Shown here: piece by piece, positions 1 to 64,000 of the stretch | How the letters are laid out: each line of letters starts with the position of its first letter | How positions within the stretch are numbered: the stretch's first letter is position 1 | NCBI GenBank assembly: GCA_950295325.1 | Contig: OX485803.1 | Coordinates: 76,957,554 to 77,021,553, forward strand | Reading direction: 5' to 3' | Length of the DNA: 64,000 nucleotides | From: Polytrichum commune | Lineage: Eukaryota; Streptophyta; Polytrichopsida; Polytrichales; Polytrichaceae | Program-made: the position numbers and the translations under genes | The notes under the pieces: generated by a model | Told to the model about the DNA's origin: nothing | What the model saw: the letters and a program-made list of their open reading frames with translations, nothing else | Databases searched by the model: none

Positions 1-374
1 GGCTATAATATTGGGTATGAGGTTTATGTAGTGTGGGTGTGATGGCATGTATATATTCAAAATGAGGAGTGGTGTTAGTGGTCTGTTGGCTATTTTGAAA
101 GCTTGTTAGTAGGGTGGGTGTGAGCCCAAAATGGTGCTCACATGTGTTGTTAATTCTTTGAAACCATTAGAAGTTATGTTTTGATGTTTTATGATTATTC
201 ACAAAAATATAAAAAGAGTGAGGCTTGAGTGAAATTATGTTTAGACCTTAGGTTGATTAGAAGTTTAGTGGTGTGAAGAAAGTTCCTTAGTTAGGTGAGC
301 ATAGTGTGTGATGAACCAAGGGTGGCTCCTTGAGTTAAATGTTTGAATTAGGATCTATGTTGTTGGTTTAAGAG

Positions 375-552
375 TTGAAGGCTTAAATGATAGGATGAGA
401 GCCTACAAAGTAGCAAAGGATCAAAAGGTTTATCTTGAGCCTTGGGGGTGCTCACCTACTCCCTTGAAGGCTTAAAGGATAGGATGAGAGCCTACAAAGT
501 AGCAAAGGATCAAAAGGCTTATCTTGAGCCTTGGGGGTGCTCACCTACTCCC
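375..552 (+). repeat. 89-bp tandem duplication inside LTR Z
   Basis: Two adjacent near-identical copies (375-463 and 464-552), each starting TTGAAGGCTTAAA and ending CTCACCTACTCCC, lie just upstream of the TATA box, in the U3 position. Such duplications of LTR promoter segments are common; no function is claimed. Confidence 0.85.
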
Positions 553-563
553 TCTCAACTCAC

Positions 564-570
564 TATATAA
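564..570 (+). promoter_or_regulatory. TATA-like box of LTR Z
   Basis: TATATAA in the context CACTATATAAACCC, followed by a pyrimidine-rich stretch. The same context (CTATATAATCCCTCA, minus strand near 29645) occurs at the matching place in element Y, which supports a conserved LTR promoter. Confidence 0.5.
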
Positions 571-1689
571 ACCCTCACTCTTCCCTCTCTCATCCTCTTT
601 CCTTTGTGCTCCTTGGCACCCACGTGTTATGAGTGGGGGTGTGTGGGAAGCAAGAAAGGAGCACGGGTGTGTACAAGGTCTCGAGGTGAAGAATCAAGAC
701 TAATTAGCCTTGAAGTTAGTTGACACTTGTTAGGAGTAGTTTTTGGGTTGAGGCATTTAGAGCTTAGCTCATTGTGTTCAACTTATAGAATTTAGACTTA
801 TATCATTTAAGTTTATAGTGAATTAGTGAATTAGTGGATTTGGATTCACATAAATTAAAGGGTGGCATGAGGGGACAAACTTAGTAAGGATTTGAGTGTG
901 GGGGTTGTGAATTAATGTAGGAGGAAGGGAATAAATATAGAAAAGCATTTTTCAATGCTTGTACTCGTATTATGGAATAAATTGGTGTGCAAGAGTTGAT
1001 GGGAAATGAGATGGATTTGTACAAACTTGGGAAGAGGGAGTTATGTGAACATGAATGTGATCCCCGTTCCCTCACCCGGACTAGGACGCTTAAGGGTGGG
1101 CGGTTTGGCCTCACAGTGGGATACGGGTTGGTGTGGGATTTTGTTTATGTTCTCAGAGGTGTGCATTTTTTTGTGGATCATGGCTAGAACTCCTCCGCAA
1201 GGGGACTCGTTTGTGGCGTATTGGTGGTTTCTTCCTGAATCTATAATGTTGGTGTTATTGTATGATATTTTGTAATTTGGGAACTTGTTGTCTATATACG
1301 TGGTTGATTTATTTTTGGTTAGTTTAGTTTCATGTAGTATAATGATGTGGGGTTTGTTATGCGAGGTGTTTATAAGTTCTATAATGCTTGGTAGGTTGGA
1401 GCTAATATGTCCCATATTCCATGTGATAATGTAGGTGTTGGTGTTGTGGGTGTCTATGCATTATGGTTGTGGAGGTTGGTCGTATGTTTGGTTTGGGGTG
1501 GGTGTAAATCTTGCGACCTGGTGGGTGCGCTTGGCAATGTTTTGAAGGAAGTGTTGTTCTAGGTTTTTTTGGGTGACGGGTTCCCCTTGGGCAATCTTTT
1601 GGTTAATATGTGTGTGTATAGGTATTGTCAAGGGGGTTTCTAATGTGTGAGTGTTAAGTATTAGACTTAATTACATTCAATTACACTTA

Positions 1690-2172
1690 ATTAGTTTGAA
1701 TGCGTATGAATACATGTGAAAGTAGACAACATTACCTAAAATATTATAAAATATACATACTAAATCAACACACTAACTTAAGTGCCATTTTAGAATGACA
1801 AAGACAAATTCAAATTATAAGTCACAAAAATTATAACCTCAGTGGTAGTGAGGGTTTTGTAATATTTTTGACTTCCAAGTCAACTACATGCTTTATTGAC
1901 GGTTTCACTTTGATAATGAAATCCCAATCAATTGCTTATTTACTCAATGAAAGTGAACATATATATTGGATTTTGGGCCTTGAAGGTGAAGTGCACTCAA
2001 TATGGGATTTGTAGTCAAGCGGCCTTCAAAAATGCAAGGGCAATGTTTTTTTCGAAGTTGGGCTAGGCGGGCAACAATTTTCAGTCGGGTTCAAAAAATT
2101 CCCGGGAGGGCTGCCCTCGCCCAGATCTGACACCCCCCAAAGTTCGTAGGGGGTGTTTAACGTTTGCAATTT
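1690..2172 (+). repeat. Single terminal arm of a Mutator-like element
   Basis: This stretch matches the right arm of the fold-back element at 6396-7417 over most of its length. Shared blocks include ACACATTACC/TAAAATATT-like AT-rich sequence, GTGCACTCAATATGGGATTT, AGTCAAGCGGCCTTCAA and the outer end with ATCTGACAC. It is clearly diverged (several percent, with indels). No partner arm is seen to its left; the LINE relic begins there instead, so it is probably a truncated element. Confidence 0.6.
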
Positions 2173-4970
2173 TTTTGGGTGGGTAACATAGTTGTTGTTA
2201 TAAATGTGGCATTCGACTTTGAAGTCAATTCTTGCAAAAAAATGTGATGTTTAGAAGTCAAAAATGACAATTTCTATGTTAATTTAGATATTGGTGTAGC
2301 GCTAACTGACCGCGTCCACTAAGTCTTGGCCTAGCCCATTCAAGCCTTGCCAACTGTCCTAGGTAAGTCAAACTTGTGGGGTTATGTGGAGCATATTGGA
2401 TCCTCAAGGAGGTTGGACGACTAAGATCTGCCCTCTAAAGCATAGGCCAAGGCACGTAGTGTGAACTAGTCAAAGAGGATGTGATGCTCCGAAATCAGTG
2501 GTGTAGTACATGTTGTCTTTATGGGCATTGACCTATGCCAAAGTTTAGTAATTCTAATTCTTAGCGTTACATATGTAGCGCTACTCCACTCTTTCCCCCC
2601 AAGTTGGAAGAAAACGTTTCATTTGTTTCTGGTTGGAAGAGTGTTTTATTTTGAATGGAAGTGCAAATGTCCAAGCGCCACTAAAAACCTTCATGCAAAA
2701 AAAATGCTAACATGCACAGAAACACTTGCATCAAGAAATCTCTTTGATTATGACAATGTTTAGGACTCAATGTTGTTGGAGTCTATAACAAATCGCGGCA
2801 CCCATGTGACTTCTCTACCAAGAATATTCATGAGAATATTTTGATATGAGTGTCAAGAGCACAACGGACTTAGTCGAAGGCATGAATATGGAAGTTGAGC
2901 AGACGCACATGTTCTATGTTGAATTTGTGCTCTTGTAAGTGCAATTTGGTGACCAAATAAGGGCCTATATACTATGCTTGGAATTTCCCTTTTGCATTTG
3001 CATTTCTTCTCTTTGTGATATACCAACAATCCTCCTATAGTGAAGGCATGGTTGAATTTGACCCTTTTGTTGTGGTTGAAATTTTGTGCAAACTACACCT
3101 ACTATATGTTAGGTTGGTTGTCTACATCATGTTCCTTGCACGCATTGCAGAGGTGTGTGATATCCACAACTATTCCCTACCGATGATAGTGTTTATGCAT
3201 AATTTTCCAGGTTGCATTTAATGCGTAAATGTCCTACATGTTGCGAGGAGTGAACTATGTTAGTATTTGTGGCAACTCTTCCTTTCTTGGGACTTGGAGC
3301 AAGCACAATTTTCCATTGACAAGCTTGTGGAAGATGAGTTTCCCATTGACTACGAGGTGGTTGGACTAATGGTAACGCAACTTCTTCGCAATCGTTAAAT
3401 CGTTATCAGTTGGTTCAAGCCATGTCCAACAAGTGTGCATGAGATCATTGTACAGTTATGGATCCATTGTCGGCTATACATGATTATGGCAAGACAATTT
3501 ATTAGTCCAAAGGAACTTAAAGTGGCAGTAATATGTTGTTTTCATTCCCAATTCATGGCAAATTACAAGTTGACAACATGGATATCCAAACAATGGTAAA
3601 ACACGCACTTAATAAGTTTGATGGAATTGCAAAGACTTAAGGTGAGATACGTTGTGTCATGTACACAATTTGGTATGTTACAAAACTTGGGAGTTTGCAA
3701 CACCCTTGTTCACATGCCATCATCAACGAAACAAATATTGAGGATCCTCACAAATGTTGTAATGTGCAAGAGTCATACGCTTTGCTCATATTGAGTTATT
3801 GTTTATATTTGTTAAGAAAACACAAGGCTTTTGGTAGTATAGGTTTTGTAATCTAAATATTTTTATAAAATATAAGTTAGTTTTTATGATTCATTTTTTA
3901 CAAAAATATCTTGATTATATTGAATATGATTCTTTCTTAGAAATTAAATACTAATTTAATAGATCACACTATCTACTTAATCTAATAGCAAAACCCCACA
4001 TTTTCATTAATTTTTTCACCTAATCTCTGAATTCTTCACTAAAATTAAAATTTTAATCATTTATTGAAACTAAATTCTCAATCTTGATTCAACAAAATTC
4101 TTTGCCCTTCATTCAAACAATTCAATCTTTTACTTAAAGTAAACTCTCAATCTTTCATTCAACTAAATTCTTCATTCTTCACTCAAACCACTTAATATTT
4201 TATTCAAGTTTAACTCTTAATTTTCCATTCAAACTAAACTCTCCATTCTAAACTCAAATGTCTCAAACCTCATTTCTTCACTTATGTATTATTACTTGTT
4301 GTTTCCAGCATTTGACATTTTTGTATCACTGTTGCATCACTTTTACATCACTCAAGCACCATTCATAGCCCATTTAATTTATACAATATTCTTAGGCCTC
4401 TCACCAATGGTTTTCTATGGTATCTAAAGCTTTGTCGATGGTCTCCACCGCTCGTCCGAGGTCTTTAATGCCTTCAATTCCTCCAAGATCTTCAACGTCT
4501 CCAAATTCCTCCAAGGTAGTCAATGCCTCGAAGCTCCCCTAAACTCCTCCAAGGTCTTCAACTCTTTCAACTCCGAATGTCTAACTCATCAAAGGTCTTC
4601 AACTCCTCATACTCTAAATGTCCAACTCATAACAATCTACCATCTTTATTCTACCCCTTAGATTTTATTTTTCCTTGCTCATTTTGGCCAATTGAAATAC
4701 CATTGGTATTAGGGCATCAAGGCCCCTTAAGCAATTAGATGTCGGCCGCCGCTGCCGCTGGTAAACCCTAACCTTCCCTAACCCTTACTACACGTCCTAC
4801 CTACCAAAACCTACTTACCAAATCCTTCCTACAAAGTCCTCCCAGCCTTGAACTCAAAACTAATTGTCAACCAAACAACTGACTAGAATATGATTAACAC
4901 AACATCATACCAATCTCCATATATATACATATTTTAATAACAATAACACATGTAAATATCTATGTTTTAA
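2173..4970. other. Unassigned region, relic-like
   Basis: No gene could be supported. Short open frames (for example 2521-2763 and 3015-3221) do not resemble known proteins. About 3900-4260 is AT-rich with loosely repeated ATTCAAC/ACTAAATTCT motifs. About 4440-4640 has loose repeats of CTCCAAGGTCTTCAACTC. A tRNA-primer-like site lies at 4704-4718, and just after it ATGTCGGCCGCCGCTGCCGC begins at 4739 but reaches a stop within about ten codons. Confidence 0.4.
4704..4718 (+). other. Possible degenerate retrotransposon primer-binding site
   Basis: TGGTATTAGGGCATC differs at two places from the usual plant initiator-Met tRNA primer site TGGTATCAGAGC. It is followed by a short GC-rich start-like stretch. 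It could be the 5' end of a decayed LTR element whose body is no longer recognisable. No LTR pair was found, so this is weak. Confidence 0.3.
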
Positions 4971-5198
4971 CTAGTGACTGGCACACATCATGACAACGTT
5001 TCCATTGAGCCTTCCAAATTTGTAAAAAATATCAAACTCGTATTCTTGGAAGAGGAGAGCCCATTTGGCAAGCCTTCCCATGAGGTCTTGGCTGGAGTGC
5101 AATGTTTTGAAAGAAAAGAAAAGAAAAACATGGTCCATTTCAATGGAAACTTGAGCTCCATGAATGTATGGCCAAAATTGTTTAACTGCAAAAATCAC
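4971..5198 (-). pseudogene. Ty3/gypsy RNase H relic
   Basis: The minus-strand frame reads AVKQFWPYIHGAQVSIEMDH, then LMGRLAKWALLFQEYEFDI and a short run ending in GRLNGN. This is the classical order at the end of a Ty3/gypsy RNase H domain: the (R/W)PYLHG motif, the TDH motif, GRLARWAL.LQEYDF, and P/FGRLNGNADALSR. The catalytic TDH Asp is preserved as MDH. The fragment is isolated, without adjoining reverse transcriptase or integrase, and loses the normal ADALSR ending. It is not part of families A-C, whose RNase H region differs. Confidence 0.65.
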
Positions 5199-5254
5199 TG
5201 CAAGTCTTCCTTATCCCTTATCATGTAGTTATTCTCCACCTTAGATATCATTAT

Positions 5255-5286
<32 letters not shown>
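5255..5286 (+). repeat. (CT)n microsatellite
   Basis: About 16 uninterrupted CT dinucleotides. It lies just left of the inverted-repeat element at 5298. Confidence 0.95.
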
Positions 5287-5288
<2 letters not shown>

Positions 5289-5297
5289 TTGACTGAT

Positions 5298-5794
5298 GGC
5301 CACTTTACACCTAGAGGCCGGGCCAATTCGTTGTGTAAGAGGCTTGAAATCCTCACTTATGATTGGCCAAAAGGCTGAAATCGGCCCCAACCCCTTAACA
5401 ACTAGAGGTTGGGCCGATTTGGTGGTATGAATATTTTAATAAAAAAAATGCATGGTATGACACGGTCCGAGCTCGTTGAATTGGGTGCACTCAAAATGGA
5501 GGACCAAATCTTGGCCTCGGGGCCAATGTTACATTTCAACAAAAAATTAAAAAAATTCAACGAACTATATCCATTGGATTATGTGGAAATATGAATGGCT
5601 CTATGCTAGATTATGCTAGATTTATCGAATCGGCCTAGCTTCTTGGCCCTAAGGCCTTTACATATGGAGAAATTGGCCCCCATTATAATATTATAATAAT
5701 GTGTAGTTCAGGTCGGCCTCCAACCCAAAAGGGCTTGAAATTTCATGCAATCGCCTCAAGGGGAATTGGCCCAGCCTCTAGGTGTAAAGCAGCC
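5298..5794. mobile_element. Possible MITE with ~32-bp inverted ends
   Basis: The left end GGCCACTTTACACCTAGAGG and the right end, read in reverse as GGCTGCTTTACACCTAGAGG, continue together through GGGCCAATTC. They form imperfect terminal inverted repeats around about 500 bp of non-coding DNA. No clear target duplication could be found, so the superfamily is open. Confidence 0.45.
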
Positions 5795-6386
5795 CTGAGT
5801 ATAGCGGCCACTACATCCCATGATGCATCAATTTGTAGAGAATATGGCTTGTCAAACTACAAACCTAAATACAGGATTTGTCCACACGGCATGTTTAGCA
5901 TTGCAAATGCACTCTGTTCCGACTCTGCCCATTTTTAGGGGACACTCTTCTTGAGCAGCCTACACAAAGGGCTTGCCAAGTGTGGATAGAATGCATGTAG
6001 TGATTAACTACCTGTAGGTTGAACGCAAGTTGGGTAGATTTTGTCCTATGATTAACATATTAGAAAAAGTTATGCAATCTATAAGAGCATTTTTAAAAAA
6101 AAAGGTAAATATGTACATGTATATTTACTCATTTAGGCACATAGCATATCCTACATACAAATGCATGTACTCTAAATCATTTTTCATTCATTCATGACTT
6201 TGAATTGAGCTTTCCTATACACCGAATTCCCTAAAATTGAGGCATTTTGATGATTGTTTCATTTAGGCCATCTAGCCCAATAATTTCTAGTAAAATTAGG
6301 CTTAAATGTTTTGAATAGTTTCCACCCAACCTACTATTAGCCTACGGTAATCATAGGAACGATTGTACGCCTTGACAGTTCTTGGT
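5795..6386. other. Non-coding spacer
   Basis: AT-rich sequence between the 5298 inverted-repeat element and the fold-back element. No gene, RNA or repeat could be supported here. Confidence 0.4.
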
Positions 6387-6395
6387 GTTGGGAAC

Positions 6396-7417
6396 GGCGG
6401 ACATTAAGTTCCCCCATACAAACTATGGGGCGTGTCAGATCCGGGCGGGGGCAGCCTCCAGTGAAATTTTTGAATCCGACTGAAAATTGCTGCCCACCCC
6501 GCCCAGCTTCGAAAAAAATATTGCCCTTGCATTCTTGAAGGCCGCTTGACTACAAATCCCATATTGAGTGCACTTCACCTTCAAGGTCTAGAATCCAATA
6601 TATATATATGTGCACTTCCAACTAGTAAATAAGCAATTCATTGGGATTTCATTCCGGAAGTGAAACCATCAATGCAGCACGTAAGTAACTTGGAGGTTAT
6701 AAATTTTATGACTTACCATTTGAAATTGTCTTTGTCATTCTAAAATGACACTTAAATTTAGTGTGTCGATTTAGTATGTATATTTTAAAATATTTTAGTA
6801 TTGCCATCTACTTTCACAAGTATTCATACACATTCAAACCAATTAAGTGTGATTTTATGTAATTAAGTCTAATTAATTTTTATTAATCCTAATTAAGCCC
6901 AAATAAATCAGAAAGTATGCTTACCAAATTAAGTAAGACTAATTAATTAATTAATTATAGTAATTACATTGATTGATTAATTAAATGTGTATAAATACTT
7001 GTGAAAGTACACAACATTACTAAAATATTTTAAAATATACATACTAAATCAACACACTAAATTTAAGTGTCATTTTAGAATGACAAAGACAATTTCAAAT
7101 GGTAAGTCATAAAAATTATAACCTCTAGTTAATTACGTGCTTCATTGATGGTTTCACTTTCAAAATGAAATCCCAATGAGTTGTTTATTTACTAGCTGGA
7201 AGTGCACATATATATTGGATTTTAGACCTTGAAGGTGAAGTGCACTCAATATGGGATTTGTAGTCAAGCGGCCTTCAAGAATGCAAGGGCAATATTTTTT
7301 TCGAAGTTGGGCGGGGCGGGCAGGGGTTTTCAGTCGGGTTCAAAATTTTCACTGGAGGTTGCCCCCGCCCGGATCTGACACGCCCCATAGTTTGTATGGG
7401 GGAACTTAATGTCCGCC
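6396..7417. mobile_element. Fold-back Mutator-like (MULE-type) element
   Basis: A 1,022-bp unit made of two long inverted arms of roughly 450 bp around a short AT-rich centre. The outer ends are GGCGGACATTAAGTTCCCCC and its complement at 7398-7417. Both flanks carry the 9-bp direct repeat GTTGGGAAC (6387-6395 and 7418-7426). A 9-bp duplication with long inverted repeats is the hallmark of Mutator-like elements. It encodes no protein, so it is non-autonomous. Its right arm has a diverged relative at 1690-2172. Confidence 0.85.
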
Positions 7418-7426
7418 GTTGGGAAC

Positions 7427-8401
7427 TCTTGGGCCATGGCCACTTTTTGGGATCAAGTTTGATTCCTTTGGCTGATAATCGCATGTCCAAGATTATATAT
7501 GTAGTGTGAATTTTTTGGCTATAGTTTGTTCTTACTAGAGGCAGAAGGCTAACCACTAGTAAAATAACGCAAAAGACATTTTAAAGCTAAATACAGTGTG
7601 AATAGAAGGCTATAAGCGGTTACTAGTAGTTCTCAACCTGCCGGCAGTTACTAAAAGGGGCCGGCTATAAGGAGTCTCTCTCTGACGAGAGAGGCAGATC
7701 ATTCTCAATTGTAAATCTGATTATAGCTGTGAGAGCTAGGAGAGTAGCACATGCTATAGGCTAGGTGCAGAAGATAGAAGCAAGTCGTAGCTATGGAATC
7801 CTGAGATAGGAGCATAGGCTATAGACAGTGTTTGTGTAGAAGGACAGTTGGCTAACCAGGATATAGCATGGTAGCCTTGTTGAAAACATTGATTGACGGA
7901 CAATCAAACTGTGAGTTTTTGATGAATGGAATGTTATCATTTTGAATGGAGAAAAGGGCATATAAAGATGTTATCATAGTAATGTGTATGAGTGTATTTG
8001 AGAATATAATTATTGTTAAGTGAGAGGTTAGAACACTATATTCGTTAATTGGAGACTTTTTGATGATTTTGAGACTTATTAAGGCCGCAAATTTCAAATT
8101 TGGACCAATAATGACAGCATAAAGGGCCCATATATAAGGTTTTGCATATAATTATCGGATAAAGTGCATGTAAGTGGAAACAAATATGAAGCATACATGA
8201 GAACATTTGCGTATGAAATAAGAAATCGATGCTGATGGAAGGGAGTATGAGGATAGCAATTGCAAATTGAATAAATTAAATGGGCTCGAAATACAAATAT
8301 AATGGAAATACCATCAATGTATTGGAGAAATTCATAGCCTATAGAGAACCAAGCACTACGTTCCGTTACTAGTACGTTTGAAATAGATGTTTGTAGTCCC
8401 A
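7427..8401. other. Unassigned spacer
   Basis: About 970 bp without a recognisable gene. Open frames at 7852-8402 (minus) have an AT-driven composition and no familiar motif. A short hairpin, CTCTCTCTGACGAGAGAG, lies near 7675-7692. Confidence 0.4.
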
Positions 8402-9377
8402 CTATTTTTTTTTGGCAGCTAAGTCCTTTTTTTTGGCGGCCTCCATGGCTCTAAAAATCTCAGGCCCACGACTGTATCCTTGTGTGTTGCCTGGACAAGA
8501 ATATGTGTCGTTCTTGCATATTTCAGGACGCGCTCCTGAATTGTACGAGTTGGTATTATAAGTAGAATACGAGGGCGTTTGCGAAAGGGAACGTCTTGCG
8601 CTTCTCCGGACGGCTAGACAACGATCGGACTCGGAAGATGCGGCCTTGAGGGCGTGCCTTGGCAATGACGAAGTCGAAGAGGGTTGGCCACCAAGCGAGC
8701 AGGGAGCCACCTGCCAAAAAACACCATAGGAAGATAATAATAAGAACGGAGTGGGGAAAATGGGGAAGGGCGGTTTGGGATGGGCGCTCGTAAACCACTT
8801 GGCACGCGGAAACAAAGAGGAAAGCAACGGTGAATATGGGTTTAGGGACAAAGAAGGGCACCTTGGATTTGGTGACATCGATCTCGGGGACGATGGGGGC
8901 TTCGAGGAGAGCATACGAATCCGGTTGAATTGCGGCGATGTTGAGTAATGTGGGGGAAGCATGGCAAGGAGGGCCAACGACCGGGGATGGGTTTGCAGGA
9001 GGAGGAACGGGGATGACGGGGGAGGGATCGCACCGGGTTGCTTCCAGGTGGAGACGTCGGCTCGGCCCACGACGAGCGACGGCGTCGTCCCTCGAGGGCG
9101 ACACATGCCCCAAACGAACGAGCGTCCGCTTCTCCTTGGAGAGGGGGGAGGGCGACGGGGCGAACGCCCGGGGGACAACCCTTGGGGGCGGGCTGTTGAC
9201 AACACCATCGTCGATGTCGACGTCCCGGGAGTAGTCCACGGCCAAGGCTGCATCCACCGCCGAGAAGTGATAGAGTGAGGGGACCTCGGACTCCGGGACG
9301 TCGCGGGAAGGGGAGCGTGGGGACGAGGGGGGACGGGAAAGGCCATCGAGGACGGGGGCGTCACATACGGGGGCACA
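8402..9377 (-). CDS. Possible two-exon gene of unknown function, 5' end not found
   Basis: Two overlapping minus-strand frames look natural in different parts, and an 85-base intron (8711-8795, GTTTAC...TTTGGCAG) joins them without a shift. Exon 9377-8796 follows an acceptor-like TGTTGCCCATAG. It reads a Pro/Ser-rich, acidic segment (YSRDVDIDDGVV, then PIVPEIDVTKSKVPFFVPK). Exon 8710-8402 reads SSESDRCLAVRRSARRSLSQ and ends in a lysine-rich tail, AAKKKDLAAKKK. The tail and RRSARR patch could be nuclear-localisation signals. A TATATAAG motif lies upstream near 9526 (minus), so it may be a separate gene downstream of the FCP1-like exon. No family is recognised. It carries none of the 16-bp palindromes. 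The gene model is an inference. Confidence 0.4.
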
Positions 9378-9539
9378 CTATGGGCAACAACAACATCAAC
9401 AAGAACAAAGACATCCAAAAACGGACGAAACATTAGATACGTGAACCACATGATAACAAGCATGAAATGGAGATATTTCAAATCAATTTATTGAATTTTG
9501 CGAGCCTCATGATGCTCTTATATACATTATCGCGGGGGC

Positions 9540-10232
9540 TTAGTCCCGGTTGGACCTAACAAAAAAGGGGATGCTACCGGCGTGGAGCACAAGCCTTCTA
9601 AGGTACGGCGCTAGAGTCTCGATCAAAAATGTGTCCTTCCTATCGCCGGTCCACGTTTCGGGAAAGATGACGTTTCCCGGGGGGTTCAAAACGCTCTTAG
9701 CGGGGCTGTCGTCGACGAGGAGGGTGTTCTCCGGAGTAGGCCACCACCCGTGGGGTGTCCCTTGCAGCCGGGGGACGCCGCGCCACAGTCTAGACCTGAG
9801 GACCTTCAGGAATTGCTGTCCTCCGCCACGACCGCCGAACTTCGGAACCGGCAGACCCTTTTCGTCGAGCAATTCATCGCAGTCCTCTTGCCCGAGGACT
9901 AGGCAAGGGCTCGGGAGATCACGGAATAGAAACTCGACGATGGGTTCAGTATTCTCCATGACCATGGAGCTCCACACAACGACGTGAGCTACGTCGAGCA
10001 CCTCGCGAAGGAAGTCACGCAGGCCAGGACGGGCGCGGACAGCCTTGCGGTTGATGAGGGTGTCGAGCTCTCCGTCGTAGTCCCTTTCGTCGGAGTGACG
10101 GAAGGGACGCGTGGGGACCCTGGGGATGTGTTGGGTGTGACACAACACCCCGTTGAGGTAAAACACGATGAACGGTTTGTTTCGGGTCTGAGGTACACTG
10201 GTTGAGGGGTTGCGACCTACCTCCGGGGGATC
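9540..10232 (-). CDS. Exon 4 of the split gene, FCP1/NIF-type HAD domain without nucleophile
   Basis: This follows acceptor GTTAATCACAG in the same phase-0 frame. The domain begins RNKPFIVFYLNGVLCHT and continues ARPGLRDFLREVLDVAHVVV with WSS, then ENTLLVDDSPAKSVLNP and ETWTGDRKDTFLIETLAPYL. Order and spacing match FCP1/NIF-like phosphatases of the HAD superfamily: the DxDx(T/V) motif, the hhhWS motif II and the DDSPxK motif III. The first motif here is YLNGV, so both catalytic Asp residues are gone (Tyr and Asn), while DDSPAK is kept. The family normally dephosphorylates Ser/Thr of proteins such as the RNA polymerase II tail. This version should be inactive and perhaps binds only. It ends SNRD and TAA. 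Confidence 0.72.
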   Translation of the reverse strand, partial: DPPEVGRNPSTSVPQTRNKPFIVFYLNGVLCHTQHIPRVPTRPFRHSDERDYDGELDTLINRKAVRARPGLRDFLREVLDVAHVVVWSSMVMENTEPIVEFLFRDLPSPCLVLGQEDCDELLDEKGLPVPKFGGRGGGQQFLKVLRSRLWRGVPRLQGTPHGWWPTPENTLLVDDSPAKSVLNPPGNVIFPETWTGDRKDTFLIETLAPYLRRLVLHAGSIPFFVRSNRD

Positions 10233-10876
10233 CTGTGATTAACAATTCGACTAGTTTAATGCTATGATCCAATAAAGAATTTTGCATCAAATATGAAGAC
10301 GATGCATTATGGAAAAATACTAAGGGCGAGAACAGGATTGTAAGGAGAATGTGCTGAAGGGCACATTTGCAAACGCTCGTTCGTGAATGAAGGCCAGAAA
10401 GTGGCGAGGTGCATAATTCATGAACGCTCGTTCGTGAAAGAAGGCCAGCAGTGACTAGGCGTACCATTCACTTACGAACGGTCGTTCGTGAAAAAGATAG
10501 ACGAGGGGTCGGATCCTTTTACGAGCGTCCGTTCGTAAACGAGGTTGAATTGCACAAGAAAGTGAACCCGCATGTACATACACAATACAAGGAATACGAT
10601 TTAATAAAAAGTGTGTGCGATTCGATGCAAAGCTCATTTCATTATATGAAATCCGTCAAAATTTACAGTTTCTCTCATGGTACACTATCACACAGGTTCC
10701 TAAGGCAACAGGATGCCGTGTCCTACAAAACTGATCGACATAAGGTCGTACACAAAATGGGCTCTCGCAGGGCTCGGATGTCGATGCAGACAATGCGCCA
10801 AAAACACAGCGAAGGTGGTTAGGAGGTTACGAACGCGCGTTCGTCAAAACAGGTGGCAATCTCAGAGATGAGTTAC
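10233..10876 (-). other. Intron 3 of the split gene, carrying five palindromes
   Basis: A 644-base intron, GTAACTC...AATCACAG, in phase 0. It holds palindrome copies at 10369, 10420, 10474, 10521 and 10829; the first four are 36 to 38 bases apart edge to edge. Confidence 0.6.
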
Positions 10877-11321
10877 CTCGTCATCGGAGGGAGCGGCAGC
10901 TCCCTCCTCAGTGATTAACGAACGCGCGTTCGTCACATCCACTGCCGCATGTGCCTCCATCTCCATAGGGTCGTCTGAACGCGCCGCCTGAGACGCCTGG
11001 GTCTGTTGTATGTCGTCGTCTTCAACACCCAGGTCGAGCGTCTCCATTCGCACATCCCCCATGTATGCGGGGGGATGTCGGTCTGTGGCGGGGCTATCAT
11101 CGACGTCCATCCTCTGGACCCCTGCCGTGTCACTCGGGCTCCCCTGCGTGTCCTCCACAATGAGCATGTCAGTGTGTCGCGCAGTGTCATCGCCCCTTGT
11201 CCTATCTACTATCCTGGGCACGACGGTGGAAGGTGCCGTGTCCGTCTGTGAAGGCAGTCCTACCGTTGGTGGGGGAGGGGTGAGGACCGTTTGACCTGAA
11301 GGTTCACGAACGCGCGTTCGT
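10369..11321. repeat. Palindrome cluster 1 (7 copies)
   Basis: Copies of the core ACGAACGNNCGTTCGT (16 bp) start at 10369 (one half degenerate), 10420, 10474, 10521, 10829, 10919 and 11306. Flanks tend to T/TT on the left and A/AA on the right. Five lie in intron 3 and two in the coding part of exon 3. Confidence 0.9.
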
Positions 11322-12099
11322 AAACCCTCATCCTCGCGGATGGCCGCCGAGACTGCATCGTGGATGTTGGCGGTGTCCGCGGCCATTGCAGAGGGTGGAG
11401 TCACCACCGGCGTTGGGTGGGGCGTTGGCTGGTATGACGGCCCTGCGGGGAAAGGAGCGTGCGTGGGGTATCCCGCAGGGAACGGGTACGCCGGCTGAGG
11501 GGCAACAGTGAAGTTCTGCAGCCTCGTCAGCATCGCCAGTATGGCATCCGTCTTCTCGTTTGAGGACTTCAGCTCCTCCTCAATTTTTCGCATTTTCCGA
11601 GCATTCTCCTCTGTAGCCGCCGCCATGTCCTCCTTCATCTTCTGCTCGAGCTTTGCGTTAAGCTCGGCGACGGAAAGGGCCTCCTCCTTGACCCTCTTGT
11701 TCTTGTCGAACTCCACCCCAAGCTCGACCATAATGTCAATGTCCCCCTCGTCCTCGTCGGAGACCTCGATGATCGCTCCCTCGGGCAACTCCACGTACGG
11801 GGTCTTCTTCATCCTCCGTCGCGTGTTGCGGAACAAGTCCAACGTGGGACGGGAGCGTTGGTCGAGGACATCGAGGGTCTCCATTTTGGGGACCACCGGC
11901 CTGGGCCGGGGGGACACCGATGTCGAACAACCGCCTGGCGTGCCGAAGGCCTCTGCGCCAGAGAATCGCGCGGGAAGCACATCGTGGGAGGCCCCCGCTG
12001 AGGACCCAGTACAACCACCTGGAGTCCCTTGGGGTTCCGACGGTTCCCGGGATGGGGCCAACATCCGGAGAGGAGTGACGTCCAAAGACTGGATGATGG
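10877..12099 (-). CDS. Exon 3 (3' part) of the split gene, coiled-coil linker
   Basis: This resumes from the X insertion (TSD GATGG at 12095-12099) as IQSLDVTPLRMLAPSREP. It contains GTPGGC twice, a basic patch RNTRRRMKK, and an acidic patch EVSDEDEGDIDIM. A clear coiled coil follows (ELNAKLEQKMKEDMAAATEE, then EELKSSNEKTDAILAML), then a long Pro/Thr-rich region with two further acidic stretches. Two of the 16-bp palindromes are translated in frame here: at 11306-11321 (giving LRTRVRE) and 10919-10934 (giving TNARSLIT). It ends at donor GAG|GTAACTC (intron starts 10876); otherwise a stop follows five codons on. It probably acts as a flexible linker or partner-binding region before the FCP1-like domain. 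Confidence 0.7.
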
Positions 12100-12143
12100 T
12101 GTAAGCCCAAATCCCCCTCACCCTTCGATTGCGTCCTAGTCCG

Positions 12144-13118
12144 TGTCGCAACCCTTGCTAGTCCCCCTTGCCAATCTTGCCAATTTTCAATTCTAGCAAA
12201 GGTTACGAGCGCTAACCATTCGCATTCCGCCATGCCAATGGTTAGCTCCTCCTACCCCGGACCATATAGTCCATAGGAGGGGAACCAACCCTCCTACTTT
12301 ACTTTCGGGACTCACCCCTTAATCGGTAACCAATTCCCAAATGTGGACTTCCATCCATGGAAGTCCAATCCTATGTTGATCATCGCGTTGCCGGAGCAAC
12401 GCTACAACAACCCGAACCATACTAGGCAACTATGGCCTCACATTGGGCCAATGCCCATGGAGGCCGTGCCGTTCGGCCTCGGGTGGGTGAGGCCACACCA
12501 CCTCACCCATATAAGCCTCTAGGACTCTACGCGGGGCCCCTACCCCACCGTCAACCAACCTCTTGTCTCTCTACCAAGAGTTGGGGCCAAGTGGACATTT
12601 TCCCTTAGCTGCTGGGCCTAGAACCCCCCCAGCAGCTTCAGACCATCATAACTTCCTTGTATGATGTCTGATCATAACAACCAACCACTCCATCTTCATC
12701 TACGCTTCACGTAGATGCCGATGCACTCCTCACTTGCCCCATTCGGGCAAGTGGTGAGGAAGTTATGCCTGTTTGAACCTTGGCAGTCCCGGGAATCACT
12801 CCCAGGCACTGCTGTACCAGGGCGCTGTCCCGGGACAGCGCCCCACTCAAATGGCCATAACTCCTAGCTCACACCTCCGATTGAGGTGTTCTTGAGCATT
12901 CTAGAATCACCACGCCATGAGCTACGCATAGCTCATGGCCTTACCCTTGTGCCTCCTAGTCTCCGTGGGTGGGAGGCGTTCCCAACGCCCGGGGCCCTCA
13001 CCCACACTAGGATCACTTGGGCCCTCTCACCAACGGCGCCACAAGTCCCGGGTGTCACTCCGGGGTCCCCCTTGTGCCCATGGTGTTTCGGGCACTCCTC
13101 ATGGAGAGGTGCGCGACA
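12144..13118 (-). repeat. 3' LTR of retrotransposon A
   Basis: Begins (minus) TGTCGCGCACCTCTCC and ends GGGTTGCGACA. It is nearly identical to 18075-19048. The open frames seen in it on either strand recur in every LTR of the family and are not genes. Confidence 0.92.
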
Positions 13119-13932
13119 CTCACCCCCACCAAACGGAGTCGATGCCCTCATCGACTATACTCGTAGTCGGCACACCAATTCTCAAGTTGCCATCCTCTAT
13201 GGTGCGGCATTGTGTTTACCTTAGGGCGCGACCCCCACAATGCATCTTCAAATTTGGCATAGTCCCAAAGGTGTCGTTCCTAGGTGGTCCGTTAGCGACT
13301 TTGGATCTCTCATCCAAGGACCTAACCTATACTAGACCCACCTACTTTGGGACTCACTTGGGTTGCCCCTCCTTTGGGGCCTCCCCCGTTAGGCTCCACT
13401 AGCCTAACGTGACACATCTAGGCGAGACCTCAACGCTTCCACTAAGTTGTCTCGGTTGCAACTCCGAGATGGCTTTCCATTGTTAAGCCACGCCTCGATC
13501 GCACGGGGGTGATGCCAAGTCCCGCCCGACTCGGTTCCCACTTTGCTCTTTCGAGACATGGGTTCATGACTCCCATGCGCCAACTCTCGTTAGCTCGCGG
13601 GTAGCACTTTTATGAGCACGCGCCATCACCTTGTCCCCGCCCGGACAAGCCCACAACTAAGAAGTTTCTTGGTTTTATCCAAGGCCCCTCCAAGCCATGG
13701 CCCCCAATTACTCGGCTTACCCAACCTAGTTTGGCATATCTATTCCCCCTCTTCCATTAACCAAGCACAAGTACAAGACTAGGACCTCATCTCATACTTT
13801 TCTCTTTGCACCACTAAAGTTTGGACTTTATTCCCTCAAGCCAAAGAACAAGTTCATGTTGTGGAGTAATTAACCTCGAAGCTAAGTGTGCTACTAGCGT
13901 CTCTCCCCCACTAAAGGAGATTGATGTCCTCA

Positions 13933-16924
13933 TCAATGCCTACGCTTCATTTTATTGGAATCCTTAGCCTTAGTTTCTTCAAAGTACTTCACCAATTCAT
14001 TGGTGTTCACCATGTCTCTTGCCGCCACCCAAGCGGTTTTTTTTTTCATGGTATCCTCACCATTTCACCAAGTACTCTTTTGTACATTTTCTTTCATTTT
14101 CACTTGGGCTTCCTACACTTGAGGGTGCCCTCCTACCTCATGTTCCAAATGGCCTCCACAAGGTCGGGACGTGGCCTAATCACTTGCTTGTGATCGGGCC
14201 ACAAGGTGTCGTCCTAAAATGACTTTCTTAATGAGACATGAAATGTCGGATGCACTTTGATCTCCGGCGGTAATTCCAACTTATACATGTCCTTGAACAC
14301 TTGTTCCACAATGGAAAACGAAGCTCCAATTTTGGACATGAACTTTTGCAGTAAGGCCTTTGGGCAAGGTGAAGTTGTCCACATTCAACAACACCTTATT
14401 GGCCCACCTCCTACTCCACTTCGCGTCTTCCGGCATTGATTTGCACTCCGTAGCACCTTCGGGTTTTTTCCACCAACAACTTGGTCATCTCCAAGACTTG
14501 TTTACCATCCTTGGCCAAGTCCTCACCATCTTGGTTGAACTCTAGTGTTGAATGTGCCCCCTCGAGAGCTAGGTTAATAGGTTGGAGCCCATCCACTCCA
14601 TAAGCCACCACGAAAGACCACCCCTTGGTAGCCAAGTGCGTGGCTACATTGCAATTACACTCCGCTCGACCCACATAGACCGCCCAATCTCCTTGGTCCG
14701 CCCCCACCAAGTTCCTCAAGTATTGCTTCAAGACTCCATTCACATGCTCCGCTTTCCCATTCATTTGGGAATGCAAGGCCGTGCTAAACCTTAGTTTCAT
14801 TCCGACCTCCTTAGAGAAATGCATTGAAAATGCACTTGTGAACTTTGGATCTTGATCCCACACAATCACTCTTGGCAACCCGTGGTGCCTCAACCATCCT
14901 TTGAGAAAAGGCTATGCGGTCTCCAACGCGGTGGCGGTTCCCACAATCGGCACCATGTGTGCCAACTTGGCAAACCGCTCTACCATCAACAAGATGGCAT
15001 CATACCCATGTGACTCCGGCAAACTTGTGATCAAGTCCATGCACATACTATGCCATGGCGCCGACGGGATAGGCAACAATTGCAAGAAACCGCATTGCTT
15101 TTGGTAAGAGGCTCGGTTCACTTGGCACTTTATTCACGCCTTCACAAAGTGGGCTATATCCTCCTTTATGCACCGCCAACGGTACCTCTTTGACACCATT
15201 CTATGGCGGCTTTTTGTTTCTCCTCTATGGCCGGCAATAGGACTATCATATTCTTCCTTCAAAACCGATAGCCTCAACTTGCCTTGTGGCACATACACCC
15301 AACTTTGCTTGCACTTGAACAATCCGTCCACCAACTTAACCTCTTTGAGCACCTTGCTCTTGCGAAGCTCACCTAAAAGCTTTTGTGCTTTGGGGTAGTT
15401 AATTTACCCCTCCCGTATCTTGCATCACAAGTTTCCTTTGCCGGCACACATTAGCCACAAGGTTTGGATGGTTCTCATTGCTTGGAACTCTTCCGGTCTA
15501 CTTCGCGCATCCGGCACCACATTTCCACGGTCCGGTTTGTGGATCAAATCCACCTTCATAAGCGCCAAACTATCATGCCACCGCAATGACTTGGCGCTCA
15601 CTTGCGCTTGTATGTCAAAATTCTCTTAGGACACATTGTCTATGTAGACCTTTGCTTTGTGCGACCTCAAATAGTGTCGCCACATTTTCAAGCAATGCAC
15701 TACGACAAAGAAGTTCTTTGTCATGAGTTGGTTGTCTTCTTTGACAACCATCGAGCTTCATGCTCCCATATACAATGGCCATCCAATTACACATAATCCA
15801 CCATTGGCAAAGTTATTCACCCCCATATGCACCTCAAAAGGTTTGTCAAGCTCCACGAACTTGAGCACGGGCGTCTAAGAACACTTGTTCTTAAGCTCCC
15901 CAAAGACTTGGTGGCAAGGCTCATCCCACTCTTGGGATAGCCATTTCTTTCACAAGTCGGATAAGGTCGGATAACCATCAAGCTTAACGCTCTCATGTGC
16001 ATTGGCCATCCATCTTACATTAACCATCCGCCAATGGCAAAGTCACTCGCCCCCCCGTATGCACCTCAAAAGGTTTGTCAAGCTCCGCGAACTTGAACAC
16101 GGGTGGCAAAGACAACTTTGTATTAAGCTCCCCAAAGACTTTGGGGCAAGGCTCATCCCACTCTTGAGATAGCCATTTCTTTCACAAGTCGCACAAGGTT
16201 TGACAATCTTTAAGCTTAATGCTCCCATAAGCAATGGTCATCCATCTTGGATCAACATCCGCCAATGGTAAAGTCACTTGCCCCCGTATGCACCTCAAAA
16301 GGTTTGTCAAAGTCCGCGAACTTAAGCACGGGCGGCGAGTAGAACTTGCTTTTGAGCTCCCCAAAGGCTTGGTGACAAGGCTCATCCCACTCTTGGGATA
16401 ACCATTTTTCAACAAGTTGACTAAGGTCCTAGCAACCTTAGAAAAACCTCCAATGAAGTGGTGGTAGTAGTTGGCTAGGCCAACAAATGACCTAAGCCCT
16501 TTTTTTGAGTCAAGCGCCAATTCTCCTCTTGGATTGCCTTGACATACTTCATGTTCGTCCACCAACTTCATTTGTCACCACATACCTCAAGAACTCAATC
16601 TCTCGTTGAGCAAAGTTGTTATTCCTCCTTGGCGGTAACCTTTTGAGCAACACATTGGTGAATACATCCTTGTATCTCACCAACATCCCACCAATGTGGT
16701 TTGGAGGAGGCCCATCTTTCCTAGCCTCCCCATACGTTCCTTGGAGTTGCTCCAATTGAACCACGACCATTATGTTTTCCATTTTTCATTTGGTCCATTA
16801 AGACCAAATTCAACTTGGGTCCTCCTACCATAGGAGTCCTTGTCAATTTAAACTTCAATTCTTTGCCAATATGACACATCATAATGCACCGCAAGCACAC
16901 CGGCTTGCACCTCACATCTATCAT
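13933..16924 (-). pseudogene. pol remnant of A: RT core missing, integrase, chromodomain
   Basis: Reading minus: LVRYKDVFTNVLLKRLPPRR near 16640 is the run-in to a Ty3/gypsy reverse transcriptase. The next recognisable residues, EIEFLRYVV near 16590, normally lie some 170 residues later. The palm with its YxDD site is therefore deleted. Then come LRSFVGLANYYHHFIGGFSK and three tandem copies of the RT/RNase H junction. Integrase (15121-14411) has SMCMDLITSLP, VWDQDPKFTSAFS and GKAEHVNGVL, so the D, D and E positions are recognisable, but a TAG stop lies after TALETA. The chromodomain near 14070 (EYLVKW, stop TGA, GYH) also has a stop. Both stops recur in copies B and C. Confidence 0.82.
15790..16420 (-). 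repeat. Tandem array of the RT/RNase H junction in A (3 units of ~230 bp)
   Basis: Each unit encodes WLSQEWDEPCHKAFG, then FDKPFEVHTGASDFAIGG and an IAYxSxKL ending, i.e. the start of RNase H, repeated head to tail. Units can be counted by CACCTCAAAAGGTTTGTCA at about 15830, 16061 and 16289. Confidence 0.85.
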
Positions 16925-17223
16925 GTGAGTTTCAAAGAAGGCGCCTTCACAATGACATGCATTTCATCTATTTCATATGGTGTGAAATTTTGACAAAAAT
17001 CCAATGTCCCACATTGAAAGGTTACATGCATCGCGGCCTACTTTGTTTCATGCGGTTCGCCCTTTCCACACCGCACCTTGGTGGGCTTGCCCGCTCTATC
17101 AATCGGCAAGCCCCAACTCCCTTGTGAGTTTTGGGCTCAAGAAGGCATGGCTTGCATCTTTGTCAACCCCTTAGACGTTTGTCCCATTCATTTCAGCCTC
17201 GAGGTATAAAATACTTGGCCTTG

Positions 17224-18010
17224 GCTAAAGGCTACTAGCCTTGGCCACAAAGCCATCGTGTAACATTTGGTCCTCGGCAACACCATGAGTTTGGCTTGGT
17301 CCGCAAGGCCAACTTTTAACACTCCGTCCGTGGAACAAATATGATCTAGCTTGGTACCACCAAGCCACCTTCTCACATTCCGTCCGCGGCACGAGCTAGC
17401 ATGATTTGCCTTGGTATAATGGGCCAAACTACTTGTGCTCATTTCCTTGGGACATCTTTCGGCTAAACCCACTTTGTGGTGATATGCCGCCCAACTTCTT
17501 TTTAGGACCATCGGCTTCAATGCTCTTCAAATCTTTATGATTCGCACTACGTCCTCAAGAAGCTTTGGGGTCTTGAACATGGTTTTCACCACCCGCTTTT
17601 GAAACCCACCTAAAACGATGCATTTCTTAGAAAGCTCGTCCATCCTAGATGTACCATTCATTTGGGTGTGAAATTCGCACATATACACCTTAAGAGACCC
17701 CGCGTGCCTCATGTGCCCCAAGTTCATTTCAACATCACCACCTTCTAAGCATTTCGAATTGGAATTTCAATCCAACATTAATGCCCTCCAAGGTTTTGGG
17801 TGCTTTCGGTATTCTAGGCCCCAAATGTTTTTTGAGGTTTGAGGGAGCCCTTTCAAAGCACTCCTCCATTTTCCTTACCAAATCCACCCTCATGCCCACC
17901 ATTGTCATTAGAACCAATGGTATGGTCAAATTCCACTTGCACATGATCCTTGTTCCAATTTGAGCCTCACAACCTTTTGGAAACCCCGGGCTCACCATCA
18001 TAACCCGCAT
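17224..18010 (-). pseudogene. gag/protease remnant of A, with short tandem array
   Basis: Broken frames follow the primer site. The first (18010-17735) begins MRVMMVSPGFPKGCEAQIGT and a relic protease-like segment follows. At about 17230-17420 a ~58-bp unit with the motif TCCGNGG (CCGCGGA on the coding strand) is repeated about three times. Gag identity rests mainly on position next to the primer site. Confidence 0.5.
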
Positions 18011-18060
18011 TTTTTATAGCCATGTTTCCCTCAAAGTGCGAGCTCAAAACTTGGAACCCT

Positions 18061-18072
18061 GCTCTGATACCA
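18061..18072 (-). other. tRNA primer-binding site of A
   Basis: On the minus strand TGGTATCAGAGC, two bases after the end of the 5' LTR. It is complementary to the 3' end of plant initiator-Met tRNA. Confidence 0.9.
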
Positions 18073-18074
18073 AG

Positions 18075-19048
18075 TGTCGCAACCCTTGCTAGTCCCCCTT
18101 GCCAATCTTGCCAATTTTCAATTCTAGCAAAGGTTACGAGCGCTAACCATTCGCATTCCGCCATGCCAATGGTTAGCTCCTCCTACCCCGGACCATATAG
18201 TCCATAGGAGGGGAACCAACCCTCCTACTTTACTTTCGGGACTCACCCCTTAATCGGTAACCAATTCCCAAATGTGGACTTCCATCCATGGAAGTCCAAT
18301 CCTATGTTGATCATCGCGTTGCCGGAGCAACGCTACAACAACCCGAACCATACTAGGCAACTATGGCCTCACATTGGGCCAATGCCCATGGAGGCCGTGC
18401 CGTTCGGCCTCGGGTGGGTGAGGCCACACCACCTCACCCATATAAGCCTCTAGGACTCTACGCGGGGCCCCTACCCCACCGTCAACCAACCTCTTGTCTC
18501 TCTACCAAGAGTTGGGGCCAAGTGGACATTTTCCCTTAGCTGCTGGGCCTAGAGCCCCCCAGCAGCTTCAGACCATCATAACTTCCTTGTATGATGTCTG
18601 ATCATAACAACCAACCACTCCATCTTCATCTACGCTTCACGTAGATGCCGATGCACTCCTCACTTGCCCCATTCGGGCAAGTGGTGAGGAAGTTATGCCT
18701 GTTTGAACCTTGGCAGTCCCGGGAATCACTCCCAGGCACTGCTGTACCAGGGCGCTGTCCCGGGACAGCGCCCCACTCAAATGGCCATAACTCCTAGCTC
18801 ACACCTCCGATTGAGGTGTTCTTGAGCATTCTAGAATCACCACGCCATGAGCTACGCATAGCTCATGGCCTTACCCTTGTGCCTCCTAGTCTCCGTGGGT
18901 GGGAGGCGTTCCCAACGCCCGGGGCCCTCACCCACACTAGGATCACTTGGGCCCTCTCACCAACGGCGCCACAAGTCCCGGGTGTCACTCCGGGGTCCCC
19001 CTTGTGCCCATGGTGTTTCGGGCACTCCTCATGGAGAGGTGCGCGACA
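18075..19048 (-). repeat. 5' LTR of retrotransposon A
   Basis: Partner of 12144-13118; minus-strand ends are TGTCGCGCACC and TTGCGACA. It adjoins the primer site. Confidence 0.92.
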
Positions 19049-19053
19049 CTCCG

Positions 19054-21589
19054 GGTGAGGGATTTTTGAGCTACATTCAATCTTCAAATCACAAATGCAA
19101 GCAAGGAAAGAATGTTTGGGAGAAGTGGTGTGTATAACACCCTTTTGTTTTTATTAACCATGCGAGCATTCACAAATGCTTAATCGCCTTATGATGTTAC
19201 TCACCTCGGAATCAATTAATTCTACCCATGCCCTAGCCTAATTGCCCTTCCTCCACAATCGGAGGATCCGGCTTGTTCCCCCGCTATCACTTAACTACCA
19301 CCTCCTACCTGATGCCACTCCTTGACTCACCAAATGTCTCCCTGGTCCCTAACCCCCAACACTCTCCGGTACTTTAGACTGAACATCATTCACAGCACGG
19401 GCGGCTTGCTAACAATACTCTGAACCCAAACCACCATGCCGGTGCACCACCAACTGTAACGAAGAACCACGCATCTACTTCCCTTCCCCTTACTTCCCCC
19501 TGGCCATTAACACCCTGCAGAGGCCACACCTACGCATCCATTGACTGCCCTGCAAGTCCCAATACTGCGACCAACAATCCTTCGATCCTAGCACCGCCGT
19601 TGGTGAGAGATTGCAAAACCTCCTATCGCCTCACCCTCTACTCCGAGTACCCACCCCGTTGAAGGAAGTGGCCATGGGCCCTGTCGGAGCTGCTGGCAGC
19701 GTCGTCTTGCTCTTGTGATCAGAGCCCCAATGTGCTCACCCTCGGTAATTTGTGGCTCCCGCACCCACACCCATGTCCAGCTCCCAATCTCCCTTTCGCA
19801 GCACTCATTTTCTCTTCCACAGACCCACGTCACAGCAACATCAAGCGACTCAACTCACCCACTTCGGCAGAACAACAGAGGGCCTGGTGTGCACCGCTGA
19901 CCGGAGATGAACATCAGACGCCAAGGCAACATTCCTCCTGTTACCGAGCCGACCGCTTCGATCTCCTTCAAAATCACCTACCTTATCGCCGGCCGACTGA
20001 GGCACTTAAGCTCACTCCTCACAAGGCTTCCACCAGCGCTGCCGTAACCTGACGACGAATAAGTGGTCTGGGGTGAGCTGTGCCCCACGGGGTCTGCACA
20101 CGGTAACCCACCGTCATTAACAAAACAAACAACCAAAAACCGCCCTTCAATTCCAGAACCGCAACCTCAATCCAGTCTTGCTGCAGGTGGTCCTTCTTCG
20201 CCGAGAGAAAGAGATCCTCAGTGGTGCATAGTGTCAGCAACACCGTGAAACTGAACGCATAGAAGGATCAAGCTGGGCAGAGAAGTGTTTCATCGTGGCG
20301 ATGTCCCCTTGACGGAATCTCATGCTCTGGAAGGGGGAAGGGTTGGTACCCCCCTATCTTGAGTGGTGAAAGATCATGGTCGGCCTTGAAGACTCCGTAT
20401 GCTCCCACTGTTCCGCCACCTTGCCTTGGAAATTCTTCATCGCCAGCCCTTACCGGAGCTGGTCATCCTCCTCCGCTCCGTAGGGGAACTCCCGCGTGCC
20501 GAAGCCACAGTCTGCATTCCTCTTGAAAACACCATTCCAAAACGTTCTCGCGTTATTCCTCCGCTGGTCAACCACCCTTACCTGCCTCCGTCGATTGGGA
20601 TCTATGCGCAGGTCTCCTTCACTCATCTACACGCGACCTCCTTTGATGGATTCCAACAGACTGGTTCCCCAGGCCGCGATGAGATCCCACAATGCTCCAT
20701 CTCTGTCTAACCTCTGCTTGCTTCCCCCAGCCTCCGTACTCAACCTAGTTAGATCGGTATGGACGGAATGCTTGAATCCAGCGACGTCGCCGTCCCAGGA
20801 TCTCCTACGCCAACCTAATTAACTACGCATTACTCTATCCTTGCTTGGCTTGTTCCTGGAATATAACCAATACAATCACCCAATTCTGACGAGTTTCTGT
20901 GAGAGTGTGGTGAACGCGCTACATGCGGATCAGGGGGTGAATGATTGTCGTGCATTACTTCCAGCCCTCCACCGATGCAGCTCCCATCATAGATCGTGCT
21001 TGTGTTCCCTTACCCCTCTGCGCACCCTACCAACCGTGAAGGTCTCACTTACCACCGACGAATTCCCACAGCTCCACCCTTCCACCGATTCTCCTCGAGG
21101 CAGGGCATTCCGCATGGTCCAGCTTTCCCTCTCTCCCATCCGTGATTGCATTCCCCTTAATCAGGGCCTCGCCCTCCTAGCTACTCTCTCTCCTCACTAC
21201 TCTTCAACGTGCATTTTCCATCGGAGCAGGGCTTCGCCCCCTTCCCCTTCTCTCTCTCTCCTTTGCTTCTAAAAACATGCATAATGAGCTCTCTCCCTCC
21301 TACCTCCCGAGACCCCTCCAACCTCTACATTTTTTCCCGGGTTGCCCGGCATCTTTCGGGCCGCCCGAGAGAAAAAACGGGTTGAGACCTTTTCCCTTGG
21401 CCTCTCCCCCTTCCCAACCCACTTTCCCTTTTCTTCCATTGACTTCTTCTCCCCCTATCCTCATAGATAAATAAAACTCATAGATAGATAGATAAGAATC
21501 AAGGTTAATTAAGAATAACCCACCGTAATCGTTAGCAACTCCTTTCGCTTGGTTAATGGTATAAATTGCGGTTTGTTGCCTTGGAGGTT
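19054..21589. other. Interior of X: non-coding, C-rich
   Basis: No convincing gene. Several open frames (e.g. 20841-21272) have skewed Pro/Ser/Leu composition from C-rich DNA. TGTATAACACC at 19131 and its inverted copy GGTGTTATACA ending at 21696 could be the ends of a further nested element of about 2.57 kb, but no target duplication was found. Confidence 0.35.
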
Positions 21590-21811
21590 GCCAAGTCATG
21601 TCTCCTCGGTTGGTTGAGGGAGGAAATTTGTACAACACTTAAGCGGTCCGGGTTCGATTCCCATAGACTCCGTTTGACTGTTTAAGGTGTTATACATGAC
21701 TTGGTGCTGCTAGTGATTTCTAGGTAGGAAATTAGTACCCAACCAACCGGCTCTTACCCATCCTCCTGAGCTATCCGTGTAAATATCATTCAATAAATAA
21801 CGGTCATCGTC
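21590..21811 (+). mobile_element. Possible tRNA-derived SINE
   Basis: A box-A-like stretch TCGGTTGGTTGAGG near 21610 is followed about 30 bases later by an exact box B, GGTTCGATTCC (near 21650). A tRNA-unrelated tail then ends near CTATCCGTGTAAATATCATT. The acceptor stem does not pair, so it is not a functional tRNA. No target duplication was established. Confidence 0.42.
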
Positions 21812-22070
21812 ATGACCCCTTCCCTTATTCTATTGGTTTTTCTTGGTCCTTTTGCGTATGTTTTTACTAGAAACGTTTATGCCTTATTCCCCTTTAATCC
21901 CCTACGGTTAATTTCTCTCCAAGTTCCTAATCACTTTTTTAGCCTAATTCCACCGGGATATTTAACACCTTACCTTTCCCATCACCTGCTAGTTCTATCA
22001 AGTATGAAATCGACGTGTTAGCCATGTTTTTGCGATTAAGGATTAATGTGAGTACGATTTTGGGCTCACA

Positions 22071-22271
22071 GATGGCATCGACGTTGACGGATGGGCCAGG
22101 CTCATCGTCGTCTGTTTCCATGGGTGGCATGCCTTCGTCGGTCGGCATGTTGAAGTCCGTCATGGGCACGGACATGTCACCCAGGTCCATCGTCGACGCT
22201 TTTGTCCTGTGGAACTTGTAGTCTTCCTCGTCGACGGCGTCAACATATGTATTGACGCACAACCCCAGCAT
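22071..22271 (-). CDS. Exon 3 (5' part) of the split gene
   Basis: This follows acceptor CTTCTTTTCTCAG and opens MLGLCVNTYVDAVDEEDYKF. That completes the methyltransferase-like motif: after the FGGSK loop one expects ALRLGR..I.IE.D..YF, and the C-terminal Asp-Glu-Glu-Asp-Tyr pattern fits. It then becomes acidic and Pro/Met-rich (MPPMETDDDEPGPSVNVDAI). Insertion X cuts it at GATGG; the frame resumes at 12094 with IQSLDVTPLRML. Confidence 0.7.
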
Positions 22272-22302
22272 CTGAGAAAAGAAGGCAAAGAGTCAGTCAT
22301 AT

Positions 22303-22435
22303 ACGAACGCACGTTCGTGAACATGAACCCTTTGAGCGAAGCAATAATAACAAATTAATTCACAAATGATTAAAACGTATCAGTTGCCTAAGAGTAATTG
22401 TTTGGAGCATGCAGTGATTACGAACGTGCGTTCGT
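22303..22435. repeat. Palindrome pair in intron 2 of the split gene
   Basis: ACGAACGCACGTTCGT at 22303-22318 and ACGAACGTGCGTTCGT at 22420-22435, both in the 187-base intron 22272-22458 (GTAAGC...TTTTCTCAG). Confidence 0.9.
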
Positions 22436-22458
22436 AAAAGTGCTCTGAGATGGCTTAC

Positions 22459-23784
22459 CATAGCCGCGTACATAAATTTGCTGCCCCCGAAGACGTTGTA
22501 GACAGTCTCGCCATTCATCGCCAAACCCTGCAATATGGACACGTAAAACTCCATCCTCAACTCGAGCGCCGGGTAGACAGTGAAGAGCGTCTCCTGGAAG
22601 ATGTCCTTCGGAGGGGGGTGAGGGATATTGTAGATCTTCTTGAACGTGTTGATCGCCTTGATGGGTGTTTGCCCATTCCTCAGCGCATTGTACGTCAAGA
22701 AGATGAGGCTCACCGCTCCCACCTATTTGTTGCCTCTCGCCTCGTTTATGGCAACAATCCCCTCCATCTTCGCAGGCACGTATGTGCTGTGGAAGATGTT
22801 GTACTCGAACTTGATTTGGTTCTCGTACAAATCGGTGACGACGGATAGCTTCTCCGTCTCCACAATCCACAGCCATACGTGCGGCTCCCTCATTGTTGGC
22901 GATTTGTGCTCCATGAATTTCGCCATGAAGGGGTTATAAAAAGGCTCCCCCTTCGCCCCCTGTTTGTAAGCACCCGGGATCCCCCTGAAATCGATGACCG
23001 CAAAGGGACAACCCCTTCGGTCCTCCCTGATATCGGCCCTGCTGATGGTGCCATCCCACTTGGAAAAAGTGGTCCTCTCGAGACCCGTTGTGACCACACA
23101 AAATCTTGCGACGCCCTCGAATGTGGCGTTCATCTTCCTCTCCAAGAAGGAGACGTACCGCTGAATCTCTTCAGGTTCAGTTTCTGTTTTTTTCGCTCTT
23201 TTGTTCCCCTTGAGCTTCAGCACGGCGACGTGTTCCTTCACAAGACTCCGCATCGAGGCACCGTTGATGTTGTACTGAGCCTTGAACTCCTTCCATTTTG
23301 CCCAGTTGACATCGCCATCGGCTTGGAAGAGGTGCATCCCAGGCAGTAGTCCACTGATCTCCCGCATGGCAGCGGTCTTCAGCTTCCTGTGATCGCACCA
23401 CTCCTTTATTGAGTATGTGCCGGGCTTGTCCTTCGGTCTCCTCAAAAATATTTTGGGATAAGGGATCGTCCTTCCCACGGTGTTACCAAGGAGGTGCACC
23501 GCACACCGTTGCAACTCTGACTCGGTCAGTCCTTGGAGGGGCCTGAAAAATTCTCTAAGTAGAGGAGGGGCCTCGCCGGTCTTGTCGTTGCTGTACTTCT
23601 CCTCAGTGTCGGGGTTCACTACGTCGCCTGAGCTGTGAGCGTCGAAGAACTGGGTCCACAAATCCCAGGTTTCTCTGTTGCAGCAAATCAGCCGAAGCTC
23701 ACCTTTGAGCTCCAGAACTGATTTTGTGCTCGTGGACTTCATGTCGATGGAGGTAAACTTGTCGACCATCGCATCACAAAACGC
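22459..23784 (-). CDS. Exon 2 of the split gene, DNA methyltransferase-like region
   Basis: This starts after acceptor TGTATGTTGCAG with AFCDAMVDKFTSI and runs 442 codons. One in-frame TAG sits at 22723-22725, after EARGNK, and the reading continues naturally (VGAVSLIFLTYNALRNGQ). The second half follows the order seen in N4/N6-type DNA methyltransferases. CPFAVIDFRGIPG is where a DPPY-type catalytic motif would sit, but degenerate. Later come YPALELRMEFYVSIL (the HPTQKP-like helix) and GETVYNVFGGSKFMYAAM (the SAM-binding DPFxGSGT-like motif). The exon ends at donor ATG|GTAAGC. The MTase reading is my motif-based inference; catalytic and SAM-binding residues appear partly lost. Bacterial and phage ParB-MTase fusions are known, which makes the arrangement plausible. 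Confidence 0.6.
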
Positions 23785-23825
23785 CTGCAACATACAATGA
23801 AGAATGTCAGTGTTTCGTATCAAAC

Positions 23826-23899
23826 ACGAACGCACGTTCGTAAGTTGACAACTTTAGAAATATGTGAATACAACTTATACTTTACGAACGCGCGTTCGT
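23826..23899. repeat. Palindrome pair in intron 1 of the split gene
   Basis: ACGAACGCACGTTCGT at 23826-23841 and ACGAACGCGCGTTCGT at 23884-23899, both in the 123-base intron 23785-23907 (GTGAGTT...GTTGCAG). The second starts eight bases from the donor. Confidence 0.9.
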
Positions 23900-23907
23900 G
23901 AACTCAC

Positions 23908-24012
23908 CTTCCACTGTGGGGATTGGGTCTTCGCGTTCTCCCTCTCTTTAGGCGGGCACCCGTGCGCTACCCAGACGTCTCTTGCCGCCACTATATTCGC
24001 CGCCCAGGAGGC
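23908..24012 (-). CDS. Exon 1 (3' part) of the split gene
   Basis: This resumes directly where 29991 stops. Without Y and one GAGGC copy, the frame passes from KIKAFEAS into WAANIVAARDVWVAHGCPPK and ends QSPQWK at a perfect donor, AAG|GTGAGTT (intron starts 23907). The upstream open frame beyond 24013 lies in Y and is not part of the gene. The segment continues the ParB-like region; runs of LNxxNK...W..NI..AR.VW are typical of that part of the domain in DGQHS proteins as I remember them. Confidence 0.72.
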
Positions 24013-24489
24013 TGTCACCAAAAAGCCTCCACCCTTCAATTTCGTCCTAGCCCGAATGGAGAAGTTTATAATGACATGTAGAGATTTCTCTCTTTGTAAC
24101 ACAATGTATGATTCCAATCTATCGTTGGAATATACGCAACTTAGCCAAGTCTATACTATGTCTTCTTACACTCCTTAATCTCGGGTAATGTCACATCCTT
24201 GTATTTCTCTAAAGTCCACCCGGCCGCTTTGGCCACGCATGCCTTCAAAGATATCCCTCGTGTGAATCGAGTCCTCGCCGTTGATTCCACACTACTGCAC
24301 GAATCTTCGCTTGTTGATTCCATGAAACACATAAGTTTAAGTATTAACAAATACTTGTGTAACTTATGGTGGCCTCTCCTTTACAGGCCTTCACATTCCA
24401 TTACTAAGTTCAACCTCAATGGTCAATCACCAATACATTCAAAAGTTACACACATCCCTTCCTGTGGGAGTCCAAATTCGACGGAAATA

Positions 24490-24520
24490 CGGAAATACGG
24501 AAATACGGATTCAATTTCCG
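24490..24520 (+). repeat. Short GGAAATAC repeat
   Basis: Four GGAAATACGGA-like units in tandem (ACGGAAATACGGAAATACGG), followed by the inverted form TTTCCGTATTT. A small hairpin-prone repeat of no known role. Confidence 0.6.
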
Positions 24521-25129
24521 TATTTTACCTTGCTTATCTGAGGATAATAGGGTCTATTAGGACAAAATTAATGGTACTAGGAAATAGAGTAGTCTAACCC
24601 CGCCTTGTGCGGTAAAACGACTCTAAATAAGTACTATGACCGGTCCGTCAAATAGGATGGGCGGACCATGCAATCATGGTCCAAACCCTTGGTCCGGACC
24701 AAGTGACGGCCGCGCCAAGATTACCCAACGGCCCGGAAGTGGCGGTTACAACGGGCCTTATGGCGGTTGGGGGAAAAGAGAGCCGTTGGTGAAAATGTTA
24801 GTAAAACCGTTGGTGGGAACCGCCGGAAAACGGTTGGTAACCGTTTTCCGTTAAACCGAACGGTAACAGGGGAAGGAAGAGGGAGGAAGGAGATTTAAGG
24901 GTCCCTTCCTTCTCCCTCACACTCTTTTCTGGAAAAAGGCAACCTGTTGAGAGAACGAGTGGTGAGGTGTTCCTTCTTTCGAGCCGCCAGCAGTTGGATT
25001 GCTGGGACTCAGCACTTTTCAGTCACCGGCAGTGGGCTTGCCGGGACTTTGTGGCACTTAGACGGAAGAGAAGGACTCCGGAAGAGAGAGGGAGAGGTTG
25101 CAAGCCAGAAAGGGTGAGAAGAGAGGAAA

Positions 25130-27202
25130 ATGCCGGAAGCACGGGAAGAGGATCAGCGGGAACCCATCCCGATTCCGCTGAAAGCCCTCACCCCTGCAAT
25201 TCCGAGGGAGGATAGAGAGCTGCAGGAGCTCGCGGAGGATCTTAGGGTCATGGGTTGTGCGGGATTGCTCTCCAAACCCTGGAATCTCAGAGCGGAAGAT
25301 ACCCTCCGCGAGTTTAAATTCGAGAGGGGAAATCAGTGGCTAGGCACAAAGAGGAGGGATCCGGAACATTGGACTCCGGATACGTGGAACAGGGTCTACG
25401 GGTTTCCCAGGGGAATCACGGAGGGGTGGGCCGGCCGCCGCGACGGCCTGTTCGCCGGGAAATTCAGAGGGGACGCGGATCCAAAGGACGGGTTTCACCC
25501 AGGGAACTGCCGGAATATTAGGGAGCGGAGAGTGCTAGAGTTTCTCCTGCCCATTCTCAATCCGGACAAGCCGAAGCGGATTAGCCTCACCATGGCTAAC
25601 ACGCTGTTTGGTGCAATGTCCGGAGTCCGGCCGGTGAATTGGGGCCTGATCATCCAGGAGATAGTCGGACGGGCCCTCCCCCATATTGGCCGGAAACCCT
25701 CCTTCCTCTCCCCCTTCATTTTGCACCTCTACCAGCATTTCGACTGCATCACGGCAGAGGAGGAGGACCTGCTCACAATAGCGGCGGATGAGGTCACCTA
25801 CAAGCTGCTCCCGGAAGCCGGAGACGTCGAGACGGAGACCTCCAGCGACCCTATTCTTCCGGAAGCACCTCCCTCGTCACCCGGAAGCCCGCCACCAACC
25901 GTCTCGAGGCCACTCTCTCCCCCTCCCCCGCACCAACATCCGGAAGCCGGACCCAGCCGGGAGACCCCATGGCGAAATGTGGACCTATCCGCTTGGGACT
26001 TCCCGGAGAATCCATTCAAGCGGTTCCAGGAGGGGATGGAGGACCTCAAGACCCAGTACTACCGACTGGAGCACATCGTCAAGGGGGCGAACCATGCTCT
26101 GGACGACTGCGGACCCGGAAACATTCTCCGGGAATTGGCAAAGAGGGCGGACCGGAAGGAGCTGGAGCAGGCCAAGACGGAGAACGCCCACCTCACCGCA
26201 CAGGTAGCGGCTATGACCCAGGAGCTGAGTCAGAAGAGTGAGGAGATCCGGAAGTATCATGCGGAGCAGGCAGTGCTCTTCAGCCGAATCCGGGAGCTGG
26301 TGGGTCATCCGGCGGAGATCGTGAACAAGGCACATCTCTACGACCGGATGATGGAGTCATGAGAACCGGCTTCCGCCAGGCAGACCCTCCCCATCCTCGT
26401 GAAGTACTCACGGACGATGAAGGATCTCCTGGCGGAAATCCAGAGGGTGGTCCCGCCAAGCGGAACACCGCGGAGAGTGCTCTATCCGGGTCCGCCAGGG
26501 TCACCAACCGGGACCCTCTACGAGGTGGTTGGTGAAGTAGCCCTGGTTCAGAATCCGCCGGCCTCTGCCGGACCCAGCCAGCAAGGAGGCGGCTCTCGGC
26601 CTGGTCATTCCGGAGGGGCTCCGGAAAGGGTCCATTCTCCCCAGGTGAGGCGGAAGAGCACCGGGTCGGTCCGATCCGGAAGGGGCCAGTCCCCTGTTCC
26701 GCGGAACTCGGATAGGTCCCGGACTCCGGATAGGGCTCGGACGCCTATCCGGCACCAGACTTCCGATCGGGAGGCCACTCCGAGTAGGGGCAAGGCTCCT
26801 ATGACCCACGCCTCGCCATCGTCTCCACGGGACTGCCAAGTGGTGAGTCCATTCCCTCCGCCACACTCGAGAGCGGCCTCCAACAGGGATCCGCGGACGG
26901 CTTCACTCTCGGGTGGACGGAATCCGGAGCAAGGCACCGGAAGCGATCCTTCTCCAGTCCGAAGCATCCGGATGGGGACAGCTTCCGGAACCCCAGGGAC
27001 AGTCTCCGGGACACCAGGGACCGCTACCCCACGGACCGAGAGGGCAGCGGATTCGGAGGACGAGGTTGCTCCGTCTCCGAACATGAGGAGGATGCTCACG
27101 CGGCTGCAGAAGGCGTCGCCGGCCGGGGGCTCATCCGCCGTCAGCGGATTAGGGAGTCGCTCCAAGGAGGGATCGGCTCCGAAGAAGCACCGGTCTTCTT
27201 AA
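25130..27202 (+). pseudogene. Transposon-associated ORF with coiled coil, one in-frame TGA
   Basis: Two open segments in the same frame (25130-26362 and 26363-27202) are separated by a single TGA after YDRMMES, and the reading continues EPASARQTLPILVKYSRTMK. Residues about 1-240 look globular (MANTLFGAMSGVRPVNWGLI, FLSPFILHLYQHFDCITAEE). A Pro-rich linker follows (about 245-300), then a strong coiled coil (about 340-395: KELEQAKTENAHLTAQVAAM). The part after the TGA is Ser/Arg/Pro-rich (RSRTPDRARTPIRHQTSDRE). It resembles a gag-like or transposon structural protein in layout, but I do not recognise the family. The TGA could be a CGA-to-TGA mutation or a programmed readthrough site. Codon use and high GC differ from the surrounding DNA, and TCCGGA is very frequent around it. 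Confidence 0.5.
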
Positions 27203-28640
27203 TTAGGGGAGTGGCTAGATTGATTGGGCAGAAGGGAGGTAGGCAGGTAGGACTTAGGAGTTTTTGAAGACGATTAATAAAATTTTCCTTTGATAGTGTC
27301 AGCGGAAAACCCGGATCTAGATCCGAGAAATCCGGGAGACCGGGGGTAGTTAGGGTTTTCTTGAGCGGCGGCCGCCTGGGCCGCCGCCCTCAGTTTAGGG
27401 ATTTTTGAGCCTCTACTTAAGGCTGAATAAGGAGCTTGGGGGGGGGTTCCCTCTCCATTGTTATATTGTGGTTATTCCTACCCCGAATAAATGTCTTTGC
27501 TTCTCACCCCTTGACTTCTCTTGATTGCTGTGTGTGTGAATGACCCGGAGATCGTTAGTGGAAGAGAAAGGGAGGGCATGAAGGATAGGAGTTCCGGATA
27601 GGACATGAGAGAGGAGACCCGGATCAGATCCGGTTACCGCCTTGTAGATCCTCTCTGAGTGTAGTGGGAGGGAAACCTCACTAATCCGGTAGGTTGGGTA
27701 ACGTCTAGGTGGGATAGCCGCTGGGAAGATTGGGTGAGATCCGGAAGGAATCCGGACTTACGCCAATCTGATCTTCTGAAGAGGTCCCACCGTCCTTAGA
27801 CGGACCTGCCCGGATTAGTGGTACGGATCGCCTAGTTATCTCAGATTGAGTAGAATCCAAGGTAAAGGTAGCCGGACAGATCCGTCGGACGGAGAAGGAG
27901 AGGTCCGGATCAGTAAGGATTCCGATAGGAGGCCACCTCCGGAGTGCAGTAGGAAGAGATCCTCGTTGTTCCGAATGCCTGGGTACCGTCCATATGAGAT
28001 AGCCGTCGTTAGGACTGGGCAAGATCCGGAAGGTGCCGGACTTACGCCATCCGACCTTCTGAAGAGGTCTCACAGTCTTTGGTCGGGGTAATCCGGAAAG
28101 TGGTACGGGTCACCTACTCATCCCGTCGAGTTAGATCTCCGGTTGGAATCCGGACTCCTCTGGCCACTTTGGTCCCAAGAAACAATCCAGATCTCTCTGC
28201 GTGACCTGCTAGGACGGACCTGATCAATCCGGATTGGTTGTGAGGGAGTTTCCGGATTCTAACCTTATCAAGGACGTCTTCACCGGAAGAAACCAATCAT
28301 TCTAGAGAGTAGACGTAAAGGGGTGGGTAAGTATTATAAAGAGGACCTAGAAATAACATCCGGAGAGGTACCCTCCGGAAAAAAGGCTAAGAATGTCCCC
28401 AAAGACCAAATATCCGGAAATTAGGATTTCCGGAAATTTGGCTAAGGAAGAAGAAATGAGCAGGTACGGAGAATTTTAAGACCTCCTACACTTCACAGAA
28501 TCCCTGGACGATACTAAGGTCACCCGGAAATATCCGGACTTGGCACAAAAAACCCGCCAATCCGGAACTTTTGGTGTTTGTGGGTTCCCACACTTCCTAC
28601 TTAATGAATCCAACACTTTAAGTCTAAACATCATAAGTCA
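27203..28640 (+). other. 3' non-coding region of the Y-internal element
   Basis: GC-rich, with TCCGGA motifs throughout. AATAAA-type signals occur at about 27268 and 27486. Two diverged direct copies of ~140 bp (27705-27845 and 27985-28125) share AGATCCGGAAGG, CCGGACTTACGCCA and CTTCTGAAGAGGTC. Confidence 0.5.
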
Positions 28641-28660
28641 AAAACTATAAGAGTGTGTCA

Positions 28661-29345
28661 CTAGTTTTTGGAAGTTTGGACATAGTCTCGGTTTTTTGGC
28701 TCTCAAAAATTCATATGAAGGCCAAAAAATGAGTTCTTGGTATCCATGGATAGGTAATGAAGTCTTCTACATGAATATGTAATAATATTTCTACTGCCAC
28801 AAAGTATATGGTTGCAATTCTACGCTGTTCCCTTTGAATCTGCACTTTTTTTCACTAGTTTTTGGAAGTTTGGACATAGTCTCGGTTTTTTGGCTCTCAA
28901 AAATTCATATGAAGGCCAAAAAATGAGTTCTTGGTATCCATGGATAGGTAATGAAGTCTTCTACATGAATATGTAATAATATTTCTACTGCCACAAAGTA
29001 TATGGTTGCAATTCTACGCTGTTCCCTTTGAATCTGCACTTTTTTTCACTAGTTTTTGGAAGTTTGGACATAGTCTCGGTTTTTTGGCTCTCAAAAATTC
29101 ATATGAAGTCCAAAAAATGAGTTCTTGGTATCCATGGATAGGTAATGAAGTCCTCTACATGAATATGCAATAATATTTCTACTGCCACAAAGTATATAGT
29201 CGCAATTCTACGCTGTTCCCTTTGAACCTACACTTTTTCACTAGTTTTTGGAAGTTTGGACATAGTCTCGGTTTTTTGGCTCTCAAAAATTCATATGAAG
29301 TCCAAAAAATGAGTTCTTGTTATCCATGGATAGGTAATGAAGTCC
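28661..29345 (+). repeat. 194-bp tandem array (3.5 units)
   Basis: Units start CTAGTTTTTGGAAGTTTGGA at 28661, 28855, 29049 and 29241; the last is truncated after GGATAGGTAATGAAGTCCT. Units are about 98% alike. Monomer size is satellite-like, but the array is small and lies within insertion Y. Confidence 0.9.
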
Positions 29346-29990
29346 TACAAAACTAAATGCTCCAATAAAAGACTTTGCACATCCGCATAAGTATAAGGCT
29401 AATCAATGTAAATCCAAGTTTTCAAACAAAGCCATAAATTGAACTTTAAATCATTCACGCCCAACTATTACTAACAAGAGGTCAAGCCCTCTTCAAGGCC
29501 AACTAGCCTTGGCTCCTAACCTTACATCCATGCACATACACGTGCTCCTATCTTGCTTCCCACGCACCGACACTTATAACACGTGGAGTGCCAAGGAGCA
29601 CGAAGGAAAGAGAGGATGAGTGAGGGAAGAATGAGGGATTATATAGTGAGCTTGAGGGGGTGAGCACCCTCAAGGCTCACGATAAGCCCTCGAGATTTCC
29701 TCCTACTTTGTAGGCTCTAATCCTATCTCCTAAGCCTTCCTCCCTCAAATGATCAACAAGGATCCTAATTCAAACATTTAACTAACCTTGGTTTTCTACC
29801 TACCACACTTTACCAAGGTTTGTCCTTCTCCTACTTAAATCCACTCCACAAAAGCCTAATGCTTCAAACTAAGCTTTCTTCAAGCTTCACTCTTTTTATA
29901 TTTTTGTGAATAACCATAAATCACCAAAACACCACTTGTAATGCTTTACAAGTGTTAACAACCAATGTGGGCATCAATTTTGGGCTCACA

Positions 29991-31186
29991 GAGGCCTCGA
30001 ATGCCTTGATCTTGTTCCCATAATTCAAAAATGTGGATATCTTGCGCAGCTTGTCCCAGTCGTCAGACCACACCAAAAAAACCTTCCAGTAGCGCAAGTC
30101 CGTTTTGAGCTCGTGCTGGAAGTTATCATCTTTGAGGATCATTTGTGATGCCTCCAGGCTGTGTTGTCCATCGATTATCGAAAATTCTCCATTCTCGATT
30201 CTTGGCCAATCCTTCTTAGTGGGGCGCGACAAAAAACCCTTGGGCATCACGCAGACGGTCTGCCTATCTCACTTGACATTGTTCATCAGGTTATTAATCT
30301 GCCACTTTACGCCTCCGCTTTCACGAGACCTCACCACCCACTTGTTCGGGGATTTCTCGCACTTGAAACAGTCCACGTTGAAAGTGAAGTGGCGTCCCAT
30401 AGGCCAGCAATCCTTGGAGTAGTTGTTGAAGTCTCGAAGGATTTTTGTCGCTTTCGCCGCGTCTGGATTTTCTCCCTTCTTCAAAGGGGTCGGCATCAGT
30501 GGCGGAGAACTCACCTCAGCGCCTTCCGTCACTCCAGACTTCTCCATATCCTCCCTTGATCTCTTGGATGGAGTTGAGTGTCTGCTGGGCCCTTCGGTCC
30601 CCCTGCTACCCGAAGGCACAGGCCGCGGAGCACTTCTCGATCCTCCGGCCCCCGAAGCAGATGGTTTTCTTGGACTTTTCTTTTTTTTATTTGCCTCCGC
30701 GGCAACACTGTTGAACTTCGAAATATTCAAGGTCAGGGCTGTCAACTTCCTCGCCGTCCAATGTTGACTTAGGGCATATTTAGTGAAGAGAGCATCCAGG
30801 TTGAAATGCTTCGCATCGGATGCGACATTATGGCATGCATACGCGTAGGAGAATGGGTGCAATAGGTAGTTCAAAAGGAGGTTGATATGGTCTTTTTTAT
30901 TTTTCATGTCCAGAATAACAAAATCTCCTTGTGCCTCCACAGACTCTATCTCCCAATTCTTTGTCTGCACCCATTGGTCTGGTTGATCAGCCCTTGTCTG
31001 CAGCTCATAAGTGAATCGCAATGCAAACAACCCTTCCTCGGTATTCGTGGGGATTGCTGTCCACTCATCCATGACTTCTTCTTTTGGGACATAGGTGTCG
31101 TTCCCATTCGTATCCGAGACACCTTCTGGGAGGCGCTCCACTGGCACTGCGAACAAGTCGATCGCGTTTCGGCTAGCCTTAGCCAT
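29991..31186 (-). CDS. Exon 1 (5' part) of the split gene, with ParB/DGQHR-like motif
   Basis: The ATG at 31186 follows TTTTGTGTGATGCAG, which could be an acceptor; an in-frame ATG at 31192 is the alternative start. Residues 1-165 are a mixed alpha/beta-looking region (MAKASRNAIDLF to LNISKF). Residues about 170-250 are basic and Ser/Pro-rich (KKKKSPRKPS, SKRSREDMEK), probably disordered and nuclear. A cysteine pair, CFKCEK, follows near residue 283. After an in-frame TGA at 30269-30271 the same frame continues with PRIENGEFSIIDGQHSLEAS (DGQHS near residue 338), then YWKVFLVWSDDW and STFLNYGNKIKAFEAS. That is the core of ParB/DGQHR-type domains, where DGQHR binds nucleotide or phosphate. In that family the last Arg is usual; here it is Ser. 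Insertion Y cuts the exon after GAGGC CTC. Confidence 0.72.
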
Positions 31187-31220
31187 CTGCATCACACAAA
31201 AGCAAATCAGAATTGGCTTT

Positions 31221-31727
31221 ACGAACGTTCGTTCGTAAACACCGTGCCATGCAGATTATTTTCATAGTTTGGTTTTGGACATACGAAGTTTTGAATGCTA
31301 TATGCATTTCAGGGATCGTTTCAAATACATTCACATTGGTTCACATCTTTTACGAACGCGCGTTCATAATTGGAGATGCCTTGTTATTAGTATTTTGTAC
31401 ATAACTATACGAACGTGCGTTCGTAAAGTAATGCGATATATTGGAAGCTACTGAGGTAGATTTGGTGTCGTGATTGGTTTTAGGGACTTATATGAATTAC
31501 AGCATGGATATAACCTATTTTGGAGGAAGGGTTTCGAACGCACGTTCGTAAACGTAGTCCTTGGGATCCAAAGAGCCTTTACGAATGCGCGTTCGTAAAA
31601 GGTGTATATGATGCGCGGCACATGTATTTACGAACGCGCGTTCGTAAACAGGGTGTATATTATGCACGTCACATGCATTTACGAACGCGCGTTCGTAAAA
31701 AGGGTGTATATACGAACGCGCGTTCGT
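31221..31727. repeat. Palindrome cluster 2, upstream of the split gene (8 copies)
   Basis: Copies of ACGAACGNNCGTTCGT start at 31221, 31352 (one end mutated), 31409, 31534 (first base changed), 31581, 31630, 31681 and 31712. The last five are spaced 31 to 51 bases. They lie directly 5' of the start at 31186, in promoter or 5' leader position. Centres vary (CG, TG, TT, CA). Most have TTT before and AAA after the core. Confidence 0.92.
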
Positions 31728-31870
31728 AAATGAGCCTGTTGTTTGTTTTTATATATTATTATTATTATATCCGTACATATACGGATACGTATATATACGA
31801 ATTCGTATACATACGTATGGCAAGGGGTTGCTTGCTGTGTCTCAGGAAAGCTTGCACTCGTGCCTGCAAG

Positions 31871-32842
31871 TGTCGCGCACCTCTCCATGAGGAGTGCCCG
31901 AAACACCATGGGCACAAGGGGGACCCCAGAGTGACACCCGGGACTTGTGGCGCCGTTGGTGAGAGGGCCCAAGTGATCCTAGTGTGGGTGAGGGCCCCGG
32001 GCGTTGGGAACGCCTCCCACCCACGGAGACTAGGAGGCACAAGGGTAAGGCCATAAACTATGCGTAGCTCATGGCGTGGTGATTCTAGAATGCTCAAGAA
32101 CACCTCAATCGGAGGTGTGAGCTAGGAGTTATGGCCATTTGAGTGGGGCGCTGTCCCGGGACAGCGCCCTGGTACAGCAGTGCCTGGGAGTGATTCCCGG
32201 GACTGCCAAGGTTCAAAGAGGCATAACGTCCTGATAACTTGCCCGAATGGGGTAAGTGAGGAGTCCATCGGCATCTACGTGAAGCGTAGATGAAGATGGA
32301 GTGGTCAAGTGTTAGCATCAGACATTATACAAGGAAGTTATGATGGTCTGAAGCTGTGGGGGCTTCTAGGCCCAGCGGCTAAGGGAAAATGTCCACTTGG
32401 CCCCAACTCTTGGTAGAGAGACAAGAGGTTGGTTGACGGTGGGGTAGGGGCCCCGCGTAGAGTCCTAGAGGCTTATATGGGTGAGGTGGTGTGGCCTCAC
32501 CCACCCGAGGCCGAACGGCATGGCCTCCATGGGCTTTGGGCCAATGTGAGGTCATAGTTGCCTAGTATGGTTCGGGTTGTTGTAGTGTTGCTCCGGCAAC
32601 GCGATGATCAACATAGGATTGGACTTCCATGGATGGAAGTCCACATTTGGGAATGGGTTACCGATTAAGGGGTGAGTCTCGAAAGCAAAGTAGGAGGGTT
32701 GGTTCCCTCCTATGAACTATAAGGTCCGGGGTAGGAGGAGCTAACCATTAGCATGGCCGAATGCGAATGGTTAGCGCTCGTAACCTTTGCTAGAATTGAA
32801 AATTGGCAAGATTGTCAAGGGGGGCTAGCAAGGGTTGCGACA
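31871..32842 (+). repeat. 5' LTR of retrotransposon B
   Basis: 972 bp, TGTCGCGCACC to TTGCGACA. The first ~590 bp match the 3' LTR except for one base. The last ~380 bp carry about 25 differences, and here the sequence is closer to the LTRs of A. Confidence 0.93.
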
Positions 32843-32844
32843 CG

Positions 32845-32856
32845 TGGTATCAGAGC
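32845..32856 (+). other. tRNA primer-binding site of B
   Basis: TGGTATCAGAGC two bases after the 5' LTR; matches the initiator-Met tRNA primer used by many plant LTR elements. Confidence 0.92.
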
Positions 32857-32892
32857 AGGGTTCCAATATTTGAGCTAGCACTTTGAGGTAGA

Positions 32893-33810
32893 CATGGCTA
32901 TCAAAAATGCGGGTTATGATGGTGAGCCCGGGGTTTCCAAAAGGTGTGAGGCTCAAATTGGAACAAGGGTCATGTGCAAGTGAATTTTGACCATACCATT
33001 GATTCTAATGACAATGGTGGGCATGAGGGTGGATTCGGTAAGGAAAATGGTGGAGTGCTTTGAAAGGGCTCCCGCAAACCTCGAAAAGTAATCGGGGGCT
33101 AGAATACCGAATGCATCCGAAAGCTTGGACGGTGGTAATGTTGGATTGAAATTGCAATCCAAATTGCTTAGAATGTGGTGAAGTTGGAATGGGTGCAAAT
33201 GCGGCACTCAAGGCTTTTAGGCCTATGCCTGCGATTTAACCACCATAATGAATGGCACAACTAAGATTGACTAGTTGGCTAAGAAACACATCGTTTTTGA
33301 TGGGGTTTCAAAAGCGGGTGGTGAATACCATTTTCAACTCCCCAAAGCTTCTTGAGGACGTATCGGGAATCTTTAAGATTTGAAGAACATTGAAGCCGAT
33401 GGTCCCAAAAAGAAGTTGGGCGGGGCATCACCACAAAGTGGGTTTTAGCCGATATTGGTCCCAAATAAATGGGCGAAAGTAGTTTGGCCCATTATACCAA
33501 GGCAAAACATACTCGTGCCGCGGACGGAATGTTGGGAGGTGGGTTGATCCTACCAAGGCAATTCATGTTCGTGCCGCGGACAAAGTGTGAAAGGTGGCTT
33601 TGTGCTACCAAGGCAAATCATGTTTGTTCCGCGGACAAACTATTAGAAATTGGTTTTGTGGCACCGTACCAAACCAATTTGTCCCGCGGACGGAATGTTT
33701 AGAGTTGGGTTTGCGGACCAAGCCAAGCCAAGTTGCCGAGGACCGAATGTTGGACGATGGCTTTGTTGCCAAGGCTAGTAGCCTTAAGCCGAGGCCAAGT
33801 CTCATGGATT
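32893..33810 (+). pseudogene. gag/protease remnant of B, with ~57-bp tandem array
   Basis: Frames are broken throughout (KNAGYDGEPGVSKRCEAQIG near the start). At about 33495-33775 a 50-60 bp unit, recognisable by ACCAAGGCAA and CCGCGGAC, is repeated five times. In copy A only about three units are present. Confidence 0.5.
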
Positions 33811-34197
33811 GACAAAGAGTCAACATACTCCTTGATGAGCTGAAGCTCATAAGGTGTTGGGGCTTGCCGACGCGTATAATGGGCAAGCTCATTAATGTGC
33901 GGTCTCTAAGGGTGAACCCCATGAAATAAGGTAATGACGATGTCTTTGACGTTATAATGTGGGACATTGGAATTTGTGGACATTTTACACTATGTAAAAT
34001 GGATGAGGTGCCCTCACTTTGGAGGACACCTTCTTTGAAACTCACATGAAAGATGTGAGGCGCAAGCCGGTGAGCTTGCGGTGCATTTGTGATGTGCCAT
34101 GATGGCAAAGAATTGAACTACAAATTGACAAGGACTCCTATGGTAGGAGGACCCAAGTTGAATTTGGTCTTAATGGGCCAAATGAAAAATAAAAAAA

Positions 34198-37100
34198 AAC
34201 ATAATGGTCGTGGTTCAATTGGAACAACTCCAAGGAACTCATGGGGAGGCTAGGAAAGATGGGCCTCCCCAAACCATACTTGTGGGATGTTGGTGAGATA
34301 CAAGGATGTATTCACCAATGTGTTGCTCAAAATGTTACCGCCAAGGAGTGAATTACAACTTTGCTCAAGAAGAAATTGAGTTCTTGAGGCATGTGGTGAC
34401 AAAGGAAGTTGGTGGACAAACATGAAGAATTTCAATGCAATCCAAGAGGAGAATTGGCCCTTGATTCAAAAAAGGCTTAGGTCATTGGTTGGCCTAGCCA
34501 ACTACTACCACCACTTCATTCTAGATTTGTTTTAAGGTTGCTAGTACCTTACTCGACTTATTGAGGAAATGGCTATCCCAAGAGTGGGATGAGCCTTGTC
34601 ACCAAGCCTTTGGGAAGCTCAAGAGCAAGTTCCCTTCACAAGATGTGGTTAAGTTTCCGGGTTTTCATAAGCATTTTGAGGTGCACATGGAGACGAAGGA
34701 CTTTATCATTGGCGCATAATGATACAAGATGGATGACCATTGCTTATGAGAGCATTAGGCTCCATGGTTGTCGAACCTTGTCCGGCTTGTGCAAGAAATG
34801 GCTATCCCAAGAGTGGGATGAGCCATGCCACAAAGCCTTTGGGAAGCTTGAGAGCAAGTTCTCTTCGCCGCCCGTGCTCAAGTTTGCGGAATTTGACAAA
34901 CCTTTTGAGGTGCATACGGGGGCGAGTGACTTTGCCATTGGTGGATGTTGATCCAAGATGGATGCCCATTGCATATGGGAGCATTAAGCTTAAAGGTTGT
35001 CAAACCTTGTGCGACTTGTGAAAGAAATGGCTATCTCAAGAGTGGGATGAGCCTTGCCCCAAAGTCTTTGGGGAGCTTAATACAAAGTTGTCTTTGCCAC
35101 CCGTGTTCAAGTTCGCGGAGCTTGACAAACCTTTTGAGGTCTATACGGGGGGGCGAGTGACTTTGCCATTGGCGGATGGTTAATGTAAGATGGATGGCCA
35201 TTGCATATGAGAGCGTTAAGCTTGACGGTTATCCGACCTTATCCGACTTGTGGAAGAAATGACTATCCCAAGAGTGGGATGAGCCTTGCCACCAAGTCTT
35301 TGGGGAGCTTGAGAGCAAGTGTTCTTAGACGCCCGTGCTCAAGTTCGCGGAGCTTGACAAACCTTTTGAGGTGCATACGGGGGTGAATGACTTTGCCAAT
35401 GGCGGATTGTTGATGTAAGATGGATGGCCATTGCATATGGGAGCATGAAGCTTGATGGTTGTCAAAGAAGACACCCAACTCATGACAATGAACTTCTTTG
35501 CCGTAGTGCATTGCTTGAAGATGTGGCGACACTATTTGGGGTTGCACAAACCAAAGGTCTACATGGATAATGTGTCCTAAAAGAATTTTGACATTCAAGC
35601 GCAAGTGAGCGCCAAGTCATTGCGGTGGCATGATAGTTTGGCGCTTATAAAGGTGGATTTGATCCACAAACCGGACCGTGGAAATGTGGTGCCGGATGCG
35701 CGAAGTAGACCGGAAGAGTTCCAAGCAATGAGAACAATCCAAACCTTGTGGCTAATGTGTGCCGGCGAAGAAAACTTGTGATGCAAGATACGGGAGGGGT
35801 AAATTAACTACCCCGAGGCACAAAAGCTTTTAGGTGAGCTTCGCAAGAGCAAGGTGCTTAAAGAGGTTAAGTTGGTGGACGGATTGTTCAAGTGCAAGCA
35901 AAGTTGGGTGTATGTGCCACAAGGCAAGTTGAGGCTATCGGTTTTGAAGGAGGAATATGATAGTCCTATTGCCGGCCATAGAGGAGAAAAAGAAAAAACC
36001 GCCATAGAATGGTGTCATGGAGTTACCATTGGCGGTGCATAAAAGGAAGATATAGCCCACTTTGTGAAGGCTTGAATTAAAGTGCCAAGTGAACCGAGCA
36101 TCTTACCAAAAGCAAGGCGGTTTCTTGCAACCGTTGCCTATCCCGTCGGCGCCATGGCATAGTATGTGCATGGACTTGATCACAAGTTTGCCGGAGTCAC
36201 ATGGGTATGATGCCATCTTGTTGATGGTATAGCGGTTTGCCAAGTTGGCACACATGGTGCCGATTGTGGGAACCGCCACCGCGTTGGAGACCGCATAGCC
36301 TTTTCTCAAAGGATGGTTGAGGCACCACGGGTTGCCAAGAGTGATTGTGAGGGATCAAGATCCAAAGTTCACAAGTGCATTTTCAATGCATTTCTCTAAG
36401 GAGGTCGGAATGAAACTAAGGTTTAGCACGGCCTTGCATTCCCAAATGGATGGGAAAGCGGAGCATGTGAATGGAGTCTTGAAGCAATACTTGAGGAACT
36501 TGGTGGGGGCGGACCAAGGAGATTGGGCGGACTATGTGGGTCGAGCGGAATGTATTTGCAATGTAGCCACGCACTTGGCTACCAAGGGGTGGTCTTTTGT
36601 GGTGGCTTATGGAGTGGATGCGCTCCAACCTATTAACCTAGCTCTCGAGGGGGCACATTCAACACTAGAGTTCAACCAAGATGGTGAGGACTTGGCCAAG
36701 GATGGTAAACAAGTCTTGGAGATGACCAAGTTGTTGGTGGAGAAAGCCCAAAGGTGCTACGAAGTGCAAGTCAATGCCGGAAGACATGAAGTGGAGGATG
36801 AGGTGGGCCAAAAGGTGTTGTTGAATGTGAACAACTTCACTTAATCGGAAGGCCTCACTCCAAAGTTCATGTCCAAAATTTGAGCTCTGTTTTCCATTGT
36901 GGAACAAGTGTTCAAGGACATGTATAAGTTGGAATTACCGCCCGAAGATCAAAGTGCATCCAACATTTCAGGTCTCATTCCTAAAGCCATTTAAGGACGA
37001 CACCTTGTGGCCCGATCACAAGCAAGTGATTAGGCCACCTCCCGACCTTGTGAACGTCATTTGCAACATGAGGTAGGAGGGCATCCTCAAGTGTAGGAAG

Positions 37101-37275
37101 CCCAAATGAAAAGGAAAGAAAATGTACAAAGGAGTACTTGGTGAAATGGTGAGGATACCATGAGAAAGAAGCCGTTTGGGTAGCGGCAAGAGACATGATG
37201 AACGCCAAGGAATTGGTAAAGCACTTTGAAGAAACTAAGGCTAAGGATTCCAATAAAATGAAGCGTAGGCATTGA
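34198..37275 (+). pseudogene. pol remnant of B: RT core missing, integrase, chromodomain
   Basis: LVRYKDVFTNVLLKMLPPRS (near 34290-34345) runs within a few codons into EIEFLRHVV (near 34375), the same RT deletion as in A and C. LANYYHHFI follows. Four RNase H-junction units occupy about 34560-35470. Integrase D and E motifs are at DQDPKFTSAFS (near 36355) and GKAEHVNGVL (near 36455), with TAG at the same place as in A (GAGACCGCATAG near 36290). The chromodomain near 37110-37240 reads EYLVKW, stop TGA, GYHEKEAVWVAARDMMNAKE. Several further frameshifts are private to this copy. Confidence 0.82.
34560..35470 (+). repeat. Tandem array of the RT/RNase H junction in B (4 units of ~230 bp)
   Basis: Units marked by GGCTATCCCAAGAGTGGGAT near 34570, 34800, 35030 (one base changed) and 35263. 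Units differ from each other by several percent, so the array is older than this insertion. Confidence 0.85.
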
Positions 37276-38089
37276 TGAGGACATCAATCTCCTTTAGTGG
37301 GGGAGAGACGCTAGTAGCACACTTAGCTTCGAGGCTAATTGCTCCACAACATGAACTTGTTCTTTGGCTTGAGGGAATAAAGTCCAAACTTTAGTGGTGC
37401 AAAGAGAAAAGTATGAGATGAGGTCCTAGTCTTGTACTTGTGCTTGGTTAATGGAAGAGGGGGAATAGATATGCCAAACTAGGTTGGGTAAGCCGAGTAA
37501 TTGGGGGCCATGGCTTGGAAGGGCCTTGGATAAAACCAAGAAACTTCTTAGTTGTGGGCTTGTCCGGGCGGGGACAAGGTGATGGCGCGTGCTCATAAAA
37601 GTGCTACCCGCGAGCTAACGAGAGTTGGCGCATGGGAGTCATGAACCCATGTCTCGAAAGAGCAAAGTGGGAACCAAGTCGGGCGGGACTTGGCATCACC
37701 CCCGTGCGATCGAGGCGTGGCTTAACAATGGAAAGCCATCTCGGAGTTGCAACCGAGACAACTTAGTGGAAGCGTTGAGGTCTCGCCTAGATGTGTCATG
37801 TTAGGCTAGTGGAGCCTAACGGGGGAGGCCCCAAAGGAGGGGCAACCCAAGTGAGTCCCAAAGTAGGTGGGTCTAGTATAGGTTAGGTCCTTGGAGGAGA
37901 GATCCAAGGACGCTAACGGACCACCTAGGAACGACACCTTTGGGACTATGCCAAACTTGAAGATGCATTGTGGGGGTCGCGCCCTAAGGTAAACACAATG
38001 CCGCACCATAGAGGATGGCAACTTGAGAATTGGTGTGCCGACTACGAGTATAGTCGATGAGGGCATCGACTCCGTTTGGTGGGGGTGAG

Positions 38090-39064
38090 TGTCGCGCACC
38101 TCTCCATGAGGAGTGCCCGAAACACCATGGGCACAAGGGGGACCCCAGAGTGACACCCGGGACTTGTGGCGCCGTTGGTGAGAGGGCCCAAGTGATCCTA
38201 GTGTGGGTGAGGGCCCCGGGCGTTGGGAACGCCTCCCACCCACGGAGACTAGGAGGCACAAGGGTAAGGCCATAAACTATGCGTAGCTCATGGCGTGGTG
38301 ATTCTAGAATGCTCAAGAACACCTCAATCGGAGGTGTGAGCTAGGAGTTATGGCCATTTGAGTGGGGCGCTGTCCCGGGACAGCGCCCTGGTACAGCAGT
38401 GCCTGGGAGTGATTCCCGGGACTGCCAAGGTTCAAAGAGGCATAACGTCCTGATAACTTGCCCGAATGGGGTAAGTGAGGAGTCCATCGGCATCTACGTG
38501 AAGCGTAGATGAAGATGGAGTGGTCAAGTGTTAGCATCAAACATTATACAAGGAAGTTATGATGGTCTGAAGCTGTGGGGGCTTCTAGGCCCAGCGGCTA
38601 AGGGAAAATGTCCACTTGGCCCCAACTCTTGGTAGAGAGACAAGAGGTTGGTTGACGGTGGGGTAGGGGCCCCGCGTAGAGTCCTAGAGGCTTATATGGG
38701 TGAGGTGGTGTGGCCTCACCCACCCGAGGCCGAACGGCACGGCCTCCATTGGCATTGGCCTAATGTGAGGCCATAGTTGCCTAGTATGGTTCGGGTTGTT
38801 GTAGTGTTGCTCCGGCAACGCGATGATCAACATAAGATTGGACTTCCATGGATGGAAGTCCACATCTAAGGATTGGTTACCGATTGAAGGGGTGAGTCCC
38901 GAAAGCAAAGTAGGAGGGTTGGTTCCCCTCCTATGAACTATAAGGTCCGGGGTGAGAGGAGCTAACCATTAGCATGGCGGTATGCGAAGGGTTAGCACTC
39001 GTAACCTTTGCTAGGAAATGAAAATTGCCAAGATGGTCAAGGGGGACTAGCAAGGGTTGCGACA
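38090..39064 (+). repeat. 3' LTR of retrotransposon B
   Basis: 975 bp. The last ~380 bp share diagnostic positions with the LTRs of C (e.g. GCATGGCGGTATGCGAAGGG, GGGGTGAGAGGAGC), unlike the 5' LTR of the same element. Confidence 0.93.
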
Positions 39065-39875
39065 GCAAGTCAGAAAGGTGAGATTGAAGAAAACAATACA
39101 ATCAAAACATATAGACTTGGAATGTGACAGAATTCAGAATGAGGATCCGAACTTGACTTCCAAAACATATGCCATTCAATAATGAACAAATATAGACTGT
39201 GAAGGATCTGAAAAGGGAAGGAATATTGTGCTTACTCTGAAATTTTACACACCCAAAACCTGCTTGCTCCCTTGTTGAAAACCCCAGCAAACCCCACAAA
39301 AGCAAGGTGATTTGAAAGTCAAATGCACCACTGCACCACTGAAATTGCCTTCAGACTAGTTGTTGCATGCTATATACAAACCCTAACTAAGACTCTGATG
39401 TATATGCAACTCCAAATGATGTATCTCTCAAGCTGCTACTCTAAGACTTGCAATTATCAAGCTTCTAGCTTGAGTATCCTAATATTAAGCTTCCAACTCT
39501 CAAGCTTTAAACTCTGCAAACTTTAAACTCTCCAACTTTCAACTCTCCTAACTCGAGTTCTCTATTCTTAAGCTGCAACTCTCAAGGGACTCTCAAGAAC
39601 TCTTAACACTTGCCCCTACAAAAGAAGTGCACCACACAAAACTAAAAAATGCTAGAGCTTCGCCTCTAAACCCTAAACCAACCCGGCGCTCCTCCTCTCT
39701 CTGCTCCAAATGAGAATGAGGAAGGAGAGGAGGGGGCGCGGGGAGGTAGCCCGCGCCTCTAGGGTTTCCCCTCGGGCTACCACATGGCCGCTTCCCATTG
39801 GGGAGGGAAGTGATGGGTCATGCTAGCAAGATGAGGGGATTGAATGGAGAGATAGTTAGGTCCGTCGGATGAAGA

Positions 39876-39965
39876 GATAGGATGGGGTGGAGAGATGAGG
39901 GGATGGGATGGGGATAGGATGGGGATAGGATGGGGTGTGGGATGGGTGGATGGGGGGGATGGGTT
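39876..39965 (+). repeat. GGGATGGGG-rich minisatellite
   Basis: Irregular tandem GATGGGG(ATAG) units giving many G-runs on the plus strand; a G-quadruplex is possible but untested. Confidence 0.75.
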
Positions 39966-41148
39966 GGAATTCATTGGGGTTTAGTAATTTAATCGAAGAC
40001 ATTTTCATACATATACATAAATACACGTCTAAGCACATAAATATATTCAATGTGACTTAATAAAGTGATTTGCAATGGAAGCACTAACCGATTTGACATA
40101 AATATATGTCATCACAATAAGAAATGTAAATATATATTACACCATTTGCACTTACTTTGAGACTTTCCCAAGTCTCTCATTAATAACGAAAATAATCCAA
40201 TTTGGATGTATAAGCAATAAAGGCACGTTAATTTCAAGCTTTGTAATATGTATATGCCTCCATCACATAATTTTAAAGAGTTCAATACAAATACATGTAT
40301 TTAAAATGCTACATCCCTTTCATCTACTTTAGATTCATTGTAAACATCTTCTAGACAGGGAGTATGAATTCAATTTCTACAATGCACATCATGTAGTAGG
40401 GATTCGATGGAAACCCTACCCCCAAGAATGTGTAATAATATAGTGTTTTCAAATATATAGTGTTTTCATAATTGAAATACCTTTCAAGTTGTTAAATGGT
40501 TCCTCAAATAATTTAATATAAGATCCATAAAGGTCCCGCTTTAAGATTGGTGGGAAGGGTTTAGGATTTTCTTACAAGAGGTGCACGAAAAATCCAATTT
40601 CAAATATTAGGCTTTCAATTCAGTTTATTATGTATGAACTTGAACTACACTAAATATGATATTTAGTGTTTCATTAGATTTAGTGTTTTACCACCCTACT
40701 ATGCTCAACACTACGTTTCAATTCTTTGATAATTAGTGTTAGACATAAATGCGCCGCCGCCGCCTTCCTTGTTGCCACCTCTTTCCTAGAAACAGTCAAT
40801 CGCCTTCCTTGGTGCCACCTCTTTCCTACTAAACACTAAATTCGTACATGTAATTTCACATAATTATTACATTTAATGTTTAGATGATATTTAGTGTTTG
40901 AGTTTACATTTAATGTTACTTACTTTCATATGGTTAGTGATATTTAGTGTAGTGTTCGTATTTAGTGTATCTAACACTATATATCATATTTAGTGTACTG
41001 CATTTCACCCAATGGTCATTGAATGTTTGGCTCGCATCAAATGTCAGGTGCAAATAAATTAAGTAAGTGCAATATGGATTTATGAGTAGTGAATATAGTT
41101 TGTGTGTAAACCCTGTTATATTAACAACTGGACCCGCACATCCCTCAC

Positions 41149-41182
41149 AAACCCTAAACCCTAAACCCTAAACCCTAAACCC
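41149..41182 (+). repeat. Interstitial telomere-type repeat
   Basis: About four and a half exact CCCTAAA units, the common plant telomere motif. It is too short to be a telomere end; such tracts occur at repaired breaks and in promoters (telo-boxes). Confidence 0.9.
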
Positions 41183-42089
41183 TTGGTTTTTTCACCATCC
41201 CCATTATATGGGGGAATGTTGTGATCCAACCTAATAGTGTTGTGTGCATTTTAATCACACAATGCATAAGTGGGACCCCATCTAGGTATGGTATCAATTC
41301 ATATCATTACAGTATCTTATGCACCATTCCAAATTAATTCAACATTGCCACACAATGCTGAATCAATTCACTATTTGCAAACCTGGAGTTGCATTTGAAT
41401 TATTAAGATATAAAGTATATCTAGGTATGGTTTCAATTCATCTCCTTAATCTACCTTACTAGCTTGCATGAATTCACCAGGGTTTTTTATTGGTGTTCAT
41501 GCACTTGGTGAGTATTTGCCGGAATAATGTACATAAATGTTATGTATCTACATGTAATGTGTATATATGTAAAGTATATATATATATGTAAGAAACATAT
41601 ATATAGATATATAGATATGTAAAAATATATAAAAATATACAATGTGTATATAAACATATTTATATAAATATCTACATATAAATATAAATATATATATATA
41701 TATACTTCGATATGTATATAGGAATATACATTTTATTTTTTGGTTCGGGAAACCTTGGTCAAACCTAAGGTGGGCAACGGATGAACATATTATCAATGCG
41801 TGCATGCCATATATATTCAATACAGAAAGTTATTTATGTCCCGCATGAATAGAATGGCATATTGTTAGGGTAAAGTAGGCGGCGGGAATCCGCTTTTCAA
41901 AGAGCATCCAAGGGATTTTGAACCACGCGTCGAGGAGTACTTAAAGCTCTCCCCCACATTGCAGAGCTCTTTTTTGCGGCAGACACCAAGTGTGCGCTCC
42001 AGACACCCGACGGAGGGCGCTCGAGCCATTTTCCTGTGCGTGAACTGTACACTCACAGGTGTCAGACTGCCTTATTCCTCAAATACCGG

Positions 42090-42850
42090 AGATTTACGAA
42101 CGCGCGTTCGTAAATCTGGAGTGCGCGCATGTGTGTAGGGATCAGATATATAGAGGTTGGTTGGATATTTACGAACGTGCGTTCGTAAATACCGCTTTGA
42201 CATATATTATACATCCATAGATTTATAGACCCATAGATGATTCTGCAGTCAGACAATATGACAATGTTAACGAACGAGCGTTCGTAAATGCGAATTTGGA
42301 CGTCCGACATTCACTGGCAATGGGCAAGAGTCCACGAACGCGCGTTCGTAAACATTGAAAGCGCGGAGACGGAGGATGGTTCATCCTCAAATAACAGTGG
42401 GGAGTTTACGAACGTGCGTTCGTAAGTGTCAACGCTTGTTTTCAACATGCGGAGACTCATGAATACAATGGGTAGGAATATGTATATAAAATACTGGAGA
42501 TTTACGAATGCGCGTTCGTAAATCTGGAGTGAGCGCATGTGTTTAGGGAACATATATATCGAGGTGGGTTGGATGTTTACGAACGTGCGTTCGTAAATAC
42601 AGACTTGACGTATATTATACATCCAGAAATATATAGACCCATAGATGATTATGCAGTCAGACAATACGCCAATGTTAACAAACGAGCGTTCGTAAATGTG
42701 CATTTGGACGTCCGGCATTCACTAGTAATGGGCAATATTCCACGAACGCACGTTCGTAAACATTGAAAACTCGGAGACGGAGGATGGTTCATCCTCAAAT
42801 GACATTGGGTAGTTTACGAACGTCCGTTCGGAAGTGTCACCGCTTATTTG
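42090..42850. repeat. ~407-bp direct duplication carrying palindromes
   Basis: Copy 1 (about 42090-42436) and copy 2 (about 42498-42845) share the same order of five palindromes and spacers (GGAGATTTACGAA, TATATTATACATCCA, GAGACGGAGGATGGTTCATC). They differ by roughly 10%. They lie upstream of the DUF7869-like gene. Confidence 0.85.
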
Positions 42851-43050
42851 TGGGAAACTGCTCCATTTGCCCCACATATAGAGAGTATGGGCGAGGGATG
42901 TGGATGGGGGGCACATGGAAGAAGACATTCATATGCGTCACTGACTCGGAAGTTTTGTGTACGCATACAACAAGCATCCCTCCACAATGGATACGGTCCA
43001 TGTTTTAGTTGACATACAGTATGACGGGGAACATTCGAACGCCCGTTCGT
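42096..43050. repeat. Palindrome cluster 3, upstream of the DUF7869-like gene (11 copies)
   Basis: Cores start at 42096, 42171, 42270, 42334, 42408, 42504, 42579, 42678, 42742, 42816 and 43035; a half site, ACGAACG, is at 43090. Ten belong to the 407-bp duplication. Spacing is 64-99 bases. The last lies about 170 bases from the ATG at 43218. Confidence 0.92.
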
Positions 43051-43217
43051 ATATATGCCCAACTCAAACAGCATCGTGTCGATATGCAGACGAACGTTTG
43101 GATATCCCCACTGGGACTTGTTCTGGATTGTGACTTAGGGAGACTAAACTCTTGCCGTCTTTGTGATTGACTTCGACTTGTGGTGATTCCATGTTCGCGT
43201 CTTGAGGTGGGCGGGCG

Positions 43218-43435
43218 ATGGATATGGGAGATAGTGCATTTGAGTTGTCGACAAATGCTTCATCGTCGGATACAGAATGTCGCCTCTCGTCGCCATCGGA
43301 GGATGATATTCGGGGGGTTAATGTCCTGGGTGTGTCTGGGGATTCATCCTCCCATGACTCCTTGGAAGGGCAGGAACATTCCCAACATTCTGGAGATGGT
43401 AACGACGACATTCCATTGTGTGCCGGTTTCGGGAG
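43218..43435 (+). CDS. DUF7869-like gene, 5' coding part
   Basis: 72 codons plus two bases: an acidic, Ser-rich start (MDMGDSAFELSTNASSSDTE, then SGDSSSHDSLEGQEHSQHSG), probably disordered. It ends at the target site GGGAG, where C is inserted. No known motif in this part. Confidence 0.7.
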
Positions 43436-44419
43436 TGTCGCAACCCTTGCTAGCCCCCCCTTGACAATCTTGCCAATTTTCAATTCCTAGCAAAGGTTAC
43501 GAGCGCTAACCCTTCGCATACCGCCATGCTAATGGTTAGCTCCTCTCACCCCGGACCTTATAGTTCATAGGAGGGGAACCAACCCTCCTACTTTGCTTTC
43601 GGGACTCACCCCTTCAATCGGTAACCAACCCCTTTAATCGGTAACCAATCCTTAGATGTGGACTTCCATCCATGGAAGTCCAATCTTATGTTGATCATCG
43701 CGTTGCCGGAGCAACACTACAACAACCCGAACCATACTAGGCAACTATGGCCTCACATTAGGCCAATGCCAATGGAGGCCGTGCCGTTCGGCCTCGGGTG
43801 GGTGAGGCCACACCACCTCACCCATATAAGCCTCTAGGACTCTACGCGGGGCCCCTACCCCACCGTCAACCAACCTCTTGTCTCTCTACCAAGAGTTGGG
43901 GCCAAGTGGACACTTTCCCTTAGCCGCTGGGCCTAGAAGCCCCCAGCAACTTCAGACCATCATAACTTCCTTGTATGATGTCTGATCATAACAACCAACC
44001 ACTCCATCTTCATCTACGCTTCACGTAGATGCCGATGGACTCCTCACTTGCCCCATTCAGGCAAGTCTTGAGGAAGTTATGCCTGTTTGAAGCTTGGCAG
44101 TCCCGGGAATCACTCCCAGGCACTGCTGTACCGGGACAGCGCCCCACTCAAATGGCCATAACTCCTAGCTCACACCTCCGATTGAGGTGTTCTTGAGCAT
44201 TCTAGAATCACCACGCCATGAGCTACGCATAACTCATGGCCTTACCCTTGTGCCTCCTAGTCTCCGTGGGTGGGAGGCGTTCCCAACGCCCGGGGCCCTC
44301 GCCCACACTAGGATCACTTGGGCCCTCTCACCAACGGCGCCACAAGTCCCGGGTGTCACTCCGGGGTCCCCCTTGTGCCCATGGTGTTTTGGGCACTCCT
44401 CATGGAGAGGTGCGCGACA
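43436..44419 (-). repeat. 3' LTR of retrotransposon C
   Basis: Minus-strand ends TGTCGCGCACC and TTGCGACA; near-identical to 49700-50682. Confidence 0.93.
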
Positions 44420-45233
44420 CTCACCCCCACCAAACGGAGTCGATGCCCTCATCGACTATACTCGTAGTCGGCACACCAATTCTCAAGTTGCCATCCTCTA
44501 TGGTGTGGCATTGTGTTTACCTTAGGGCGCGACCCCCACAATGCATCTTCAAATTTGGCATAGTCCCAAAGGTGTCGTTCCTAGGTGGTCCGTTAGCGAC
44601 CTTGGATCTCTCCTCCAAGGACCTAACCTACACTAGACCCACCTACTTTGGGACTCATTTGGGTTGCCCCTCCTTTGGGGCCTCCCCCGTTAGGCTCCAC
44701 TAGCCTAACATGACACATCTAGGCGAGACCTCAACGCTTCCACTAAGTTGTCTCGGTTGCAACTCCGAGATGGCTTTCCATTGTTAAGCCATGCCTCGAT
44801 CGCACGGGGGTGATGCCAAGTCCCGCCCGACTCGGTTCCCACTTTGCTCTTTCGAGACATGGGTTCATGACTCCCATGCGCCAACTCTCGTTAGCTCGCG
44901 GGTAGCACTTTTATGAGCACGCGCCATCACCTTGCCCCCGCCCGGACAAGCCCACAACTAAGAAGTTTCTTGGTTTTATCCAAGGCCCCTCCAAGCCATG
45001 GCCCCCAATTACTTGGCTTACCCAACCTAGTTTGGCATATCTATTCCCCCTCTTCCATTAACCAAGCACAAGTACAAGACTAGGACCTCATCTCATACTT
45101 TTCTCTTTGCACCACTAAAGTTTGGACTTTATTCCCTCAAGCCAAAGAACAAGTTCATGTTGTGGAGTAATTAGCCTCGAAGCTAAGTGTGCTACTAGCG
45201 TCTCTCCCCCACTAAAGGAGATTGATGTCCTCA

Positions 45234-48200
45234 TCAATGCCTACGCTTCATTTTATTGGAATCCTTAGCCTTAGTTTCTTCAAAGTGCTTCACCAATTCA
45301 TTGGTGTTCACCATGTCTCTTGCCGCCACCCAAGCGGTTTCTTTCTCATGGTATCCTCACCATTTCACCAAGTACTCCTTTGTACATTTTCTTTCATTTT
45401 CACTTGGACTTCCTACACTTGAGGATGCCCTCCTACCTCATGTTCCAAATGACCTCCACAAGGTCGGGACGTGGCCTAATCACTTGCTTGTGATCGGGCC
45501 ACAAGGTGTCGTCCTAAAATGACTTTCGTAATGAGACATGAAATGTCGGATGCGCTTTGATCTCCGGCGGTAATTCCAACTTATACATGTCCTTGAACAC
45601 TTGTTCCACAATGGAAAACGAAGCTCCAATTTTGGACATGAACTTTTGAAGTAAGGCCTTTGGGCAAGGTGAAGTTGTCCACATTCAACAACACCTTATT
45701 GGCCCACCTCATACTCCACTTCGCGTCTTCCGGCATTGATTTGCACTCCGTAGCACCTTCGGGCTTTCTCCACCAACAACTTGGTCATCTCCAAGACTTG
45801 TTTACCATCCTTGGCCAAGTCCTCATCATCTTGGTTGAACTCTAGTGTTGAATGTGCCCCCTCGAGAGCTAGGTTAATAGGTTGGAGCGCATCCACTCCA
45901 TAAGCCACCATCAAAGACAACCCCTTGGTCGCCAAGTGCGTGGCTACATTACAACTAAACTCCGCTCGACCCACATAGTCCGCCCAATCTCCTTGGTCCG
46001 CCCCCACCAAGTTCCTCAAGTATTGCTTCAAGACTCCATTCACACGCTTTGTTTTCCCATCCATTTGGGAATGTAAGGCCGTGCTAAGCCTTAGTTTCAA
46101 TACAACCTCCTTAGAGAAATGCATTGAAAATGCACTTGTGAACTTTGGATCTTGATCCCACACAATCACTCTTGGCAACTCGTGGTGCCTCAACCATCCT
46201 TTGAGAAAAGGCTATGCGGTCTCCAACGCGGTCGCGATTCCCACAATCGGCACCATGTGTGCCAACTTGGCAAACCGCTCTACCATCAACAAGATGGCAT
46301 CATACCCATGTGACTCCGGCAAACTTGTGATCAAGTCCATGCACATAATATGCCATGGCGCCGACGTACGGGATAGGCAACGGTGGCAAGAAACCGCCTT
46401 GCTTTTGATAAGAGGCTCGGTTCACTTGGCACTTTATTCAGGCCTTCACAAAGTGGGTTATATCCTACTTTATGCACCGCCAATGGTACCTCTTTGACAC
46501 CATTCTATAGTGGTTTTCTTTTTCTCCTCTATGGCCGGCAATAGGACTATCATAGTCCTCCTTCAAAACCGATAGTCTCAACTTGCCTTGTGGCACATAC
46601 ACCCAACTTTGCTTGCACTTGAACAATCCGTCCACCAACTTAACCTCTTTGAGCACCTTGCTCTTGCGAAGCTCACCTAAAAGCTTTTGTGCTTTGGGGT
46701 AGTTAATGTACCCCTCCCGTATCTTGCATCACAAGTTTCCTTCGCCGGCACATATTAGCCACAAGGTTTGGATGGTTCTCATTGCTTGGAACTCTTCCGG
46801 TCTACCTCGCGCATCCGGCATCACATTTCGACGTTCCGGTTGGTGGACCAAATCCACCTTCATAAGCGACAAACTATCATGCCACCGCAATGACTTGGCG
46901 CTCACTTGCGCTTGTATGTCAAAATACTTTTAGGACACATTTTCCATGTAGACCTTTGCTTTGTGCGACCCCAAATAGTGTCGCCACATCTTCAAGCAAT
47001 GCACTACGGCAAAGAAGTTCTTTGTCATGAGTTGGTTGTCTCCTTTGACAACCAACGAGCCTCATGCCCCCATATGCAATGGCCATCCATCTTACATTAA
47101 CAATCCACCATTGGCAAAGTGACTCGCCCCCGTATGCACCTCAAAAGGTTTGTCAAACTCCACGAACTTGAGCACGGGCGGCTAAAGCTTCCCAAAGACT
47201 TGGTGACAAGGCTAGTCCCACTCTTGGGATAGCCATTTCTTTCACAAGTCGGACAAGGTCGGACAACCATCGAGCTTCATGCTCCCATATGCAATGGCCA
47301 TATTTTTTAATTTTTTTTACATCAACATCCGCCAATGGTAAAGTCACTCGCCCCCGTATGCACCTCAAAATGTATGTCAAACTCCGCGAACTTGAGCACG
47401 GGCGGCGAAGAGAACTTCGTCTTAAGCTCCTCAAGGACTTGGTGGCACGGCTCATCCCACTCTTGGGATAGCCATGTCTTGTACAAGCCGGACAAGGTTT
47501 AACAACCATTGAGCTTATTGCTCTCATATGCAATAGTCCTCCATCTTGGATCAACATCCGCCAATGGCAAAGTGACTCGCCCCCGTATGCACCTCAAAAG
47601 GTTTGGCAAACTCCGCAAGCTTGAGCACGGGCGGCAAAGACAACTTGCTCTTAAGCTCCCCAATGGCTTGGTGGCACGGCTCATCCCACTCTTGGGATAG
47701 CCATTTCTTGCACAAGCCGGACAAGGTTCGACAACCATGGAGCTTAATCCTCTCATAAGCAATGGTCATCTATCTTGGATCAACATCCGCCAATGGTAAA
47801 GTCCCTCGTCTCCATGTGCACCTCAAAATGCTTATGAAAACCCGGAAACTTAACCACATCTTGTGAAGGGAACTTGCTCTTGAGCTTCCCAAAGGCTTGG
47901 TGACAAGGCTCATCCCACTCTTGGGATAGCCATTTTCCTCAATAAGTTGAGTAAGGTCTTAGCAACCTTAAAACAAATCTAGAATGTAAGTGGTGATAGT
48001 AGTTGGCTAGGCCAACCAATGGCCTAAGCCTTTTTTGAGTCAAGGGCCAATTCTCCTCTTGGATTGCCTTGACATTCTTCATGTTTGTCCACCAACTTCC
48101 TTTGTCACCACATGCCTCAAGAACTCAATTTCTTCTTGAGCAAAGTTGCAATTCACTCCTTGGCGGTAACATTTTGAGCAACACATTGGTGAATACATCC

Positions 48201-48640
48201 TTGTATCTCACCAACATCCCACAAGTATGGTTTGGGGGAGGCCCATCTTTCCTAGCGTCCCCATGAGTTCCTTGGAGTTGCTCCAATTGAACCACGACCA
48301 TTATGTTTACCATTTTTCATTTGGTCCATTAAGACCAAATTCAACTTGGATCCTCTTACCATAGGAGTCCTTGTCAATTTGAACCTCAATTCTTTGCCAT
48401 TATGACACATCATAATGCACGGCAAGCACACTGGCTTGCACCTCACATCTATCATGTGAGTTTCAAAGAAGGCGGCCTTCACAATGACATGTATTTCATC
48501 TATTTCACATGGTGTGAAATTTTGACAAAAATCCAATGTCCCACATTGAAAGGTTACATGCATCGCGGCCTCCTTTGTCTCATGCGGTTTGCCCTTTCCA
48601 AACCGCACCTTGGTGGGCTTCACCACTCTACCAATCGGCA
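45234..48640 (-). pseudogene. pol remnant of C: RT core missing, integrase, chromodomain
   Basis: Same layout as A. VRYKDVFTNVLLKMLPPRS (near 48190) is followed almost at once by EIEFLRHVV (near 48120), so the RT palm is absent. LANYY is altered near 48010. Four RNase H-junction units lie at about 47090-47960. Integrase motifs DQDPKFTSAFS and VNGVLKQYLRNLVGADQGDW are in 46193-45696, with the shared TAG between the first D region and this segment. The chromodomain near 45380 has the shared TGA after EYLVKW. Despite near-identical LTRs the coding region is thoroughly broken. Confidence 0.82.
47090..47960 (-). repeat. Tandem array of the RT/RNase H junction in C (4 units of ~230 bp)
   Basis: Units marked on the plus strand by CCCACTCTTGGGATAGCCAT near 47217, 47456, 47687 and 47917. 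One unit contains an AT-rich patch (47306-47325) not seen in the others. Confidence 0.85.
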
Positions 48641-48659
48641 AACCCCAACTCCCTTGTGA

Positions 48660-49650
48660 GCTTTGGGGTCATGAAAGAATGCCTTAATTCTTTGTCAACC
48701 CATGAGACAAGTCTCCCATTCATTTGAGCCTCAAGGTACAAAATACTTGGCCTCGGCTTAAGGCTACTAGCCTTGGCCACAAAGCCATCGTCCAACATTT
48801 GGTCCTCGGCAACTTGGCTTGGCTTGGTCCGCAAAGCCAACTTTAAACATTTCGTCCGCGGGACAAATTGGTTTGGTGCCACAAAACAAATTTCTAATAA
48901 TTTGTCCGCAAAACAAACATGTTTTGCCTTGGTAGCACAAAGCCACCTTCCCACACTCCGTCCGCGGCACGAACATGAATTGCCTTGGTAGGACAAACCC
49001 ACCTCCCAACATTCCGTCCGCGGCACGAGTATGTTTTGCCTTGGTATAATGGGCCAAACTACTTTCGCCCATTTCTTTGGGACCAATATCGGCTAAAACC
49101 CACTTTGTGGTGATGCGCCGCCCAAGTTCTTTTCGGGACCATCGGCTTCAATGTTCTTCAAATCTTAAAGATTCCCGATACGTCCTCAAGAAGCTTTGGG
49201 GAGTTGAACATGGTATTCACCACCCGCTTTTGAAACCCCATCTAAAACGATGTGTTTCTTAGCCAACTAGCCAATCTTAGTTGTGCCATTCATTATGGTG
49301 GTTAAATCGCACACATAGGCCTAAAAGCCTTGAGTGCCGCATTTGCACCCATTCCAACTTCACCACATTCTAAGCAATTTGGATTGGAATTTCAATCCAA
49401 TATTACCACCGTCCAAGCTTTCGGATGCATTCGGTATTCTAGCCCCCGAATACTTTGCGAGGTATGCGGGAGCCCTTTTAAAGCACTCCTCCATTTTCCT
49501 CACCGAATCCACCCTCATGCCCACCATTGTCATTAGAATCAATGGTATGGTCACAATCCACTTGCACATGATCCTTGTTCCAATTTGAGCCTCACAACCT
49601 TTTGGAAACCCCGGGCTCACCATCATAACCCGCATTTTTGATACCCATGT
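48660..49650 (-). pseudogene. gag/protease remnant of C, with ~57-bp tandem array
   Basis: Starts near the primer site with SKMRVMMVSPGFPKGCEAQI. Five units of the CCGCGGAC-type repeat lie at about 48795-49045, as in B and unlike the three in A. Confidence 0.5.
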
Positions 49651-49685
49651 TTCCCTCAAAGTGCGAGCTCAAAACTTGGAACCCT

Positions 49686-49697
49686 GCTCTGATACCA
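49686..49697 (-). other. tRNA primer-binding site of C
   Basis: TGGTATCAGAGC on the minus strand, two bases from the 5' LTR. Confidence 0.9.
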
Positions 49698-49699
49698 AG

Positions 49700-50682
49700 T
49701 GTCGCAACCCTTGCTAGCCCCCCTTGACAATCTTGCCAATTTTCAATTCCTAGCAAAGGTTACGAGCGCTAACCCTTCGCATACCGCCATGCTAATGGTT
49801 AGCTCCTCTCACCCCGGACCTTATAGTTCATAGGAGGGGAACCAACCCTCCTACTTTGCTTTCGGGACTCACCCCTTCAATCGGTAACCAACCCCTTTAA
49901 TCGGTAACCAATCCTTAGATGTGGACTTCCATCCATGGAAGTCCAATCTTATGTTGATCATCGCGTTGCCGGAGCAACACTACAACAACCCGAACCATAC
50001 TAGGCAACTATGGCCTCACATTAGGCCAATGCCAATGGAGGCCGTGCCGTTCGGCCTCGGGTGGGTGAGGCCACACCACCTCACCCATATAAGCCTCTAG
50101 GACTCTACGCGGGGCCCCTACCCCACCGTCAACCAACCTCTTGTCTCTCTACCAAGAGTTGGGGCCAAGTGGACACTTTCCCTTAGCCGCTGGGCCTAGA
50201 AGCCCCCAGCAACTTCAGACCATCATAACTTCCTTGTATGATGTCTGATCATAACAACCAACCACTCCATCTTCATCTACGCTTCACGTAGATGCCGATG
50301 GACTCCTCACTTGCCCCATTCAGGCAAGTCTTGAGGAAGTTATGCCTGTTTGAAGCTTGGCAGTCCCGGGAATCACTCCCAGGCACTGCTGTACCGGGAC
50401 AGCGCCCCACTCAAATGGCCATAACTCCTAGCTCACACCTCCGATTGAGGTGTTCTTGAGCATTCTAGAATCACCACGCCATGAGCTACGCATAACTCAT
50501 GGCCTTACCCTTGTGCCTCCTAGTCTCCGTGGGTGGGAGGCGTTCCCAACGCCCGGGGCCCTCGCCCACACTAGGATCACTTGGGCCCTCTCACCAACGG
50601 CGCCACAAGTCCCGGGTGTCACTCCGGGGTCCCCCTTGTGCCCATGGTGTTTTGGGCACTCCTCATGGAGAGGTGCGCGACA
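49700..50682 (-). repeat. 5' LTR of retrotransposon C
   Basis: Partner of 43436-44419; adjoins the primer site on its inner side and the host exon on its outer side. Confidence 0.93.
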
Positions 50683-50687
50683 GGGAG

Positions 50688-51940
50688 GGAGCAGTGGGTG
50701 GACCTTGATGTTGTTCTTCTGAACGAGGATGGTGTCCCTGTGGCAAATGGCATTTGTAGAAACTCTGATCCCCTTGAATGTATTGATGCCAACCCCCTTG
50801 GATTGGATGATGTTGGTGTTTGCATCTTCAATTCTTTGCTTCCATTGGAAGTCCCGTTGACTTGGAGATTTTCCTTGCGGCGATGGCCCCTGCGTCGAGT
50901 TCTCCATGAAGAAGTAAGCTTGTGGGATCATGGGCGACGGCACAAGCAAACGCAGTCAGCTTTGTTGGCCGCAAGACATCCTCGGAAAGGTCTGCGCAAA
51001 TACGATTCTAGTCGCGTGTCTGGCAGACAAAAACAATGTAGACGGGATTGCATACTTGGAGAGGACTCTATCCGTCAAGTGTCCACAAAGGACTGTTGCG
51101 CGAAGAAATGTTGCCAATTTTTTCCGCGGGAAAAAATTAGGTCCCTGCGTCAAGAGATGTGGCTTGCAGATTTTCGTATGAGGTCAGCAAAAAAACTTGA
51201 GGTCCACAGGAATTTGCACGTTGACACCCACGGCAATAAGGTGGTTACCCTTGAGAATGTGGAAGTGTGTTGCACAGCATGGTATTCCATCCATGCAGTC
51301 TCCAAGGCTGATTTTTATAGGTTTAGGAAGTATTCTTTGTTGGGTCGCCGTTCTCGATTTCATGGCAACTCGGGCACCAAGAAACCTAGGGAGGCTACAC
51401 TCCAAGCGTCCGCGACACTCGCCACCATCATAGTGCCGTTGGCTGATGCAATGCCTCACAAGACGAGGACATTGTCGTCCGGGGAGAAAGTTGTTCAAAT
51501 GGTGTTGCCCACGGGCACAAAATGGAAGAACATCTTAACGGACATAAACGAAGTGGGTCGCAAAGCTGGATGTGGACACATTTCTTTGTCCAAGTTGAGT
51601 GTAATTAAAAACCAACAGTTTGCAGAGTACATTTTGAAAAGACCCGGGGACAAGTTTTCCAGGTGTACGGCTTGTGAAAAATACAAAGGTCTTCGAGACG
51701 CCCATCCTATAGGCACAGAGTCCCATACTAGACACCAAAGAAAATACATTGAGCATGTCAACAAGCAGGAGGCCCACCGTCAAGATTACTACAAGAATCG
51801 TGCACTATCGATAATGAGGCCTGCGGAGGTCCTTACTGTCATCCATGATAAAATGGACCATGCCAAAACCGCGTGCCCTTGTTATGCACGCAAAATAAAA
51901 GCCACGGATGGTCTCTTCAAGTTGCCCGTAGCTGTCACAG
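50688..51940 (+). CDS. DUF7869-like gene, second coding part
   Basis: Begins in frame REQWVDLDVVLLNEDGVPV after C. It contains a cysteine cluster DCCAKKCCQFF (near 51095), then CCTAWYSIHAVSKADFYRF, the block MPHKTRTLSSGEKVVQMVLP, a second cysteine pair CTACEK (near 51665), HVNKQEAHRQDYYKNRALSI, and HDKMDHAKTACPCYARKIKA. The Cys pairs suggest zinc binding. This order (Cys cluster, SIHxVSK helix, CxxC, DKMD) is what I recall for DUF7869-containing proteins of animals and non-seed plants. The exon ends ...GTCACAG at donor GTTCGT. Confidence 0.7.
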
Positions 51941-52074
51941 GTTCGTATGGAATCACAAATGTGTTTGGAAGGATTTCCAATGTGTTTGGGTTTGTTTGGC
52001 ATATGTCAAACTTCATCCGTCCGTTGAGTGGTTATCCCATATTTTTGTTGTTCATCCATCGTTTTTTTTCGCAG
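51941..52074 (+). other. Intron of the DUF7869-like gene
   Basis: 134 bases, GTTCGTATGG to GTTTTTTTTCGCAG, phase 1. Splicing joins LPVAVT to GMIAHGHGD, removing a stop-containing AT-rich stretch. Confidence 0.75.
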
Positions 52075-53600
52075 GTATGATCGCCCACGGCCATGGGGAC
52101 GTTAAATATGCCCATTATGGTTTGGATTTTTACCCTGGCGATGCCAACCACACAGTTGGTTCATTTGCAAAACTCTTGCGCGATCTTGAGAAACCGCCGA
52201 TTCACTCTTCCCGTGCCCTTTTTGATGGTTGTGGAACGACACCTCTTTATGAGGCAGTGCTTCAGGGGAAGGAGATTTGTATGTCGGCATTGCCGGAACC
52301 ACCTACAGAACCCATTTGTGCAAAACCATTGCCTCCAACTCTCCATGTTCAACTTGATAATTGTGCTAAAGACAACAAATGTCGATATGTGTTTTGTTTT
52401 TGGTCATTGCTTGTGGCAAAAGGCATATTCAAAGAGGTGTTTGTGTCTTTCTTGATGGTGGGACACACACACGACGACATTGATGCATCATTTGGACGTT
52501 GGAGCATGAAGTTGCATGAAGAGGATTTTCCCACCATACCGCTTCTCATGAAATCATACATGGATTTGGACAATGTGCCCGTGATCCCGCACATGATTGA
52601 GGAAGTACCAAATTTCAAGGCCTTCATCAAGCCATACATGCTAAAGGGAGAGGACCGTTTGGTGGGACATACGAAAGCACAACAATTCCGCTTCTATATG
52701 AGGGATGATGGTGTCCCGGCTATGCAGTTTAAGCTTTTGTGCACATCTCCTAATTGGTCTCCAGAGGATGGTATACTTGTGTGGCGTCAGAACGAGGATG
52801 GGAAATGTTTGCTTCCAGATGGGGATCCGAAGCCTTGCAAACCGGACCCCATGAAGAATGGGCTGGAAATCATCAAAGGCATATCCGGATTCATTGAGTA
52901 TTGGAAAGAGTTGTGTGAGGAAGACATTACCAAACGTGTTAGGGATACTTATGAACCGTTGATCGTGTATTGGGATCGCATTCGCTCAACCTTGATGACA
53001 CTTGGTGGCGACACACGTATAACTTTGACACAAGGATTTTGGCCACAAAGTCGTTTGACAGTTGTCGAGTCCGACATGATGTTCTTCGATAATGGAGAGG
53101 TCCGTGAAGAGTTCGCAATGGACGAGCATTACGTTGGTCCAGCGCGCAATCGGCCGGCACTGTCGTTTCATGTGGGTGTTGATTGCCATGAAGGGTATAT
53201 GGTCCTCGTACGAGCAGGAGATGAGGAGCGCCCCAAACCAATTTGGTTGGTGAAAGCATTGTCTTCACCCAATTTTGTCCGAATTAGCCCCAACTTTCGT
53301 CAAATTGAAGTGGAATATTGCCGTCCTGGCACCAAAGACCAGAACGTTCTCCGGACCTATTTAGGGTGGGACACCAAAAAGAATTTCAAGTGGACAGTGG
53401 ACTTAGCATATGGACCGGTTTGGATAAACACGGATACAATACTTTGTGCTTGGAAACCGCGTAAGGGCTCTAAATCGGAAACAATGACCATCCCCCAAAA
53501 ACATATAGATTTTTCCAAAGACAACCTGGCACGTATTGCAACTATGGAAAATGAAGCCGAGAATGGATATGAAGCGGAATATGGAGACGGAGAAACATAA
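52075..53600 (+). CDS. DUF7869-like gene, 3' exon with the conserved core
   Basis: Starts GMIAHGHGDVKYAHYGLDFY. It carries the conserved LHVQLDNCAKDNKCRYVFCF (near residue 582), FLMVGHTHDDIDASFGRWSM (near residue 620) and a long C-terminal region to an acidic tail (ENEAENGYEAEYGDGET). The QLDN Asp and the HTHDDID cluster look like metal-binding positions of an RNase H-like fold, as in DDE transposases. That assignment is inference, and the family has no established activity known to me. The exon is fully open and ends at TAA 53598-53600. Confidence 0.75.
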
Positions 53601-54428
53601 CATAAGTTGGAATTAAATGGCTCAACATAGGGGGACTTTATACATTTGGTATTATTGCAATTATTATATAATTTATTTATAATATTCAAATTTATAAATA
53701 CGTTTGGGATGTGCCATACAATCCCATAAGACCCTTATGTATGGGATGCGCATCCTAAACTTTATAATGACATAATACTATTTGATTTTGGGATTCGATT
53801 GTTTTTTCCACGTGTAGTGCATGTTTATATTATGATATGAAGACTTGCTATTTTTAGCCCTGTGAATATTCTTCGCGGACGAATTTGTAAACCGTCATGT
53901 TCCCAAAGTTCCATATGTTCACAATATTGGCATCCCAAACTATGGGCGCATTTTATTTTGAGACTTTCCAAAGTCTCCGATTAACGAATATAGTGTTTTA
54001 GGCGATAATTATGAGAGATAACAGCAAGAGCACCTGTGAGAGGACGAGTTGCTCAAAGTAGATGAGTGATCTACAGAGATTAAGAAGTTGGAGATACCAT
54101 GAGTGAATAGCCTAAGTTTGTGAGAGACTGAAGTTGATTCTTACGCATGACTCTAGCTATAGCCAGGGTTCAGTGTAATTTCTATCATTTACCAGGACAT
54201 TAGCCCGAGAGATTGCATAACCAGTCAATGAGTCACAGTCAAGTTGGAAGTTAATTTTTAGAGTTACCTTGGAGATGGAGACTGTACGTGAGAAGTAAAT
54301 ATTATGTCAGCAAGCAGAGTAAAGACGAGTTACTTCCTCAATTACTGATAGGATGAGTCAGAAGAGTAGTCGTGTGAGAAGAGAGAAGTATATAAGTTAG
54401 CATAGAGAGAGAGAGAGATGTTAGGTTA
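53601..54428. other. Spacer between DUF7869-like gene and Harbinger element
   Basis: AT-rich, no gene. The perfect hairpin GAGACTTTCCAAAGTCTC lies at 53960-53977; a diverged copy with similar flanks occurs near 40157. TTA at 54429-54431 is the target duplication of the next element. Confidence 0.6.
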
Positions 54429-54431
54429 TTA

Positions 54432-54457
54432 GGGCATGGCCACCGTTCCCCCCAACG
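54432..54457 (+). repeat. Left terminal inverted repeat of Harbinger element
   Basis: About 26 bp matching the right end with three to four differences. It is followed by a GC-rich subterminal stretch with GGTGGCCGTGGTGGG. Confidence 0.9.
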
Positions 54458-54636
54458 GTCACGCCAACGGGAGGTGGCCGTGGTGGGTCCCGGTATATCT
54501 GCCACCGCCCTCCCGGCAACCCTAAACCCACTGCCGGTCACGCCATCCAAGCTGCCTTGGACGGCAGCTTGGTGTGCAAATTTTGCACCCTCCAAAACTT
54601 GACTTTCTCAGTCTGACAGTGTTGGAGGTTTTGTCA

Positions 54637-56382
54637 ATGGCTGGTCGGAGGGAACGAGGTGGTGGATTGGGGTCACCGGAAGGGGGGCCAGCAAAAGTTG
54701 GTTGCAAAGGAAAGAATTTTATTAGGGTGGAAGAAGAGCAACTATGCAAGAGTGTGATGTTAGTTTCGCAAGATCGTGTGGTGGGGAACCAGCAAAAGGC
54801 AGGTGTGTTTTGGGAGAGGATTACTGAACATTACAATGAAAACCGCCCAGATGGAGTGCGGCCATTGCGAAGTCTAGAGACAAAGTGGGGTTTGATAAAA
54901 CACAATGTGTCAAAGTTCTGTGGCATTTACAATCAAATCCAGCGTTTGCACAAGAGTGGCAGCAATGCGGCTGATACATTGAGGGATGCAAAGGAGTTGT
55001 ATAGGCAGAAAAGTGCAAAAAATACAGATTTTGTTTTTGAGCATTGTTGGTTGTTGCTCAAAGACTGTCCCCGGTGGGCTGACGGATGGACGCAGTCGCC
55101 TATGGGCAAGAAACGACCTGCCAATGAGTGCGAGGGAAGCAACACACAAGATCTGGATGGTGGCATTTCGGAGGCTGCAGCAAGGTCTCAATCTGTGTAT
55201 AATGAGCGGCCGGGGGGAGTGAAAGCAGCGAAGCAAGACAACATACAACAAAAGATAAGAGACGGCGCATTGTATGCTCAAGCTGAGGCAACAAGGAGTA
55301 TGGCAGCAGTTCAAATGAAAAAAATTGCGCTTCTTGAAGAGCAGAATATGTTGCTCTTGATGACCATGCCGATAGATGACAGTGCAGGGGAGGATGCACG
55401 GGAATATCTGAGGCTTAGGAGAGGGGAAGAGCTAAAAAAACTTAAGAAAAGGCTGTCTGAAGAGGAGTCCAGACAGCATGCGAGGGAGTTTGTAGCTGCA
55501 GAGTTTCCAGTGCCGCAGGCAGACAGTCCAGTCGAGGAGCGGGGAGGGGTGTCGGAGAGAGGCGTCGACACCTGCGATGGTTCGGCTGGTGGCGCTGCCC
55601 GCTCCGCACCTGCTCCGGCTGCTGCTGCAGCGACAGGGCATGGAGGCAGTGGGGCACCGAGGGTTGCTGCAGTGCGAGGGGGGATGGAGGGAAGAGGAGG
55701 GAGGGTGGCAGGAGGGACGAGAAGGAGTGCGGGCAGTGCAGGAGGGCGTGCAGGCGGCGAAGGAGGGAGGGGTCGGAGAGGAGGAGGGTGTGCAGGGAGC
55801 GAAGTCGGTGTTGAAGAGCGGCGGGGAGGTGTGCTGCTACGAAGAGGGAGCGCAACGCCGCAGCGCAGTGGAAGTCCGGCGGCAGCTAGGAGTGCAGGAG
55901 CGCGGAGTGCAGGGGCGTGGAGTGGAGGAGTGCCTGTGCGGGAGTGGGATCCCGAGCTGGAGGGGAGGGAATGGGAGCAGGGTGAGGAACGAGAGGAGGA
56001 GGTTCTGTGGAATGGGAGTGTGGATGGAGAGTGCCGAGGTTGGCAGGGCGAGGAGCAAAATTCTGTTCCTGGAGACCGCCGATTCCCGAGCCCCGAAAGA
56101 CAGCTCGGAGACTCCGACGCCGCAGGTGGGTTGTTGGTTTTTTTTTTTTTTTTTTTTTTCCTCCTCTTACCTGGTCCCGTGCACTCGATCCCCTTCGTCG
56201 TGGCGATCCGGCTGCGCCCATCCAATCCCGGGGCCACAGCTTTCTCCACGCCAGCCACGCACAGCCGAGCTCTCGAGTCTCGGTGGTGGAGTCTTTCTGT
56301 ACCTGGCGCCGTAGTCCATTTCGGGAAGCCTCGCTGTGGTCGGCGTCGGCTTCCTCCTCTTGCTGCAGCCTGCCAGAGATAG
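54637..56382 (+). CDS. Harbinger Myb/SANT-like DNA-binding protein
   Basis: This protein normally binds the transposon ends and brings in the nuclease. The ATG at 54637 is preferred over one at 54574, since conserved sequence begins just after it. Residues about 27-150 form a trihelix-type Myb/SANT domain (NFIRVEEEQLCKSVM, then SLETKWGLIKHNVSKFCGIY and HCWLLLKDCPRWADG). Residues about 220-275 are a basic helical segment (KKIALLEEQNMLLLM, then DAREYLRLRRGEELKKLKKR) like the NAM-associated C-terminal domain of plant Harbinger partners. After about residue 320 the frame runs into Gly/Arg/Ala-rich low complexity, crosses a ~23-base T-run (56137-56159) as a Phe stretch and ends at 56382. The true protein may end earlier or be spliced there. 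Confidence 0.82.
   Translation: MAGRRERGGGLGSPEGGPAKVGCKGKNFIRVEEEQLCKSVMLVSQDRVVGNQQKAGVFWERITEHYNENRPDGVRPLRSLETKWGLIKHNVSKFCGIYNQIQRLHKSGSNAADTLRDAKELYRQKSAKNTDFVFEHCWLLLKDCPRWADGWTQSPMGKKRPANECEGSNTQDLDGGISEAAARSQSVYNERPGGVKAAKQDNIQQKIRDGALYAQAEATRSMAAVQMKKIALLEEQNMLLLMTMPIDDSAGEDAREYLRLRRGEELKKLKKRLSEEESRQHAREFVAAEFPVPQADSPVEERGGVSERGVDTCDGSAGGAARSAPAPAAAAATGHGGSGAPRVAAVRGGMEGRGGRVAGGTRRSAGSAGGRAGGEGGRGRRGGGCAGSEVGVEERRGGVLLRRGSATPQRSGSPAAARSAGARSAGAWSGGVPVREWDPELEGREWEQGEEREEEVLWNGSVDGECRGWQGEEQNSVPGDRRFPSPERQLGDSDAAGGLLVFFFFFFFLLLPGPVHSIPFVVAIRLRPSNPGATAFSTPATHSRALESRWWSLSVPGAVVHFGKPRCGRRRLPPLAAACQR
56137..56159 (+). repeat. Poly-T tract
   Basis: About 23 consecutive T. It lies in the doubtful 3' part of the Myb frame; on the opposite strand it could be the A-tail of an inserted retroposon, but no body was recognised. 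Confidence 0.8.
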
Positions 56383-56439
56383 AACGCCAAAGTCTTTGTT
56401 TAGATAGAGCGTCGGAGATAGAGTGCCGGAGATAGAGCG

Positions 56440-59400
56440 TCGGAGTCCATTTTGGTCCGCCTCGGCGTCAGCTTCCTCCTCTTGCTGCAGCCTGCTTCAT
56501 CCCAGGTGTTGTCGCCCTCCATTTCGGGGCAGCTCTGGTTGAAGATCAGCGTCTTCCTGCTACTAATTTCGGCCATGGAGTTGATGATGGTCGTCCAAGC
56601 CCAGCAAATTCCAAGTTTATGTCTTTCAGTTCTTCTTTTTTCAGTACTGTGCTGTGTATTATTCTGAGGATTCCTGTAAAATGATCGGCGATTTGCCCGG
56701 ATTCTTGAACTTGAACCAATTATTTCTCAAACTCAACGGGCCCATCTCTGTGTAGCAGTCGGATTTCCTCATTCGCAGCTCCAGATCTGCATGCATCATA
56801 TTCATGCTGAATCTGGTAGTTCTTGACAGTTAATTTATTTTTTTCAAAGCAAAAGAAACTCAAATTGAGAGCAGAAAAGTGTGAGGCTTGAAATTCTGAA
56901 TAATTGAGAACCAGTGGGGAGCTGGTGTACCATATGGCGACTCCGCTCATGTTCAGTACTAGAGTAGAGGCACCTGAAACTGATGACTTTTAAGAGATTT
57001 TTCGTCGGATTTCGAGACGTATAAAATAGTGCACATTTTTCTCATGTAGGAAGTTTTTGCAGAGAAGGACTGCAAAATTTGCGGTGATTTTATTTCTTAC
57101 ATTGAAGTTTTTGTGTATTTTTGAAGCCGAAAGTTTACCTAAACATGTTACCAATGTCTAGAGATTGTCATAACTGCTCATTTAATTTTAACCAATCATT
57201 CCTCTTCGTTGAAGCACTCAATGCTAGAACATGTGTCATAATACTATTGGTTTTGACCCCCTTCGAAATTCAATCTTTACCTGATCGAAATTCCAGTACC
57301 CTATACATTGGTGGTTGTGGGTGGTGTTCCTCATCGTGTCTTCTTGCTGCAGGTCACGATTTTCATTTGTTCCCTGGAGGTGTTGGGTCGTGGCTACAAA
57401 TGCAAGCGAGCAATCCAGACTCCAACGGTGTGGTTGGGGGGGGGGGTTCAAGTCCCCTAGAAGTAGATGATGATGATGAGATGGTAGAATTGAGGCACAA
57501 AGATGGATGTATCCAATTTTATTGAATGTAAAATGATTTTGTCCTTTCATCCACAGTCTTAATCCTTGAAATCTTTAAAGGTATGAGGAAAAAATTCAAT
57601 GGCATAGTATTCCACATCGATTGTGATTTTTAGGCAAGTATTGCTCGTTGGCACCATCCTCTGCGCAGAAGCAAATAAATCGCCACGTAAAATTCAATGT
57701 GCTCCGTCCACAACAACCAACCCCACCCCTGAAACTCATAAGCTTAGTCGTAATTCCAAATATCCACATGCGAGTGTCCAATAAGTGTGGACACTTTGAA
57801 TGGGTAAGAACTGAAGACAATGTTTTTGCAGAAATGATTGCAAAATTCTTCTTGATTGAATACCTTATTTTTACAAAACTACGTGCTGTAAATGTGATAG
57901 TATCGATCATGTATTGATATAACACCGAATTCAAAAATAATGGGACCCCTCTTTGGCAATGATATCGAAAATGTATACGAAATTGCAAAGGAGAATGGTG
58001 TTTGTTTGCTTCTCCATTTCAAGAACATTAAATGTCAACTCCAACACTATTTGTGCCAATTACTAACTTTGAATATTTACATAAGCGCATTTAGTGTTAG
58101 ATGGTTTTTTTTGTGGAAATTCAAACGAGGAATTGGAGGTAGAATATGTGTGCCTCGTAGAAATGTAATATGCTACGAATATGTTATTACAAAAATTGAA
58201 ACCAAATGGGTAACAACTTCCACAATGCAAAATAAAGACAACGGAAATTCTAACACTAATTGTACTTTCAAGTGACAATTAGTGTATTGGGTAACTATTG
58301 CCTCTAACACTAATCGTCATCTAACAATAATCAACCTAACTTTATTGGGTCTTGAAGCAAGCTCAATTCCTTGTTGGTGCGGGGTAATTGTCATGATCGG
58401 TACCGTTTACACTAAAGAGGACATACATAGTTTTTTTGTGGAAAATAGAGATTGAAACTCAAAACAACGTTTTGGTAAATGCCAACGTTGGGAATATTTA
58501 GGGTCATTGTTGGGGCATTCAATTTAACTCTTCTTAAGCATGTGAGAGCAAGAAAGTTGATTTTTCAATATGAATTGTGCATTTCATTTCTATATTCATA
58601 GATTGACGTCTTGGATTTGAACCAACTCTTCAATTGAAGGGTTGAAATTTGAAAACCCTTCAAAATGAAAGTCATACGACACTTCCATCTTGAACATTGA
58701 TCATTTGTCTACTTAAAATCCCACCAACTATAGAATAATAATGAGTGTTTAGTTATGGCCATCTTCGTTTGGGGAGTGGCTTCTTGAAGTCCATTAATGA
58801 AATTAAATAAAGCAAAGTAAAATGACAATGTGTATGTTTGCCATGTCCTATTTGCATGTGAATAGGGAACACAAGTGTAGACAACCCGTACACAATCCTA
58901 AAAAAGCCTTAAGCATGATTTGGGTTTTGAGATTATGAAGCCCACCATTCCAACTAAAGGGCGAGGCCACATAAACAAGAAGATTACAAATCTTGTGCCT
59001 TTTCCTTCATACACATGGCATTGAGATGCTACATACTTACATAAGTCACCTTTTAGACCTATTATTGTGGCCCACTTTAATTTGACATATCATCAAAAGT
59101 GAGAAACCTTTCATATCCACATAATATAGTGTGCTTGCGTTGGATTAAATTGTGCAACGAGCCTAGTGCACGGAGCGAGGGGATTATCATATACAAGCAA
59201 ACCTCTTATTCATCCAATATAAAAGCTTTGAAACAACGTGTATAATGGATGTTCGTTTGTCAGTTGATTTCGATTAATAAACATTGAGGTATATTCTAAC
59301 TATTCTTTAAATAATTAGTAATTTATGGGTCATTTAAGGGTTGAACCCACTCCACAATTTCTAGTTGAAACAAGTTGTTGCATATACTCGAAATGTAGCA

Positions 59401-61190
59401 ATAAGATCCACTAAGGTATGTGACCGTATGTAATTTGGTAACTTCCAACTTCACATACAATAATGTGCTCGTTGTCTCTTAGTAGTTATGAATGACAAAG
59501 ATTATAATGCAAGTGTCATATTCAAAATCGAGATGTGGAAGTTAAAAGAGGCCAAAGTGAGGTCTCTCTCTCTAAATTAAGTGACGACTTAGTCGCCTTC
59601 TCATACTAGTATTTAAATATATCTAAACTCTTTGGCCAAGTTTGGACTAAATTGCCGCCGTACACCCGCTTCAATATCTCCATTATGACGCCAAATGTTT
59701 GCACACATCATGTGAATGGTCTTTTCCATATATGACCGCTTACGTAATAGCTACATGGCATAAGTGACAACACTTCACGCACAATTGTTTGCATTTCCAA
59801 AAAATGCTTGTTTGTTTATGAGCTCATCAAAAGTCCATCACAACCTAGATACAAGTTCAATAACCCACCTAGAGTGGTTGATTGCCAAAGCATATTCCTA
59901 TCTCATTCCCACATGAGTCTTTTTGGTCTCCTTTCTTAACCACAAACCTTACCTTATACCACTTGAATAAAGGTGTTTAGGGGTGACCACATAAGGCCCA
60001 CATACCTTTCATGACCAATGTATGGGAGATTTTTGACATAACCAATCAAGATCCTAGTGTTTCCAAGACCTACCAATTAAATGTTGAAACCTTTTATTTT
60101 TCTTTGTGAAATTGATAAATATACTACAAAATATCTCCAAAGAAATTGGTAATTTTCCTAAAAACTAAAAATTTAAACCGATAATTTCTCAAACTCAACC
60201 ATGTTCATTTGTAACTACACTAAATTGTCCTATTAGTGTTGGTCACGGTAATTACTAGAGCTCATGTTAATTCTGAAGATGAGAATTGATGTGGACCACA
60301 TTAAATTTTCAGCCACAGTAAATGTCTAGTTAGAAAGTAACATGAGCCACAGTTTATGTTTTCTCAAAGAATAAATCCGGGCATTAGATTTGTTTTTGTG
60401 CTACTTTTGATGTAAGGTGGTTATTTTATCTTATGCACGGTGTTGGACGGAAGCCCTCATGAAGACCCATGGGAAGACCCTGGGTCTTGGATTGTTCGAT
60501 AATTCCACCTTGGCTAGAACATTAGTGTGACCTGAGCAAAGCATATCCACACTAATTTCCCACCTACACTAATTAGGACCATTTAGTGTAGCGGCCGGTT
60601 CTTAATTACCAATGATGAGTTAGTGCAATTTATGGGTTCCCCTAAATCAAGTGTGTTTTTGGCTTTACTTTTTTTGGACTATATGTTCATAAGGAAAGGA
60701 TATCAAATTCCTCCCCCTACATATAGGTGCACACTCAAGGTATTTGGGTGTTATTTTGTTTGTTTTTGTGTTCCCCGATTTGTACCATTTCTATTTACAC
60801 AATGAAACTTGCGATGCATTAGCAAATTTACGATGAAGCATATGCAAAAGTCGGATTGAATATCCCCTTCCCTTATTTAGGTGTGGTTATGAGATGCTAA
60901 TTCGATATAATTTGAAACAATCGATGCAAGTTTGCGACATTCCCAAAGCATTGACATAAAAAATGTGACATTGTCGAGGTTGGCAGGGACATTGACGGGG
61001 CAGATATACAATGCGCTCAATCGGTTTGAAAACCGATGATCTCAACAATTGGAGGGCGAAATTTGAGGGCGGGTGTAATTATGGAATAACACATGTAATG
61101 TTTTGGGTTTACCAACCCGAAGGTTATGTGCGAGCTGCCCCAAAGCAATAACGAAATATTGTGTTAAAAAAAAAAAACATGAGCTGCTCC
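56440..61190. other. Non-coding centre of the Harbinger element
   Basis: About 4.7 kb without a supported gene. The left part (56440-57540) is GC-balanced with short frames; the rest is AT-rich. TTAGTGT and its inverse ACACTAA recur (about 58090, 58250-58310, 60230, 60520-60590), resembling the motif cluster at 40640-40990. A second insertion inside the element cannot be excluded. Confidence 0.45.
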
Positions 61191-61220
61191 AAAAGCTTTT
61201 AGGGATTATTGTATTCATTA

Positions 61221-62531
61221 CTAATTATCTTCATACATGTTTTGACCTTTCAAAGCCCACAAGTGCTCAATCAGATCTCCTCTCAGACTGTAGTGAATAT
61301 CCTCATCTTCTATTTCATGTGTGTGTTCCAGCAACTGTTCAAAAGTTAATCCTCTCTCCATGGGAACATTGTCATCAAATGCAGCCCCAAGTACATTTTC
61401 AAGGCCCTGCACACCACTCTCATCATCAATTATCATGTTGTGCAAGATGCAGCAAGCGAACATGATGTTTGAGATCCCCTGCATTCCCCACTGTCGGCAA
61501 GGATTCCGAATGATTGCAAAACGTGCCTGAAGAACGCCGAAACACCTTTCCACATCCTTACGGCAAGCTTCCTGCCTTTTCGCAAAGTGTTTCCTCTTCT
61601 CGTCCTCTGGGTTGTGGATGCTTTGCACAAAGCAGCTCCATTGCGGGTAAATACCATCAGCCAACAGGTAGTAGCGGTTGTACACCTGCCCGTTAACCTC
61701 AAAGGTCATGTCGCATGCTGCACCGCTCAGCAAGTCATGGATCAAGGGAGACCGATCCAAGACATTAAGGTCATTGTTCGAACCGGGGAGGCCAAAATAT
61801 ATGTGCCAAATGTGCAAACTCTGGTCTGCCACTGCTTCCAGGATAATTGATTTCTTGCCGTCTCGATCGCCAAAATCACCTTGCCAAGCCACAGGGCAAT
61901 TCTTCCACTCATAATGCATGCAATCCAAGGAACCAAACATACCTGGAAATCCACGGGCCTCATTGATGGCGAGCTGTTCCCGACAATCCTCGTACGTGGG
62001 CTTCCGCAGGTAGTAGTCCCCGAACTCTGCACGCACTGCAGCACAAAACCTGCCCATGCACTCCATGGCGGTGGAGTCACTCGTTCGGCAATAGTCGTCC
62101 ATGGCATCTGCACACACTCCCAGTGCTAGCATCCGCAGTGCAGCGGTTATCTTTTGGCGCGAAGACAACCCCAGCAACCCAGTGGCATCTCTTTTTTGAA
62201 CAAAATACACATCCCGGGCACACACCCTCTCCATAATATAACAAAAAAGCGACCTTCTCATGCGATATCGGCGCCGAAAGATATGAGGGCCATAAGTAGG
62301 ACGATCAGCAAAGTAGTCCTTGTGCATCTGTGCATCCATAATTACTCTGTCACGCTCGATGTTAGCTGCCCTGCCTTGCCGTGAGCCACCCGCAGCTCTC
62401 CGTGACGGGGCTTCATAGTCAATGAAGTTCTGGAACTGATCAACTGCCATTTCCATGTTCGCGTCATCATCTTCGTCGTCCTCCAAAAACCTCTCACGGG
62501 ACTCCTTAAACCTAGATCTCCAAGCCTCCAT
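61221..62531 (-). CDS. PIF/Harbinger transposase (HARBI1-like DDE nuclease)
   Basis: The nuclease cuts and joins transposon DNA with the Myb partner. Met at 62531 (MEAWRSRFKESRERFLEDDE) is preferred over the frame's first codon 33 bases upstream. An acidic N-terminus is followed by a helical region (DRPTYGPHIFRRRYRMRRSL). The DDE core follows, numbered on the longer frame: D214 in GMFGSLDCMHYEWKNCP, D265 in GLPGSNNDLNVLDRSPL, and E339 in CRKDVERCFGVLQARFA. The flanking ADGIYPQWSCFVQSI and CCILHNMIIDDE are standard for the family. It is 436 residues with no stops, normal family length. It faces the Myb gene and lies 750 bp from the right inverted repeat. All catalytic residues are present, so it is likely functional if expressed. 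Confidence 0.93.
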   Translation of the reverse strand: MEAWRSRFKESRERFLEDDEDDDANMEMAVDQFQNFIDYEAPSRRAAGGSRQGRAANIERDRVIMDAQMHKDYFADRPTYGPHIFRRRYRMRRSLFCYIMERVCARDVYFVQKRDATGLLGLSSRQKITAALRMLALGVCADAMDDYCRTSDSTAMECMGRFCAAVRAEFGDYYLRKPTYEDCREQLAINEARGFPGMFGSLDCMHYEWKNCPVAWQGDFGDRDGKKSIILEAVADQSLHIWHIYFGLPGSNNDLNVLDRSPLIHDLLSGAACDMTFEVNGQVYNRYYLLADGIYPQWSCFVQSIHNPEDEKRKHFAKRQEACRKDVERCFGVLQARFAIIRNPCRQWGMQGISNIMFACCILHNMIIDDESGVQGLENVLGAAFDDNVPMERGLTFEQLLEHTHEIEDEDIHYSLRGDLIEHLWALKGQNMYEDN

Positions 62532-62579
62532 CCCCCCAAGAACGATAGAATAAACTTTCAACACAATCCTCCAAAACCC

Positions 62580-63254
62580 AACCCTAAAACCACAACAGAA
62601 CGCCGCTCAGAACTTTAAAAAACTCCGCCACAACACCATGGAACCTCTTGTATGTCAACACGCCCGCGTACTAATAAACCTCCCAACAACCGCACGAAAA
62701 TGAACCCACAAGCACCCACACACACACACACTACTTAGTGTCGCTTTACACCTAAAGCACCCACATACTCCTTCAATAGTTCCAACAAAATTTAAGAACA
62801 CCCTCCCCAAAACTCTTTATGAAAGGCTTCACAAACACCCGTAAACCACCTCTAACACAACCTAAAATATCCCCAAACCCCACGACCTACACTCCTCCGA
62901 CATAATGCGAGCACTTTAACCCAAAACCATAACAAAATCCCTAAAAACATATAAGGAGAACTCATTGGAAAATTGCCAAGCACAATATGTGCTCCCACCT
63001 TGGTGTGCACTGCTAATTACGGAGGCGAAGAATGGGGAAGGGAAGCAGGGGCGGAGAGGGAGCTGGGAGGAAGGGGGAGGAGCGGTGACGTGGAAAAGGA
63101 GGAAGGGGGGTGGAAGGCCACGGTGTCAGACCGTGGCCCCAGGCAACGCCAAGTGTCCCGTTGGCGCTGACATGCCCGGGCACACTGGCTCCATGGGCGG
63201 GGCCCGACCCTGGAAGGTCGCCGGCTCCCTGCACAACTGCCCTCCCCCCGGTGG
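62580..63254. other. Upstream region of the transposase gene, subterminal DNA
   Basis: AC-rich leader, (CA)n near 62720-62730, then a GC-rich subterminal stretch (63040-63254) that overlaps short frames without protein likeness. It probably contains the transposase promoter and Myb-binding sites. Confidence 0.5.
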
Positions 63255-63281
63255 CGTTGGGGGGAGCCGGTGGCCATGCAC
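63255..63281 (-). repeat. Right terminal inverted repeat of Harbinger element
   Basis: In reverse GTGCATGGCCACCGGCTCCC, continuing CCCAACG, matching 54432-54457. TTA follows at 63282. Confidence 0.9.
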
Positions 63282-63284
63282 TTA

Positions 63285-64000
63285 CGGAAGATTTGGAAGT
63301 ACAGTTCTTTGAGAGTAGTACATGTGAGGGTGAGCAGTGTAAGTAACAAAGAGAGAAAGTGTGAGATTAATTGCCGAACAAGGTAAGAACCATATGACCA
63401 TGTCCTATGGCTATATGAATTTGTTTATTGCCTACTGAGTTGTAAGAGATATTAGGATTGCATAAATAAATCTACATATTATAAAGTGGTGATTACAGGC
63501 TTGAGGCGCCAGACGTTACCCTTGTGTGGAAATGGTGGCTATGGTTTCTGAACTTGTTTTTGCTAATCTGTGAGTAAACTTAACTATAGCATGTCTTTCG
63601 TTGAGAAGCAATTAACGATTAAGGAAGAGTAATCAACCAACCCACACATGAGACAATAAAAGTTAATTGCATTAGAAAAATGGCATTACGAGACTATTGC
63701 ACCTGAACGGGAGGATACAAAGATTATCGCCAAGCTTTTGAGCTTCACGATTGAATTAAGTCGAGACCTTAGAGTGATAGAGAATTCCCTAAGATAGGAC
63801 AGAAACACACACTACGGAATGAGCACCAATGAACCATTAAGAGTGAATGAACTTGATGGGGACAGGAGTAAAGAATGTGATAAGTCATAAAATGTTATTA
63901 GTTACCTTAATCCAATGTGACATTAACCCTTATAGACACTATCTCAGTCTTCCTGAAGACCTAGTTCCCTGGGTTGTTGTTTTTAAGTGATAGCAAAAAC
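63285..64000. other. Flank right of the Harbinger element
   Basis: Continues the composition of 53.99-54.43 kb (purine-rich, GTGAGAGACT-like words), consistent with one region split by the transposon. No gene recognised. Confidence 0.4.

Follow-up and report, generated by a model that had tools for sequence, protein, structure and literature searches.

A spliced gene buried under nested insertions in the window (the whole stretch of Polytrichum commune DNA that was analyzed, 64,000 nucleotides long) lies with a divergent DUF7869 gene inside a DNA transposon spanning 8032-53997. In the explanation to which we give slightly better than even credence, it is an accessory gene of this Sola-like transposon, whose protein, combining ParB-like and FCP1/NIF domains, would recognize the element's own palindromes and counter its silencing. 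By analogy with known systems, the accessory protein is most likely self-recognizing and probably anti-silencing, and we infer that it binds at these sites. The first-pass annotation, which had assembled the gene, overlooked this setting of transposon ends, target copy and second gene.

The ends of the element (Table 1) scored 52 as a pair of terminal inverted repeats (TIRs), against a best score of 30 among 300 shuffles. Random pairs of segments from the window reached at least 52 in 17 of 300 cases, a control that says little here, since the window's own repeats score highly. No further match to the 28-bp repeat, allowing up to 8 mismatches, was found in the window, and CACTA-type ends with a 3-bp target copy were rejected as a misfit, the 4-bp reading being exact. 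Subtraction of four insertions leaves an element of 15,556 bp (about 15.6 kb), including a 3-kb AT-rich stretch. In the portion of the literature cited here, the Sola superfamily is characterized by a 4-bp target-site duplication, the length seen here, TIRs of 11-1124 bp and sizes mostly of 2-9 kb, with some above 15 kb (PMC10741241). The TTAG copies, TIRs and size of the present element are all Sola features, and we regard it as probably Sola-like on these grounds. The DUF7869 gene, in which a frame change near 52.06 kb represents a short intron or a frameshift, is the likely transposase; a PDB search with it returned nothing useful.

Table 1. Features of the transposon, its two genes and the insertions nested in it.
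Feature	Position	Strand	Evidence or remark
Target-site copy TTAG, left	8028..8031	.	Identical to 53998-54001
Left terminal inverted repeat, 28 bp	8032..8059	+	27/28 identical to right end
Last exon, FCP1/NIF HAD-phosphatase domain and stop codon	9540..10232	-	Pfam PF03031; no ATG before motif I
Intron 3, 5 palindrome sites	10233..10876	-	644 bp, GT-AG, phase 0
Linker exon, remainder beyond X, 2 palindrome sites	10877..12094	-	Frame and target copy
Insertion X, LTR-type ends	12100..22070	-	Target copy CCATC on both sides
LTR retrotransposon A, nested in X	about 12143-19051		LTRs 99.8% alike
Linker exon, start	22071..22271	-	Gene model
Intron 2, 2 palindrome sites	22272..22458	-	187 bp, GT-AG, phase 0
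Conserved 442-codon domain exon (methyltransferase-like at first pass), one in-frame stop	22459..23784	-	57 relatives
Intron 1, 2 palindrome sites	23785..23907	-	123 bp, GT-AG, phase 0; no counterpart in P0080
ParB exon, end	23908..24007	-	Gene model
Insertion Y, LTR-type ends	24013..29990	-	Target copy GCCTC on both sides; no counterpart in 37 aligned relatives
ParB exon from ATG, DGQH box, one in-frame stop	29991..31186	-	Gene model; ParB-like matches
Between-gene region, 8 palindrome sites	31187..31870	.	
LTR retrotransposon B, between the two genes	31871..39064	-, strand not decisive	LTRs 97.2% alike; target copy GCAAG at 31866-31870 and 39065-39069
Tandem duplication, two units about 90% alike, 10 palindrome sites	42081..42849	.	
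Palindrome array, 11 sites, upstream of DUF7869 gene	42096..43050	.	
DUF7869 gene, start (putative transposase)	43216..43435	+	Open frame resumes after insertion C
LTR retrotransposon C, inside DUF7869 gene	43436..50682	+, strand not decisive	LTRs 99.9% alike; target copy GGGAG
DUF7869 gene, rest	50688..53600	+	Pfam PF25273, E 2.3e-40
Right terminal inverted repeat	53970..53997	-	Pairs with left end
Target-site copy TTAG, right	53998..54001	.	Identical to 8028-8031

With insertions X and Y excised, six minus-strand segments of the buried gene join in a single frame of 1,577 codons plus stop. This model, proposed at first pass, was reproduced, as were the target copies at both insertions and the phase-0 GT-AG boundaries of all three introns; its statement that every exon is a multiple of three holds for the other segments singly, but for the pair split by Y (1,196 and 100 bp) only when joined. 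All 37 relatives in the first-exon alignment (of 42 found; five shorter ones were excluded) read contiguously through the Y point, and in P0080, a relative of 863 aa, intron 1 is absent exactly at the predicted junction. No relative was found that spans intron 2, intron 3 or insertion X, and the joins at these three places are based solely on reading frame, splice signals and target copies. The last segment has no ATG upstream of its first catalytic motif, as would be expected of an exon and not of a gene in its own right. The copy in this window is dead. In-frame stops stand at codons 306 and 786: a residue is present at the first in 37 of 37 aligned relatives, and the second is read through by 28 of the 29 in alignment A1, in which P0022 terminates precisely at that position. 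The linker (22271-22071 and 12094-10877) is, as judged by eye, acidic and helical; weak, below-cutoff Pfam matches of its exon to HAUS-augmin3 were set aside as coiled-coil noise.

The C-terminal FCP1/NIF domain claimed at first pass is well supported by the match of the last exon to Pfam PF03031 (E 6.4e-14; 52.4 bits, gathering cutoff 21.8). The first catalytic motif of such domains usually takes the form DxDx(T/V), and in this copy it reads YLNGV instead; within the accessory-protein family the NIF domain is known from one copy only, that of the present window. The ParB-like domain is probable, mainly on account of one conserved box. The PHROG ParB-like family phrog_1033 was matched by 14 of 39 relatives (best E 0.0013), DUF6551 by 10 of 37 (best E 0.012) and the DGQHR model by one of 39 (E 0.5). 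Alignment with hhalign against ten ParB-like proteins, chosen via a typed consensus query containing the characteristic box, gave E 4.1e-7 (reversed controls 0.46 and 0.56); taken singly, five of these templates gave E below 0.01 and five E 0.02-0.6. ParB-annotated phage neighbors that had not been picked through the box produced no hhalign match (E 0.62; three singly 0.25-0.73), and because of this we lower the claim to probable; a PDB profile search gave no match. The similarity stems largely from some 20-40 residues around the box, which reads DGQH in 38 of 42 relatives (three of the remaining four stop short of it); the full DGQHR form was seen in none of 39 relatives examined. In this DGQH form the box counts as DGQHR-type, and the originally proposed domain is retained as probably ParB-like.

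A 16-bp palindrome, ACGAACGNNCGTTCGT, occurs at 31 sites in the window, against 0.06 expected. In this window the sites are confined to the element's own DNA, with none in the 30.4 kb of nested insertions or the 18.0 kb of flanks; nine fall in the 954 bp of the three introns, 19 between the two genes and two in an exon. The relatives comprise 98 proteins in three clades (51, 36 and 11 members), and where their open frames run into introns they encode the same site as peptide tags. As read from these peptides rather than from DNA, an A-type tag is present in 25 of the 98 proteins, all of clade 1, a G-type tag in 11, all of clade 2, and neither diagnostic tag in 62. The change between A-type and G-type affects both arms of the palindrome together; one-arm changes were seen in P0008 (clade 1) and P0025 (clade 2). 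This clade difference may represent only two or three evolutionary events. Within one clade the tags are mostly alike.

We envisage an accessory protein consisting of a probable ParB-like domain, a conserved domain that is possibly a dead methyltransferase, a linker and, at its C terminus, an FCP1/NIF phosphatase domain; its gene would move with the putative DUF7869 transposase while being transcribed in the opposite direction. A dimer of this protein would recognize the palindrome in the introns and between the genes and would load there in a ParB-like manner. The loaded protein could then mark the element, allowing it to withstand silencing by the host and to be transcribed again; a phosphatase with RNA polymerase II as its target might assist. 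More tentatively, we raise the possibility of a eukaryotic ParB-parS-like self-recognition system, in which the ParB-FCP1 protein of a plant transposon loads on its own noncoding palindromes, the protein has diverged in step with its palindrome, and the bound complex relieves silencing, through chromatin or RNA polymerase II, on the element only.

Other DNA transposons possess dispersed short repeats that are bound by element proteins. The palindromes of the same transposon might, accordingly, be subterminal repeats bound by the DUF7869 transposase, with the ParB-FCP1 protein otherwise employed, for instance in guarding transposition intermediates. The 11 sites directly upstream of the DUF7869 gene would suit this arrangement; however, the final 400 bp before the right end contain no site, a single one (with 2 mismatches) lies within 1.5 kb of the left end, and the sites cluster in the introns of the ParB gene and between the genes, leading us to regard it as doubtful. 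We think it improbable that the palindromes function as hairpins in RNA or DNA, for instance by aiding the splicing of the small introns, with their arms co-changing to preserve pairing. While a perfect dyad can fold as a hairpin, introns 1 and 2 hold two sites each and compensated arms would likewise yield the clade pattern, such a role sits poorly with the 19 sites between the genes and the two in an exon; moreover, pairing needs no fixed sequence, yet tags vary little within a clade.

Of similarly low probability is an active self-methylating protein, in which the conserved 442-codon domain would be a real N4/N6 DNA methyltransferase marking the element in the way suggested for transposons of algae, with a precedent in the cited part of the Ectocarpus account (PMC12477816). 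Tests against Pfam and PDB sequences, by hmmsearch with shuffles and by hhalign with reversed controls did not establish a methyltransferase identity for this domain. A motif-I-like GG[ST]K string is found in 31 of 36 relatives; hhalign aligns it with motif I of methylases (E 0.07; reversed controls 0.95 and 0.92), and by a motif-I profile this region is the top-scoring stretch of the whole protein. Against this, the E-value was 0.19 with a larger methylase set, a reversed query reached 0.066 with an unrelated set, shuffled versions of the motif region did as well with the motif-I profile in 248 of 5000 cases, and full methylase profiles (hmmsearch) preferred shuffles, the real segment scoring no better than these. 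A DPPY-type motif IV, [DNS]PP[YFW], is absent from all 57 relatives, a set that includes partial sequences, and none of 36 relatives has a Pfam methylase match. The methyltransferase of the first-pass annotation is therefore not upheld, the motif-I-like string being all that is left of it; the domain may be a dead methyltransferase.

A search with the full-length protein returned no match, and an exon search found 57 relatives, nearly all of them single exons; L006 and L024 were left out of comparisons. IMG/VR alignment scans recovered no relative of either exon and a scan of GTDB contigs with the ParB alignment recovered none. Viral contigs from the IMG/VR pattern scan contained no paired palindromes, and tblastn against phage records found no relative of the accessory-protein family. 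All of these scans depend on a short conserved stretch, and distant relatives may escape them. Given these results and the GT-AG introns, a viral origin was rejected, as was bacterial contamination given the GTDB result. With 98 relatives, none of them found by these scans in IMG/VR or GTDB, the sequences therefore probably represent a eukaryotic multi-copy family. That this is an ordinary host gene lying by chance between two unrelated transposon ends is very improbable: its phase-0 introns and eukaryotic phosphatase domain would suit a host gene, but an exact 4-bp target copy and 27/28 matching ends enclose it, numerous diverged copies lie on different contigs, palindrome sites are common to the gene and the intergenic region, and the literature already contains another element whose ParB-methyltransferase gene runs opposite to its transposase (PMC12477816).

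In the cited parts of that account, ParB-methyltransferase accessory proteins are known from brown, green and red algal transposons, including Ectocarpus Sola1-1_Ec32, where the gene lies opposite the transposase, and are proposed to bind the transposon that encodes them and to modify it epigenetically (PMC12477816). The present element resembles these, so far as they are described there, in its ParB-like domain, in having this gene and the transposase on opposite strands and in being a large DNA transposon. It differs in that its second domain is without the methylase catalytic motif, in the FCP1/NIF fusion, in its plant-like host and in the palindrome array described here. Phage ParB-plus-methylase proteins (e.g. 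L025, from a Terrisporobacter phage) show the same order, a ParB domain followed by a methylase; unlike in the domain here, their DPPY motif and motif I are intact, and hhalign detected no match between them and the accessory-protein family (E 0.28 and 0.17).

The link to the VANC proteins of VANDAL transposons, known from Arabidopsis, is one of analogy only, and VANC is not known to be a ParB protein. VANC motifs are reported from tandem repeats, introns and upstream regions, co-evolving with the protein (PMC5735166), and VANC binding and loss of methylation have been shown experimentally (PMC5735166, PMC10398659). In both cases, as far as the cited descriptions extend, a short motif is repeated in introns and upstream, is tandem-duplicated and differs among related elements; the VANC21 motif YAGTATTAY (PMC5735166) is, unlike the 16-bp site, not a perfect palindrome. 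With ParB-parS and VirB, a ParB relative whose cited description is that of an anti-silencing protein (PMC10653881), the element shares a ParB-type box accompanying palindromic sites; it departs from them in that no classic DNA-binding domain was identified and the box is DGQH rather than DGQHR. Fungal DNA transposons carrying TET/JBP dioxygenases, thought in the cited passages to aid escape from methylation-based silencing (PMC12730594), embody a similar idea of the accessory gene's role with another enzyme in other hosts.

The first reading of the gene as a combination not met before thus needs qualification in view of the published ParB-methyltransferase accessory proteins (PMC12477816), whereas the FCP1 fusion, the plant-like host and the 31-copy palindrome confined to the element are new as far as our searches show. 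The element supplies a concrete candidate site, along with natural protein and site variants across clades, which makes self-recognition testable by cross-binding. If the self-recognition reading is true, sequence-specific anti-silencing of the kind seen in VANDAL elements would have been reached a second time by an unrelated route, and a ParB-type domain beside parS-like palindromes would be in use in a eukaryote.

The minus-strand segments that the first-pass annotation had joined into one gene do form a reading frame of 1,577 codons plus a stop once the insertions X and Y, which are flanked by 5-bp target copies (CCATC and GCCTC respectively), are removed. This gene has three introns, all of phase 0 with GT-AG ends, and two in-frame stops. 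Comparison with relatives is the strongest independent check on the join. The alignment over the first exon took in 37 of 42 relatives, five shorter ones being omitted. All 37 read contiguously across the insertion point of Y and have a residue at the position of the first stop, and 28 of the 29 relatives in a further alignment (A1) continue past the second, with P0022 ending exactly there. Intron 1 is absent from P0080 at its predicted place, and none of the relatives obtained spans the joins over intron 2, X or intron 3. No ATG precedes the first catalytic motif of the last segment, which is hence more likely to be an exon than a separate gene. Given its two stops, altered catalytic motif and the four insertions, the present copy is non-functional.

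The product belongs to a family of 98 proteins, nearly all single exons, of which 57 were found with one exon of the gene and 42 with the ParB exon of P0057 (itself included). Assigned by their best BLAST hit among five reference proteins, they form three clades, with 51, 36 and 11 members. As no relatives turned up when IMG/VR and GTDB contigs were scanned with alignments, nor in phage records, this family is probably eukaryotic, multi-copy and long-conserved.

The three domains proposed for the protein fared unequally. The FCP1-like domain is borne out by a PF03031 match of 52.4 bits against a cutoff of 21.8. The ParB-like domain is probable, on account of a DGQH box conserved in 38 of 42 relatives and the precedent of a ParB-methyltransferase accessory protein in Ectocarpus (PMC12477816). 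A PHROG ParB-like family is matched by 14 of 39 relatives (best E 0.0013), DUF6551 by 10 of 37 (best E 0.012) and the DGQHR model by one of 39 (E 0.5); a PDB profile search with the ParB part found nothing. When the alignment over the ParB exon (A4) was compared by hhalign with ten ParB-like proteins, nine from phages and one from an archaeal virus, the match had E 4.1e-7 at a probability of 92.7 and covered 70 columns surrounding the box, against E 0.46 and 0.56 for the reversed controls. This overstates the case because these templates were picked with a typed consensus containing the box; singly, they gave 2.3e-6 to 0.6. Three ParB-annotated neighbours not picked by the box gave E 0.25 to 0.73 (two aligned together, 0.62) and a phage ParB-methylase 0.28.

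The methyltransferase-like assignment is not supported. By eye, the end of that exon and the start of the next resemble methylase motif I, and hhalign aligned the exon end in register with it unasked (E 0.07; reversed controls 0.95 and 0.92); a reversed query against the unrelated ParB set scored as low (E 0.066). A larger methylase set gave E 0.19, 248 of 5000 shuffles matched the motif-I profile equally well, and full-length methylase profiles prefer shuffles over the exon. A DPPY-type motif occurs in none of the 57 relatives, some of them partial; the domain, if ever a methylase, would now be without its catalytic motif.

The gene lies within a DNA transposon, whose ends have no further match in the window at up to 8 mismatches; left-side shuffles (n=300) reach a maximal local score of 30 versus 52 for the actual ends. 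Two element genes were recognised between them, the gene under study and a plus-strand DUF7869 gene, a name not found in the literature searched. Subtracting the four insertions, namely X (with its nested LTR retrotransposon), Y, B and C, leaves 15,556 bp, including about 3 kb of AT-rich sequence (39.07-42.0 kb) that may be a further insertion. The 4-bp target copy and the size, which is within the range described, fit a Sola-like element, a likeness rather than a claim of membership; Sola elements are present in the moss Physcomitrella (both from PMC10741241). The downstream neighbour is likely a PIF/Harbinger element. Its Plant_tran and NAM-associated domains, together with the CCCTAAA repeats near 41152, suggest a plant-like host.

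Features of the transposon, its insertions and its neighbour
Feature	Position	Strand	Description
Terminal inverted repeats	8032-8059 and 53970-53997		28 bp, one mismatch; TTAG bordering each outside
DUF7869 gene	start 43216	plus	DUF7869 domain, PF25273, E 2.3e-40
Insertion B	31871-39064		target copy GCAAG
Insertion C	43436-50682		target copy GGGAG
Internal array common to LTR retrotransposons A, B, C	15740-16407, 34536-35463, 47047-47998		repeats of ~229-232 bp, copy number varies
Two open frames of Y	25118-27202	plus	414 and 279 aa; no Pfam match above cutoff
AT-rich stretch	39070-42080		between B and palindrome array; GC 0.33 at 40-42 kb
CCCTAAA run	41152-41185		plant-type telomere repeat, short; in AT-rich stretch between both genes
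GC-rich stretch	8402-9487	minus (open frames)	downstream of gene under study; open frames overlap, longest without Pfam match
Downstream neighbour, first gene	in 54526-62606	plus	NAM-associated domain (PF14303)
Downstream neighbour, second gene	in 54526-62606	minus	Plant_tran (E 1.8e-88), DDE_Tnp_4

The element's own DNA repeats a 16-bp palindrome, ACGAACGNNCGTTCGT (wider consensus TTTACGAACGNNCGTTCGTAAA), at 31 sites with at most two mismatches versus 0.06 expected. All are between the element's ends (19 between the genes, nine in introns, two in an exon and one downstream of the gene), with none in the 30.4 kb of nested insertions or the 18.0 kb of flanks. Ten form part of a tandem duplication at 42.08-42.85 kb, and one weak site, at 9114, is in the GC-rich stretch. 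The central dinucleotide differs among sites (CG 12, TG 5, CA 4, others 10), while almost no change is seen in the four outer CpGs; this is suggestive at most, since the search pattern itself fixes the arms.

The open frames of many relatives extend into introns, and the window palindrome reads in three frames as TNxRS, RTxVR or YERxFV. Counting in stretches outside exons, as judged by pattern, and reading sites from peptides, clade 1 shows TNxRS 16 and ERxFV 18 times, with a one-arm variant in P0008 alone. Clade 2 shows TDxRP (7) and YGRxSV (3), implying ACGGACGNNCGTCCGT, as well as RPxGR three times, implying a further two-arm variant, and a single one-arm variant (P0025). RTxVR (21 in clade 1, six in clade 2) is compatible with both types and uninformative. 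Across whole proteins, the A-type tag, one such peptide reading, occurs in 25 of 98, every one nearest clade-1 references, and the G-type in 11, every one nearest clade-2 references; 62 have neither. Eight of the 11 clade-3 proteins, by our reading, have VWVDRPK, VSGDRPK or VWAGRPK-like strings near the intron start, as if from a third palindrome. Both dyad arms changing together would be expected of a site read by a dimer, but equally of one kept paired as a hairpin. The independent switches may number only two or three.

Neither an FCP1 fusion nor clade-specific palindromes in such elements were found in the literature searched, which covered few subscription journals. Known FCP1 family members act on RNA polymerase II, from which we guess that the FCP1 domain here might do so too; its PDB neighbours are phosphatases of this kind, at weak E-values. 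The palindromes can be likened to the VANC system, in which the motif occurs in tandem repeats, introns and upstream regions and co-evolves with the protein (PMC5735166); VirB, a ParB relative, counters silencing in Shigella (PMC10653881). By analogy with VANC and VirB, we propose that the ParB-like protein would recognise the element's own palindromes, and that this self-recognition would then relieve the element from silencing.
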